From Tridacna crocea (lineage: Eukaryota; Mollusca; Bivalvia; Cardiida; Cardiidae), in contig OX031065.1 of NCBI GenBank assembly GCA_943736015.1, forward strand, positions 29,216,427 through 29,280,426: 64,000 bases of DNA, read 5' to 3'. Positions 1-64,000 of the stretch are shown one piece after another (within the stretch, counting starts at the first letter, position 1; every line of letters begins with the position of its first letter). Below the pieces are notes generated by a model that saw nothing but the letters and a program-made list of their open reading frames with translations, had not been told where the DNA came from and did not search any database. The position numbers and the translations under genes were made by a program.

Positions 1-718
1 CTCCTGACACTCCAACTGACCATACTGTCTTATTTTATAATGCTCACATGACTGGTAGATTTACGGGTTCCAAAAAATCCACTCGTCTGCTCATATTTAC
101 GAGTAAGAAGGATGAGGGTCAGTGAAATATCAGTCATACCCATCCGCTAGTGGTAATAGGAGATAGTAAAACAAGTTTTTCAGATGAATATTTAACTTAC
201 ATGAGGCAAAACGGCAATTCAGTTATTCAATATTGAATAAGCGAATTATGAGTATTCAGGAAATCAAATTTTGAAACAGAACATACAACAAGGTTCGTTG
301 CCAAGTTTATGTTTTGCCTGGAAAAAAAAAAAATCTGCCAGAGTCATATTGGAAGGGTTTTTCTCACAGGACAACTAAGAATCAAAGCAGAACAATTATT
401 TCTTTAAAGTCACTTGTCCTACAGGACAAGTGTCTTTTCCGGAAATTTTTGGACCCTGATTTATCCTACTTTAGGGTCAAAATACACTCTAACATGAGCT
501 AATTAGAAAGCATATGATATATGTTTTGTTATCATTACAAAAACAACATGAAAAGGGCAATATTTAGGCTTGTGACGCTTCCTGACATTTCATGAAACTG
601 ATAAGGGAGACCTCTACCTAGGCAATCAAAGTGGTGGTAACTAGACACCTTTAGTAATTCTGATAGCATTACAAATTCTTATAGTATTACAAATAAATTG
701 GCTATTTTGGTCATGATT
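1..718. other. No recognisable feature
   Basis: AT-rich sequence with homopolymer A runs. The only longer open frame (314-502) has no protein-like character. Nothing supported. Confidence 0.5.
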
Positions 719-952
719 TGGGCATAATACCGTAAAACGCCCCTCTATAAATCGCGAAAACCCATGAAAATCAAAATTATGTGTCAAAAAATTGCAATTG
801 GTTTATGGATTCATTTCGTAAACATCAAATATAATATTTTTCAACGGAATGAAGCTGAAACTTTCATTAAATTTCTTCTTTTAAGTAAAAAAAAACAATA
901 CCACATGTAAGCATTGACTGTATAGCAGAGGGGCGTTTTACGGTATAATGCC
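719..952. mobile_element. MITE with CCGTAAAACGCCCCTCT inverted ends
   Basis: The left end TACCGTAAAACGCCCCTCT (728-746) is matched in inverse by AGGGGCGTTTTACGGTA (about 928-945), with further similarity outward (GGCATAATA against TATAATGCC). TA at each end fits a Tc1/mariner-type target, but the true border may lie further out. Confidence 0.7.
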
Positions 953-1115
953 ATGATTTGTTTTGGCTAATAACCGGTTTTACTTCTATCCGGAAAATTG
1001 GGGAATGGTATTTGGACATTGACGAAATTATGAGGAGATATTCAATCGCGAAAACACATGACAATTCACTATTTCATCACATTTATATCCAACTTTGTAC
1101 CTCTTTCCCATGAAG

Positions 1116-1252
1116 TGAGTGGTGATGAAATTTCTGTTCTTTCTGCAAGCCATTTTGCTGCACTTGATCTAAAAAGAGCTAGTCGAAGTATGGTGCCAAC
1201 AGCAAAGCACATTCCAGTTGCAATTATCGACGCCATCGCGAACTCTTTACAT
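1116..1252 (+). CDS. Candidate orphan exon, unknown protein
   Basis: A 45-codon open stretch has protein-like composition (SASHFAALDLKRASRSMVPT, HIPVAIIDAIANSLH) and a consensus donor GTAAGG at 1253. The acceptor after CCCATGAAG is poor, so the left border is uncertain. No partner exon is recognised nearby; the rest of the gene could lie to the left, outside the window. I do not recognise the family. Confidence 0.35.
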
Positions 1253-1261
1253 GTAAGGTAA

Positions 1262-1726
1262 AAAAACCCAATTATTTTCGGTTGTTAAACCGGAGTCAGA
1301 AGGTACAAAACGATTTTTAGAGTCAAAATCGTCTTTTCTCTTTCATTTACAGTAAAAATAGTCTATAAAATGATAAATTTAGTAAAATCCCTATCTAGGA
1401 CATATGCTTTTACCATACAATCACAATTTTCACGGACCTTGTTCTTTAAGATTCAGTGGATTATATAGTTCGAAAATACCCCACTATTTGTTTATTTTTC
1501 GCACTTCATCCCAAGGTTCTGATGAAGACTGCTTGCTCTTAGGACTCGAACAAGAGTCAAGTATGAGTTTGTTCTTTACGGATATATATTTTTCAGTTAT
1601 ACTAGTTAGCAGACCACAAAGTAGCAACCAAATTGAAAGCATTAAGTAGGCAGACAATAAATCAAACTTGGCTTATTTAAAGGTTATTACTTTAGGCAAA
1701 TCGTCTCTAGGTCAAGACGTCCTGCT
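1262..1726. other. No recognisable feature
   Basis: Unique-looking AT-rich DNA after the orphan exon; open frame 1404-1649 has no recognisable motif. Confidence 0.45.
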
Positions 1727-1795
1727 TTAACCTTTTACCAGACGACAATTTTTTAGCCTTGTCCAATTGAGAGCAATTTGCAGAGGACAATTGCA
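1727..1795 (-). mobile_element. MITE A fragment, reverse
   Basis: TTAACCTTTTACCAGACGAC and the GTCCAATTGAGAGCAATTTGC block match the reverse-end of family A; the palindrome is missing. Confidence 0.55.
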
Positions 1796-2964
1796 ATCTG
1801 GCTAAAATAAAGCCAATATAAAATAATAAATGCAGGGTTATGCTTGACACACGATTTTGTGTGTTTAAGAAAAGCCAATATAGATGCAGGGATATGCTTG
1901 ACACACAATTTTGTGCGTTTTGACACATTTTTTGTCGAAAACACAAGAATCTACCATTTAATTTGTGAAAATAGTTTATTTTTCGGACGAAATGGATAAT
2001 CTTTATCAAGAAAAATAACAGACACTTCCCACTCCGGCGGACAGTAAGCTTTCTTGGCCAACTAAACTGTCAATTCCTGTAATAAAAACAAAATAACTCT
2101 AGAGAGAGGCTACACATACTTTGGAAATCAACCTTTGTGCATCATCAAAAAACTAGCGGTCATGTAGATACCCTTGAAACATTAAAATTTCTTAATATGA
2201 CATCTTGTCTGAAGTTAGAGCATATTTGCTCGTTAAGAACAAGCTTAATAAAGCAAACTCCCGGTAGTCTTTATAAAAAAGCTGCCACCTTGGCCCCCTC
2301 TATTATAGAGAATCTCGGGTGTTACTATGTATCTATCACCATGAAACAATTCACATATATAGGGTAAATATAGATTTACAGTGAATAGAAAACAGGAACA
2401 AACCACATACTTTCACAAATAGTAGCTTTTGTTTAAGCAATTACATTTTGTTGTGACCCCCACAAATTCCAAAATGACCCCCATTATTTTTGACAAGGGG
2501 GTCACAATGCGCCCCCCCCCTCCCCAAGTTTTGTGGCCGAGAGAAAATCCTGTGTATGTCATTTATATAATAGTTGTGTCTAGGTACAGGACCTTACCTC
2601 TAGCTGTAGAGGCTAGGGGTACCTTGCCGTACTGGAGACTCAAGGGATAGATGTATAGTATCATACCTGTTGACAGCCTAGTGGCACTAGTTCCAGTTAA
2701 AACAAATAAGTTATCAAGTACATGTACTTGTATTAGACCAATCACCAGAACTTGTTCACAATTGTTGCCCTTATGCTGTGCTTCCAAGATGCTTCTACTA
2801 TATTTCCCACTATGGCATCGGTTTTAAGGCTTACTACATTGCTGCTGCAACCTTACTATGACTTATGTGCAGGAAAAGTGCTTTTGGAATATTTCTAGAG
2901 AGAAGCAGTTGACCATCAGCCTGGCCCCTTACATTATTTTAAGCTAAAACATGCACTGTGAAGT
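1796..2964. other. No gene seen; short repeated motifs
   Basis: TGCAGGG(T/A)TATGCTTGACACAC occurs twice (1832 and 1884), about 52 bp apart. A C-rich run lies near 2512-2525, and CCTCTAGCTGTAGAGG (2595) is a small hairpin. Confidence 0.45.
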
Positions 2965-3240
2965 GCGATCATAGAGCTTTCAATACGCTTCTACCACAAT
3001 CGGAGTATTTCTACTGTGTTGTTGCCTCTCCTTCAACGGTTTGTGGCATTTTCACAAAACTTTCAAAGCCTAGCGGAATCTCTGCTCAGTGGAATGGAGG
3101 TCCACAGTGGTGATCATGAAGCTTCTGATACATCTTTGCTACAATCAAGGCATTTCTACTGAGCTGTTGCTGTGTCTCCTATGATTCACTAAAATTTCGC
3201 AGTGTAGCTGAATTGCCACTCTGCATACCTTGGGTGATGG
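2965..3240. repeat. Diverged two-unit tandem repeat, about 143 bp period
   Basis: The GATCATAGAGCTTTC unit at about 2969 recurs as GATCATGAAGCTTCTG at 3112, both followed by CTACAATC and ATTTCTACTG. Confidence 0.55.
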
Positions 3241-3273
3241 GAGCCATCAAATCCCTCAGCTTTATCTGCTGGA

Positions 3274-3502
3274 TTAACCCTTTACCCCATAAGGCATTTC
3301 TATGGTACCTCTGATTGACCCTCAATAACAGCAAGGATGAAGTCGTTTCTTATGTGTATATGACACCTTTTGATAGCATAGAAAACATTGTGACAAAAGG
3401 TGAAATTGCTCGTCACGAGCAATTTCACCTTTTGCCACAATGTTTTCCAAAGGCTCCTACAAGCAATGCGTAGAAATGAGTATCTATGGAGTAAAGGGTT
3501 AA
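3274..3502 (-). mobile_element. MITE B copy 1, complete
   Basis: Family B: TTAACCCTTTACCCCATAAG at one end, GGAGTAAAGGGTTAA at the other, 229 bp with TTAAs. The central palindrome (about 3378-3448) has arms TTGTGACAAAAGGTGAAATT / AATTTCACCTTTTGCCACAA. Confidence 0.9.
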
Positions 3503-4221
3503 TATGCAGCAGATTGATACATTCATCACTCGGAAATATGCCGGTTTACCATTCTGAAAATTGTCAGGCTTCTCTTACAAAAGAAAACTTGAGTTTCAGT
3601 TTTCTATCAAAATCTTTCTTACTATATTTCAGTTGACAAACAGTTCGTACATGCATTTTTTAATGTGGTTTATCAATTCTGATTGAAGTTTTCACCAACA
3701 GATAGACATATGTGAATAACTTCTTTGAGACTGTTTATGTCATTGCTAAATGACTGACATTAGTGAGCCATGTATAAGATCATGTGATTCGCAGTTCAAA
3801 TAAAAACAACCGTTAATACGGATGAGGTTAGATGTAGGTTTGGAATCGGCCGAGTTGTGACAACTGGCCGAATTGCCTCTCAGTGTAATTGGGGGTATAA
3901 TGTAATACATGTATAGATGTATTTCTTGGTCAAAGCAGAAGTTGTCTACACAAGGGAAAGGATTATCACACAGTTGCAAGTTTTAGCGACCTTGAAGATC
4001 TTTTGAAAACAATATTGGAAAAGGAGAAAGTGCTGTTTATCAGCAAATTTTCCTTTTCCTAAAAATCAATTTTTTCTGTCATTTCCAAAGAAATTCCATT
4101 ATTTGAGTTATATTGATTATGTCATATGAAGATATGTTTTGTTTCAACAAGTTTAAATATTTTGCATGTGGTAAAGAATTCATTGCTAGAGTATTCCATA
4201 ACCGTATTTCAGATATGATTG
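3503..4221. other. No recognisable feature
   Basis: AT-rich sequence. A weak hairpin-like pair AAAAGGAGAAAGTGCTG / CAGCAAATTTTCCTTTTCC near 4020-4060 may be a decayed family A palindrome. Confidence 0.4.
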
Positions 4222-4442
4222 TTAACTCTTTACCACACAATACCTACTTTTTACAACGCTGAGAAAGAGGCTTTTTGAAAACATAGTGGGAAAAGGGGAA
4301 AATGCTGGTAACCAGCATTTTCTCCTTTTCCTGCAATGTTTTCAACCAATTCAGGTAAATGTGCTATAAGTTGAAAAAGTTTGAATAATTGTCTGTAAAT
4401 TCCTCCAGTATGGATGGATTAAAACTTTTATTATGTGGTTAA
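4222..4442 (+). mobile_element. MITE A1, forward, decayed right half
   Basis: TTAACTCTTTACCACACAAT start and full palindrome; the right half is much diverged. Its right TTAA (4439-4442) is also the left TTAA of A2. Confidence 0.8.
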
Positions 4443-4667
4443 CTCTTTACCACACGAGAAAATTTTAGACCGGTCCAAATTGAAAGCATTTGCAGACGAC
4501 AAAATAAAGGTGACTGAAAAATTGAAATTTGTTCTAGAAAGGGTAGAAAACACTGTGGGAAAAGGAGAAAATGCTGGTTACCAGCATTTTCTCCTTTTCC
4601 CACAGTGTTTTCAAAAGGGTTCGTTGTCAGGGGCGTCAAAAGTAGGGATTGAGTGGTAATGGGTTAA
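4439..4667 (-). mobile_element. MITE A2, reverse, complete
   Basis: 229 bp with TTAAs. Palindrome arms carry ACACTGTGG / CCACAGTGT, a paired change relative to the common ACATTGTGG / CCACAATGT. Confidence 0.93.
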
Positions 4668-4769
4668 GGGTTAACTCTTAATTCATACTGCTAAACAGTT
4701 GAAACAAACATCCTCAGTCAGTACCAAAGATGCATTCATGCACTTCTTACAATTTCACAAATATTTCTG

Positions 4770-4850
4770 ATGAAGTGGACAGTGTAGATCCAAGATCAGA
4801 ATGAATGTTTTGAGCAGTCTGATCTTGATGCACACTGTCTGCAAAAGCAA
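4770..4850. repeat. GATCAGAC-type hairpin repeat
   Basis: AAGATCAGAATGAATG / CAGTCTGATCTTG form inverted arms with nearby CACTGTCTGC. Related hairpins lie at 12320-12385 and 25833-25885. Confidence 0.5.
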
Positions 4851-4896
4851 TTAAATACGTGTTTAGCATCACAAGGGTTAAGTTGGTCATGACCGA

Positions 4897-5128
4897 TTAA
4901 CCCTTAACCAAACAATTCTGATTTTTAATGACTCTGTTGAAAAAAACTTTTGAAAACATGGTGAGAAAATGCTGTAAACCAGTATTGTATTCTTTTCTCA
5001 CAATGTTTACTACCCTGTCAATTGCAAAGAAGTTTAATTTATATGTATCACTCTTGAAAATGTTGTCTGCATAAGCTTTCAATTTGGAAGAGTATAGATC
5101 TAGAATCCATTGTTTAGTAAATAATTAA
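4897..5128 (+). mobile_element. MITE A3, forward, complete but diverged
   Basis: TTAACCCTTAACCAAACAAT to GTTTAGTAAATAATTAA; its right TTAA is shared with A4. Confidence 0.85.
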
Positions 5129-5353
5129 CCCTTTACCACACAATCCCTACTTTTTACGACCCTGAGAAAGAAGCCTTTAGAAAACATTGTGGGAAAAGGA
5201 GAAAATGCTGGTAACCAGCATTTTCTCCTTTTCCCACAATCTTTTCTGCCCTTCACAAAACAAATTTCAAATTTTCGGTCACTTCTATCTTGTCGACTGC
5301 AAATGCTTTCAATATATACCAGTCTAAAATTTTCTTGTGTGGTAAAGAGTTAA
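5125..5353 (+). mobile_element. MITE A4, forward, complete
   Basis: 229 bp, close to consensus, starting in the same TTAA that ends A3, so A3-A4 are head to tail. Confidence 0.95.
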
Positions 5354-5539
5354 ATAAGGTGATTATATAGGACATCATTTACTTGTACTTGTTTTGGTCT
5401 ACATTTACTCCCATGGAAAACTGTCTAAATTCAGCTCAACTGAAATGATCAAATTTGTCTGTGAAAAAGTAGAAAAACAATGTGGGGCAAGGAGAAAATT
5501 CTGCTTATCTCCTGGTCTTCCTCAAGCTATCTTTTAGAT

Positions 5540-5769
5540 TTAACCCTTTACCTGATATGCCAATTTGAGGCTCTTCCAATTCAGCAGCAAATAAAGATCT
5601 GATGTCAAAAATATGGACAAATGAGGATATAAATATCTGATTGAGTGGAAAACATTGTGGGAAAAGGAGAAATTGCTCGTTATGAGCAATTTCTCCTTTT
5701 CCCACAATGTTTTCAAAAGCTGTCTGTTGTTGATACGTCAAAATGAGTATCTATGGAGTAAAGGGTTAA
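5540..5769 (-). mobile_element. MITE B copy 2, variant
   Basis: B-type right end (GAGTATCTATGGAGTAAAGG). Palindrome has B-type centre (TTGCTCGTTATGAGCAA) but A-type flanks (GGGAAAAGGAG / CTCCTTTTCCC), an intermediate between the families. Confidence 0.85.
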
Positions 5770-5977
5770 GAGTGATAAACACATAATGTTTATTATTTGG
5801 TAAAAGGTTTCTATAATATCATCTAGTGTGATAAGAGTAGATTGTTCTTTGATTGGGTGAAATAAGGTTCATAGATAATAGTTTGTCAAATTTAGATCAT
5901 ACATGATGTAATAAAACACTCCGCAATATATCGTTCACTATAAATACAATGAGCTATGGGGGTATATGAGAAGGGGT

Positions 5978-6205
5978 TTAATCCTTTACCGCACGATAAC
6001 GATGTGTAAAGACCCCGTGTAAGAAGCTTTTGAAAACATTGTGGGAAACGGAGAAAATGCTGGTAACCAGCATTTTCTCCTTTTCCTGCAAAGTTTTCTA
6101 CTCTATCAAAAAATAAGTGAGTCATTTGAGCTGCTGTGAAATTATCATCCGCAAATGCTTCCAGTTTGAATAGGTCTAAAATTCTGATGTGTGTGATAGG
6201 GTTAA
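5978..6205 (+). mobile_element. MITE A5, forward, complete
   Basis: TTAATCCTTTACCGCACGAT to GTGTGATAGGGTTAA. Its right TTAA is the left TTAA of element C1. Confidence 0.88.
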
Positions 6206-6750
6206 AGGTGGGTACTTAGAATTTTCACATCACACCAAATTAAAAAATATATATGTTATTGAAATTTATATGAAAAAACAATACAAATCATCAATAATTA
6301 GGAATCATAAAATTACAAAAAAAAATTTTTTTTGATGGTATTCCCTTAAAAGGCTACGTAGCCTCTTAAGCTATTTTTAGATTTGGTGCTAAAAATCAAT
6401 AAAGCAATATGGGAATGTCAAGTGACTGGCATGTGACTAATAACGCTTAAATTCCATTACATAACAAACGTGTAATAATTATTTTCCATAATGTCTTCTT
6501 CGGACGGATGTTTGGAGCTTTGTCTGTGTTTTCCTGTATTTAAATGAGAGAATTGATAATCTAAAAATAGAACATGTCACCCGTTGGTGTCAACCTGTTC
6601 TGTTATAAATCTCTAGTTTCTCGTGTTATCGGATGGTTTTCGACTGCTGTGGTTTTATGAACGCAAATTAAAAGGCTATGAGAGTATAAGGATGATTTTT
6701 TTTGCATTTTTGTAAAATTTTCGTCACAAAATCTGAAGGGCCACCTTTAA
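6202..6750 (+). mobile_element. Element C1, TTAA-flanked, about 549 bp
   Basis: Starts TTAAAGGTGGGTACTTAG and ends GGGCCACCTTTAA; short inverted ends AAAGGTGG/CCACCTTT. A second copy follows directly. It holds the uninterrupted site CCCTTAAAAGG (TTAA at 6346-6349) that is occupied in C2. Confidence 0.8.
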
Positions 6751-7464
6751 AAGTGGGTATTTAGGTTTTTCACATATCACACCAAATTAAAAAAAATATA
6801 TATATCACAGAAATTTATATGAAAAAACAATACAAATCATCAATAATTAAGAATCATAATATTGGAAAAAAAAATTTGGGGGGTGGTATTCCCTTAACTC
6901 TTTACCACACAGTCCTGACTTTTAACGACCCTGAGAGAGAATCCTTTTCCCACAATGTTTTCTACCCTTCCCAAACCAGGTTTTAATTTTTCAATTACTT
7001 TTATTTTGTCGTCTGCAAATGCTTTCAATTTGGACTAGTCTAAAATTTTCTCGTGTGGTAAAGAGTTAAAAGGCTACGTAGCCCCTTAAGCTATTTTTAG
7101 ATTTTGCGCCAAACATCAAAAACAAGCATTATGGGAATGTTTAGTGACTGGCATGTGACTAATAAAATAACAATTATGCAATTATTTTCCATAATGTCGT
7201 CTTTGTACGCTATATTAAAAATTTTGAAGCTTTGTCTGCGTATTTCCAGCATGTAAATGAACAAATTGCCCATGTAAAAATAGACCATGTTTCCCGTCGA
7301 AGTCGACCTGGGCTGTAGTAAATCTCTAATTTCTCTTGTTGTTGGATGGTTTTTGACTACTGGGGTTTTTATGAATGAAAACTATAAGGCTTTGGGAGTG
7401 TAAATATTATTTTTTTGTATTTATTGTAAAATTTTTGTCCCAAAATCTGAAGGGCCACCTTTAA
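6747..7464 (+). mobile_element. Element C2, interrupted by a family A copy
   Basis: Second head-to-tail copy of C sharing TTAA 6747-6750. Removing the nested A6 and one TTAA leaves about 546 bp, colinear with C1. Confidence 0.8.
6894..7069 (+). mobile_element. MITE A6 nested in C2, internally deleted
   Basis: TTAACTCTTTACCACACAGT to GTGTGGTAAAGAGTTAA, lacking the left arm and centre of the palindrome. Comparison with C1 shows exact TTAA duplication. Confidence 0.92.
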
Positions 7465-7773
7465 AGATGCATCCTAACTCCTTTTTATCCAGTTTTGTAA
7501 CCAATTTTATCTTTATTTTATGACACTATGATTATGCTTGTATCTTTGTGTCAAATGTTGCCCCTGAAGGTTGCAAGGTTTCATAGATTACGACAGATAG
7601 AAAATGTATTCTATTCTATTGCGGCTACCCATTGACATTACAATCACAGTTTCCAGATTACTTTCTAGATTTTTAGGTAACACATCTTAGTGGCTAAACC
7701 TTTAGTTTAGCCAGTCAGAGGCTTTGTTTCTTTTAAATTTAGAAAACCTAAGAGAATAATTCCAGGAACAATG

Positions 7774-8004
7774 ATAACCCTTTGCCACACAATGCCAACT
7801 TTTCACAACCCTGAGAAAGGAGCCTTTTGTAAACATTGTGGGAAAAGGAGAAAATGCTGGTAACCAGCCTTTTCTCCTTTTTCCACAATGTTTTCTACCT
7901 TTCTCCTCTTTTTCATACAAATTTTCAGTCACCTTTATTTTTGTCATCTGCAAATACTTTCAATCTGGACCAGTCTAAAATTTTGTCATGTGGTAAAGAG
8001 ATAA
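7774..8004 (+). mobile_element. MITE A7, forward, complete, ATAA at both ends
   Basis: Ends are GATAACCCTTTGCC and GTAAAGAGATAAG: the flanking tetramer is ATAA on both sides rather than TTAA. Confidence 0.9.
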
Positions 8005-8479
8005 GAATGGTTAGTGAATACACAACAAGATCCTTAGATCATCAAATATTTTTTCTTTGGGAGAAGGATGGCAAAATTAAAAAATGCACTTTTATTTGTG
8101 CCCCTCCACTCACTTCCCCACTTATTTTTCTTCAGTGTTTTACATACCAGCAGAAAATCATTGTTTGTTTCGTTTTATGCTTTTATGGTTATTACCTTTA
8201 ATGGTCTTTGTATCTTGTCAGTTGGTCAAAGGTTTAAGTACATGCACTATGTGCTTATGCAATTTATAAAGAGTTAGATTAATTGGTAGGTCTCTTGTCT
8301 GTTGCAAAAATGTGTAAGGGGTACAAAGGTTTCAGCTAATTTGTGTGGAAGTTTTATGAGAGGGCTACAAAAGCCCTCAGAAATGTCAAAGTGTACCGTT
8401 CTGTGTAAAAGAAAGAGATTACATCAGGATTCATGAAAATATTATGCAATATAATTTACAGCACTTTGGCATTACTCCA
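8005..8479. other. No recognisable feature
   Basis: AT-rich spacer. Small hairpin GAGGGCTACAAAAGCCCTC at about 8360. Confidence 0.45.
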
Positions 8480-8880
8480 TCTTTGCGAGTCAAGGTTACG
8501 ATCACTATGTGGATCTTACCTTCGCTGATCGAGCCCGATTTCGAGATTCCTGCGATGCGCCCTCTGTTGGATGCTGGTTATTAACCCCTTTTACATCACA
8601 TTTCTAAAAGCCAATGAAATATCGATTTACAAACCGCTTACGAATACACATGCAGCGATAAGCAGACATCAACCTGGGTGTCCATGTTTACCTTCTATCC
8701 GAAAGGTAGCGACCTTAGTCTTTTTTTATCAAAAATGAAATGCTATGAGCGATTTCATTCGTTGCAGCTACAGCTGGCTGCATCCAATGAAAAAGTGTAT
8801 CGGGGGGAATGTGAAAATCAAGCTTGATCCGCCAAGGGTAGAGTAGCGTAGTAAATCGTCAGCCTTGGCTTGCAAAGATA
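8480..8880 (+). promoter_or_regulatory. CpG-bearing unique stretch, candidate SCARB promoter
   Basis: CpG dinucleotides (GATCGAGCCCGATTTCG, GCGATGCGCC) are denser here than in the surrounding AT-rich repeats, and no repeat family is recognised. CCAAT boxes occur near 8613 (GCCAATGAA) and 8777 (ATCCAATGAA). It lies about 1 kb upstream of the SCARB start exon, where a non-coding first exon is expected. No TATA box or mapped start supports it. Confidence 0.3.
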
Positions 8881-9207
8881 GCATTACTCAGATATCTTTA
8901 CCCCAACCTACTCAAATTTATTGTGCCATGATCCTTACTGCTGATTATTTCTGCAAGCAGAATTCTTTCTGGGTGAGAGCTCTGTTTGAATTGGGTGTTC
9001 AAATGAACATGTCAAGAAATATGTCTTTCCTGTTCATAAAAAAACTGTTCCCTTTACTTAGTCATCATTTATAGCATATCATCCAATCAGATTGAGAGAA
9101 ATTTCTTTCCAGTGTAATAATAACAGCTGTACAGCCTTTCGCTATTGTATTGTAATCAGGGAACAAAGTATGTAATTATGTAAAAACTGTTGATCGTTAG
9201 GGCTAAT

Positions 9208-9430
9208 GTAACTCTACCAATCAACAAAATTTAAGGCTGGTCCAAATTGAAAGCACTTGCAGGCGACAAAATTAAGGCAACAAATTGAAATTTGTTTCCA
9301 GCAGAGCAGAAAGCATGGTTTGAAAAGGAGAAAATGCTGGTTACCAGCATCTTCTCCTTTTCCAACAATGTTTTTAAAAGGTTTATTTTTCAGGGTCATA
9401 AAAACCAAGGATTGTTTGATAAAGGGTTAA
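9208..9430 (-). mobile_element. MITE A8, reverse
   Basis: GTAACTCTACCAATCAACAA to GATAAAGGGTTAA; palindrome centre TGCTGGTTACCAGCA. Shares TTAA 9427-9430 with A9. Confidence 0.85.
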
Positions 9431-9687
9431 CCCTTTACCAAACTATACTGTGTTTTCATGACCCTGTGAATGACTGTACACAGATGAAGCTTTTGGAACC
9501 ATTGTTGGAAAAAGAGGAAAATGCTGGTAACCAGCATTTTCTTCTTTTTCCACAATGGTTTCTAACATGTCACAGGTAAAAAACATGATTTCTATATAAA
9601 ATTTCTAACACTGTTTGTTTTTTTTCGACTCTGGAAGTACTTTCAATTTGGACCTGTCTGAAATTTGTCATTTAGGTAATAAGCAAT
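9427..9687 (+). mobile_element. MITE A9, forward, diverged
   Basis: Back-to-back with A8. The palindrome is enlarged (TGGAACCATTGTTGG / CCACAATGGTTTC); right end frayed. Confidence 0.75.
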
Positions 9688-9820
9688 TACTACTTTTCTG
9701 TCGATGTTTTTAGAAGCTGTGTTCTGTGGGGATAATAGGGTAATGCTTTAAATTTCATGTAATGTTGGTTGATATTATTTTTTGCATTATGTCCCAAATG
9801 GATTGTTTGTTTTCATTCAG

Positions 9821-9931
9821 TGATATGAGAGAGCTTTACATGGGGATTATCTCAACATAGAGACTCGAGGCTTAGTGGTGGTCAGTAGTGGTCAATGGTG
9901 AAATAATTTTACTGGCCATTATGAGAGAGAC
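9821..9931 (+). other. Probable 5' UTR part of SCARB start exon
   Basis: A pyrimidine-rich stretch ending in TTTCATTCAG at 9820 looks like a splice acceptor, so the ATG exon probably begins at 9821 and is preceded by one or more non-coding exons. The in-frame TGA at 9899 excludes N-terminal extension within this exon. Transcript data would be needed to confirm the acceptor. Confidence 0.5.
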
Positions 9932-10051
9932 ATGGGCTGGTCAGTCAAGAAGAAGATCCTAGTATCTTGTACAGTGGGATGGGCACTGACCATTTTTGGA
10001 GCAGTGATGATCCCTGTTACAGAATGGATTATAAAGAAGAAAGTAGAAGAG
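9932..10051 (+). CDS. SCARB2-like: SCARB exon 1 (residues 1-40)
   Basis: Encodes the short cytosolic N-terminus with KKK, the first membrane segment and the start of the ectodomain (TEWIIKKKVEE). Phase 0 donor at 10052. Confidence 0.93.
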
Positions 10052-13000
10052 GTAGTTTTTTTTTGTAACATAAGGCTTTTAAAAAAAAAATCTGTAGAGG
10101 AATGAAATACTGTAACCAGTCGTGTCTCTGTTTCTGTACATCGTTTTAAGAAATGTAGGAAATTAATGAATTGTTTAGAACTAGTAATTTAACTGCTTGC
10201 CTCCTTATTTTTTTTTTTTTTAATATCACGAATCATTAACACTTTTCCACACAATCCCGACTTTTATGGACACTGGAAAAGAAGTTACCCACATTTTCTC
10301 TTTTTCCCACAATTTTTTAAAAAGACCTCTTCTACAGGTTCGTGAAAACCTGGGATCGTTTGGTAAAGGGTTAAAGAAAACATTGAGGTATTGTTGTAGC
10401 CTTTTCATTGTCATCTGCTTTTTGAAAATGCTAATTTTATGAAAGCAAAATCTCCAAAATTGTTTTAGTTTACCCTTTAGTTAACCAAACAATCCCTGGT
10501 TTTTATGACCCTGAAATAGAAGCCTTTTGAAAACATTGCAGGAAAAGGAAAAAATGTTGGTAACCAGCATTTTCTCCTTTTCCAGCATTCTTTTCTATCC
10601 TTTCCAAATCAAATTTCAATTTTTGAGTCAGGTTTATTTTGTCAACCGCAAGTGATTTCAATTGGACCAGTCTAAAATTTTGTCGTTTGGTAAAGGGTTT
10701 AGATGCATCAAAGGTGATGGTTTTTAACCCTTTACTCCACAGATACTCATTTTTACGCATTGCTTGTTGGAGCCTTTGGAAAACATTGTGAACAAAGGTG
10801 AAATTGCTCGTGACGAGCAATTTCACCTTTTGCCACAATGTTTTCTATGCTATCAAAGGTGTCATATACATATAAGAAACGGCTTCTTCCTTGCTGTTAT
10901 TTAGGGTCAATTAGAGATACCATAGAAATGCCTTATGGGGTAAAGGGTTAATGATATCATATTTTTCAGTGTAAAATTACAGTGGGAATAGATGTTCCGC
11001 TTCAGGGTAGGAAAACCTTAATTTTTCTTTTTTTAATTTTAGACAGTTATAATTAAGGAGGGAGGAGAGGTATATGAATATTGGCTAGATCCACCAGTCC
11101 CTATCTACTTACAAATATATATGTTCAATTTGACAAACAAAATGGAGTTTCTACAGGGAGAAAAACCTAGTCTAGTGCAGCATGGCCCTTACACATATAG
11201 GTACAGTATATCTCTTGTTTTGATTATATATATCAGAATTATGTATTCACCAACCATGCATTCTTAACACTTTGCCAGACGACAATATTTTAGGCTTGTC
11301 CAAATCGAAAGCATTTGCAGATGACAAAGTAAAGGTGACTGAAAATTTGAATTTTTCTGTGAAGAGTAGAAAACATTGTTGGAACTGGAGAAAATGCTGG
11401 TTACCACCATTGTCTCCTTTTCCCGCAATGTTTTCTAAAGGCTTCTTTCTCGGGGTTGTCAAAAGTAGAAATTGTGTGGCAATGGATTAAGGAATTCCAT
11501 TTTCAATTGTGTTTATATGCTGAGATGTCCAAAATTTTGATATATAGTAGAGAATGACTAACTTGAATAATAAAATTGGCTATTTTAACTCTTTACCACC
11601 CTAGGATATTTACTATGTGTCCAGATTTAAAAGAAATCAAGTGCTACTTACCGGTAAATGATGCCATTTGTCTCTGAAAGCATAGAAAAACATTGTGGGA
11701 GAAAAGGAGAAAATGCTAGTCACTGGCATTTTCTCCTTCTCTCACAATGTTTCTAAATGCTATTTTTGTCAGGGTTGTTTAAAGTAGGAAATGTTTTTAA
11801 AAGGATTAACTCTGTGAAAGTCACGGACAATTTTTCATTGGTGTTCAGGACATTACATTCAAGGTCAGACAACTATGTGTTTTTTCACATTTTTTTTTTC
11901 TCACATTATATCAGTGAGAGGCGGGTCAAGTTCAATATCACCTGGAACGATAATGGAACAGTATCATACAGACAGAAAAGAATCTTCCATTTTATTCCTG
12001 AAATGTCAAGTGGTTTGGAATCGGACATCTTTATTGTGCCAAATCCAGTTTACTGGGTAAAAAGATTTTCTTTCAAACTTTCCCAATCAACAATTTTTTT
12101 ACTCTTAAAAGAAAAATTAGATGTAGACTGCAAAACTGAAATTATTATAAATAAGTTGAAGTTTACCAGTGACAGAAAACATTGCAAGAAAAAAGGACAT
12201 GCTGTTTACAACGAATTTCTCTTTTTCCTACTACTGTTTAAAGCTTTCTTCTTCAGGGACATGAAACTTTGGAGTTGTTTGACCCTTGATGTGCTGCAAC
12301 AACTATATTTGTCTTTGCATCCAGTGTAGGTCAAGATCAGACTGCAGAGAATGTGCAGTCTGATCTTTAATCTACACTATCCTCTTTGCCAGGATATTCC
12401 GAACAAAAGGCACCCTTAACTCATTACCACACAATTACGACTTTTAACGACCCTGAGATAGAAGCCTTTTGAAAACATTGTAGGAAAAGAAGAAAATGCT
12501 GGTAACCAGAATTTTCTCCTTTTCCCACAATGTTTTCTACCCTGCTGGAAACAAATTTCAATTTTCGATTTTCTTTTAACTTGTCATCTGCAAATGCTTT
12601 CAATTTGGACCAGTCTAAAATGCTGTCGTTTGGTAAAGAGTTAAATGGTAAGAGTTTTGGAGCTATTTTCCACTTAAAATTATCTCTTGGGTGGGTTTTT
12701 TTTTTTCACACTAAGAGCTAAAGGGGGGCTAAGTTATGCTTAAGGTCATAAAAGTTCCAAATAGATAAACTCTTTAATAAACAACAAGTTTTTAGACTTG
12801 TCTAAATTGAAAGCATTTGCAGATGACAAAATAAATAAGGTTAAAAAAATCAAAGTTTGTTTTGGACGGGTAGAAAATATTGTGGGAAAAGGAGAAAATG
12901 CTGGTTACTAGCATTTTCTCCTTTTCCCACAGTATTTTCGAAAGGTTTCTTTCTCAGGGTCGTTAAAAGTCATGATTGTATGATAAGGGTTAACCCTTTA

Positions 13001-16000
13001 CCACAATATCCTGTGTGTTAGCAACTCTAGGAGAGAAATCTCTTTAACTCTTTACCACACAATCCCGACTTTTAACGACCCCGAGATAGAAGCCTTTTGA
13101 AAACATTGTGGGAAAAGGAGAAAATGCTGGTAACCAGCATTTTCTCCTTTTCCCACAATGTTTTCTACCCTTTCCAAATAAAAATTCAATTTTTCAGTCA
13201 CATTTGATTTGTTGTCTACAAATGCTTTCAATTTGGACCAGTCTAGAAATTTATCGTTTGGTAAAGAGTTAAAACATTTTGGGAAAAGGTGAAAATGCTT
13301 GTAATCAGTTTTTAGACTTGTCCAAATTAAAAGCATTTGCAGATGACAAAATAAACATAACTCAAAAATGGAAATTTGTTTGTGGGAAAAGGACAAATTG
13401 CAGCAATTTTTTCTCCTTTTCCCACAATGTTTTCAAGAGGCTTCTATCTCAAGGTAGTAAAAACCAGGGATTGTTTGAGACAGGGTTAACTCTTAATCAC
13501 ATAATCTTGATTCAAAACGACCCTGGGAAAGAAGCCTTTTGAAAACATTGTGGGAAAAGGAGAAAATGCTGGTAACCAGCATTTTCTCCTTTTCCCACAA
13601 TGCTTTCTAACCATCTCAAAACAAATTCAAATTTTTAGTCACTTCTATTTTTTGTCTGCAGATGTTTTCAATTTGGACCTGCCTAAAATTGTTTTATTGG
13701 TAAAGAGATAAGGAACTCCAGCTGAGTGTTGGCAACTGTTTTAATCTAAGGTCTCAGTATATGATTTGATTTTTTCCTTCCAGGCTCTATTTAAAGCTCT
13801 TCGTTATGAAGATCCAATAATTCGCGAGCTTATTGCGGCCCTAGGTGCCTTATTTGATGAACATCCATTGATGCAGCGTCCTTTGAAAGAGGTCATATGG
13901 GGCTACACAGACCCACTATTAAATATCACAAAGATCATTGACCCTGACTGGTTCTATACAGATAGAGTTGGATATTTTATGAATGTAAGTTGTGAAACAG
14001 CCATACATATTACATAAAAATTTGTTGTAACTCTTTACCTAACAACAAAATTTTAGACTCGTCCAATTGAAAGGATTTGCAGATGACAAATTAAATGTAA
14101 CTGAAATAATGATTTATGTTTTGGATGGGGAAGAAAATGTTGTGGGAAGTGGAGAAAATGCTGGTTACCAGCATTTTCTCCTTTTCCAAGAATGTTTTCA
14201 AAAGGCTTCTCATACAGGGGTGTTAAAAGTTGCGATTGTGTGGTACAGAGTTAAATTTATAACAGCCAACAAAAATTTTGTCTTGCCCCCATACTGAACA
14301 CATTTAGAAAGTTTCTGATGATGGAATAGGTCTTTAAAAGGGTAGAAAACATTGTGCAAAAAGGAGATGAATAATGGTTACCAGTATTTCTCCTTTTCTC
14401 GTAATGTTTTAAACTGTTTTAATGTTTGCCAAAGACAAATTGAATGCAGCCCAGATCATCGATGATATCGGTCTTTAACTCTTTACCACACACAACAAAA
14501 TTTTGGAATCGTCCAAATTGAAAGCAATTGCAGACGACAAAATAAACGTGAATCATAAATTGAAATTTGATTTGGAAAGGGAAGAAAACATTGTGGGAAA
14601 AGGAGAAAATGCTGGTTACCAGCATTTTCTCCTTTTTTCCACAATGTTTTCAAAAGCTTTCTCTTTCAGGGGTGTTTAAAGTCGGGATTGTGTGGTATGA
14701 ATAAACCACTTGGGCTATTGCCCTCAAGAATTATTTACTTTGCCTCATAATGATAGTGAATGATAAACCACCATAGAAAGAAGATAATTTCTCAGATTTA
14801 AACTCACACAGTCCTAAGTTTTAACAGCTGAGAGAGTCAGATACCTTAAGTTTTGATTAGACTGCATTGATGAAAAAGGGATTCAATTACATGTTTGTTT
14901 TTTTTTTTAACCAGAAAAATGACACAGATGATGGGGTCTACACTGTGTACACAGGAGCCACAGATATCAATAAACTTGGTGTTATTGATCAATATAATGG
15001 ATCCAAGTAAGGCTTTCAAACTTTACAAAACTCCTGTTGCAAACACAATGATGACTTTCAAATACCCTTGTATATTATTATGAAAATATTGTTTGGAAAT
15101 GTGACCAGTATTTTCTTTTGTTTCCCACAATGTTTTCCATGCTACCAAGGATAAATTTTGTCATTTGGGCCACTTTGAATATAGCATCAGCAAATGCTTT
15201 GAATTTGGACCAATCTGTAATTTTCTGGTCTGCTTTAACCCTTTCGCAAACAACCCCTGGTTTTTACGGGTCTGGAATAGTAGCCTTTTGAAAACATTGT
15301 GGGAAAAGTAGAAAATGCTGGTAACCAGCATTTTCTCCTTTTCCCACAATGTTTTCTACCCTATCATAGACAAAAATAATCTTTTCAGCAAGAGTTGAAT
15401 TGTCATCTGCAAATGCTTTCAATTTAGTCTAGTCCAAAAGTTTGTCGTTTGGGAAAGGGTTAAGGGTAAAGAACTTCCAGATCTGTGGTTTTTCAAAGTA
15501 TTGATTGTGGAAAAGGGAAATGCTTTAACAGAGCTTGGCTCTTTTGTATAGATCTAGATTATACTGGACTTGTTCTTTTGTTATAATTGCCCTAGCAGGC
15601 TTCTCCGACCCTACCAAAAGACTTTGTCCGCCACAGTATACATGTACTACCATACAAATCCAAAATTCTTTAGAATCAAATACCAATCTTCTATAATAGA
15701 AAATGATATAGATGATTCGGCCCAAACCACCTTTACCAGATACTTACAGCGGATACCATTTATATTCATTTGTATTTTTTATGATATCATAGTCAATAAA
15801 CAGTTTTTCCTTCAATCTGTCTTATTGTTCAATTTCAGATATTTAAATTTTTGGAGCACTGAATGGGCTAATATGGTGAATGGGTCAGGTAAGATATGAA
15901 ATATTGTTTGCTTAATCAATTATATTTTAGCACATCTGTGTACATTTACAACTTTTTGCACCCTTGATACATGTGAATTTGCAAAGCATTATTGAAAAAG

Positions 16001-19000
16001 GAGCATGTGCTTGTAATAAATGGTCAGACAAAAGATTTCTCCTTTTCTTTAACACGGTAAAAAACTAGTTTATTAGATTATAATTCAATAATAATTTTTT
16101 CATGAACATTGGCAAGTTCTGATTTCCATAGCTGTATGAAAAAAAAAAAGCAGTGCGGGGACTTCTTTTGCAGTCAAAGTAATGTAAAGAAACAAGTATA
16201 CGAGATTTTTTCAGAATGGTTTTCTTTCTGATTTTAGATCTTTATCGTGTCCGAAGTTCAAATTATTAGCTGAATTTATTTTCTTTAAATATTGAAAAAA
16301 TATTCAATAGTAGAGGGCTGGAAACTCACTGTCACTTTGCTGGATTCTAACAATCTTATTTTCAACTTAGTTCTAGCGTATTGAACTTCTAATAATGAAT
16401 ATACTAAATCTGCAAATGTTTAATACTATACTGACATAACGAGTTTATGTCAATTTTATATCATGAACCAGCAGTTTTACGGCGTAATGAATTATCAATG
16501 GAATGAAAATGAAATAAATATGCCATGTTGGATTTTCAATGAAAAAAGCAGTATTATTCATGTGCATATTTGTCGTCTTTAATATTGAATTATAAGGAAT
16601 GAAGAGATTTTTTTCTGTTTTCATGGAGGTATGAAAAGAAAAACAACTCATCACACTTTTGTATGAAACCGCTTTGTGGTTTCAACAGTGTGATTAGGGT
16701 TTTTTTTTATACCTCCATGAAAACAAAGAAAAGTTCTCTTTATTCCTTAGATAAAATAGAAAAACAGTAACAATACTCTATGTTTTTAAAGGTTCACTAA
16801 CAAGGGTTATAATTCAGGATCATTATGGCCCACTTGCTTTATTTACAGATGGAACCCTTGGCCCACCATATTTACCAAAGAACATGGATTTGCAAACATT
16901 TGCCTCAGATATTTGTCGGTAGGTATGGGATTAAAGGTAACATTTTGATCATGCCACATTACCTGTTACTAGCAGTCATTTACCTCAACTATTCATCTAT
17001 CCAATAATATTCATTCAATCATTCAACATGATTTGTATGATCTGATCTGGGCCCATATTTACCAACCATTCTTAGGAACATTCTTCCTCTATTCTTCAAG
17101 ATTTTCAAAACTTGAAGAATGGTTGGTGAATAGGAGCACTGATCTTTTCAGGTGAAAGTTTCTATTTTTGCAGTGACATTTTCCACATGTACATGTATTC
17201 ATAAACTGAAGTTTGAGACAATTAGCTGTTATTTATGAGGATAATTGTTAAACTATCTTCCAAAAATTTGTTTTAACCCACTACCTCATAATCCTGCCTT
17301 TTAATGACCTTGATAAAGAAGCCTCTAGAAAAAATTGTCGGAAAAGGAGAAAATGCTGGTAACCAGCATTTTCCCCTTTTCCCACATTGTTTTCTACTCT
17401 TTCTAAATCAAATTTCAATTTTTAAGTCACAATTATTTTGTCGTCTGCAAATGCTCTCAATTTGGACGAGTCCAAAATTTTGTCGTTCAGTAAATCTTAA
17501 ATGAACAGATCTGTCTCTTTCGCTTTTACTGTTAATTTTAGATTTCTTCTGTTTCCTGTCTTTCAATCCCTGTTTTGGTACCCCTTTACAGGAGTATAGA
17601 AGGTGAATTTGTGATGAATACAGAGACCCCACAGGGTATACCACTGTGGAGATATGGTGCCCCATACTCCTATGTGGCCAATGCTACAATCACACCAGAT
17701 AACATAGGTTTTTGTACACCTCAGGATCACTGCCTTGGGACAGGAGTGGTTAATATTACACAGTGCCAAATAGGTAAGGACATTTTAACTTCTTTTCCTT
17801 TTGTTCATGAGATAGCATCCCTCAGCTAATTGATATGTAGATCTGTAAAACTTCATTTGTTTTACAATATTACCTTTGATTAAAAAGTCATTTATTTGCT
17901 TAATGAAGATATCATATGTCTTTATACAACAAAATAATTTTAACACAGTTATGGCCCTTTTTGACCTAGAAATTTAAAAAAACTTTGATATTTTATAGTA
18001 TGTCTGTCATTACACTGAAGTGAAGATATTTAATTACTTTGAACTTGAGCTTGTTTGACTATCAGGACAATCCATGCAACTTGAGCAGGTAATCATCAAA
18101 ATACTTTTGACTTAGTTATGGCCCCTTTTCTAATTTTAGAATCTCAACTCAGCAATTCAGTAGCCAAGCATTGGCCCTCCTTAAAAGGTGCTCTTCTTAA
18201 TAATGTAGATTAGAAAACACCCCATGCATTTCTCTCATAGGTATAATTTAACATCATTTTTCCCCTAGATTTGGAAGTGTTACAAAACAAGGCATAAGCT
18301 GTGGATGGTTTCATCTTGATTAACACTTTCTTCAGAAGAAATTTAAAAAAAAAAAATCTCATATACACTAGTGAAGTACTATTTGCAGAATATGACTAGG
18401 GTGTAAAAGAAGAAAATGCATGTTCACAGTATTTTCCATTAGGACAATGATTTCATAGGCATATGGCATACGGGGGTTGAATTTATTGCTTTTCTCAGTT
18501 TACTCTTTACCACACAAGTTTAAATGACCCTGCTGCAGAAGAAGCCTTTTAAAAACATTGTGGTAACCAGCATTTCTCCTTTACTCACAATGTTTTCTAC
18601 CTTGTCAAAGAAACTTGGTTCATTTTATTACTTTCAAATTTGACTTATGCAGATGGTTTAAATTTTCAAGAGTCTAGAACTCGTCATTTTGTGAGAGTTA
18701 ATTGTCATCAAGCTTCGAATGTTGAATCATTTCAGTTGATTTCTTCCACATTCCTACCTCCATATCATTTCCTCATTTCTATCTGGCTGATCCAGAGTAT
18801 TTAAATGCTGTGATAGGGCTTGAACCCAATGCTGCGGAGCACAATGTGTCCATTGATCTAGAGCCTGTGAGTATTTTTAACCGTTTCCACAAGATCCTGT
18901 GTTTTTAGCACTCTTGGGAATGAGGTATTTTGAAAACATTGTGAGAAAAGGAGAGTGAGGGTTTTGAAAGGGTAAAGAAGATTGTTGTAAACATTATTGA

Positions 19001-22000
19001 TTTATCTGTGAATGTGGAAAAAGCATTGAGAGAAAAGGAGAAAATTCTGGTAACTAGCATCTTTTTCGGCCTGAATGTTTTCTACCATGTCAACAAGAAA
19101 TCCCATTGTTTGGCTCATGTTAAATTTGTTTTTTGTAAAACTTTCACCATGAATTAAAGTGAAAATTTGTGTTCTTGAATTTGATTTTACTGCAGACAGT
19201 TTGGCCGACGCTTCTTGAGAACAACATGTCAAATGAGGGCAGAGCTTTATTCAATTGCTAGCAAATTTCTGCATTTGACCATTCTTTAGACCGAGTATTC
19301 CTCTTGCATGCAGTTTGAGGAATCATTATTGACACAGTGACATTATTATTCGTTAATCCATTTTCAACATTATTTCTGCTAAAGTGTAGCAGCGATTGCA
19401 CCTATCTCCTTTTCTAGAGTACTTTGCATAATATTCTTTTCAGGCCAAACACTGCTTTCCTTTTGAGACAATGTTTAGTGTTGAGTGTCTAGTGTTTTCA
19501 TAACCCTATGAAAGAAGGCTTTTGAAAATATTGTGGGAAAAGGAGAAAATGCTGGTAATCAGCATTTTCTCCTTTTCCCACTATATTTTCTACCCTTTCA
19601 AAGACCAAATATTATCATTTGTGCCACACTAAATATGTCATCCGCCAATGCTTTCAAAATGAAAGGACCTAGAAATATGTCGTATACCATATAGGAAAGG
19701 ATTGAGACCATTCTAATGAATATGAAAAGCATACTTATATTTTGTCATGACGAAATCATGCATAGTTTAAAAGTGAGATAGCCTGTACATGTAAATATCT
19801 GTACTTTTCTTCTTTGAAATAGTATACTGGGCTGGTTTTACAAGTAAATAAGAGATTGCAGATCAACGTTCACATGACTCCAATTGCCAATATCTCGTAA
19901 GTATGTTGGTTAATGTTACCCAGGATTGCTAATACTACTTATGTTTGTCTTCCAAGAGAAAGGCACTTATTGCTTTGCATCAGTTAGCTTGTACTTTGGA
20001 CTGTCAAAATACAATGTACCAAGCATTTTTTTTTGCCGATAAATATACAATGGTTTAACGTAGATGTTCAAACTTGGTGCCTGTCTAGATAGCTCAGTGA
20101 TTAGAATGTCTGACTTTTGACCAGGTGGTTGCAAGTACAGTACCCAGTCGAAGCCATTCTTCATTGACATTTTTTTGTCTCTGTCCTCTGATGCATATGA
20201 GGAAAGCAGTCAGTGGATTGGAAAAAATGTTGTCAGTACTTGTGTGAGAAAGCCAGGAAATTCATGTGTGGGTGCAGTGATGCCATCATATGACCTAAGC
20301 TTGTAAAACAGTGCTTACTCTAATACATGCAAATAAATCAGACTAGATACAGATATTGTACATGACATATTGGTGATCAGTAGGTCCAATATTTATGTCA
20401 TGGCCCGGTGTCCATCATGTGTATGTCCATGTGTGTGTTAACATATTTCAAACATCTTCTTCTCTGAAACTACCGATCCAATTTTGATGAAACTTCACAG
20501 AAATATCCTTACATGGTCATCTACAGAATTCATGGAACTAATTTGATTCCTTCAAAAAATCTGGTTGCCATGGCAACAAAAGTGAAAAATATTGAAAATC
20601 TGAAAATCTTCTTCTCTGAAACGATAAGGCTTAGGGCTTCCAAATTTTGCCTGTAGCTTTATCTAGTGGACCTCTACCAAATTCCTTCAAATAATAGCCA
20701 AAATTGGCTGCGCTGCGGGGGTCACAAGTTTTATATGGGCTTACATAGGGAAAACTTTAGAATCCCTGTGGTACCTAGCCATAGGGCCTAGGGCTACCAA
20801 ATTTGGCATGTATCTTTATCAAGTTGGTTTTTACCAAGAATGCCCAAACTATAGCCCTGGGGTCAAATTTGGCCTTGCCCTGGGGGGTCACAAGTTTTAT
20901 ATGGGCTTATATTGGGAAAATTTTAAAAATCTTCTGTTACCTAGCGGTAAGGCCTAGAGCTACCAAATTTGGTATGTAGCTTTATCTAGTTGGTTTCTAC
21001 AAAGGGTGCCTAAATTGTAGCCCTGGGGTCAAATTTGGCCCCTTCCCATGGGGTCACAAGGTTTACATGGGCTTATATTCGGAAAACTTAAAGAAGCAAC
21101 TTGTACCTAGCCATAGGGCCTAGTAACCATAACAAGACCTAGGGCTACTAAATTTAGCTCTGCCTCATGGTTCTGATGTTTTACAGGGCCTTTTATTGAG
21201 GAAACTTTGAAAATCTTCTTGTTTATAACCACACATTCTAGACCTGTATTATTTGGTATGGGGCTTTATCGTGTGGACCTCCAGCAGGGTTCAAGTAATT
21301 ATTGCTTTGTGGAGAAAAATGACTTTACCTGGGGGTCAAAACTGTCTTGGACTTTATAGAAAATTTTAGTATGTCTTCAAGTTTGAAACAAATAGGCCAA
21401 GTATCCTAACGTTTGGCTTTTAGTGTTATTACTTATTAGCCAGTGGAGCGATACAGGGCCATCATGGCCCTCTTGTTATTTTGTGCCATAAATCAAAATT
21501 TCTTGTAAAATACTAACAAAAACATCTAGACATACAAGTAGTTTTCCTTGCGATCATACATACTGTATTGTTACATTTAATAAAAAGGTTCAGTTTTGGG
21601 TGTTTAAATAACAGGATGGATATTCTGGAATCCATGATTGCATTCTGTTGCTATGACATTGGATGGTGATGTCATCAAACTAAATCATATTTTCTTTTGG
21701 GTCCTTAATACACAGGGTTTGTTGGAAAAGAGTTAACCTTTTTCCACAGAATGTTAAGATTTAACAACCTTGAGGAAGAACTGTTTGAAATATTGTGGAA
21801 AAGGAGAAAATGCTGATTACCAGCATTTTCTCCTTTTTCCACCATGTTTCCTACCCTGTCAAAGAGAAGTTTCATTGTTTTCATTATTATTCCCCCGCAA
21901 AAGGCATGTTTTCCGGGGCATACTGGAATCAGCCTGTCTGTCTGTGTGTCCGTCTGTGTGTAGGTCTATGTGTCTCTGTGTACAAAATACTACCAATTAA

Positions 22001-25000
22001 CTGTGTCTGTCAAAGTGCTGGCGGGGGTATTAAGTCATATTCAGTGATAGCTCTAGTTTACTTAGTCACCCCAAATGTACCTTCAAAGTCTACATTTTGT
22101 CATGTGATTAAAAGTTAAACTCTTCACAGTCTGTCACTACTTTTGTCTTTCAGAGATACAGTTGGGATAACGCCTGTGCATTATCCAGTCTTTTGGTTGA
22201 ATGAGGTATGTGATGAGTTTATTTTACTGTTTGTGCTTTGTTTCTCTACTTTGTGCTCAACACTGTTATGAAGAGTAGTTTGTCTTTAAGCTTTGCTAGC
22301 TTATAGAATGCAAAGACTGTACTACAGTTTGAGCCAAATTCAATCTGCCCTCTGGACAAGTCTAAATTGTTGTTGTCCAGTAAAGGATTGAACCTTGGTG
22401 AACATTTTGGTTGAGCAATAAATGCTGGACACATAGCTTTGGTTAATTTTTTTAGGATGACCTTAGTTTGTCCCACTTTTTCAAGCAGATATGTATAACA
22501 GTTCTGCAGTAAAGGAATTGATGAAAACATTGAGAAAAAGGTAGATATTGTAGAAAAAGCAGCTATTGTGTATGTAGCCATTGTTTTCTTTTTTCAAAGT
22601 CAAGCCTCAGTAGCTCAGTCGGCAGCATGCAGGACTTGAGAACACGGAGTGCAGGGTTTGATCCCTGGCTAGGATCCCGGGCTCAGCCAATTTCTTTACG
22701 AGGATTGATGATAGTCAATGATTCATTCCTCTCCCACAGCATATTTCGATGATGATCGTGTGGGAAAGCAGCCAGTGGCTTGGAAAAAAAATTGTGTGAA
22801 GTACTGGTAACAGAAACTCCAGGAATGCATGGATAGGGTTCACTGGCCTCTGCAATACAACTGAAATAATGTTGAAAAAGGCGTTAAAAACCATAAATCA
22901 ATCAATCAATCAGTCACTCCTTTTTATAACACGTTTAGAAGCTTTCTACAGCAAGGATCAAAGACGTAATTTTATTGTAATGGTTTAACCTTTTACCACA
23001 CAATCCTTGTATAAATGGCCCTTAAGAAGAAGGCTGTTGAAAACTGTGGGAAAAGAAGAAAATGCTGGTGGCATTTTCCCCTTTTTCCACAATATTTTGT
23101 ACCCATTTTCAGCTTTTGAGCTATATTTAATTTGTGGTCTGAAAAAGCTTTCAAATAGGACTTTTCATGACTTTGTTCAACACAATTCAAATTTTAAACA
23201 GCCCAAAGAAAGACAGCCATTGAAATCATCAAAAAAAGAAAAAAAAAAAAGATAAAATGCTGGTTGCCAGCAGTTTTCTTTTTACACAATGTTTTTACTC
23301 TTTCATCAATTTAGCCAATGTTGAATTTTGATCTTCAATAGTTTTGAATTTCGTGGAGTCTGAAATTTTGTCATTTGAACAGAGTTTATTTCAAAGAAAT
23401 TCTAGTAAAGACTGAAATAGAATTGATGTCAGTCCCCGCCTCAGGAGGTACTTACCAGAACTGTTATGGAATGAGGTTCTATTTCCACAGTGTTTTAAGA
23501 AAGTCTCTTTTCTCATGTGAAGGAGTTGTTTCGAAATGGCTAATAGATTAGCTCTCTTTATTTTAGAGTGCTATGATAGACGATAAAAATGCGGAGAAGT
23601 TTTTCAAGATTTTGTTTACACCTCTTCTGGTCATTCACGTGTTAGAGGGCATTATAATTGGTCTCGGCTCTTTGTGTTTGATTTCTACTATCATATATGG
23701 TGTCATTTTACGATATAGGATGAATAAAGAGGTGAGCCGTATTTCCATACATTCCTACCAATTAACCCATTATGACACAATACCAAATTTTGACGACACT
23801 AAAGATCTTATGGAAAAAATGTGGGAAAAGGAAGAATATGCTTGTAACCAGCATGTTCTCCTTTTTCCCACAATATTTTCCACCCTTCTGAAGACAGGAT
23901 TTATCATTTTAGCTACATTTAATGCATTGTCTGTAAATGCTTTCAAACTGAAAAAGTTGACAGTTTTGTTGTTTGGTAAAGATTAAACCCTTTACCCCAT
24001 TAAGGTATTTCTATTGTCTCCCTAAATGACCCTAAATAAGAGCAAGGATGAAGCCGTTTCTTGTGTGTACATGACACCTTTTGATAGCATAGAAAACATT
24101 GTTGCAAAAGGTGAAATTGCTTGTCATGAGCAATTTCACCTTTTGCCGCAATGTTTTCCAAAGGCTCATACAAGCAATGCGTAGAAATGAATATCTCTGG
24201 AGTAAAGAGTTAAGCCTCACAAGAAAAGACAAGTTATAGTAGTGAAAGAAGTTATAGAATTTTACAGATCTTGTATAAAATTCATGTTGTATATACCAGA
24301 TGACAAAATTTTAGACTTTTGTTCGTTTTGAAAGTAATTGCAGACAACAAGTACAATGTGGCTGATATGACAAGATCTGCCTTTGGTTTCTAACACCTCT
24401 GCAATAATTTCCAAATAGAAAAACTGTGACAGCATATATAGACCTTAACTCTTTACTGAATGACAAAATGTAAGACTGGTCCAATTTTAAAGCATTTGCA
24501 GACGACAAACTATACGAAACTCAAAAAGTGAAATTTGTTTCCAGCAGGGTAGAGAACATTGTGGGAAAAGGAGAAAATGCTGGTTACCAACATTTTCTCC
24601 TTTTCCCACAATGTTTCCAAAAGGCTTCTTTCTCAGGGTCGGTAAAAGTAACCAGCATTTTCTCCTTTTCCCAAAATGTTTTCTAAAGGCTTCTTTGTCA
24701 GGGTCGTTAAAAGTCGAGATTTGTGGTAAAGAGTTAACCATTTACAACACAATCTTGAGTTTTAATGACCCTGAAAGGGAAGGCTTTTGAAAACATTGTG
24801 GAACAAGGAGAAAATGCTGGTAGCATTTTCTCGTTGTCCCACAATGTTCTCTACCCTGTCAGAGACACAAATTGTCATATGAATCTGCAAAATTGATGCT
24901 TTCACAATTTTGTTGTTCGGTAATAAGTTAAACAAGGATCACTGAATCATTTCCCACACTGTCCTGATGATTGGACTAAAGAGGCTTTTGAAAGTATCGA

Positions 25001-25812
25001 GAAACTATTTCCAACAATGTTATCTGCCTTTTCAAAGACAAATCTCATTGAGCCACAATTAATCTATGGTCTGCAATTTTCAATTAGGACAAGTCTTAGA
25101 TTTTTTTTTCAAGTGTACTTGAAAACATGAAGTAGGAGAATTTCTGGTACATAGGTAGTCTAACGCTTTCATGATTTATTGATTTTATGGTGTTAACACC
25201 ATTTTCAACAGCTTTCCAAGGGTGTCTTTAACTCTTTACCACATAATCCCGACTTTTAACGACCCTGAGAAAGAGGCCTTTTGAAAACACTGTGGAAAAA
25301 GGAGAAAATGCTGGTAACCAGCATTTTCTCCTTTTCCCACAGTGTTTTCTACCCTTCCCATACCAAATTTTAAGTTTTCAGTCACCTTTATTTTGTCGTC
25401 TGCAAATGCTTTCAATGTGGACCACTCTAAAATTTCCTTGTGTGGTAAAGAGTTAACCAGTGTGGAAACCAGTACTCCGCACAATATTCTTTCCAGGCCA
25501 CTTGCTGCTTTCCCACATCACAATGGTCAGCAGTGACAGAGGGATGAATCCTGTTGCAATGACCATCCTCGGTCCTTGCAAAGAAATTGGCTTAGCTGTG
25601 GATCATCTCAAGGTCTTGTATGCTACCGACTGGACTTCAGGGGCTCTGCAGAGCGATTTTAAACTCCGTGTAATTTTCATTTCCAGTTAGAACACTATCA
25701 TCCTGTTGACGAGGATCCAGTATCGACTGAAGCCAGGGGATATAACCCTAGAGATATGGAATTTGATGTCCCGGCTCCACCATTGAGTTCATCAGACGCA
25801 CCTGTTTCTTAA
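9932..25812 (+). CDS. SCARB2-like: Scavenger receptor class B (CD36 family), LIMP-2/SCARB2-like, complete, 13 coding exons
   Basis: Thirteen exons with GT-AG borders and matching phases give 520 residues plus a TAA stop; human family members have about 470 to 550. CD36-type proteins are two-pass glycoproteins whose ectodomain binds lipids, lipoproteins or, in LIMP-2, glucocerebrosidase for lysosomal delivery. Seen: a short basic N-tail (MGWSVKKKIL), TM1 at about residues 9-30, the family block PPVPIYLQIYMFNLTN, then GPYTY, EVIWGYTDPLL, SDICR, SFPHF and a second TM at about 445-472. The ectodomain has exactly four cysteines (C277, C319, C325, C336); the 6- and 11-residue spacings of the last three match the two LIMP-2 disulfides. 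Twelve N-glycosylation sequons are visible. The start is the first Met after an in-frame TGA at 9899-9901. The 47-residue cytosolic tail lacks the LIMP-2 dileucine signal but has YHPV. Introns are packed with TTAA-flanked MITEs. Confidence 0.95.
10236..10374. mobile_element. MITE A10, short symmetric derivative
   Basis: 139 bp with TTAAs. Both ends resemble the forward-type end (ACACAATCCCGACTTT; inverse of AACCTGGGATCGTTTGG), so it is an end-duplicated deletion form. Confidence 0.75.
10469..10701 (+). mobile_element. MITE A11, forward, TTTA at both ends
   Basis: Flanks are TTTA on both sides. AGTTAA is inserted in the left TIR (CCCTTTAGTTAACCAAAC). Lies in SCARB intron 1. Confidence 0.88.
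10724..10951 (+). mobile_element. MITE B copy 3, complete
   Basis: TTAACCCTTTACTCCACAGA to TTATGGGGTAAAGGGTTAA. Palindrome centre TTGCTCGTGACGAGCAA. Confidence 0.92.
11043..11200 (+). CDS. SCARB2-like: SCARB exon 2 (residues 41-93)
   Basis: Carries the most conserved family stretch, PPVPIYLQIYMFNLTN, followed by GEKPSLVQHGPYTY. Acceptor TTTTAATTTTAG, donor GTACAG; ends two bases into codon 93. Confidence 0.95.
11264..11490 (-). mobile_element. MITE A12, reverse, complete
   Basis: TTAACACTTTGCCAGACGAC to GTGTGGCAATGGATTAA. Begins 63 bp after SCARB exon 2. Confidence 0.9.
11585..11809 (-). mobile_element. MITE A13, divergent relative
   Basis: Left end TTAACTCTTTACCACCCTAG then unlike A or B; the palindrome AACATTGTGGGAGAAAAGGAG / CTCCTTCTCTCACAATGTT has a paired GA insertion. 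May represent a third family. Confidence 0.7.
11915..12056 (+). CDS. SCARB2-like: SCARB exon 3 (residues 93-140)
   Basis: Acceptor after ATTATATCAG. Reads ERRVKFNITW to ESDIFIVPNPVYW, matching the CD36/LIMP-2 segment that ends in a (M/V)PN motif; two sequons (NIT, NGT). Donor GTAAAA, phase 0. Confidence 0.93.
12100..12290 (+). mobile_element. MITE A remnant, strongly decayed
   Basis: GAAAACATTGCAAGAAAAAAGG with a distant TTTCTCTTTTTCCTAC keeps the palindrome outline only. Confidence 0.5.
12320..12385. repeat. GATCAGAC hairpin repeat
   Basis: AAGATCAGACTGCAGA / TGTGCAGTCTGATCTT form inverted arms of about 15 bp. Confidence 0.6.
12416..12644 (+). mobile_element. MITE A14, forward, complete
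   Basis: 229 bp, near consensus; SCARB intron 3. Confidence 0.94.
12765..12993 (-). mobile_element. MITE A15, reverse, complete
   Basis: Left flank ATAA, right TTAA, the latter shared with A16. Confidence 0.9.
12990..13489. mobile_element. MITE A16, chimeric, split by A17
   Basis: Pieces 12990-13047 and 13269-13489. Left part is a forward half, right part (from about 13311) a reverse half, so the copy joins two orientations. A17 sits in its internal TTAA. Confidence 0.75.
13044..13272 (+). mobile_element. MITE A17, forward, complete, nested in A16
   Basis: 229 bp, close to consensus, TTAA both ends; flanking A16 sequence (CTCTT...AAACATTTTGGG) rejoins across it. Confidence 0.92.
13486..13711 (+). 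mobile_element. MITE A19, forward, complete
   Basis: Shares TTAA 13486-13489 with A16; right flank ATAA. Ends 72 bp before SCARB exon 4. Confidence 0.9.
13784..13984 (+). CDS. SCARB2-like: SCARB exon 4 (residues 141-207)
   Basis: Contains KEVIWGYTDPLL, the family (E)(L/V)(L/I)WGY.D signature. Its N-terminal half (ALFKALRYEDPIIRELI) corresponds to the helical apex that in LIMP-2 binds ligand; that correspondence is by position only. Donor GTAAGT. Oppositely oriented family A copies lie on either side. Confidence 0.95.
14027..14254 (-). mobile_element. MITE A20, reverse, complete
   Basis: Left flank GTAA, right TTAA; starts 42 bp after SCARB exon 4. Confidence 0.9.
14330..14440 (-). mobile_element. 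MITE A fragment
   Basis: GGGTAGAAAACATTGTGCAAA / TTCTCCTTTTCTCGTAATGTT palindrome only. Confidence 0.6.
14475..14704 (-). mobile_element. MITE A21, reverse, complete
   Basis: TTAACTCTTTACCACACACA to TTGTGTGGTATGAATAAA; right TTAA lost. SCARB intron 4. Confidence 0.88.
14915..15006 (+). CDS. SCARB2-like: SCARB exon 5 (residues 208-238)
   Basis: Reads KNDTDDGVYTVYTGATD, equal to the NDG.Y.V.TG segment of the family. Sequons NDT and NGS. Donor GTAAGG. Confidence 0.93.
15080..15234 (+). mobile_element. MITE A right-half fragment
   Basis: TTTCCCACAATGTTTTCCATG, then CAAATGCTTTGAATTTGGACC before the TTAA of A22. Confidence 0.7.
15235..15463 (+). mobile_element. MITE A22, forward, complete
   Basis: 229 bp; ends CCCTTTCGCAAACAACC and GTTTGGGAAAGGG. 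AGCAAGAGTTGAATTGTC marks the subfamily shared with A49 and A50. Confidence 0.93.
15839..15888 (+). CDS. SCARB2-like: SCARB exon 6 (residues 238-255)
   Basis: Only 50 nt. Reads YLNFWSTEWANMVNGS, aligning with the W..(D/H).C.MINGT block; tryptophan stands where CD36, SR-BI and LIMP-2 have cysteine. Donor GTAAGA. Confidence 0.92.
15900..16585. other. SCARB intron 6, no clear feature
   Basis: Possible decayed A palindrome near 15990-16070 (AAAAAGGAGCATGTGC / GATTTCTCCTTTTC); otherwise AT-rich. Confidence 0.4.
16588..16752. repeat. Foldback repeat with about 40 bp arms
   Basis: TGTTTTCATGGAGGTAT (about 16616-16632) pairs with ATACCTCCATGAAAACA (about 16710-16726), extending outward through AAGGAATGAAGAGA / TCTCTTTATTCCTT. 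Confidence 0.75.
16849..16918 (+). CDS. SCARB2-like: SCARB exon 7 (residues 255-278)
   Basis: Reads DGTLGPPYLPKNMDLQTF then ASDICR, with C277 at the conserved SD(I/F)CR position. Donor GTAGGT. Confidence 0.93.
17273..17500 (+). mobile_element. MITE A23, forward, complete
   Basis: TTAACCCACTACCTCATAAT to GTCGTTCAGTAAATCTTAA; SCARB intron 7. Confidence 0.92.
17592..17773 (+). CDS. SCARB2-like: SCARB exon 8 (residues 278-339)
   Basis: Holds three of the four ectodomain cysteines (C319, C325, C336) in NIGFCTPQDHCLGTG and NITQC, very near the LIMP-2 arrangement. Sequons NAT and NIT. Donor GTAAGG. Confidence 0.95.
17830..18490. other. SCARB intron 8, repeat-like but unassigned
   Basis: AGTTATGGCCC(C/T)TTTT occurs twice (about 17947 and 18114), a motif that recurs near 28620; no clear borders. 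Confidence 0.4.
18499..18701 (+). mobile_element. MITE A24, forward, decayed
   Basis: TTTACTCTTTACCACACAAG to GTCATTTTGTGAGAGTTAA; palindrome shortened. Ends 34 bp before SCARB exon 9. Confidence 0.8.
18736..18866 (+). CDS. SCARB2-like: SCARB exon 9 (residues 339-382)
   Basis: Reads SISFPHFYLADPEYL and GLEPNAAEHNVSIDLEP, the family PHF..AD and (H/D).P blocks. The exon sits between two decayed family A copies, 34 bp upstream and about 9 bp downstream. Confidence 0.94.
18876..19150 (+). mobile_element. MITE A25, forward, decayed
   Basis: TTAACCGTTTCCACAAGATC then GAAAACATTGTGAGAAAAGG, an inserted stretch, and a second palindrome part; right end frayed. Starts 9 bp after exon 9. Confidence 0.65.
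19470..19700 (+). mobile_element. MITE A26, forward, ends decayed
   Basis: Palindrome intact apart from few changes (GAAAATATTGTGGGAAAAGG / CCTTTTCCCACTATATTTTC); terminal TTAAs not visible. Confidence 0.78.
19823..19896 (+). CDS. SCARB2-like: SCARB exon 10 (residues 383-407)
   Basis: Reads YTGLVLQVNKRLQINVHM, equal to the TG......R.Q.N segment. Sequon NIS at the end. Donor GTAAGT. Confidence 0.93.
20080..20342 (+). mobile_element. tRNA-derived SINE copy 2, old
   Basis: Box A-like TAGCTCAGTGATT; body GAAAGCAGTCAGTGGATTGG matches the copy at 22602. Box B is degraded. Confidence 0.7.
20395..21480 (+). mobile_element. Repeat D1: tandem-core element with 3' hairpin
   Basis: Head TTATGTCATGGCCC..GTGTCC, then about six diverged units (TCTTCTCTGAAAC, AGGGCTACCAAATTTGGC, GGGTCACAAGTTTTATATGG), ending AGCCAGTGGAGCG and GGGCCATCATGGCCCTCTTGTT. 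Layout resembles non-autonomous Helitron-like (HINE/pearl) elements. Confidence 0.65.
21733..22118 (+). mobile_element. MITE A27, forward, split by another element
   Basis: Left half with palindrome to about 21885; right end (GTCTACATTTTGTCATGTG) resumes near 22087. TTAA both ends. Confidence 0.8.
21889..22035. mobile_element. Element H with TATTCCCCCGC inverted ends, nested in A27
   Basis: Left TTATTCCCCCGC, right GGCGGGGGTATTAA; interior includes a TCTGTCTGTGTGTCCG run. Confidence 0.6.
22154..22205 (+). CDS. SCARB2-like: SCARB exon 11 (residues 407-424)
   Basis: Short exon reading DTVGITPVHYPVFWLNE, equal to the P(V/I)(L/M).(L/F)NE block that precedes TM2. The NES sequon is completed by exon 12. 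Confidence 0.92.
22602..22913 (+). mobile_element. tRNA-derived SINE copy 1
   Basis: Box A TAGCTCAGTCGG at 22611-22622 and box B GGTTTGATCCC at 22655-22665, 44 nt apart from start to start as in tRNAs; unique body; 3' end AAACCATAA followed by ATCA repeats. Best-preserved SINE here. Confidence 0.88.
22985..23180 (+). mobile_element. MITE A28, forward, decayed
   Basis: TTAACCTTTTACCACACAAT with shortened palindrome lacking TAACCA. Confidence 0.7.
23181..23390 (+). mobile_element. MITE A29, forward, strongly decayed
   Basis: ATGCTGGTTGCCAGCAG centre and GTCTGAAATTTTGTCATTTG end survive. Confidence 0.6.
23567..23731 (+). CDS. SCARB2-like: SCARB exon 12 (residues 425-479, second TM)
   Basis: Encodes the last ectodomain helix and the hydrophobic span (EGIIIGLGSLCLISTIIYG) followed by basic RYRMNK. 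Donor GTGAGC, phase 0. Confidence 0.93.
23762..23986 (+). mobile_element. MITE A30, forward, complete
   Basis: TTAACCCATTATGACACAAT to GTTTGGTAAAGATTAA; shares the right TTAA with B4. 30 bp after SCARB exon 12. Confidence 0.85.
23983..24213 (-). mobile_element. MITE B copy 4, complete
   Basis: CCCCATTAAGGTATTTC end to CTGGAGTAAAGAGTTAA; joins A30 at one TTAA, a mixed A-B concatemer. Confidence 0.9.
24290..24440 (-). mobile_element. MITE A fragment, reverse
   Basis: ACCAGATGACAAAATTTTAG and GTAATTGCAGACAACAAG only. Confidence 0.6.
24445..24737 (-). mobile_element. MITE A31, reverse, with internal duplication
   Basis: Right half occurs twice: ACCAGCATTTTCTCCTTTTC to AGGGTCG(T/G)TAAAAGT is repeated at about 24585 and 24650. 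Confidence 0.88.
24734..24931 (+). mobile_element. MITE A32, forward
   Basis: Shares TTAA 24734-24737 with A31; palindrome shortened, right end GTTGTTCGGTAATAAGTTAA. Confidence 0.85.
24947..25113 (+). mobile_element. MITE A33, forward, decayed
   Basis: CACACTGTCCTGATG, CCAACAATGTTATCTGCC and AATTAGGACAAGTCTTAGA trace the family outline. Confidence 0.6.
25173..25665 (-). mobile_element. tRNA-derived SINE copy 4, split by A34
   Basis: On the minus strand, head GTCGGTAGCATACAAGACC and body GGGAAAGCAGCAAGTGG lie at 25457-25665; 3' tail GTTGAAAATGG and ATCAATAAATC at 25173-25227. A34 separates them. Confidence 0.75.
25228..25456 (+). mobile_element. MITE A34, forward, complete, inside a SINE
   Basis: 229 bp, TTAA both ends; arms with paired ACACTGTGG / CCACAGTGT. 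Confidence 0.94.
25687..25812 (+). CDS. SCARB2-like: SCARB exon 13 (residues 480-520, stop)
   Basis: Cytosolic tail LEHYHPVDEDP to SSSDAPVS, ending TAA. Y483-H-P-V fits the YxxPhi adaptor-binding pattern close to the membrane; there is no acidic dileucine. Tail exons are poorly conserved, so the assignment rests on phase, a good acceptor (TTTTCATTTCCAG) and the stop. Confidence 0.85.
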   Translation, partial: LEHYHPVDEDPVSTEARGYNPRDMEFDVPAPPLSSSDAPVS

Positions 25813-25832
25813 CCCATAAAGCCATTGTGTGA

Positions 25833-25885
25833 TCAAGATCAGACTGCACAAAACGTGCAGCCTAAACTTTGATCTACACTAGCAG
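25833..25885. repeat. GATCAGAC hairpin repeat
   Basis: AAGATCAGACTGCACA / CGTGCAGCCTAAACTTTGATC, decayed arms; just 3' of the SCARB stop. Confidence 0.5.
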
Positions 25886-25981
25886 CTTTGCTGTAAGACC
25901 ACAGGCAAAAGCAACCATGAGTTCTTTGGGTCTTGCTCCCAGACTTTAAATGTCTATTTGCTTTATTCAGGGCACAAAGGG

Positions 25982-26204
25982 TTAACTCTTCACCATACAA
26001 TCCGGAGTTTTGATGCCTTTGAAGAAAAAATATCTTGAAAACATTGTGGGAAAAGGAGAAAATGCTGGTAACCAGCATTTTCTCCTTTTCCCGCAATGTT
26101 TTCTACCCTTCCCTAAAACAAATTTCATTTTTTTGAGCAATGTTTATTATGTAGTCTGCAAATGCTTTGGCTTTGGACCATTTCTGTGTTTGGCAAGGAG
26201 TTAA
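25982..26204 (+). mobile_element. MITE A35, forward, first of four-copy array
   Basis: TTAACTCTTCACCATACAAT to TGTTTGGCAAGGAGTTAA. Lies 170 bp past the SCARB stop, probably in its 3' UTR. Confidence 0.9.
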
Positions 26205-26396
26205 CCTCATACCAAAGAATCATGACGTGAGACAATCTTGATGAAGAAGGCTTTTAAAAACATTGTTGATAAAAGGAGAAAATTTTCTCCTTTTCCCACA
26301 ATGTTTTCTGCCTTATCAAGGACTACTTTCATCATTTGAGCCACCTTTTATTGGTCGTCTGCAAAATGTTTTCAGTTTGTACGTGGAAAATCTTAA
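26201..26396 (+). mobile_element. MITE A36, forward, second of array
   Basis: Palindrome centre deleted (GGAGAAAATTTTCTCC). TTAA shared on both sides. Confidence 0.88.
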
Positions 26397-26618
26397 CCCT
26401 GTGCCAAACAATTCCTGGTTTTTACGACCCAGAAGAAGAATCCTTCTGAAAACATTGTGGGGAAAGGAGAAAATGCAGGTAACCAGCATTTTCTGCTTTT
26501 ACCGCATTGTTTTCTACGGTTCCCAAACCAAATTCCATTTTTTAGTGACATTTATTTTTTTGTCTGCAAGTACTTTCAATTTGGACCAGTCTAATTTTGT
26601 CGTTTGGTAAAGACTTAA
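26393..26618 (+). mobile_element. MITE A37, forward, third of array
   Basis: CCCTGTGCCAAACAATTCC start; TTAA shared on both sides. Confidence 0.92.
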
Positions 26619-26849
26619 CCCCATTACCACACAATCCCTACTTTTGACAACCCTGAGAAAGAAGCCTATAGAAAACATTGTGGGAAAAGGAGATCATGCT
26701 GGTAACCAGCATTTTCTCTTTTTCCCACAATGTTTTCTATTCTTCACAAAACAAATTTCAAATTTTCAGTCACTTTTATTTTGGGGTCTGCAAAATTAAT
26801 GCTTTCAATTTGGACCAGTCTAAAATACTGACGTTTGGTAAAGAGTTAA
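26615..26849 (+). mobile_element. MITE A38, forward, fourth of array
   Basis: CCCCATTACCACACAATCC start; ends GTTTGGTAAAGAGTTAA. Confidence 0.93.
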
Positions 26850-26909
26850 AGGAAGCATATCATGATCATTACATTGATATGGATCCATGCAATCCATTCT
26901 GTTTAACAG

Positions 26910-27135
26910 CTGACTGAATCATGTGGTATAATAGAAAGTCCTTTTTGTTTAACAGCTCTTTTGTTTTACACTGAAACATGTGGTATAATAGAAGGTCCTT
27001 TTTGTTTAACAGCTGACTGGATCATGTGGTATAATAGAAAGTCCTTTTTGTTTAACAGCTGACTGAATCATGTGGTATAATAGAAAGTCCTTTTTGTTTA
27101 ATAGCCCTTTTGTTTAACACTGAAACATGTGGTAA
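26910..27135. repeat. Tandem repeat, about 45-60 bp unit
   Basis: ATGTGGTATAATAGAAAGTCC..TTTTTGTTTAACAGC recurs four times with a fifth partial unit; unit length alternates because some units have an added CTTTTGTTTTACACTGAAAC. Confidence 0.88.
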
Positions 27136-27713
27136 ATTGGTCATTTGACATGTTGATTTGTAAAAAGTTTTGGCCCTTGTCAGCCTGGGCAATGGCTCAA
27201 TAGTGTTTGTAGATGTATTAAGCAGTCTTTCACAGATTATGGCTCATCATTATATTAGTCAATTGTGGATTAACTTGAAGCAAGATGTAACTGGTTGTTG
27301 ATTAGTAAAGAATTCATTTTATTATACTTCAAAGGAATTTCTTGTGATCTCATTGGATAATATGCCCGGTACATATATATCATGTATGCTTGCAAAGCCT
27401 ACAAAAGCATTTTGCTTTTTGGGAACCCCGCATACATGACAACACTATCAACACAAAATGGCAGCATTGATAAAGATTAACACCAAGATTATGCACCAAG
27501 CTGCACATTTTAGCATGTATTACCAAGGTTTTAGTGACGTGAGTTCCCAGTTACATCAGCTTTCATTGAATTGGGGCTCTCAGAAGGGAAATTCACCTTT
27601 GTCAATTCAAATTTCTAACCCCCCAAAAAAACCAGGTACTGGTAATATTCGCTTGACAAAGTTTTGAATGGTAAGACTTTGCAGTTGAATAGATTTGTTG
27701 TAAGGTCAGGTGG
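27136..27713. other. No gene seen
   Basis: Small inverted pair CATGTATGCTTGC / GCATACATG at 27383-27438. Open frame 27458-27667 shows no recognisable domain. Confidence 0.4.
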
Positions 27714-27833
27714 CAGGGGACTTTGAAACTTGTTCAAGGCTGTGGTAAATCATGTTGCCACCTCGCCTTCGGCTCAGAGCGACACGATTCACCGCAGCCG
27801 TGAACGAGTTTTCAAGTCCCCTGCCACCTGACC
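27714..27833. repeat. Foldback repeat F, about 60 bp arms
   Basis: GGTCAGGTGGCAGGGGACTT at the left pairs with AAGTCCCCTGCCACCTGACC at the right end; inner arms include TTCACCGCAGCCGTGAACGAG. Unit source of the satellite at 55.9 kb. Confidence 0.85.
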
Positions 27834-27996
27834 GTACAGCTAATAGTGTACTGATTGCCTATAAATTTGACAATTTTAATGTCATTTGCCCCTCATACTA
27901 TTCTTTATCAACTGTATGTCTATAAAAACATTTGAGTCTTATATTGGAAATGGTTTCATAGGCGATCAGAGAGTATTTGGAAATATAGTTCTTTTT

Positions 27997-28246
27997 TTAA
28001 CCTTCTACCACATTATCTCCTGCTTTTACTACCCTGAGGCTGCCTGTGGAAGAAAGCTATCGAAAATGCCCCTGGTAAAAAACTTGAAAACATTACAATA
28101 AAAGAACTGAGATGCTGATAATAAGCATTTCTCTCTTTTCCAACAATGTTTTCTACCATTCGAAGACAAATGGTGTGTTCCATTTATGTCTGTGAATGTT
28201 TTCAATATTGAAAAGTCTAGATTTAATTAAATATCTTGTGACTTAA
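27997..28246 (+). mobile_element. MITE A39, forward, decayed
   Basis: TTAACCTTCTACCACATTAT, internal insertion, palindrome trace, end ATCTTGTGACTTAA. Confidence 0.65.
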
Positions 28247-28636
28247 AGCAGATATTAGTTCTGTGCTTCTGAAAACACTTTGTTATTTTGAAAAGGTTAG
28301 ATTTGTTGTCACTTTGACATGAGAATCAGTTGACTTAGTACAAAGTACTAATACCACTAATCTACGTTGATCTGACTTTAATTTGTATCTATTATGCCAC
28401 TGTTATTATCTTAGATTATTATTGTCTTGCAACCTGGAAGGCAGTTTTTAAAGTCGAGTTTCAACTAGGGTCAAAATGGGAAACAAAATGGTTAAAATTG
28501 TTAATGTCTGGAAGTTCAGAAAACAGCGCATATTTGGAAACTTTTTTGAAGATAAGAATGGACACATGAAATGTGTACTAGATGAGCAAAGGCCAGGTAA
28601 CTCTTGACACATTTTGGACATAGTTATGCCCCTTTT

Positions 28637-28865
28637 TTAACTCTTTACTAATCAACAAAGTTTTGGACTGGACCAAATTCAAGCATCTTAAGACAACAAA
28701 TTAAATCTTGTTCATAATGATGATATCTGATTTTGATAGGGTAGAAAATATTGTGAGAAAAGAAGAAAATGCCAGTTATCAGTAATTTGTACTTTACCCA
28801 CAATGTTTTCTATAAGGTTCTTTCTCAGGGTCATTTAAAGGCAGGATTTTGTGGTAAAGAGTTAA
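28637..28865 (-). mobile_element. MITE A40, reverse, complete
   Basis: 229 bp with TTAAs; sits in a TATGCCCCTTTTTTAA context. Confidence 0.9.
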
Positions 28866-29182
28866 CTAATTATAAGAAGAGAGCTCTTCATGTGAGTTTC
28901 AAAGCTCCAATGAGAGTGCTTTTTATGTGAAATTTTAGAGGTTGCACAATAATGATTGTATAAATGTAGTGTTGTTGCAGTGTATTTTTTAGAAATTATG
29001 TTTATACATGTATATGTGTAATACTCCATTATGTTTTATCCAGTGAAATTATTTTCAAGATATATTAAATTACACAATTAGATATATTAAATTACACAAA
29101 CGTAAAAGTATTTCTTGTTTTTCCATACTTGCATCTTTTATTTTCACGATTAGGACAAGAGGACCTACATGTTAGTATAAAG

Positions 29183-29332
29183 TTAACCCTTTACCACACA
29201 ATACCAACTTTTAACGACCCTGATGAAGAAGGCTTTTAAAAACATTGTAGGAATAGGAAAAAATGCTGCTAATGACTTCCTTCAATGTAGAAAAGTCTAA
29301 AGTACTAGTATTACTGTGTGGTAAAGAATTAG
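29183..29332 (+). mobile_element. MITE A41, forward, internally deleted
   Basis: TTAACCCTTTACCACACAAT to GTGTGGTAAAGAATTAG; right palindrome arm missing. Confidence 0.85.
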
Positions 29333-29424
29333 TGAGAAATAGCTCTTCAAGCAATTTCTTCTTTCACAAAAACCCTTTGATAGGTAGTCCGCAGTAAAGC
29401 CAAAGGAATGTCTGCATGAAGCTT

Positions 29425-29497
29425 AATCCTAAACAATGTTTTCAAAAGGCTTCTTCCCCGGGAGCGCCAAAAGTCAGTATTGTGTGGTAAAGGGTTA
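29425..29497 (-). mobile_element. MITE A42, terminal fragment
   Basis: AACAATGTTTTCAAAAGGC to TTGTGTGGTAAAGGGTTAA. Confidence 0.8.
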
Positions 29498-29740
29498 ACT
29501 GGACAAAATTTTATGGAGCTTCATATTTGTTTATCTTATGCCACAGGCAGTCATTATTTGATTTTATTTAATGAAATGCCATGTCATGGAAAAAGGGAAC
29601 TTAATGTGAAATTTTGTTAAAAATCAATAATGGAAAGGCCACAGTCATGCACATGCAAACCACAACATTTCGTGAAAACTATGTTCCTTTCAAAAAAGGC
29701 TTTGTTTCAGTGTAAGATATTATTTCAATGAAATAACTTG

Positions 29741-29970
29741 TTAACCCATTACCACACAATATCGTCTTTTAATGTACCTGGAAAAGAAGCCTTTTTAAAA
29801 ACATTGTGGGAAAAGGAGAAAATGCTGGTAAATAGCATTTTCGTCTTTTCCCGCAATATTTTCTACCCCATCATAGCACAATTTAACCATTTGAGCCAGA
29901 CTGAATTTGTCATCTGCAAATGCTTTTAATTTGGACAGGGCTAGAATTTTGTCGTCTGGTATAGGTTTAA
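29741..29970 (+). mobile_element. MITE A43, forward, complete
   Basis: TTAACCCATTACCACACAAT to GTCGTCTGGTATAGGTTTAA. Confidence 0.92.
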
Positions 29971-30080
29971 AACATGATGGGATAAAGAGAAAACGGTGTT
30001 TACCCTTTCAAAGTGAAAATCTGTCTTTTAACCCACATTTGTCATTTGCAAAGATTTTTAAATACATCAGTATCAATAGT
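29971..30080 (+). mobile_element. MITE A fragment, decayed
   Basis: ACCCTTTCAAAGTGAAAATC and TTTGTCATTTGCAAAGATTTT recall the forward right half. Confidence 0.45.
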
Positions 30081-30132
30081 TCAAAAAAAAAATTGCAGTT
30101 ATTCATGATGCGCTTGTCTACATACAGAAAGC

Positions 30133-30363
30133 TTAGCCCTTTACCACACAATGCCGACTTTTATCGACCCTGGGAAAGAAGCCTTTTGAAAACATTGTGG
30201 GAAATGAAGAAAATGCTGGTAACCAGCATTTTCTCCTTTTCCCACAATGTTTTCTACCCTATCAAAGGGAGATGGCTCCATTTAAGCCACAATGAAATTG
30301 TCGTCTGCAAATGCTAAATCCATTTGGACCAGTCTGAAATTTTTTCATCTAGTAAAGGGTTAA
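30133..30363 (+). mobile_element. MITE A45, forward, complete
   Basis: Left flank TTAG, right TTAA; palindrome slightly changed (GGGAAATGAAGAAAATG). Confidence 0.92.
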
Positions 30364-30487
30364 TGAAGTAAATCATGCATGAATGATGCTTTCACTGAAA
30401 ACAGTGCAGCAGCAACAGTTATGAATTTGTCTACAAAATTGGTATAGAATAATTAAACCCTTTCTTGGACAACAAAAGTTAGACTGT

Positions 30488-30716
30488 TTAACCCATTACC
30501 ACACAATCCCTTCTTTTGACGACCCTGAGAAAGAAGCCTGAAGAAAACATTGTGGAAAAAGGAGAAAATGCTGGTAAACAGCATATTCTCCTTTTCCTAC
30601 AATGTTTTTTACCCTTCACTAAACAAAATTTGAATTTTCATCCACTTTTATTTTGTCGTCTGCAAGTGCTTTCAGCTTGGACAAGCCCAAAATATTGTCA
30701 TTCGGTAAAGAGTTAC
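30488..30716 (+). mobile_element. MITE A46, forward, complete
   Basis: 229 bp; right flank TTAC. A47 starts one base further on. Confidence 0.92.
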
Positions 30717-30717
30717 C

Positions 30718-30945
30718 GTAACTATTTACCAAATGACAAAGTTTTAGACTTGTCCAAATTTAGAACATTTTCAGACTACAAAATTAATGTGACTCAACAG
30801 TTAAAACTTGTTCTGTGGGGATAGAGAACTTTATGTGAAAAGGAGAAAATGATGGTTACTAGTATTTTCTCCTTTTTTCACAATGTTTTCAATAGGCTTC
30901 TTCCTCAGAGTCATTAAAACCCGGGATTGTTTGGTAAAGAGATAA
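30718..30945 (-). mobile_element. MITE A47, reverse, complete
   Basis: Left GTAA, right ATAA. With A46 it forms a near tail-to-tail pair around TTACCGTAA. Confidence 0.9.
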
Positions 30946-31199
30946 ATTCAAAACGTCTGCAGACCATAACTTCAAATCTGGTACCAATGAGCTTGGCTCT
31001 CTGATATTATAGAAAGCATTGTGGAAAGGAGAAAATGCTGTTTACCAAACAATGTCATATATGTCGTTAAGTATTAGTCTGTTTTCAATTCTCGTAAGTA
31101 AATTCTCGATCAAAAGCTGTCTTGTACACCTTACTGCTTTTATTCTTTTCCATATGGATAAAGGGAAATTATGTTGATGATTCTACTCGACCTTCAGAA

Positions 31200-31335
31200 A
31201 GCATTTTATACAGTAAAAGGTTGCAAGAGAACTCGTTCCCTGGAGAACTCGTACCCCAATCTGAAGGATACGAGTTCTCTGGAGAACCTGTACCCTGGGT
31301 ATGAATTCCCCGGAGAACTCCTACCCTACAGATAT
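31200..31335. repeat. GGAGAACTCGTACC motif cluster
   Basis: GAGAACTCGTTCCC, GGAGAACTCGTACCCC, the inverse ATACGAGTTCTCTGGAG, GGAGAACCTGTACCC and GGAGAACTCCTACCC alternate in both directions. The same motif recurs at 32640-32700 and 36370-36430. Confidence 0.7.
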
Positions 31336-31598
31336 TTTGGGGGATAGATATATACATGTATATATCATTCAGATTTTGGTGAATTGATGATTTTCAGTTT
31401 ATCTTTTATGAAATGAGTAAGTTTTTATAGAATAATCAAGCATTGGTAATTTGAACATTTGTAGTAAAATATCAAGTTTGTAACTGAATGTTTGATAGAT
31501 TTAAATGGAAAGGAAGAAAGATGAAATTATCAGGTAGATCTACATAACCTGGATTCATTGAATTATTGGAAGGTATGTTGTTTTTTTTAGAGCTTTCC

Positions 31599-31773
31599 AG
31601 GGGCGGATCCAGGATTTCTTCATGGGGCGTTCAACTCAGTCAGTCTCAGATATGCAGACATGGACCCAAAGCACAAATCAGTCACCAATGAATTGGAAGT
31701 CCATCAAAAAAAAAAATCTGAAAATTTAGGGGGGTTCATCCGAACCCCCGAGCCCCCCTGGATCCACCAGTGC
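31599..31773. mobile_element. MITE with GGCGGATCCAGG inverted ends
   Basis: CAGGGGCGGATCCAGG at left, CCCCCTGGATCCACCAGTG at right, with subterminal GGGGGGTTCATCCGAACCCCC; a design common in invertebrate genomes. Confidence 0.75.
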
Positions 31774-31927
31774 TCTCTTAGATACATGTACTGGTGTTTT
31801 TATGGTTCGTTCATGGAATATGCCCGATTTTTCAAAGGAGTCAAAGGTATTGGGCACTATAAAGTCACATATCAGATGTGATAAACACCATTGTGCACAC
31901 TTGCCATTTACCAGCATTTAAACCATA

Positions 31928-31958
31928 ACATGTTATGTTATGTTATGTTATGTTACGT
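31928..31958. repeat. (ATGTT)n microsatellite
   Basis: ATGTT/GTTAT pentamer repeated about six times. Confidence 0.85.
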
Positions 31959-31989
31959 CATTTAAACCAATACTGTTGGTTAAAAGCAC

Positions 31990-32390
31990 CCTTAACCATG
32001 TACCGGCCAATCACATGGTTTTACAAGGAAAAAGACCTTCTATAAACATCGTTGGATAAGGATAAAACAAGTATAACCTTTTTGATTATGTAACATTAAA
32101 AGAAGAAATCTAGCTCTTTGAATCTTGATGGATCATTACTTTACCCTTTACCAAATAGAGCTAGTTGCTAAATACCTACCTGTGGGACATACCTATTGAA
32201 AATGTTCTTTGAAAAAAGGGGAAAGGGTGCTTATAACAAGTATTTCCTCATTTTCCCACAATTTTTTTCCACCAAATCCCTATCAGAGTTCTAAGTGACA
32301 TCCATTTGTAACAAACATGAATTTGTCGTCTGCAGATGTATAGAATTTTGAAGAGACTAAAATGTGAGTTCACATAATAGCAATATCTGC
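31990..32390 (+). mobile_element. Two decayed MITE A copies
   Basis: CTTAACCATGTACCGGCCAA (31990) starts the first; CCCTTTACCAAATAGAGC (32145), a loose palindrome and ATTTGTCGTCTGCAGATG (32320) mark the second. Confidence 0.5.
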
Positions 32391-32395
32391 ATTTT

Positions 32396-33300
32396 TCTCT
32401 TGCACTCATTTACCATGTACAGACTTCCTCTGTGTTTTCTTATACATTTTTCTAAATGATCTCAAGTTTCAAACACACCAAAGAAGTTTTCATAAGCATT
32501 GTGGGAGAAGGTGCAAAATCAGATAACCAACATGGTCTCATTTTTCCACATGTTTCCTCACCTTTTAAAACACAAAATATAAACACTGTATGAGAAAATG
32601 GAGGTAAACTATCATTATATGTATTAGTAGGGGCACGACTTCTCTGGAGAACTCGTACCCTTGAGGTTGGGGTAGAAGTTCTCCAGGGTATGATTTCTCC
32701 TGATTCCATTTCAGCTGCTTGCAGTAGATCTAGATCTATGTAACTCGGCAAATATTTATTGGAAAAAAAAAATCTATCCTATTTATTAGAGTTTCAATGG
32801 CTTAACTGTTCTCAAAATGTGTCTTAATGGCTGCAAATTTGAAAGCATTTGAATTTTTCTAGGAGGCCTGGTGTCCTAACCAATTACATAATGATAAGAA
32901 ATTAAATTTTAATCAGTCTAGATCTACAGCATGATTGCGAATAAAGATAGTAGGCAACAGATCTATGGGAGGATATGGATGTTTTAATAGATCAAACTTG
33001 GGACTAAAATAAGAACTAGAGGCCTTGAGGGCCTGAAATTGCTCTTCTAACAGTGAATTTGAGTTTGTGCGAGCATACATTATGAATTTTTCATGTAAAA
33101 ATATAAAATGAAAAAAAAAATCAACACAAAAGTGCGTTCTGGCAACTGGGCTTCAACCCACTAAGATAGCATAAGTAGGTATGATGAATAGAAAAGTCAG
33201 TGAATAAAATAAAGTGCAATTTCTCAAAACTAAATGTTTGGAATCCAAGCCAAATTTGAAAGTGTTTTAGTACGTCTTGAATTACACAATCCTAGCTAAC
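32396..33300. other. No gene seen
   Basis: Contains a second GGAGAACTCGTACCC cluster (32640-32700), an A palindrome trace near 32500-32560 (CATTGTGGGAGAAGG / CTCATTTTTCCACATG) and otherwise AT-rich DNA. Confidence 0.4.
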
Positions 33301-33529
33301 TTAACCCTTTCCCAAATGACAAACTTTTGGACTACACCAAATTGAAAGCATTTGCAGACAACAATTCAACTCTTGCTGAAAAGATGATTTCTGTCTATGA
33401 TAGGATAGAAAACATTGTGAGAAAAGGAGAAAATGCTGGTTACCAGCATTTTCTCCTTTTCCCACAATGTTTTCAAAAGGCTACTATTCCAGACCCGTAA
33501 AAACCAGGGATTGTTTGGGAAAGGGTTAA
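33301..33529 (-). mobile_element. MITE A49, reverse, complete
   Basis: 229 bp; CCCTTTCCCAAATGACAAAC and AACTCTTGCTGAAAAGATG mark the A22/A50 subfamily. Confidence 0.94.
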
Positions 33530-33559
33530 AGGAAATATGGCTAATAATGCGGACTTTGT

Positions 33560-34740
33560 TTCATACTAAGTCATCAAATGGCTGCTTTTGTTCTGAATGG
33601 TTTACCTGATTTTCTTCACTTTTAATAGAGTTCAAGTCCTTGATGAACAAAACAATCTTTGCAAGTTTCAACAGAATTGGATCAACGCTGTGAACTTCAT
33701 TGCCCAAACAAGAAATTGAAATTTTAAACTTTGAATGGCTACTTTTCCCACACTGATTGTCAGATTTCATTTTCAAAATCAATAGGCTTCAAGCCGTGAT
33801 TAAAATTAACTGTCAAAGTTTAACCCTTTCCCAAACAACAAACTTTTGGACTAGACCAAATTGAAAGTATTTGCAGACGACAATTCAACTCTTGCTGAAA
33901 AGATGGTTTCTGTCTATGATAGGGTAGAAAACATTGTTGGAAAAGGAGAAAATTCTGGTTACCAGCATTTTCTCCTTTCCCACAATATTTCTAAAAGGCT
34001 ACTATTCCAGACCCGTAAAAACCAGGGATTGTTTGGGAAAGGGTTAATGAAAATCAGGCACCAAATGCTGACTTCATCAAATTAACATGAAATGGATGGT
34101 TAAGTGGCTACTTTCCCCATACTAATTGTAAGATTTTTCTCCAAAATGGGTAAGGTTTAAGCTATTGATAAGACAAAGCAACTGTGTAAGTTTCCTGACT
34201 ATCTGAGCTCAAAGCAGACTTCATCGCATAAACTGAAAAAATGGAAATTTTGATCAGCAAAAGACTACTTTTCTCAAACTGTTTGTTTGATAGGGTTCAA
34301 GCTAATTATGAGATTGACAAACTGTGCAAGTTTTACAAAAATCCTATAACAAATACAGACTTTATCACATTAACAAGAAATGGAGATTTTCACCTTGACA
34401 TGATTTCCCATATTTTTGGTTGGATGTTTTGCAAAATTAATAGGGCTCAAGCCATCGATAAGATAAAGAAACTGTGCAAGTTTCACTCATATCAGACAGC
34501 AAATGTAAACTTTATGGCATAAACAAGAAATGGAAATTTCAAACTTGAAATGGCTACTTTTTCCATACTATTTGTTGGAATTTTGTCAAAATCGACAGGT
34601 TTCAAGCTATATGAGATTAACAAACTGTGTAAGTTTCACGAAAATCCAATGAGAAATGCAGACTGTATCACGTATACAAGAAAAAGATTAACAGATGGAC
34701 AGACCGACAGACGGACAGACCGACGGACGGCGGAAACCCC
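33560..34740 (+). repeat. Tandem repeat, about 145 bp unit, with A50 inserted
   Basis: Units share TGGCTACTTT(T/C)(C/T)CCATACT, (C)AAGC(T/C)AT(A/T)..GAT, AAACTGTG(C/T)AAGTTT and GACTT(C/T)ATC(A/G)CAT. It ends in an ACAGACCG-type microsatellite at about 34692-34730. Confidence 0.75.
33820..34047 (-). mobile_element. MITE A50, reverse, complete
   Basis: Nearly identical to A49 in spite of lying 290 bp away; inserted in a tandem repeat unit at AAGTTTAA. Confidence 0.94.
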
Positions 34741-34840
34741 ACTTTTAACATAGAAAGTAGAGTTAAAAACGAGAGAAAGCTCCTAAATATTGCTGTGGAT
34801 TGGTCTCGGCTCTGTCAAAGGTACGTTCAACATTCCGTTC

Positions 34841-36088
34841 TGATTTTATGGTCAAAGGGAAAAAACTCGAACAATCCAGTATCCATTAGTTATGAAGAGT
34901 ACTCTCCCTTATTGTTACCCCCCCCCCCCAATCTCCCCCCTCCTTCTCAGAATAGTCTTTTTATCAACTATTACAAACAGTCACATCGAAACTTTAAGAG
35001 CCGGTGCAGGGTCAATTTGGATACGGTCTATGGAAAAACCCGATTCTGCTAAATAAGTAAAATGAGACTTTCAAGCCGATTTTGAAACCCAAATTTGGTT
35101 TTTCAAAGGAGCTTTCTTTTTTAAAAATGTTCTGAATGGACTGTGTAGATTCAAAATCAGCCTGCTCGTTCATTTATAAGTACAACCGAGTTAAGCCTAT
35201 GGTTTCCTCGCTGGTATTTTTCAGTCAAAGGCAGGATGCAGTTGCGTTATTTTAATTAAATCAATATTTTGTGTCAGGCATTGTTCATATTAATTTAGAG
35301 AGAGTGACCTCCCTACTTACAACCCCCTTTTCCATTAAAAAGGGGGGGAATCTAAACGGGGATCAACATTAATAAAATCGGGAAAAAGCACGGCTTTCAT
35401 CTCCATTTATTCGTTTGGAAGTCATCTCCATTTATTTGCTTCGAAGATTCAGGCCTGTATACTTTCACTTTACTTGTACCGTGTTCCTCACAGTCAATGT
35501 TCAAAGAAATGATTGGAATTTGACAATTCAGCCCATATTAACGATATCTATTGATAGCCTCGAAAACCTAATGGAACGAAAACAAGTCGTTGGTTCATCA
35601 ATTTAAATATCGTATCATATTAAAGATTATTTATCGTATACTTGTACATTCATCAATTGATAAATTTGATTGTAAAAATTGCATCTAGATTCTGCGTGAG
35701 ATTCTTACTTTGACAACCGAATTGCTAGTTGAACAAAGTTTAAATTTCGGCGTTCGCCTTGTTTACAAAATGTGACGAGATAGTCAAGGGAGACTATCAC
35801 CTGTTTACAAAATAATAAACACCTCTGCATTTTTCTTTATTTTCTTTCTTTTGTCTTCTGTCATGATGTTTTCAAAAGTAGCAGTATCTGCAAGGCTGTC
35901 TTAAACTTTACCAGAAATAATGACAGCTCTATGAACATTTTTTTTTTTTTCGATACAGATCGTCTTCACAAGCTGCAATGATGTTTATTCGTCTACGGTT
36001 TTATACGGTCCACAAATGTAAGAGGAGTAACTCTGCCATGAAAAAGTGATGCCGGTAAATACGAGTTTTCTCCCTTTGACCATATAAT
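34841..36088. mobile_element. Candidate TIR-bounded element, about 1.25 kb
   Basis: TATGGTCAAAGGGAAAAAAC near 34847 is matched inversely by GTTTTCTCCCTTTGACCATA near 36066; weaker inverted similarity continues inward (GAGTACTCTCCC / GAGGAGTAACTC). No transposase frame seen; poly-C run at 34919-34929. Confidence 0.4.
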
Positions 36089-37204
36089 TACTCCTAATTT
36101 TAGCCGGTGTTGGTTCGAGCTACTCACAACTTTCCATAAACGCAAATCATTGTGAACAAAGTGGAGAGAAATACAGAACTTCTGAAAGTCCTACAAATTA
36201 ATTTAAAAATATGCAAAGCATAGAAAGAGCAAAAGGGACTTTTTTGTAAGACTTATATACACAAACGTAATCTGTACACCAACGAATCTGTGCAGAAATG
36301 TTTATTTGACACTGACCAGCAATTTTTGATGGCACTAGATACATGTATACTGCTTTAACTTCTAAACGACAAATTCTCGACAAACGACGAGTTCTCCAAG
36401 GTACAATTAAGTTCTCCAATGTACGAGTTCTCGTGCTGATACCAAGTAAATCACTCCATTCTTTTAATGAAACTAAAAGTCTTTGGTCATTCTGGGTCAA
36501 CTATATACACTGGTTACGTTAATGACATGTCAGCTGCCGTTAAACACACACGTAATTATTATATGCAGACGACTCTGCCATCCTGGTATGTCTTTTTTTT
36601 TTTTAAATATTAACATTTGAAGGACCAAAACAAGATGGTCCTTTTTTGTGTGTCATCCTTTGTGTTTGAATATAGTTTGTAATAATTTCATTATTATGTC
36701 CATTAAAACTCATGTATAGTGCTTTTATGTTGTCATATATTTTATACTTGTAGAAATAAATCTAACCACAGGAATTTGACGTTCTATAATGTAAAAAAAA
36801 TGATAAACTATGAGGAAAAAACAAAACTGTATATAAAGAAACATAGGGGAGTACATATTTTTTACATATTTTTCCATATATTTTTATTGTAGAATGTCAA
36901 TTTTCTGTGATCCATAACTAACCCTGAACAAACGAGACATCAGTTTGCAAACAATTCCAATTAATTAAAGGCAAACAGCAAACAAATTATTTTCAAACTG
37001 TAATTACCAATCTTGTAACTAACATTAACCAAACAATGTAATTATTTATCAACTGTGTCAAACATCGATTGATTCCTTTAATTGATTAGTGAGTACTTAG
37101 TTTATAAGTATGCAACAAATGCAACTATAAAACTTTTGGCAATTATAAAAGCAACATTTTTTAAAAATTCATCGAAGAATATATTTTAATAATCGTTAGG
37201 TAAA
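36089..37204. other. No gene seen; small foldback
   Basis: CCACAGGAATTTGACGTTCT (36769) faces AGAATGTCAATTTTCTGTG (36891); a third copy is at 37861. GAGTTCTCC motifs at 36386-36430. Otherwise very AT-rich. Confidence 0.45.
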
Positions 37205-37209
37205 TAAAC

Positions 37210-37350
37210 TATCAACCTGGTACGAATTCGTAAGTTATGGTACGAAATTGTAATATTATGGTACGAAATGGTCAATGCATGGTACGAAATGGTAATTCTT
37301 TAGTACGAAATGGTAATATGATATATGGCACGAAATGGTTATGGTACGAA
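37210..37350 (+). repeat. GGTACGAAATGGTAAT minisatellite
   Basis: Seven to eight copies of GGTACGAAATGGTAAT with 17-24 bp spacing. One frame reads repeated MVRNGN, but this follows from the DNA repeat. Confidence 0.9.
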
Positions 37351-37929
37351 ATGACTGTATACCGATTCAGACAGGAAAATCGAAATTTATACGAAAGTAA
37401 TTTCTGTAATCTTTTTTAAATTTGTACCTTATAGAAAGATTTAGATTTTATGTGATACACATAATTTTTATTATTCATATTTTTTTCTTACAGATAACAA
37501 TGATCATAGTTATAAAACACCTTCATTTAAAAAAAAAAAGACCGTTTTCGTTCAAAACATGTTAGTTTTACTTTATTTTTCTGGGTATTTCCGGGGAGCT
37601 ATTTATATACAAACCAATTTCTGGGCTTCCCAAATCTTCCCAAACATCTCGCTGAAATTGTCGTTGCAAGTTCGTGTCTCTTTAACCATTGAGCAGGTAT
37701 AGGTACTCCCATATTTGTTGCTGGGACCTTTTTTTATACCTTATTTATTTGAAAATCTGTTCATTAAATAAATAGATCTGTTTAAATTCGACTTATCCAG
37801 GTCTACTTTCGTTTTACACCTATTTTAAAGCACATTGTCATATATCATATGCATATCGGATCACAGGAATTTGACATTCTGTAATGAAAATATTTGATTA
37901 AATACGCAAAAAGTACTTCCCTGTGTATA
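37351..37929. other. No recognisable feature
   Basis: AT-rich. One dispersed CACAGGAATTTGACATTCTG unit at 37861. Confidence 0.45.
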
Positions 37930-38045
37930 AAAGCAGGACTTTCTCCTTTTTCCACAATGTTTTCCACTCTTCTAAAGTCCAGTTTTTTATGCTTTCAGAT
38001 TTCCTTTTGGATTAGTCATAAACTTTATTGTTTGGTAACAAGTTA
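37930..38045 (+). mobile_element. MITE A right-half fragment
   Basis: TTTCTCCTTTTTCCACAATG to TTGTTTGGTAACAAGTTAA. Confidence 0.7.
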
Positions 38046-38084
38046 AATTCTCATTTCTCTCCCAGCCAAGGTAAGCCTTCTATG

Positions 38085-38301
38085 TTAACCCTTTACCACA
38101 CAAAATTTTGGACAAACTGACATGAAGCATTTGATGTTGGCAATTTAAATGATTATTTCGATCTTTGATAATGCAAAAAACATTGTGGTAAAAGGAGAAA
38201 ATGCTGGTTACCCAGTATTTTCTCTTTTTCCACAATTTTTCCATTTAAAAGTCCTCCTTCCATGTGTTGTGAAAACCAGGGATTGTCTGGTAAAGGGTTA
38301 A
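38085..38301 (-). mobile_element. MITE A51, reverse, diverged
   Basis: TTAACCCTTTACCACACAAA to GTCTGGTAAAGGGTTAA. Confidence 0.85.
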
Positions 38302-38427
38302 TAAAGTGCATAATCCTGCTATATTACTTTTTACATTGTATGCAGACAGCGATAAGATTTTGAAAGGTACATGAAATATTTTGTTGCCACAATTAATCCA
38401 CACAATCCTACAACCTTTTTATCCTAA

Positions 38428-38638
38428 TTAACCCATTACCACACAATCCCTACTTTTGACGCCCCCGAGAAAGAAGACTTCAGAAAACATTGTGGAAAAA
38501 GGAGAAAATGCTGGTAACCAGCATTTTCTCCTTTTCCCACAATGTTTTCTACCCTTGACAAAACAAATTTCAACTTTTCAGCCACTTTTATCTGCAATTT
38601 CGAAAAACGTAAAATTTTGTCGTTTGGGAATGAGTTAA
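38428..38638 (+). mobile_element. MITE A52, forward, small deletion
   Basis: TTAACCCATTACCACACAAT to GTCGTTTGGGAATGAGTTAA; lacks part of the CTTTCAATTTGG block. Confidence 0.92.
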
Positions 38639-39107
38639 GATGAATTTAGCCATTAATCAAACATTCTTAAGCTCGCTTTTTTTATCTAGTTCAAATCGCT
38701 AACAAAAGTTCACACTGATGTTTGCTTATAGTAAAAAGTCTCACCCTACCATAGTGCTATCAAAAGTTATCCCACTGTATGATGAGAAAGTTTGTTTTAC
38801 GAAAGTTTTGATAAATTACAAGTTTGGTAGAGTTGATGTATGTAGATACCTTTTCATCTTGGATGTGTTAAGGATATATTACTTCTTTTTCTGTGATGTT
38901 TTGAGATCTGTTAGCCTGTCATAAGTTGTTATTTGTTCTGATGGAGAAAAATAGCTTCAAGACAGGTAAATTTGTGTTCAAAATCATACTGCAGAATCCA
39001 ATAAAAAAAATGATGAATATAGCAAACTAGAGATACAGAATGATGGTACCAACATACCCATACCAGGAGTTGCTGCCTTTATACATGGATATTTTTTTCC
39101 AACTTTT
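38639..39107. other. No recognisable feature
   Basis: AT-rich, the open frame 38718-38924 has no known motif. Confidence 0.45.
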
Positions 39108-39310
39108 AAGGATCTGGACAGGCCTTTTGAAAAGAAAATAGTTTGGGATAAAAGGAGAAAATGCTAGCAACCAGTATTTTCTCTTTTTTCCATATGTTTT
39201 CAGCCCTTCCCAATATAAATTTTGATTTTTCAGTCAACATTTATTTTGTCATCTGCAATTTAGCTTTCAGTTTGGACCAGTCTAAAACTTGGTCTTTGGT
39301 GAAGAGGTAA
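39108..39310 (+). mobile_element. MITE A53, forward, left end lost
   Basis: GGAGAAAATGCTAGCAACC palindrome trace to GTTTGGACCAGTCTAAAAC. Confidence 0.75.
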
Positions 39311-39759
39311 AACATATTTTGATCACACTTTTAAACAAAATTACAATAGATAATTTAGCAAAATATACACTTGAAGTATTTGATTCTAGAAACTTGTTTG
39401 TAAAATGTGCTCCATAGAAACTTGGGTGTCTAAAAGACCAAATTTTTTAATAAAAAAATTGACGGGAGGTGGAAATGACCAAATTGCATCAAAATGACTG
39501 AGTGTCGCAACGACCATGTATCAAAATGACAGTCTTCATTTTGTGGCTTAATATGAAGTAAGATAGTAGAGATTAAACCTCACAAGAAATTGCCTCTTTT
39601 TCCTGTTTTTTTCATTTAGTTCAAAAATAGTATTTAGTCATTGGGAAACTCTTATGAAATACCAAATTTCCAAACAGAACTAAAAACAGAACCACTCTCT
39701 ACTTCATATATTTGCTATGGAGTGAAAAAAGACCTTGGGGTATAGACTAGGTGTAGCAA

Positions 39760-40025
39760 AGCTTGTACATAGAAGTTTCATAAATGGCATGCAACACAGG
39801 AAAAAGGGCATTCGGATTTTGTGCAGAGTGTCATCTCGGATCAGCCTGCGCAGGCTAATCCAAGACGGCATTTTATGACTACATTAGATTTTGTGGTACA
39901 ATAGCCTTGTGCAAAACAGAAAATTACATAAAAATGAAAATGTCATTTGGATTGGACTTCGCAGGCTGATCCGAGACGAGACTGTAGACAAATGTCCAAA
40001 TATCCCTTTTTGCTGGTTGCAGGCC
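39760..40025. repeat. GATCAGCCTGCGCAGGCT repeat
   Basis: TCGGATCAGCCTGCGCAGGCT at 39838 and CTTCGCAGGCTGATCCGAGA at 39958 face each other; a related GGGCAGGCTGATCCAAGAGG lies at 58445. Confidence 0.6.
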
Positions 40026-40439
40026 ACAATGTGCTGGCACCAGTGAAAAGGGATTTCATGTTTTTGACAAGTAGCAAATTACATTTTTATTTTATACCAG
40101 TACCAAGATGTAAGCACAAAAGCCGGCATATTCATCTACACCGAAAAATAAAAAAATTTTATTGCCTGACCCTCCCATATACATGTAGTTTGCTCGACCC
40201 AGCCAGCTTTGACCCAGTACCTTTCAGGGCAAGTTATACAGAAATATGGAAATATGATAGATCTAAAAGAAGCCCAAAATTTACTTACAAAGTATCAGGC
40301 AATATAAATCTAAGATCAGACTGGATATTCAGTGTAATAAATAGGATCAGTAATACTTACGGTATCTAAATAAGTTTCAGTTTCATATTTTCTGTTTTGA
40401 AAAGAAATATGTGAATAAGTCCTTGTGGTCAAATTCATT

Positions 40440-40547
40440 TCCCTAGAGGTGTGCTGATGCCTGGAATAGCTTGCCAGAAGACATTGTTTGTAGTACCAGA
40501 GTAGTCATTTTAAGTAGACAAATTACAGTGTATAAAAGAAGGTTTTA
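40440..40547 (+). mobile_element. Possible LINE reverse-transcriptase C-terminal tail
   Basis: A frame reads RCADAWNSLPEDIV followed by about 20 residues and a stop. (V)(V/D).WN.LP..VV near the C-terminus is a usual ending of non-LTR retrotransposon ORF2. Nothing upstream is recognisable as RT. Confidence 0.4.
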
Positions 40548-40562
40548 AACCTTGCTAATTTA

Positions 40563-40782
40563 TTAACTCTTTACCAAACGACAATATTTTAAGCGAAAGC
40601 ATTTGCAGACAACAAATTTAATAAAAGTGACTGAAAATTTGAAATTTGTTCTGTGAAGGGTAGAAAACATTGTGGGAAAAGGAGAAAATGCTGGTTACCA
40701 GCATTTTCTCCTTTTCCCACAATGTTTTCTAAACACTTCTTTCGCAGGGTCATCAAAAGTAGGGATTGTGTGGTAATGGTAA
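40563..40782 (-). mobile_element. MITE A54, reverse
   Basis: TTAACTCTTTACCAAACGAC to TGTGTGGTAATGGTAA; palindrome perfect. Confidence 0.92.
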
Positions 40783-40989
40783 TGTGAGACTTAAAATTTT
40801 TAGAATTTTACTTCCTGGACTAGAACTAGTCAAATAGAACAATACTAGATGTGGAGCCCGTAAGCCAAACTGGCCCACATTTCTCCAAACAGCAACAGTA
40901 ATTCTAACAGCCTGAGCATTATCTATGCTGTATACTTCTCTGTAGACATTGTTTTTAGGGGTTAGAAATACTTTGTAGTCAACTTATAC

Positions 40990-41183
40990 TCAGAGCTCCA
41001 GATAGAGGGAGTGATTTTGTTTTTGAAAATAAATAAATGAATTATTCTCCACCAAACCCTATGTTATGGGTACTCATTAGAATTGTCTCAATGAGATGAT
41101 TCTAATGACTGCCCACAACATAGGCTTTGAAAGAGAAATAATGGATTTAGAATATTATCACTCCCCCTTATCTGGAGCTCTGC
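40990..41183. mobile_element. Foldback/MITE with CAGAGCTCCAGAT ends
   Basis: CAGAGCTCCAGATAGAGGGA at left and CCCCCTTATCTGGAGCTCTG at right, with an inner inverted CCTATGTTATGGG / CCCACAACATAGG; about 194 bp, 40 bp before the kinase start exon. Confidence 0.75.
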
Positions 41184-41221
41184 ACTAGTATCCAAGTATC
41201 TTTTTTTAATTGTCTTTTCAG

Positions 41222-41319
41222 AGCAAAGGCTCGTCACTTACTGGCAATTAAAGTTACTGTGAATAACTGCAAGACATAGACACACACTTAGGACACTTTA
41301 GACCAGGGTAAATTTAACA
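41222..41319 (+). other. Probable 5' UTR part of kinase start exon
   Basis: TTTTTTTAATTGTCTTTTCAG ending at 41221 is a strong acceptor; the ATG exon therefore likely starts at 41222 with earlier non-coding exon(s) upstream. An in-frame TAG at 41299-41301 closes the upstream frame. Confidence 0.5.
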
Positions 41320-41489
41320 ATGACTTCACAAAAGGATGAAAGCAGCCTTCAAATTTGGAAAAAGGATATCAAAATCCATTACAATGATGTTTTAGGAAAA
41401 GGAGGGTATGGGCAAGTGTTTTCAGGCTCATATGACAGAAAGAAAGTTGCTATAAAACTGTTGATTAACAAGGGAAAAATAGATAAAAG
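41320..41489 (+). CDS. RIPK-like: RIP kinase exon 1 (residues 1-57)
   Basis: Reads WKKDIKIHYNDVLGKGGYGQ and KKVAIKLL: the N-lobe with nucleotide-binding loop and K46. Donor GTTTGT is weak-looking, and a family A copy begins 12 bp further on. Confidence 0.88.
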
Positions 41490-44400
41490 GTTTGTATCAA
41501 TTTAACCCTTTACCGCACAAACCTGACCTTTACCGCACAAACCTGACCTTTAACGACCCCGACTGTTAACGACCCTGGGAAAGAAAGCTTTTGAAAACAT
41601 TGCAGGAAAAGGAGAAAATGCTGGGTGCCCAGCATTTTCTCCATTTCCCACAATGTTTTCTACCCTTCCCAAATGAAATTTCGATTTTTGAGTCCATTTA
41701 TTTTGTCATCTGCAAATGCTTTCACTTTGGACCTCCAAAATTTTGTCCTTTGGCAGAGAGTTACCAATAACCCTTTACAGATCAGTTCCATGGTTTAATA
41801 ATGTTGAAAAAGAAGGCTTTCAGACATGTACATGTACTTGGTGAAATGTTTAGAGTGTATCTGAGGCTGAAACTGTCCTTAGCGGTATCAGCATTACACA
41901 ACAAATGTAGCCTTTTGGTAGCTTCTGACATGTTGAATGTCACAGTAGGTTGTCAGGCAAGAAAAAAACACCAGACAAACTTGTTTCCTCCAACAATTTT
42001 TCCTGCAACCTTTAATTCAAGACTACAGTGCTCGTACCAAGCATCACTACAGTGAGTACAGAAGAAAATTCAGTATACAAGTATTTGTCTCTTTTCTACG
42101 TATATTTTGTACCCTTTTGCAGATACCGGTATATACCATATTGAGCTGCATTTGATTTGTTTTCTGTGAAGGCTTTCAACTTTGTTAATAAGCTTAAATT
42201 GTTGTAGACTGGTAAAGAGTCTACACATGCAGAAATAATCTTCATAATTATGTTGTTCATAAACATTATTAACATTTAGAGAAGTTGCAGGTTTTTTATT
42301 TGGACCAGTGTTTTCCTCGAATCTCCAAGATCATTCTAATCATCACTATTTTTTGGTTTGTTTCTCTATGGGCTATTCAATGGGTTGATTTGAATGTAAC
42401 ACCAATATGCATGTACCATATTCATTACCAAAATAACTTTTGCATTAAGGTGTGGACTGCTTAACCCTTTACTCCATAGATACTCATTTCAACGCATTGC
42501 TTGTAGGAGCCTTTGGAAAACATTGTGGCAAAAAGGTGAAATTGCTCGTGACGAGCAATTTCACCTTTTGCCACAATGTTTTCTATGCTATCAAAAAATG
42601 TTATATACACATAGGAAACGGCTTCATCCCTTGCTGTTATTTAGGGTCAATTTGAGATGCCATAGAAATGCCTTATGGGGTAAAGGGTTAATATCTGTTG
42701 TGCTTAATTCTAGCTGTAAACTTTCATTGAATTTGCATTAAACTTTTAGAATGACTGAACATTTTGAACAGAAATTAGAAGCCAATTCATAAATAGTGTA
42801 CAAATTTAGCTAAGAGAAGGAAATGGCTTTAGCATACCTCATGATTGTGACCCATGGGGTAATTTTTTGCCTATAATTGAAATTTTAATTAACATCATAT
42901 ATAGCCACTTCTGTGTATAAATTTTCTTCTTTTTATTTATTTTGTTATAGAACTGAAAAGGAATTGAGAAGAGAAGCCGAAAGATTGATAGAACTGAGTG
43001 AACATTCAGCAGTTATTGCCTTGTATGGAATTTTGCTGGAAGAAGACCATTATGGACTTGTGATTGAATACATGCATTTTGGAAATTCCTTTGATTTTGT
43101 CAGAGACTATGAAGGTATGAAAAGTTTCCACAGTACTTGTATTTCTTTCATTGTGGAAGGCCTGACAAAACTGCAGTTGCATATTGCTTTCTTGGAAAAC
43201 TTTTGTCTGGTCAGTTGGCAGGGGTCTTGGTAACTTGTTCACGGCTGTGGTGAATCATGTTGCCATGAGCCGAAGGCGGGCAGCATGGCGACTTGATAAA
43301 GGAAAGATATACAGATGGCTATTACTCCAAAAGTATTACAGCTATTAATGTCAAAATTCATAAACTGATAGATCTTATTAATTAATAGAAAATGTAATTT
43401 TTCCATTCATGGCTTCATGGTAGAATTAGGGTTAGTTTTCTCCATTATCTTGCTGGTCAAAATTTCACATTTCAGTCACTATCCTCCCCAACAGAATTTT
43501 GCTGTCAGTCTGTCCATTCGTTCGTTGACTTAAATACATATTGAGAATATTTCTAACATAGTAATGGCCTTTTCACTTCAATTTTTAAGGGCATGAAGAG
43601 GTCCTTTTAGGATAAAAGAAATGAATTTATATTAATTTCATACATTTTTTGATAAGCAATTGTTCGGGAAGCAAAACCCGTCTCTGATGGCTCTTGTAGA
43701 TGGCCAGCCGTGGGAATTGAACCCATACTCTCATGATCACGAGTCATACTCTCTACCAACTGAGCCATGCGGGCTGGTCGGGAATGCTTTTTGCCAGTAT
43801 ACAGCAATATATATCTGGGGAATATTATCCAATCAGATTATGAGAAATTTCGGGGTACGGACAAAAAAACCCTAGGACAAAACCCCCCTAGGACAAAATT
43901 CCCATGGACAAAACCCCCATGGACAAAACCCCCATACCCTTAACTGAAAAGTGGACAAAGCCCCCATGGTTTTAGAATGATTCTTTTTGTACAATCATGT
44001 TGAAGTTGAATAAAATTTACTGCTTTAAATACTTGTGGGGGTTGTAAAAAATAATGTTTTTGTATAAGTTAAAAATTGATTTGATAAGAATATTTTTTCT
44101 TAAAATTGTGCTTTATGATAAAAAATGTGTTGTTTTTCTTTCTTAAAATTGTGCTTTATGGCCAAAAATGTACTGTTTTCTGTATACATTCATAATAAAT
44201 TCATTTAAATTTTTTATATATTTTTTTTCTTGTTTGGTGCTTTTTTATATGTTCAAATCTACTTCTAAACATTATGACGGATGTAAACTTGCAAATCAGG
44301 TGTCTTAATCCCTTCTCAACATCTGTCTTACCCAAGTCTGTATAGGTGTTAATATATCAATAGAAACTATCAATAAACTTGAGTTACAAATATCTAAATC

Positions 44401-47400
44401 ATTTTTTGCCTTTCATGTTTGATTTTTTTTTTCTTAAATCAAAGAGACTTGTTTTGAACACTTTAAAACTGTTTGCAAATTATGTGTGTTTTCTCAAATT
44501 TATGTGCTTTTTAAATATGATGGGGGTTTTGTCCTAGGGGGCTTTTATCCTATGGGGGTTTTGTCCTAGGGGGGTTTTGTCCTGGGTTTTTTTGTCCTAC
44601 ACTCGAAATTTCAGTGCAGTATAATGATACAAAATGTAGATGTGTTAGGACAAAAAACAACCCTTAACTACCTATGCATGTTAAAAGTGACCTTTAAATA
44701 GTCAAAATTGTCAATGAATGCATATAAAACATGGAAGAAGAAAATGCTATTTACAAGCAATTTCTCCTTTTATCACAATGTTTTCAAAAACCTTCTTTCT
44801 CAAAGGCATGAAATGAAATTATTTTTGGGTAAATATTTAATCTGTTGCAAATACATGTAATAGACAATTTTCCAGTTACATTTGATATAAGTGATATTTC
44901 GTTGTTATTATTGTAAGCTGCGCACCAGAAGGATCATGTGACACCGGACAAACAAAGCATAATTTCAATGAGAAATGCTGTATGTCCCATTCGCAAATCC
45001 TTTAAATTTGGACAAATGTACAACTGAAAAAAAAAAAAGACATTCCAAGAAGTCTAAAGGTTATGAATTACCGTACTACACAATTTAAACATATTTTCTG
45101 ATATTGCTTATGAAACAAAAATAATCACGAACAGGCAAAATACATGCATGCATTTTATGAGATTGCATTGAAATATAGAGCATGTAGAGACTAAGAATGA
45201 ACTTACCCTCTGTAACCTGTATAAAATTCATAATACATGTACTGTCCACTAATGATCAACAAACAAGTAAATTGATATGAAACAAAGGATAAAAAGAGTC
45301 GGTTTAATGTGACACATGTGTGTTAATCTGTTCAAAGCAAGTACATTACAGCTCTTCTAAAGGTCACCCACCCTGCAGTGTGATACTGAGATCAAAGGAA
45401 CACCAAGTTATCCATTTACCCAATTTTATAAAACTTCATTAGACACATGTTTTTTAGATATGTACTCAAAATGAAGCTTGTATCAATATTTTGTGAAGAA
45501 GGCATGGAAGGTTTGAAAGATCTGAAGCCAGATTTGTTTTGTTCATACGAGCAGTTATTTATCAATTGGATATAAAGTTTCACAAAATTCCGTCCAATGG
45601 TATTGGAGATATTCACCTGGACGGATGGACAGCGATAAAACTATATCCCATAATAAAATGGAAAGCTTGCAACAAGCATTTTCTCCTGTTTCAACGATAT
45701 ATTTTTTTTTTTTTCCAAAGACAATTACAACAATTTGACCCAAGTTTATTTTATCGTCTCCATATGCTAAGTATCTGGACGAGTGCAAAGTGTTGTAGTT
45801 GGGTGAAAACACTCACTGTAACTATTTAAAAACTCTATACCACATAACCCAAGCTTTTTATAACCCTGAGAAATACAGTTTTAAGAAATGTTGTTGAAAA
45901 GGGAGAAAGTTCTGGTAACCAACCTTTCCTCTTTTTCCTTTGCAATTCTTCCTACAGAAAACTTCATTTTTTGAGTCACATTCAAATTGTTGTATGCAAA
46001 GGCTTTTAATTTGGGCATGCAAGTCTCAAATTGTTGTTTGGTTAAGAGTTAACCCTTTACTCCATAGATATTCATTTCTACGCATTGCTTGTAGGAGCCT
46101 TGGAAACATTGTGGCAAAAGGAGAAATTGTTCATGATGAGCAATTTCACCTTTTCCCACAATGTTTTCTATGCTATCAAAAGGTGTCATATACACAATAA
46201 GAAACAGCTTCATCCTTGCTGTTATTTAGGGTCAATTAGAGATACCATAGAAATGCCTTATGGGGTAAAGGTTAATGAAGATTCAGTGTTGTAAAAAATG
46301 GGGAAAATAATATTAATATAATTATGAGTAATAGACCTTTCCTATTCTATGTCTGAATGGTCAACAAATGTTTGATGAATTCCCTAGCTAAGTTTGTAAC
46401 ATACACTGGCTTGAAATCCAGGGATCTGTGGTTTGATTTATTCAAACTATGAAAGTGATAATTTTTCTTAAAAAAAAAAATAGTTCCAGTATTTGCAGAT
46501 AGACAGAGACAGTCTATTTACCAAAAACTGGGACATCATACATTTTATATTTACACGAAAATTCTGGTATTTACAGGTAATTGGCAAATGGTGTATTGTA
46601 GAAGAAAGCAAATAGCCAAAAGCTCTAATATATGTAAGAATCAAATGAAAACCAAAAAACTTGGTCATCCTCGTTTTTCCCACTACGTTTTCTACCCTTT
46701 CTAAGAAAGAAACCATCATTTGAGTTACATTTAACCCTTTACCACACAATGATGACTTTTAACGCCCCTGAAAGCGAAGGCTTTTGAAAGGCTTTTACCA
46801 ACATTTTCTCTTTTTCCCACAATGTTTTCTATACTTTCAAAGAAAAATAACTTCATAATTATGGGCCACATTGAAACTGTCATCTGCAAATGCTTTCAAG
46901 TTGGACAGGTCTAAAATTTTATCATGTGGTAAAGGGTAATTTGTAGTCTGCAGATGCTTTCAGTTTGGTCGATTTCAATATTTTCACTCTTTACCACACA
47001 AATCCAAGTTTTAACAACCCAGAAGGGGAAAGCTTTTGAAAACATTGTGGAAAAGGAGAAAATGCTGATAACAAGCATTTTCTCCTTTTCCCACAATGTT
47101 TTCCACCCAATCAAAGTAAAATTGCACCATTTGGGCATGACTGAAATTGTTGCCTGCGAATCTTTTCAATTTGGATAATGCTAAAATTTTGTTGTTTGGT
47201 AAAGGGCTAAACTGTTTCAACATTTAATCCACAATAGAATTTAAGCCGCAATAGAATTACCGTCTGCATCTTCTTTCAATTCCTTCTGGTACTGAAAATG
47301 TGGATGGAATCTCAGAATAGCGGGATCCTCTTATTTTCGAGTTTGTTATCATTAATCTTAAGAAGGAAAAATTCCATTCTGACAAAAATCAGTTGTAATA

Positions 47401-50400
47401 GCAGGCAGTTTGTATTGTCCGGGTGGTCTGGAGTAGAGGTTGTACTATACAGCCATCCATCCACCCATACATACATACACACAAAGGGCTACTGATATCT
47501 GTTTTGTTAATTTCAAGGGTTGGACCTAATATTTGAAGAGCCAAATATTAATCTACCCACTTAGCTATGGATTGACAATAGATCATAGCATACATTGTAA
47601 CAATGCTCCCCTCCCCTTGTTTTAGAATTCCCTTCTCTCTCTTTCTCCCATCTTTTCATTCTCTGAACAGCCAGCATTACTCTATTTCAGTGAAGTCACC
47701 TTTACTGCTACGTATGATATCTCAAGTGGCATCAGCCATGAAGCATCTCCATAGCTTTACTCCACCAATGTTTCATGGGGATCTGAAAGCAGACAACATT
47801 TTGATAAACAATTTTTTTAATGCAAAGGTAATTCAAGATTTATTATTCTTTACCAAACAATCTGAAGTTTGAACAACTGTAATGGAGAAGGTATATGAAA
47901 ACACTTTTGGAAAAGGAGATAATGCTGGAAATTAACCTTATTACATTCTCTGGTAGTGTTTTGTATCCTCTAAAAGATGGATATATATAGGATTTGATAT
48001 GAGGGATTTTATGTGCATCTAGGGAAAATATTATTAAGTGAGCCTTTGGAGGGCTTAAGATGGGACACCCTAATGGTTTCATGTAAGATCACCTTTTATT
48101 GCCAAAATGGTACGGGCTCAGCTGAGACTGGTGTAATCTGTAATTGATGTGGGAAACCAGGGTCTATTTAGGGATTGATAACAGATTACCATAGTCGTAG
48201 CTGAATCTGTTCATTTTTTGGGCAATGAAAGGCAACGTTACAGGTATCCCATGACGGTGCCCTATCCTTAATAACATTTTTTCTTGAAGAGTGTACTGAA
48301 GTCTTGTCTCATACCCCAATAAAGATCATATTCCTTTTCTCACATAACAATATTTCAAAAATTATAGATCAGAAGATGCAAAACTTTATAGATCTATGCA
48401 GCTGTGGTAATATCCATAAAACCCATTGACTTTTATGAAATATATACAAAGTGATGTCAAAAATGATGTTACAGAATTGTGATAAGAAAACTTGTAACGG
48501 GTATAAATGTAATGGGTATGTTACACTGAAAACAAGGGAGGAGCCTATGTGATAAAATTTTAAATTCATTCTGCATTGCAGGGATTTTTCACTCTGGTCA
48601 CGAATTTACGTTATTTACCACATCACTCTTTCATTAATAACTGTTTCATTCTTATTTTGTTTGTAAATGGACTTGGTGAAATAGTTACTATATTGCTTTA
48701 CTACAACCAGGTATGCGACTTCGGTCTCTCTGAGTGGAAAACGACCTCACAGATGATGACACCGGATCAGCCAGCCAATGCTCGAGGAGGTACTCTCTGC
48801 CATACTGCTCCAGAACGTTTGAAAGACTTGAATTGCAAATCCACAAAGGCAATGGATATCTATTCATTTGGAATTACAGTTTGGGAATTGTTTGCAGGGG
48901 AGAGACCTTATAAAAGTATGTATTAATTGCTAGGCAACACTTTACCAAACAATCTTGTGTTTTCACAACCCTCAAAATGTAGTCTTTTAAAAACATTCTG
49001 GAAAATTGAGAAAGTGCAGGTTATTGGCATTTTCTCTTTTATTTAGAATGTTTTCTAACCTCTTTTGAAAGGATTCGTAGAATTAAAGAGTTCCTGCTGT
49101 TAATGAATTGAATCACATGCAAAATGTAATCATAGTGCATGCTGGGAATAAAGTTTTTTCTGATTATGATAATTATGTGTAATATTAACTGACATGAGTG
49201 CAGCCCATACTTCCATGAAAATTTGACAATGCCTCTAAGATTTGTCCCAGTGACCTACTTTTTGACATTATGTGACCTTATTTATCATACTCCTCCATGA
49301 TATTATGATGCCCATGGTGTTAAAACGCCCCACCACAGGGGTCACAAGTCCATACATGGGAACAAAAAAGGAAAACTTTAAAGTTTTTCTCTTTTCTAGT
49401 ACTAGAAGGTGTAGTGCTTTGATATTTGCCATTTACTCTCACATAGTGGACCTCCTTTGTTCATAATTATGATGTTCTTGGGTCAAAACTGGCCCACCCG
49501 GGGGGTCAAGTTCGACCATAGGAAGAAAGAAGGAAATCTTGTAAATTTTTCTTCTTTGAAATGGGAAGGTGTAGAGCTTTTATATTTGGTACATATAGCA
49601 ATGTAGCAAATCCTAGTCACCCTCTACTGAGTATGTTCATGTGACGCTCCTGGGGGTCAATACTGCTTTCCCAATCCCCCCGTCAAAAGTTCAAACATAT
49701 GAACGAAGAAGGAAAACTAACATTCTTCCTCTATAAAACTAGAAGGCTTAGAGCTTTGATATTTAATATGTAGTATCTCTTAGTAGACCTCTACCAAGTT
49801 TGTAAATATGATCTCTGGGGAATAAAAAACTAGCCCCGTCCAGGCGTCATAATTTCAAACATCTATATAGAAACAAAATGGGGAAAACTTTAGAATGCTT
49901 CTTCTCTAAAACTAGAATGCATAAAGCTTTGATATTTGGCATCTAGCACCTTCTAGTGGACCACTACCAAAATGGGAAATATGATGCCCATGGAAAAAAG
50001 TAGCCGCACCTAGGATCACAAGTTCGAACATAGAAATAAAATCAGAAAAAGTTTAAAATTCTTCTTCTCTAAAACTAGAAGGCATAAAGCTTTGATATTT
50101 GGAATCTAGCATCTTCTTGTGGACTTCTACAAAGTTTGTAAATATGATGTCAGTGGTGTCCAAACTGGCCTGTCGTGGGAAAATTTTAAAATTTGTCTTC
50201 TTTTAAACTAAAACTGGAAGGCATAAAGCTTTGATATTTGGCATCTAGCATCTTCTAGTAGGCCACTACCAAGTTTGTAAATATGATGCCCTTGGTGTCA
50301 AAATTGGCCTGTCCTGAGAAAACTTTAAAAAAAATCTTCTTCTCTAAAACTAGAAAGCATAAAGCTTTGATATTTGGCATCTAGCATCTTCTAGTGGACC

Positions 50401-53400
50401 ACTACCAAGTTTGTAAATATGATGCCCTTGGTGGCAAAATTGGCCTGTCCTGGGATAACAACTTCAAACATAGGAACAAAATAAGAAAAATCTAAAATTC
50501 TTCTTCTCTGAAACTAGAAGGCATAAAGCTTTGATATTTGGCATCTAGCTTCATAGTGGACCTTTACCAAGTTTGTGCATATGATGCCCCTTGGGTCAAA
50601 ACTGGCCACCACTGGGGTCACAAGTTCAACCATAGGATTAAAGAAGGAAAACTTTAAAATTCTTCTTCTCTGAAACGAGAAGGCATAGAGCTTTGATATA
50701 TGGTATGTAGCATTTCCAAGTGGACCTCTACCAAGTTTGTTCATATGATGCTCTTTGGGTCAAAACTGGCTCCGCCCTAGGGGTCACAAGTTCAACCATA
50801 GGAAAAAAGAGGGAAAAATTTAAAATTCTTCTTTTCTGAAACTAGAAGGCACAGTGCTTTGGTTTTGGTATGTAGCATTTCCTAGTGGACCTCTACCAAG
50901 TTTGTTCATATGATGCCCCTGCCCTAGGGGTCACAAGTTAAAATATATGAACAAAGAAATAAAACTTTAAAATTCTTTTTCTGAAACTGGAAAGGTATAG
51001 TTTTGATATTTGGTATGAGGCATCTCCTAGTGGCTTTCAACTGAGTTTGTTCATATGCTGCCCCTTGGGTAAAAACAGGCCCGACCCCTGGGGTCCCAAG
51101 TTCAAACTTGGAACAAAGAAAGAAAACTTTAAAATTCTTCTTCTCTAGAATTGGAAGTTGTAGAGCTTTTATGATTGGTATGTAGCATTTCCTAATGGAC
51201 CTCTACCAAATTTATTCATATGATGCTGCTGGTGTCAAAACTGGCCCAGCCCCGGGGTCCCAAGTTCAAATACTGGAACAAAGAAGGAAAATTTTAAAAT
51301 CCATTTCTTTGAAATTGAAGACATACAGCTTTGATATTTGGTATGTAGTGAATCTGTTCTTAGTTTGTTAGCCCACCCGAGCACACCGTCAAAAGGTCAT
51401 CTAAAAGACAGAATATAGAAGGGAAAAGAGAGCAAATTAGACAAACTTTTGACAAACATTTTTTTTTCATTCATTTACATTTACCAACTTCTGTTATCAC
51501 CCTTTATGAATGTTTTTCTTAAAGATGTAGTGGATTTAACGCTAATCAAGACCTCAGTGTGTGAAGGCCAAAGACCTGACCTTGAGAGTTTATGCAGTGA
51601 TTGTCCTGAGATCATCAGGCTGATGATCAGTAAATGTTGGCATCAGGATGGGCTTAAAAGACCAGAATTTGATGGTAAAGTTTAATTTTGTTTTAAATAA
51701 TTCTTCACTGTGCAATCTCAAATTTTAATGACCTTGAGAATGGAGCCTTTTAAAATTTTTGTGGGAAAAGGAGAAAATGCTGGAAATCAGCGTTTTCTTC
51801 TTTTCCCATAATGTGTTCACCACTTGGAAGAAAATTTTCATTGACTTCTCAACGCTGAATTTGTTATATGTAAATTCTTTCAGTTTGGTCACATCTGAAA
51901 TTTTTTTGTTTGATAAAGAATTTATGTAAGAATACTTATCACTACTGCAACAACCACCATGAATTAACCATGAAAAATCCATCAAAAAGCCATTACCTAA
52001 AACCAATTAAAAGCAACATAATCCATGGCCATTAAATTTGGGTAAAACACCATCAATTTTTGGTAATCACCCATTAAAAGTTATGCCATTGACTTTTAAT
52101 GGGCGCATTAAAAATATATTTCATGGGTCATTAATTGATATAATAATGGCCATGAACATTATTATATATGAATTTCATGGTCATTTAATGGCTAGTGAAA
52201 AAAGACCATTACATCTTCAGTAATGGTATAGGCCGTAAATTACATATTACATAATTTTAGACTGGACCAAATTCAAAGCATTTTCTGCTAAAAACATAAA
52301 GTTGTCTCAAAAATTTAAATTTGTTTGAGAAAGAATAGAAAACATTGTGAAAAAAGGAGAAAATGATAATTCTTAGTGTTTTCTCCTTTTTCAACAATTG
52401 GTTTAAAAAGGCTGGTTCCTAAAGGTCTTAAAAAGATTTTACACTGTCAAAATGTTCATACACAAAGTAACAGTGACAGGGCTTTGACAATACTAATCTG
52501 AATTGCTAAACTAAAACTGCTATGAATAACATTGTATTTTCATGACCCCATGAGAGAAATACTCTGAAAACATTTTGAATAATGATGAATTGCTCTTAAC
52601 CAACAATTTCTTCCTACCTTAAAATATTTTCTACCATTTGAAGAAAACAAGTCCATCATTCAAGACATGTTTTTTTTTTATCCTTTTGGTCTCTAGATCT
52701 TGAAATGCTTTCAAGTTGAACAAGTCATGAATATACATGTATATGGTCATCTAGTAAAGAATAATCCTATGAAACCTAAAACTGTCTAGAACCAATCACG
52801 AGTTCTGACAACCTTGAGGAAGAAGGCTTTTGAAAAAAATATGATAAACAAAAAATCACGGTATCACCATGGAACTAAGAAAACTGTGTTGAAGCCATAG
52901 GTCTTCAATCACCTTGACTGCATAAATATCTCGATAGGTATAATGACGTATGAAAATTGTGGTTTCAGTCTTTTAATTTCAAAATATTTGAAGATAAGTC
53001 AGCAATTATTATAAGAAAGTGTGTGAAAAGAACAAAGTCAATACAACAAACACAAGCCAGGACTGAGGACAAGTCTTCTCCTTACGGGTTAAATCGTCAT
53101 GTGTCCCTCACCTATTTGTTTTGGGTCGAACTGTCTTTGGGCCGAATGCTCTTTCACCAAAGTGAAAACATCTCCCACATTCAGTAAGATAAAAAACATT
53201 AATGTCATAAAATTGTTTATTCATATTCAGCAGTATTCGTTAGAACTTGCTTTTTTTTCAATTTCATTAGATCATAAGCAATTTAATATTTCACAACGGC
53301 AAGGCATCATCCATTTCACTTTGCACTTTTCCTTGTCCAAACCAAAATCTGCCTCAGTGTCTCTCCCATCAGTCAATTTCCTAGATATGTTCGTCATTTT

Positions 53401-56400
53401 CGAAAACAGAAATGAGTCTTATGGTCAATTTATCAGCAAACTTTTGACTTCCTGGATTTTTCAAATATACCGCTTCAAAATGCGCATGTCAGACAGGAAG
53501 TTTGACACTCTTCTTGATCTTTATTTCTGAAGAGTATGCAAGAGGAATAGGTGTTTTCGTCCCACTGCTTGTTCCCCCCTTAGCTTATTTGTCCATACTT
53601 CTTTGTTTCAACCAAATTCAATATAGTATGAACAGATGTAATGAAGTTCCCTTGATCCAGAATGGTGTTATTTCAGAGATTTGGCCAAAAATATAAAAAT
53701 ATGTTTGTATTTTAAAAGCATTTTCACACGAAAGGGTTAGCAGTAAAATGTGGTGACATACCAGTGGATTCAATTATACTGTATGAAATACATATAGGTT
53801 AAAGTTTATCTGACCGTGTCAAACTTACATAGGGCACTTCTTATCAATCAGAATTAATTCACAGACCCTGTAGTACATATATACTTCATGTATAGTTTGT
53901 GCAAAATACACTTTATGCATGGTCTGTGCAACTATACATTAAGTTTTCTGTGAAGTTGACCAAGCCTAAGAATATTTTTTCAAGTCAGTCCAGTGCATGT
54001 AAAGTGAACTGCAGAGTTGAGATACAAATTTAAGTCAGGATACCAAGAGAAACTGTGTAAGTCCATGTGGATTACATGACACATACTGTTTAATATACTG
54101 AAGTTTTTGCCATGTAGAAAAGGTGTACCAGTAGAAAGATTAAAAAAAGTAGATTTTTGCTGTGATCATTAAATGTAATGGGGTTCTGTGGTGTACTAAC
54201 TGCATAATTTGTGAATTAATATGCAGCATATGTACCACATGCAGTATATTTATAATGTACTTCTGTGGTGTACAGCTATGTACTCAGCATATACACACAT
54301 ACATACAAGTACACTCTATGTATCAACTGTTTTGTTTTATGATGTGTAGTGTAATGCCCATTAGTGTTGGTTTTATTCAATGGCTATTTTTTCAAGATAC
54401 CCGTTAATGGGTTTATTAATGGGGTTTGCATTTTTTTTAGTGTCAAATTCAAAAACTTTTCAAGTATATTCCCATTAAATTACGAAATAATAGTCATCAG
54501 CCATATGCAGAAAATTTTTAATGGCAGTGAATGCAGTTTCCTATGTGTGATGGCAATCAGTTTTTATTTACCTGCATGAATGGCCCCATTAATTTGAAAT
54601 TAATTGGCATTAAACTTGTAAAGATTATGAATTAATGGCCCCATTAATATATGTATGCCATCACATTAAGGGTATTAGACAAAATTCAATGTTTATCATG
54701 GCAGTTTCATGGGCAAATTGGCCATTAATGATGAAAATAATGGCTATAAGCTACACCATTTTAAAAAAAAAGGAAAAATATTAATGGGTACCTTTAATGG
54801 TTTTGTTGTTATTAATTGGCAATTTATAGGGTTTTAATGGCATTTTAATTGTTACTTTCTGCAGTAGTGTATTTACTTTTTTATGACCTGAATCTTAATC
54901 TTTTTCATCCAATTTATTTTTCAACTTAAACTTTAAAGATTTTAAGTTTGACCAATTTCAAGTTGAGAAAGAACCTATCTGAAAAGGAGTATTGCTTGTT
55001 TAAAGTCAGTTAATGGTTGTTTCTGCTGCCATGTTTTGGCACTGTTACTTTGGGCCTTAAAAAAGGTGTGCATGGCCATCAAAGCACAGTTTCTTTCATT
55101 CACAGAACAGAGACGGGGCTTTTGTCCACCTAACCCACCAGTGATTAGCATATTTAACTAGTGACCTGGTGGTTGGTACTTGGTAGTTTAGTACCATATC
55201 CAGTTGAGGCAAACTTTCCTTTCAGCAAGTTTTGCCTCTCACCTGTGATGCATGTGGGAAGAGTGCTCTGTGACATGGAAAGAAAGTCATGTCAGTATTT
55301 GTGTGAGAAAGCCAGGAAACACATGGATGATATGACCTAAGCCGATAAAATGGTGTTAGATTCCAATACAAAAGTTTGTCAACCTTGCCCATTTTAGAAA
55401 AGGGGATACCAATTCTTTCAATGATTATAATGCACTATTACATCATAAACTTTGCCAAAAGAAAAAAATTTGGACATGACCAAATTGAAGCATTTGCAGT
55501 TAAAGTTGGCTAATATTATAAAACTAGTCTTTATTCAGGTGGAAAACATTTCAGGAGAACAGCATTCTTCCTCATTGTTGTCAAAAGTCATGATTATCAC
55601 ACCCAGCCAAAAGGCAGCAGAAGATATGCTAATAGTAGCATTTCCTCCGTCCATCCCATTTTCTTGTCCTGTTATTGTTTCTTCCTTTTATTTTTCCAGA
55701 CAGTAAGTTGAAAAGTATGTGCGATATAAACATGAAACTTCACAGGTTGATAGATGACATTAAGGAAAAGTATAGTTTACTAGAACCATAAGTTACTGTG
55801 CCATAATTTAGGAGTTTTTGCCCTTTATTTTTCACACTTTAGTTTTGTCTTGAGCATTACTCAGAAATTGTTAAAGGCTTCATTGATTCACGAGAGCTGT
55901 GAACAAATTTCCAGGTCCCCTGCCACCTGGAAGGCGGTGACATGATTCACCAGAGCTGTGAACAAGTTTCCAAGTCCCTTGCCACCTGCAAGGAATGTGA
56001 ACAAGTTTCCACCTGCGAGGTGGTGACATGATTCACCACAGCTGTGAACAATTTCCCAAGTCCCCTGCCACCTGGGAGGAAGCAACATGATTTGCCAAAA
56101 CCAATTCCCCGCCACCTGTGAGAAGGTGTCATGATTCACCACAAATGTGAACAAGTTTTCAATTCCCCATTCACCTGAAAGGTGGTGACATGATTCACCA
56201 AAGCTGTGAACAGGTTTCAAAGTCTTATGCCACCTGGGAGGAAAATTAACAAGTTTCCAAGTCTTCTGCCACCTGCGAGGTGGTGACATGATTCACCACA
56301 GCTGTGAACAGGTTTCAAAGTCTTATGCCACCTGGGTGGTGGCAACATGATTCACCAGACCTGTTAACAAGTTCCCAAGTCTCCTGCCACCTGGGAGGAA

Positions 56401-59400
56401 GCGATATCATTTGCCAGAACCATGAACAAGTTTCCAAGTCCCTGCCACCTGCAAGGTGGCAGCATGATTCACCACAAATGTGAACAAGTTTCCAATTCCC
56501 CTGTCACCTGCAAGGTGGTGACATGATTCACCAAAGCTGTGAACAAGTTTCCAAGTCCTTCCACCTGATCATACAACTTGTAATGTTACAGCCTTGTCAT
56601 CTGCATCTGTGCTGTTGTGTTAAGATGCATCATGATGTACCTCAATCATCACCATAGATATTCAACGCAAAAAAAAGTATACCCCTGCCACATAGCAATT
56701 CATTACCTAAAATGCAAGAGTTTAGGGTACATTATGTCATATTTCTCATTTTAGACAGGACTGCACATTAACCTTGGTAACTAGTGCATAGGAACTACTG
56801 TTTCCGCCTTCTATTGAAGAGTTGAAACATAAAATCGGTATTTTTCACTTGTCGTAACTATGGAATGTCAAAAATTATTTCATTGTTATATCTGGATAAA
56901 CTACTGGAAAGCATGAAATAAGATTTTCTATCCTTTAGCGTTTAGGTAACTAATTTTTCAAAGAACTTTAAACTTTCAGTCCCTTTTTTTTATGGCAACA
57001 AATATCATTGCAGTGATTTTTGAAGAAATGGGCAAGGCCTATATGGAGCATAAACATGAAATAAACAGCATTATCAAATCCATCCGCAGCCAGATTTGTG
57101 AAAAATGTGTAAGTATTCTATAGTCATTGTCTTCTGTGGCTCAATCTTTAACCTTTCACTTAATGACAATACTTTAGACAAGTCCAAATTTAAAGTATTT
57201 GCATAAGACAATTTAACACTTCACATGACAAAATTTTGGACAAGTCTAAATTGAACGTTTTCGCATCCGACAAATGTAATCTAGCTCAAATGATGAATAC
57301 TGTCTGTGATAGAGTAGAAAATATTGTAGAAAAAGAAGAAAAGTGCTGATTTCAAGTACTTCATTTTTTCAGTTACCATAATAAAATAACCTTGGGAAAA
57401 ACCCAAGGTTGTCAACAAGTAATTGGATATCGAATCGACAGATAAAAGATAGAAATGATGGCGATTTGTGAAAGAAATAGTTTAAATTTTCTCAAAGAAA
57501 AATTGAGATTACCAATCAAAATCCTTGATGAATAATTCATTCTCTTTTCGTCATGTGGTGTCAACGATTCTTTAAACATCTTCTCCTTAACTGCTTGGCC
57601 ACTTAGAATCATGCTTGGCTGGAATGTACCTCTGGAGGTCCTCTGTAAAAATGATTTCCATCAAAACTCTGGTTGCCATAGCAAAAAAATGGATTTTTCG
57701 GGGAAATTCTTTAAAAATCTTCTCTTCTGAAACTGCTTATCAGATTTTTAAATAAGTTCACAGAAATGTTTCTTAGGTGAGTGACCCTTTTCAAAAAGTC
57801 TTTATGGAATTTTGATCTGTCGCAAAACATGGCCATGGATGGGGGAGAGGCTCTTTTTTCGTTATGCGTTATCTATAACTGCTTTAAATTTGGACAAGTC
57901 TACATTTTTCTTGTGTGGTAAAGGGTTAATATTCATCAAAAGACTGCGTAGGTATTTTAATAAAAAGGGCTATTGCAGATGTCAGCCTATACCAGGTGTG
58001 GTCACTGGTGAGAAATGTTTATCAATATTCACCATTTCTACTTGATGTTTGTGATAGCTGTGTATTGCAAAAGGTAATATAAAACTGTTATCTTTGGAAT
58101 ACATGCATAGTATTTCACCAGTAACTGTTGTCAAAATGGCCTCTATCTGGGTGTTAACAGCCTTGTTGTTCACCATTTCTGTACTTTATGATGGAGTGTT
58201 CTCTGAATTCTATGAAAACTTTATATGCTGAATTCTGATTCATCAAAAACATGGCTGTGGTGATGATTTTAGGGGTACTGACAAATTTTGCAATGATACT
58301 TACTGGTGACCTTTTTAAAATTGCTTGGCAAAATAATGATTTTGTTTCCAAAATTTCAATACTTTAAAAAAGATTGCTGTGGTCCTGTCAAAAGTTCAGT
58401 GGAGCGATCCAGGGCTGTCTTTGCCCTCTTTTGTTGATTAACCTGGGCAGGCTGATCCAAGAGGACACTTTATGCAAATGTCTGAATGCCCCTTTTCGCA
58501 TGTTGCTGGTCAAATTAATTACTGCAGTAGTAAAACTTAAGCAATTTGGAAGCTGTGTAAACTTACATTCGAACTAAACACAATTGTTGTAATTAGCCCT
58601 TCATTTAATTTATAGATTTAGAAATTACATGCAGATTTTGAAAGGTTTGCCGCATGTGAATATTGGCCCTGATCTTGATCTACAGTCCACATTACCTTTT
58701 ACTTTTTTATTTACAGTCCACTTAAGCTACTTCAAAATTTAATGATATAATTCTTATATTTTAACCCTTTACCACACAATCCCTACTTTTGACACCCCCG
58801 AGAAAGAAGCCTTTTGAAAACACTGTGGTAAAAGGAGAAAATGCTGGTAACCAGCATTTTCTCCTTTTCCCACAGTGTTTTCTACCCTTCCCAGAACAAA
58901 TTTCAATTTTTCAGTCACCTTTATTTAGTCGTCTGCAAATGCGTTCAATTTGGACTGGTCTAAAATTTTCTAGTGTGGTAAAGAGTTTACAATTAATCCT
59001 TCTAGTGCCAAATATACTGTACTAAGTAAAACAGCTATCTGGACAGTATTTGAAATAAGATATTATCCATAAAAACAGACAAATTTTCATATAAAGGAAT
59101 CTCATTAGTTCGCATATTACTGGATTTAAACTTGTTTTAGGATAAAAAAGATCCCGTATACATTGACACAATGTACATAGATAATCAACTAGAAACAGAT
59201 CAGTTGAGTCTCATAGACAGACCAGAAGAGCTATCAGTTATGTTACCTTTGAAGCCTGTAGAAGAACAGCTATCAGAATTTAATGACAGAACAACTGCTA
59301 CAAAAAATGCAGGACCAACCAGTGGTTCCATATGGTAAATTATCATTTGTTACACTCTACTGTTACACATCAATAGATTTCAGGCTACAACTAATTATCT

Positions 59401-62400
59401 GGTTAAAAGGGATTTGGAATAATTATACTGTGTCAGTTTTTAGCTCCACTGGCCAAATGCCAGCGGGCTTATGTCATGGCCCTGTGTCCGTCGTGTGTTG
59501 GTGTGTGCATTAACTTTTATTTCAAGCATCTTCTTCTCTGAAACTACCCATCCAAATTTGATGAAACTTCACAGAAATGATCCTGCCATAGTCCTCTTCA
59601 GATTTTTTTTTTTAAAGAATTTGATTCCTTTTAAAAACTCTGGTTGCCACTGCAACAAAACTGAAAAGAAATTAACATTTTTAAAAATCTTCTTCTCTGA
59701 AACCAAAAGGCCCAGGGCTACTGAATTTGACATGTATCTTTATCTAATGGACCTTTAACAAGTTTCTTCATATCAGTGGCCTGGGGTCAAAATTGGCTCC
59801 ATTCCAGGGATCACAAGTTTAAAATGGGCTTCTATATACCGGTACATCGAAATGTTAATCAAGGGAAATAATTTTTAATAAAGGATAAAGTTTGTTACTA
59901 TTTACCTCCCTTGATTATCAAACTGCAGTGATACATGATTGGTGCTCGATATTAAGTTTTTTGATAGAAAATATATGTTTTCAGGAAGAGTGATTCATTT
60001 TGACACCAATAGTTATGCTCACATGAGTGGAATATCAAATTAAGAGTAAGGTTTCTATCATTTAGGTTTTTTTGCCAAGAACTTTAAATACCTTTCATGC
60101 CTATGAATTCACCTGCTTGTATTGCCTGACAGTGTTCAATGTTTTGGAAGGCCCTATTTTTCAGGGTCATGAACACTTCAGTTTGTGTGGTAAAGGGTTA
60201 AAAAGCCAGTTGAGCAATACAGGGCCATCATGGCCCTCTTGTTTTTTATGTGATACAAAATACCATCCATTGCATTTGCATGAAAGGAAATACAAAAGTT
60301 AGGGGTTGATTCTGTGACTTTTTAGGTAAACTTTTAGCTTGGGGGAAAACTTGAAACATTTAGCAGATCAAGATTTTTTGAGCAGTAAAACCAAGTAGGT
60401 ACTGGGTTGAAAAGTAGTGCTGGTCTGAGGGAAAAGTAGGTACTGGGTTGAAAAATAGTGCTGGTCTGAGGTCAGGGATGGACAATGGAAAGCTCCAACA
60501 GAAAATAAGAACAGACCTAGAGTTTTCAGCAGTGAGAAGACACAGAGTACAAAGATTGGGATAGGATCTTCTAACAAAATTGAAATGAAAGTTTCCTTTC
60601 ATGATGCAACCGTTCAACTGAGTTGCCTTGTAAGATGCCTTGCACAATCAAAATTTTTCCAAATTCCTGTTAGTCTGTATGATAATGCTAATTGTTTGAT
60701 TTTTGAACATTGTTCTTCAATTAAGGCTATGAGAGTAAAAGCAAATTTAAATGGTATGGTTTGTTTGGGGTCAGCTCTTTGCAGTGACTGAAAAAAGTAT
60801 GGACCTGCCTAAGTGTATTTCGGACCCATCTGTTATAAGGGCCAAAAGATCCCTCACCCAGCTACTTTTATTGCTTTCTCAGCCCCCCAGGAGATAACTT
60901 ATGGTCATAAGAGCATGAACAAAATGGATCTTGAGGCAAGATCTTGTGGGTCTTGTTTCAGCTGCTGTTTAGTGTTAAACTGTCATCCTCATGATGGAGA
61001 TTTTATTGTAAGAAAACACTGTACCTGTAAATTGTTGAGTGTTCGATCTCAGCTGTAACAAGGTTGTTTAACTCTTTACAACCATATCCCGAGTTCTGAT
61101 GGTCGTGAGAAAGAATCTGTATAAAAACAGCGTGGAAAAAGGAAAAAATGCAGGTAACCAGCATTTTCTGCTTTTTCCACAATATTTTCTACTCTTATGA
61201 AAAGAAATTGCAGTCTTTGAGTCCGATTTATTTTGTAGTCTGTAAATGCATTCATATTGGACCAGTCTAAAATTTTGTCATTTGGTTTAGAGATAAAATT
61301 GTCCAGACCAAAGTCACAGTGGTGTTGATGATTATTAACATTTCTAGGCTGACAATTGTTTTGTCTGCTTTTATCTGTCCTAGTTATTCCGCGGAACTAT
61401 CCTCCTGTAATGATAGAAAAAACCTTCCAAAAAGATATGGAAGTCTTGACATCAGCAGGTAGCAGGCTTGGGATTTATCTTACCAAATCTGCAATGTTAG
61501 AAATGGCCTTCAGATTCCTATCAATTGCTCTAACACTAATTTCAACCTGTGCTGCAACTGTTTGAACCTATTGGTATGCAAAGTGTAGTTGATGCAATAG
61601 ATGAAAGTGCAGCATATCTTTGGTTTCAAAATCCGGCGTTTAGCTCTACTAGCAGAAAGCAACCAGAGCTTTTTTCATTGCCTGGATTCCATTGTGTGTC
61701 CATCTGTTAGTCCTTTTCTGGTCTATGCGATGAAGTCTGTATTGTTGGTAAGAATATTTATCATTTGCTCAGACAAGTTCATAATTGTGTATGTCGGGTC
61801 AAAAACTAGGGGCACCTTGTCAAATCTTAAAAAATCTTGTATACACTCTTGAGGCCACATTATCAGAATAGTGATAAAAGTTGGTCAGCATATTTGTATT
61901 TGTGATATCTAAATTATGTTGGATGAATTTGGAAAAGGGTCATATTGTGTCAAAAGTAGGTCACCATGTCAAATCTTAAAAAAGTCTTGTGTACATGCCA
62001 GAGGCGACAATTTCAATTCAATATTCATGATAACTGGTTAGAATGTTTGTCTTGGTGATAGAGCTGTGAGAAATGGGTCATGTTGGGTCAGAAACTAGGT
62101 CATACCTTAGAGAATCATGATTACATGCTGGGGATTAGTATAGCCAAAGTTAGTGAAAATGTTTGTCTTGATGTTTAGGATGTGCTTTAGAAATTGTCAT
62201 GTTGAGTTAACCCATCACCACATAATCCCTACTTTTGACAACTCTGAGAAAGAAGCCTTTAGAAAACATTGTGGGAAATGGAGGAAATGCTGGTAACCAA
62301 CATTTTCTCCTTTTCCCACATGTTTTCTACCTTCACAAAGCAAATTTCAAATTTTCAGTCACTTTTATTTTGTTGTCTGCTAATGCTTTCGATTTGGACA

Positions 62401-63408
62401 AACCTAAAATATTGTTGTTTGGTAAGGAGTTAAAAAGTAGGTCACCAGGACAAATAGAAAAAGCATATGCACATTCTGGAGGCCACATTTTCAGTCCAGT
62501 TCTTATAAGACTTGATTAGAATGTTTTTTGATATCTCAGAGAGGTTTGAAACGAGTCTCATCTAGTCAAAACTATGTAAGGAACAAGTCTTAGAAAAACC
62601 ATGTGTGCATTGTTGAGGCCACAGTTTCAGTTTAAGAATGTTTGTCTTGATAACAGTGAGTTTTAAAGTGGGTCTTGTTGAGTCAAAAAGTTGGTCAATT
62701 AGAAAATCTTTGAAAAAGCTTATATTCACTCAAGAGGCCACATAATCTGCCCAGTACTCATAAAAGTTTGACAAAATCTCTTGGTATCTAAGAAGTGATC
62801 AAAAAAGTTGTGTTTGATAAAAAAGGTTCAAGTGAGCAATTTTACACTTGTCCAAATTCAAAGCACTTTTAACAGCAACATCAAAAACTTCCAAACACTG
62901 TTAGAAAAAGCAAAATGCTGGTTACCAGCATTGTTTCAAAAGCCTTCTTCTTGAGTTCTTCTGTTACCGTCAACCAGACAATGATCAAAAGTGAGAAAGG
63001 AATGCGCCCTTTTTCTGTGACAATCAATAGTCCTTTGAAAGAAACTAGCTGAATTGGGGATTTGAATTAGTGACTCCTTGGCTCAACTGCTGCATGCTAC
63101 TGACTACGCTAACAGGCTCCCCCATCGGGATAAATACTACTGTCGCTTGGAAGATGCCCAATATATTATCTTAAACAAGTACTGTAGAGCATAGGCATGT
63201 GATTTTTATGCGCCTTGTCATTCTTTTTAATGTAGTTTTCTCTACTTGCTCGAATTTATATTTCTAAAAAACAATATTTCAAGTATTCCCCAAGTACAAG
63301 ACAGAGTTACAGAAGATTCCAACTTGGAACATCTACAGCGGCTGAACATAGATGATAGCTCAACCAAAACCTCAGATGCACAATATGGCACAAACACAGG
63401 GCCAAAAG
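41320..63408 (+). CDS. RIPK-like: RIP-family protein kinase, 5' nine coding exons, gene continues past window
   Basis: Nine exons join in phase to 438 codons and run on beyond 63408. The kinase domain is whole: glycine loop GKGGYGQV (26-33), VAIK lysine K46, probable helix-C glutamate E65, hinge IEYM (95-98), catalytic loop HGDLKADN (140-147; D142, K144, N147), DFG (160-162), APE (190-192), DIYSFG (206-211) and CW.......RP (263-272). Order and wording (PPMFHGDLKADNIL, GGTLCHTAPERL, RPDLESLCSDCPEII) match the RIP kinases, which relay innate immune and cell-death signals. It is a non-RD kinase (HGD). Residues 277-438 form a hydrophilic linker without a recognised domain; an RHIM, death or other C-terminal domain would lie outside. 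The start is the first Met after in-frame TAG at 41299. Subfamily is unresolved. Confidence 0.88.
41502..41764 (+). mobile_element. MITE A55, forward, with short tandem duplication
   Basis: CTTTACCGCACAAACCTGAC is doubled near the left end; right flank TTAC. Begins 12 bp after kinase exon 1. Confidence 0.9.
42060..42225 (+). mobile_element. MITE A right-half fragment
   Basis: CTTTTCTACGTATATTTTG to GTAGACTGGTAAAGAGT, decayed. Confidence 0.5.
42461..42691 (+). mobile_element. MITE B copy 5, complete
   Basis: TTAACCCTTTACTCCATAGA to TTATGGGGTAAAGGGTTAA; palindrome nearly perfect. Confidence 0.94.
42951..43114 (+). CDS. RIPK-like: RIP kinase exon 2 (residues 57-112)
   Basis: Helix C (KELRREAERL) and the hinge strand (HYGLVIEYMHFGN). 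Acceptor TTTTGTTATAG, donor GTATGA. Confidence 0.9.
43205..43305 (+). repeat. Foldback F relative, single arm
   Basis: GGTCAGTTGGCAGGGGTCTT, TTCACGGCTGTGGTGAATCA and GAGCCGAAGGCGGGCAGCAT match the repeat at 27714. Confidence 0.7.
43702..43774 (-). tRNA. tRNA-Thr(CGU)-like sequence, probably SINE head or pseudogene
   Basis: 73 nt on the minus strand fold as a cloverleaf: GCTCAGTTGGTAGAG D arm, anticodon arm TATGA-CTCGTGA-TCATG (anticodon CGT), T arm ATGGG-TTCAATT-CCCAC. Two acceptor pairs and one T-stem pair mismatch and no terminator run follows, so a working tRNA gene is doubtful. Confidence 0.45.
43843..44612. mobile_element. Element K with minisatellite inverted ends
   Basis: Left end GAAATTTCGGGGTACGGAC followed by four to five CCTAGGACAAAACCCC units; right end has GGGGGTTTTGTCCTA units then GTCCTACACTCGAAATTTC, inverse of the left. 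Interior is AT-rich without a gene. Confidence 0.8.
44613..45640. other. Kinase intron 2, mostly unassigned
   Basis: Decayed reverse MITE A at about 44725-44825 (AGAAAATGCTATTTACAAGC / TTTCTCCTTTTATCACAATG). Remainder AT-rich with no clear repeat. Confidence 0.45.
45640..45806 (+). mobile_element. MITE A56, forward right half
   Basis: GCAACAAGCATTTTCTCC and TTTTATCGTCTCCATATGC; left end missing. Confidence 0.6.
45826..46052 (+). mobile_element. MITE A57, forward, diverged
   Basis: Begins AACTCTATACCACATAACC; right TTAA shared with B6. Confidence 0.8.
46049..46275 (+). mobile_element. MITE B copy 6
   Basis: TTAACCCTTTACTCCATAGA to TTATGGGGTAAAGGTTAA. Arms differ (left GGCAAAAGGAG, right CACCTTTTCCC), a mixed A/B palindrome. 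Confidence 0.92.
46660..46980 (+). mobile_element. MITE A58, forward, split by A59
   Basis: Right-half pieces CCCACTACGTTTTCTACCC (46679) and TTTGTAGTCTGCAGATGC (46940) abut A59 on either side. Confidence 0.75.
46731..46939 (+). mobile_element. MITE A59, forward, nested in A58
   Basis: TTAACCCTTTACCACACAAT to CATGTGGTAAAGGGTAA, internal deletion of the left arm. Confidence 0.88.
46982..47210 (+). mobile_element. MITE A60, forward, complete
   Basis: CACTCTTTACCACACAAATC to TTGTTTGGTAAAGGGCTAA; flanks TTCA/CTAA. Confidence 0.88.
47211..47690. other. End of kinase intron 2
   Basis: A small (CATC/CATA) microsatellite at 47452-47482. Pyrimidine-rich tract before exon 3. Confidence 0.45.
47691..47827 (+). 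CDS. RIPK-like: RIP kinase exon 3 (residues 112-157)
   Basis: Catalytic-loop exon: MKHLHSFTPPMFHGDLKADN. An upstream CTGAACAG acceptor would put a stop in frame, so TCTATTTCAG at 47690 is chosen; it restores the phase exactly. Confidence 0.9.
47846..47945 (+). mobile_element. MITE A61 fragment
   Basis: TTCTTTACCAAACAATCTG and AAAACACTTTTGGAAAAGGAG. Confidence 0.65.
47946..48710. other. Kinase intron 3, no feature seen
   Basis: AT-rich; an inverted pair around CCCATGACGGTGCC is not convincing. Confidence 0.4.
48711..48915 (+). CDS. RIPK-like: RIP kinase exon 4 (residues 158-226)
   Basis: Begins VCDFGLSEW (DFG), runs through the activation segment to TAPERL (APE) and DIYSFGITVWELFAGERPY. Activation segment has T and S residues (TTSQMMT) that could be phosphorylated. 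Confidence 0.93.
48935..49080 (+). mobile_element. MITE A62, forward, right end lost
   Basis: CACTTTACCAAACAATCTTG, GGCATTTTCTCTTTTATTTAG; decayed palindrome. Confidence 0.7.
49260..51400 (+). repeat. Tandem array D3, 13 units of about 159 bp
   Basis: Thirteen AGCTTTGATATTTGG-type marks between about 49417 and 51325. Each unit also has TTCTTCTCT(A/G)AAACTAGAAGG, GTGGACC(T/A)CTACCAAGTTTG and GGGTCACAAGTTC. Same family as D1 and D2. Confidence 0.9.
51525..51674 (+). CDS. RIPK-like: RIP kinase exon 5 (residues 226-276)
   Basis: C-lobe end: EGQRPDLESLCSDCPEII and ISKCWHQDGLKRPEFDG. Closes the kinase domain. Confidence 0.92.
51697..51925 (+). mobile_element. MITE A63, forward
   Basis: ATAATTCTTCACTGTGCAAT to TTTGTTTGATAAAGAATTTA; terminal tetramers decayed. 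22 bp after kinase exon 5. Confidence 0.8.
52245..52440 (-). mobile_element. MITE A64, reverse, decayed
   Basis: ATAATTTTAGACTGGACCAA, GAAAACATTGTGAAAAAAGG / TTTTCTCCTTTTTCAACAAT. Confidence 0.7.
52530..52860 (+). mobile_element. MITE A65 and a further fragment, decayed
   Basis: CATGACCCCATGAGAGAAAT, CTTGAAATGCTTTCAAGTTG, then a second start CACGAGTTCTGACAACCTTG at 52797. Confidence 0.5.
52861..54360. other. No recognised gene
   Basis: Open frame 53099-53530 (143 codons) lacks known motifs and lies inside candidate element T. GTGTAC/GTACAC-rich short repeats around 54190-54320. Confidence 0.4.
55110..55368 (+). mobile_element. tRNA-derived SINE copy 3, old
   Basis: GTGATTAGCATATTTAAC head trace; GTGTGAGAAAGCCAGGAAA and ATATGACCTAAGC match copy 2 at 20080. 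Confidence 0.68.
55885..56575. repeat. Satellite of about 62 bp, about 11 units
   Basis: Each unit reads like GATTCACCA(G/C)AGCTGTGAAC, AAGTTTCCAAGTCCC and TGCCACCTG(C/G). It is built from one arm of foldback F (27714). Unit lengths vary and some units are cut. Confidence 0.92.
56576..57013. other. Kinase intron 5 end, no feature
   Basis: Unique-looking AT-rich DNA ahead of exon 6. Confidence 0.45.
57014..57108 (+). CDS. RIPK-like: RIP kinase exon 6 (residues 276-307)
   Basis: Charged helical segment (EEMGKAYMEHKHEIN, SIRSQICEKC) following the domain, similar in position to the post-kinase helix of RIPKs. Acceptor ATATCATTGCAG, donor GTAAGT. Confidence 0.8.
57148..57380 (-). mobile_element. 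MITE A66/A67, reverse, end duplicated
   Basis: TTAACCTTTCACTTAATGAC, then a second start TTAACACTTCACATGACAAA 62 bp on; the GACAAGTC(C/T)AAATT block is present twice. Confidence 0.65.
57391..57413. repeat. Small perfect hairpin
   Basis: AACCTTGGG-AAAAA-CCCAAGGTT; 9 bp arms, no known role in this setting. Confidence 0.6.
57600..58440. mobile_element. Repeat D relative
   Basis: TCTGGTTGCCATAGCAA, AATCTTCTCTTCTGAAACTGC near 57670-57735; ends CAGTGGAGCGATCCAGGGC at 58397. MITE A right end CTTGTGTGGTAAAGGGTTAA lies within at 57910-57929. Confidence 0.55.
58761..58989 (+). mobile_element. MITE A69, forward, complete
   Basis: 229 bp; paired ACACTGTGG / CCACAGTGT arms as in A2 and A34; right flank TTTA. 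Confidence 0.93.
59141..59334 (+). CDS. RIPK-like: RIP kinase exon 7 (residues 308-372)
   Basis: Acidic linker (DPVYIDTMYIDNQLETD, PLKPVEEQLSEF). No known domain. Supported by open frame, acceptor ACTTGTTTTAG, donor GTAAAT and phase. Confidence 0.75.
59438..60246 (+). mobile_element. Repeat D2 with 3' hairpin
   Basis: Starts TTAGCTCCACTGGCCAAATG, ends GCCAGTTGAGCAATACAGGG and GGGCCATCATGGCCCTCTTG. A MITE A right end (GTTTGTGTGGTAAAGGGTTAA, to 60201) lies inside. Confidence 0.65.
60389..60475. repeat. Two-unit tandem repeat, about 40-44 bp
   Basis: AAGTAGGTACTGGGTTGAAAA and TAGTGCTGGTCTGAGG occur twice in succession. Confidence 0.8.
60476..61067. other. Kinase intron 7, no feature seen
   Basis: Short open frames at 60585-60791 and 60813-61058 lack splice context or known motifs. 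Confidence 0.4.
61068..61296 (+). mobile_element. MITE A71, forward, complete
   Basis: 229 bp; left TTAA, right ATAA. 87 bp upstream of kinase exon 8. Confidence 0.92.
61384..61458 (+). CDS. RIPK-like: RIP kinase exon 8 (residues 372-397)
   Basis: Reads YSAELSSCNDRKNLPKRYG. Acceptor CTTTTATCTGTCCTAG is strong; phase 2 to 2 fits both neighbours. Confidence 0.68.
61610..62830 (+). repeat. Tandem array G1, about 150-170 bp unit, with A72 inserted
   Basis: Head GCGTTTAGCTCTACTAGCAG with inverse GAGCTTTTTT, then units with GGTCA..AAAACTAGGTCA, AAATCTTA.AAAA, GAGGCCACA, CAGAATGTTTGTCTTGAT. Confidence 0.82.
62207..62433 (+). mobile_element. MITE A72, forward, complete, inside array G1
   Basis: TTAACCCATCACCACATAAT to GTTTGGTAAGGAGTTAA; the array unit rejoins as GTTGAGTTAAAAAGTAGG. 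Confidence 0.93.
62823..63000 (-). mobile_element. MITE A73, reverse, decayed
   Basis: CACTTGTCCAAATTCAAAGC, AAAATGCTGGTTACCAGCAT; right arm shortened. Confidence 0.7.
63045..63125 (-). mobile_element. tRNA-like SINE head
   Basis: Minus strand TAGCGTAGTCAGTAGC (box A-like) and ATTCAAATCCCC (box B-like) about 45 nt apart. Confidence 0.5.
63284..63408 (+). CDS. RIPK-like: RIP kinase exon 9 (residues 397-439)
   Basis: Reads SIPQVQDRVTEDSNLEHLQR then DDSSTKTSDAQYG; polar linker. Acceptor CAATATTTCAAG is modest; donor GTAGCT. Ends one base into codon 439; the next exon lies beyond the window. Confidence 0.6.
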
Positions 63409-63629
63409 GTAGCTTGTTTTTTGTTGTCCCTATTCCAAACCAGACAGCGCCATTTTTTTTACTATTGCTGAGTGGATGCCTCATAAAAAATCATGGAAAA
63501 CCAACAAAATTTCTTTTTCCTTCAATGTTTTTTAAATACCATCTTTGGACCACATTTAATTCATTATTTGGGCAACATGGATAATCATGAATCAAATCAA
63601 GCAGCAAAGTGCCATATTTTATCTACTTT

Positions 63630-64000
63630 TTTGTGCTCACTTGTGCACAAAGTCCTGAAGATGAGCTTTTGTGATTGTGATGTGTCCATAGTGCATTGTT
63701 CGTCATAACATTTACTTTGTGTATACTCTAGAGGCCACATTTTTGGTCAGATACTCGTGAAACTTGTCAGAATGTTTGTCTTGATCATATCTTGGACAAG
63801 TATGCTGATGTGTCATATCCAGTGGAAGACTAGGTCACTAGGTCAAATCTTAGAAAAAACATGTTCGCCCTTTAGAAGCCAAATTTATGTCCAAAACTCT
63901 TGAAAATTGGTCAGAATGTTTGTTTTGATGAAACCTCAAATGTGTTTAAAAAAATGGGTCAGGTCAGGTCAAAAACTAGGTCACTCGATCAAATCTTAGA
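63630..64000 (+). repeat. Tandem array G2, runs off the window
   Basis: Head GCTCACTTGTGCACAAAGTC with inverse GATGAGCTTTTGTGATTG, then GAGGCCACATTTTTGGTC and CAGAATGTTTGTCTTGATC units, matching G1. Confidence 0.8.

Follow-up and report, generated by a model that had tools for sequence, protein, structure and literature searches.

Template-switch copying from one arm of an inverted repeat into the other goes by the name of quasipalindrome homogenisation. Template switching is described as homogenising the arms of inverted repeats and as being able to invert the spacer between them (PMC8604942, PMC8794818). A second set of described systems consists of the piggyBac-like MITEs, whose hallmark is given as terminal inverted repeats beginning with CC[C/T]T (PMC2872659). 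Judged by their sequence, the elements reported here are most likely non-autonomous MITEs of this piggyBac-like kind, and it is the coral CMITEs of Acropora that they resemble most closely (PMC2872659). They contain a long palindrome in which changes in one arm are in part matched in the other. Compensatory change is usually taken as proof of a needed structure. The reading favoured here, with some reserve, is instead that, in this piggyBac-like MITE, sequence is now and then copied from one arm into the other, probably through template switching, and that a few homogenised versions founded families.

Structure and abundance of the elements

Direct reading and alignment of the window (the whole 64,000-nucleotide stretch of Tridacna crocea DNA analysed) give for family A a TTAA-ended element of 229 bp with an internal odd palindrome of 67 bp around a 1-nt centre. 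Its left end reads TTAACYCTTTACCACAC, its palindrome GAAAACATTGTGGGAAAAGGAGAAAATGCTGGT-A-ACCAGC..., and the ends of the family A and B elements are TTAACCCTTTACC; in family A they form inverted terminal repeats. The palindrome is far beyond chance: the DNA-fold z-scores of three window copies are -15.67, -14.19, and -12.39, and none of 200 shuffles folded as well in any of them. The initial annotation had given families A and B the same length of 229 bp, the same ends, and the same palindrome position; ends and position are indeed common to both, and the length becomes 228–229 bp, the family B model having 228. It had also reported that the arm differences between the families are each matched in the opposite arm. 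With pairs numbered outward from the palindrome centre (k), and with a family B arm consensus written by hand from the window copies, four pairs differ (k=3, 8, 13, and 20), and all four are paired, each as a complement swap (G:C to C:G or A:T to T:A). Table 1 lists the copies.

Table 1. Element copies and their variants in the window
Feature	Coordinates	Strand	Remarks
Family A copy, full length	13044..13272	+	palindrome at 13099-13165
67-bp odd palindrome, A state, perfect	13099..13165	.	DNA fold -38.1 kcal/mol, z -15.67
Family A copy	4439..4667	-	ACAC/GTGT paired variant (k=26), perfectly paired, founder lineage
Family A copy	25228..25456	+	k=26 paired variant, one-sided at k=20
Family A copy	58761..58989	+	k=26 paired variant, one-sided at k=20
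Family A copy	5125..5353	+	
Family A copy	33301..33529	-	
Family A copy	62207..62433	+	right end of reported range
AB copy	5541..5769	-	outer arm A, inner arm B, both arms changed; unpaired k=2; stem 5648-5714
Family B copy	3275..3502	-	
Family B copy	10724..10950	+	
Family B copy	23986..24213	-	
Family B copy	42461..42690	+	hairpin stem 42516-42583, one bulged base
Family B copy	46049..46273	+	half-changed k=13 and k=20, one-sided k=5, paired change k=2

The assignment to piggyBac-like MITEs rests on several features. Exact TTAA stands at both ends in 31 of the 32 copies aligned over both ends, as a target-site duplication would leave it, and the left end continues as CCCT, CTCT, CCCA, or CTCA in 29 of the 32, so that some copies deviate from the CC[C/T]T hallmark. 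The elements are short (228–229 bp) and very numerous. In addition, the piggyBac transposase domain PF13843 is matched at least 118 times in the genome. Many of these matches are free of stops, and some score identically, suggesting recent copies.

The genome searched comprises 1,048,827,098 bases in 31 contigs, the first 18 of which measure 40–77 Mb. An 11-mer from the arm has 640,695 occurrences in it, both strands counted, and the reversed-pattern control has 1,396. A core pattern spanning the inner 35 positions, in which the centre and three pairs may vary freely, has 222,317 matches; the first 100 of these, read by eye, are 80 A, 10 B, 3 AB, and 7 that are one-sided at the free pairs. A sample of 294 kb was also taken, consisting of the window and 23 fixed-position pieces of 10 kb, and A-profile alignments cover 15.8% of it. 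Their density is higher in the window, with 99 in 64 kb (59 copies there have a core), than in the rest of the sample, with 181 in 230 kb.

Other arrangements were seen in the same material. Two of the 10-kb pieces, L017 and L019, contain tandem arrays (unit lengths about 1.64 kb and 1.85 kb) in which every unit holds one diverged A-like element. In L015, A copies occur in oppositely oriented pairs whose members overlap at a common TTAA (6371-6823 and 7225-7675). Five matches to the arm 11-mer lie about 143 bases apart at 26429-27013 of contig C1 (G000), possibly an element-derived satellite. A palindrome scan of the 294 kb found 161 palindromes, of which sequence words assign 115 to A or B and 46 to neither; several unrelated long palindrome families are present, in L011, L012, L014, L016, L020, L025, L031, and others. 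One of these other families, family D, shows at least two Watson-Crick types at 12 of 31 pairs among 13 copies, which were picked by palindromy, so that paired variation like that described here is suggestive only.

One-sided decay and inherited variants

Once a copy has inserted, a change in one arm usually has no counterpart in the other. Among 136 family A copies (147 minus 11 B-like ones, the tandem copies of L017 and L019 being collapsed to one each), pairs 1–33 contain 557 one-sided cells, 61 complementary double cells, and 40 non-complementary ones; pairs k=34 and 35 lie outside the 67-bp palindrome and were excluded. Without pairs 26 and 14, the doubles divide into 38 complementary and 38 non-complementary, and this sample of 136 copies gives no complement-specific signal at the remaining pairs. 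Several positions are unpaired in many single copies. Since one-sided cells dominate and individual copies have several unpaired positions, pairing of the hairpin is not maintained in each individual copy, and in-situ selection for the hairpin was rejected as the main cause of the paired changes because of this dominance. Independent substitution in the two arms, which the initial annotation had named as an outcome that would speak against its interpretation, thus describes most of what happens after insertion, though not the excess at pairs 12 and 5 that is set out below.

Some paired variants are inherited. The ACAC/GTGT variant at k=26 is real in the three window copies for which it had been reported (4439, 25228, and 58761), two of which have the further one-sided change entered in Table 1, and it is a founder lineage: the flank identity among its 13 carriers is 0.825 as against 0.732 to other copies, none of 2000 random sets was as tight, and the nearest flank neighbour of a carrier is another carrier in 9 of the 13. 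The initial annotation's second reservation, that paired variants might trace to few founders, therefore applies to this example. Likewise, A, AB, and B are inherited families with different flanks. Judged by its double sites, pair 10 looks like another founder: it has 281 of them, and among the first 50 of these 44 are complementary, 41 being of one type. Paired A:T variants were also seen at k=14 (6 carriers), k=20 (4 carriers), and k=3 (3 carriers); their carriers have no common flanks, and these variants were set down to chance in old copies.

Two window copies had been singled out as transitional. The first, placed at 5540, is an intermediate as described, with both arms changed together, yet it is unpaired at k=2. 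The second, the family B copy at 46049, is half-changed, as had been said, at two pairs, and it has two further changes, one of them paired. The half-changed state at k=13 recurs in an AB-like copy at position 6862 of L016; these copies are possibly intermediates or mosaics.

Such variants invite the explanation that inheritance is all there is: two successive mutations in a source element, of which only well-paired forms amplify, would be spread by transposition, with no copying between arms. The k=26 lineage, the founder-like pair 10, and the separate families A, AB, and B all agree with it. So does the comparison of the two families, the arms agreeing at 58 of 66 consensus positions and the flanks, compared between the A consensus and a single B copy, matching at 83 of 160. 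The same can be said of the slower divergence of the core, which reaches 7.7% among related copies against 13.9% in the flanks (918 copy pairs, CpG excluded). Among the 23 youngest copy pairs the gap narrows to 4.2% against 5.6%, and the slower divergence of the core is for this reason not used here as evidence for correction. What inheritance predicts for variants that distinguish no family can be compared with the counts at individual pairs.

Double changes at pairs 12 and 5

Three non-diagnostic pairs (12, 5, and 10) were examined genome-wide in the A background. At pair 12, 173,858 sites are unchanged, 3,686 and 3,748 are changed on one side or the other, and 432 are changed on both, where independence expects 79.5. 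Part of this surplus is heterogeneity among copies. An unpaired control, which joins the left position of pair 12 with the right position of pair 5, gave 146 and 147 joint changes against 75 and 80 expected, a factor of 1.88 that raises the expectation for double changes at pair 12 to 150. Pair 5 has 249 double sites against 143 expected, with 3,718 and 3,554 one-sided ones.

The doubles are mostly complementary. Among the first 50 double sites in genome order, which are not a random draw, 36 of those at pair 12 (from 432) are complementary where 20.2 are expected (fraction 0.404; p 8e-6), and 30 of those at pair 5 (from 249; expected fraction 0.433; p 0.02), the expectation being taken from the one-sided spectrum. 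Scaled up and set against the unpaired control, this amounts at pair 12 to about 311 complementary doubles versus 61 and about 121 non-complementary ones versus 89; at pair 5 the figures are about 149 versus 62 and about 100 versus 81. The non-complementary doubles also exceed the control, which may thus understate heterogeneity. A harsher rescaling by these non-complementary doubles leaves about 311 versus about 82 at pair 12 and about 149 versus about 76 at pair 5. Complementary doubles are thereby shown to exceed both independence and the unpaired control at pairs 12 and 5. They are rare all the same, at about 311 against 7,434 one-sided changes for pair 12 and about 149 against 7,272 for pair 5, and the excess corresponds to 3.4% and 1.2% of the one-sided changes, respectively.

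The types of paired change bear on how they arose. Two independent mutations should yield the square of the one-sided spectrum, and a single mutation copied across should follow that spectrum linearly. The paired types at pair 12 (18, 11, and 7) fit the linear expectation (p 0.46) and reject the square (p 0.0007); those at pair 5 (19, 6, and 5) also fit the linear one (p 0.89), the square being marginal (p 0.059). Inheritance through two successive source mutations predicts the squared spectrum, and it fares accordingly at the two pairs.

The flanks of the carriers were also compared. For pair 12, sixty sites were fetched, namely all 50 double sites on the list and 10 of the 100 one-sided ones listed, and the flank test used 28 of the 36 complementary carriers, the rest having too few core or flank columns. 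Tandem-array copies were excluded from the background of this test, as they were from the comparison of centres and outer pairs and from the k=26 and divergence analyses. In none of the 28 carriers is the nearest flank neighbour of the same type (with one tie to three decimals), and the flank identity within a type is 0.692 versus 0.679 (shuffle p 0.108). The same nearest-neighbour measure does detect the k=26 lineage. Compared with the background, the carriers have moved further from the consensus (median flank identity to it 0.791 versus 0.817), which limits the power of the test for old lineages. The paired changes at pair 12 are likely recurrent, with many origins; one founder for all paired variants was rejected at pair 12 by this test, and the initial annotation's reservation about few founders probably does not extend to these dispersed carriers. 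Given the missing flank clustering and the spectra, an account by inheritance alone, with no copying between arms, seems rather unlikely.

Two further features of the fetched copies were considered. A centre T was found in 8 of the 36 fetched pair-12 carriers, against 1 of 38 inner-perfect copies and 10 of 134 sample copies, which looked like spacer inversion tied to the paired changes. An orientation-specific count for one paired type, with 3 T and 34 A (3 of 37) and no matched baseline, did not confirm it. Outer pairs are changed in a paired manner at 10 of 535 pairs in carriers versus 3 of 569, a borderline difference (p 0.05); the centre and outer comparison used 13 of the 14 non-complementary pair-12 copies.

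Proposed arm-to-arm copying, its alternatives, and known systems

The complement-specific excess, together with the dispersal of the flanks at pair 12, supports low-rate copying from arm to arm. A mutation in one arm would occasionally be copied into the other, most likely by a polymerase switching template at a transient hairpin or cruciform, at a rate that would make paired changes about 1–3% of one-sided ones. A possible alternative is that a cruciform is extruded and mismatch repair within it homogenises the arms. A few homogenised versions may later have become source elements, namely AB, B, and the k=26 variant; most paired differences in the window would then be inherited and not local. 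The initial annotation had offered two interpretations, a needed hairpin or one arm copying the other. The second gains from the counts at pairs 12 and 5, in the form of low-rate copying, and no result here establishes a need for the hairpin.

That need would have meant a hairpin functional in each copy, as a hairpin RNA, a source of small RNAs, or a cruciform, with selection restoring its pairing. The very stable fold, the conservation of the arms between families, and the paired variation of family D, as selected, would suit such a function, but for every paired change there are about 24 one-sided ones at pair 12 and 49 at pair 5, many copies have several unpaired positions, and a single Rfam family, a tRNA, is matched once in the window at the gathering threshold (43702-43774, minus strand), at a place off the elements. 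It is therefore very improbable that function in each copy maintains the pairs. Just as improbable is a dimeric protein site, for example for a transposase, whose half-sites change together as the specificity of the source evolves: paired cysteine-rich domains of piggyBac-type transposases are described as binding short palindromes (PMC11707139), and many of the PF13843 matches in this genome have no internal stop, but the palindromes in that account are 14–19 bp long against 67 bp here, and such a site would leave unaccounted for the paired variants of pairs 12 and 5, which are rare and dispersed.

If the arms do copy each other at a low rate, a broader and more doubtful proposal can be built on it. 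A long palindrome would be partly self-copying: hairpins formed in replication or transposition would turn single mutations into paired ones, homogenised versions would found families, and palindromes would persist as a by-product, possibly because the hairpin or cruciform aids amplification, and not through selection on each copy. We regard this as unlikely in its full extent; if true, several unrelated palindromic families of the same genome would behave alike. What arm-to-arm copying suggests more directly is that paired changes, at the low rate estimated above, arise without a demonstrated function, which provides a yardstick for covariation arguments. The huge copy number of a single palindrome makes it feasible to separate inheritance, independent decay, and copying between arms, and offers a way to gauge template switching in an animal genome.

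Both the TTAA class of MITEs and template-switch homogenisation are already known; for paired arm changes in such an element, no prior report was found in the titles and opening abstracts of the literature searched. With the piggyBac superfamily the elements share the TTAA ends, the CCCT-type termini of many copies, and a genome containing PF13843. They differ from it in being 229 bp long. With the coral CMITEs they share TTAA duplications, ends of the CC[C/T]T type in part of the copies, short non-coding sequence, a piggyBac-like link, tandem arrays, and an internal region that varies less from family to family than the ends do (PMC2872659). The CMITEs are nevertheless only about 100 bp long, with an internal region of 75 bases and an estimated 1,600 copies or so, whereas the elements described here have 229 bp, a 67-bp palindrome, and 222,317 core matches; the terms palindrom, hairpin, and compensat did not occur in a term search of that paper (PMC2872659). 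Finally, the paired changes resemble quasipalindrome homogenisation, in that one arm of an inverted repeat templates the other and a single event can give complementary changes (PMC8604942, PMC8794818; see also PMC3820800, PMC7202029). Those reports concern yeast genes, RNA stems, or reporters, whereas arm-to-arm copying is approached here statistically, from dispersed copies of an element.
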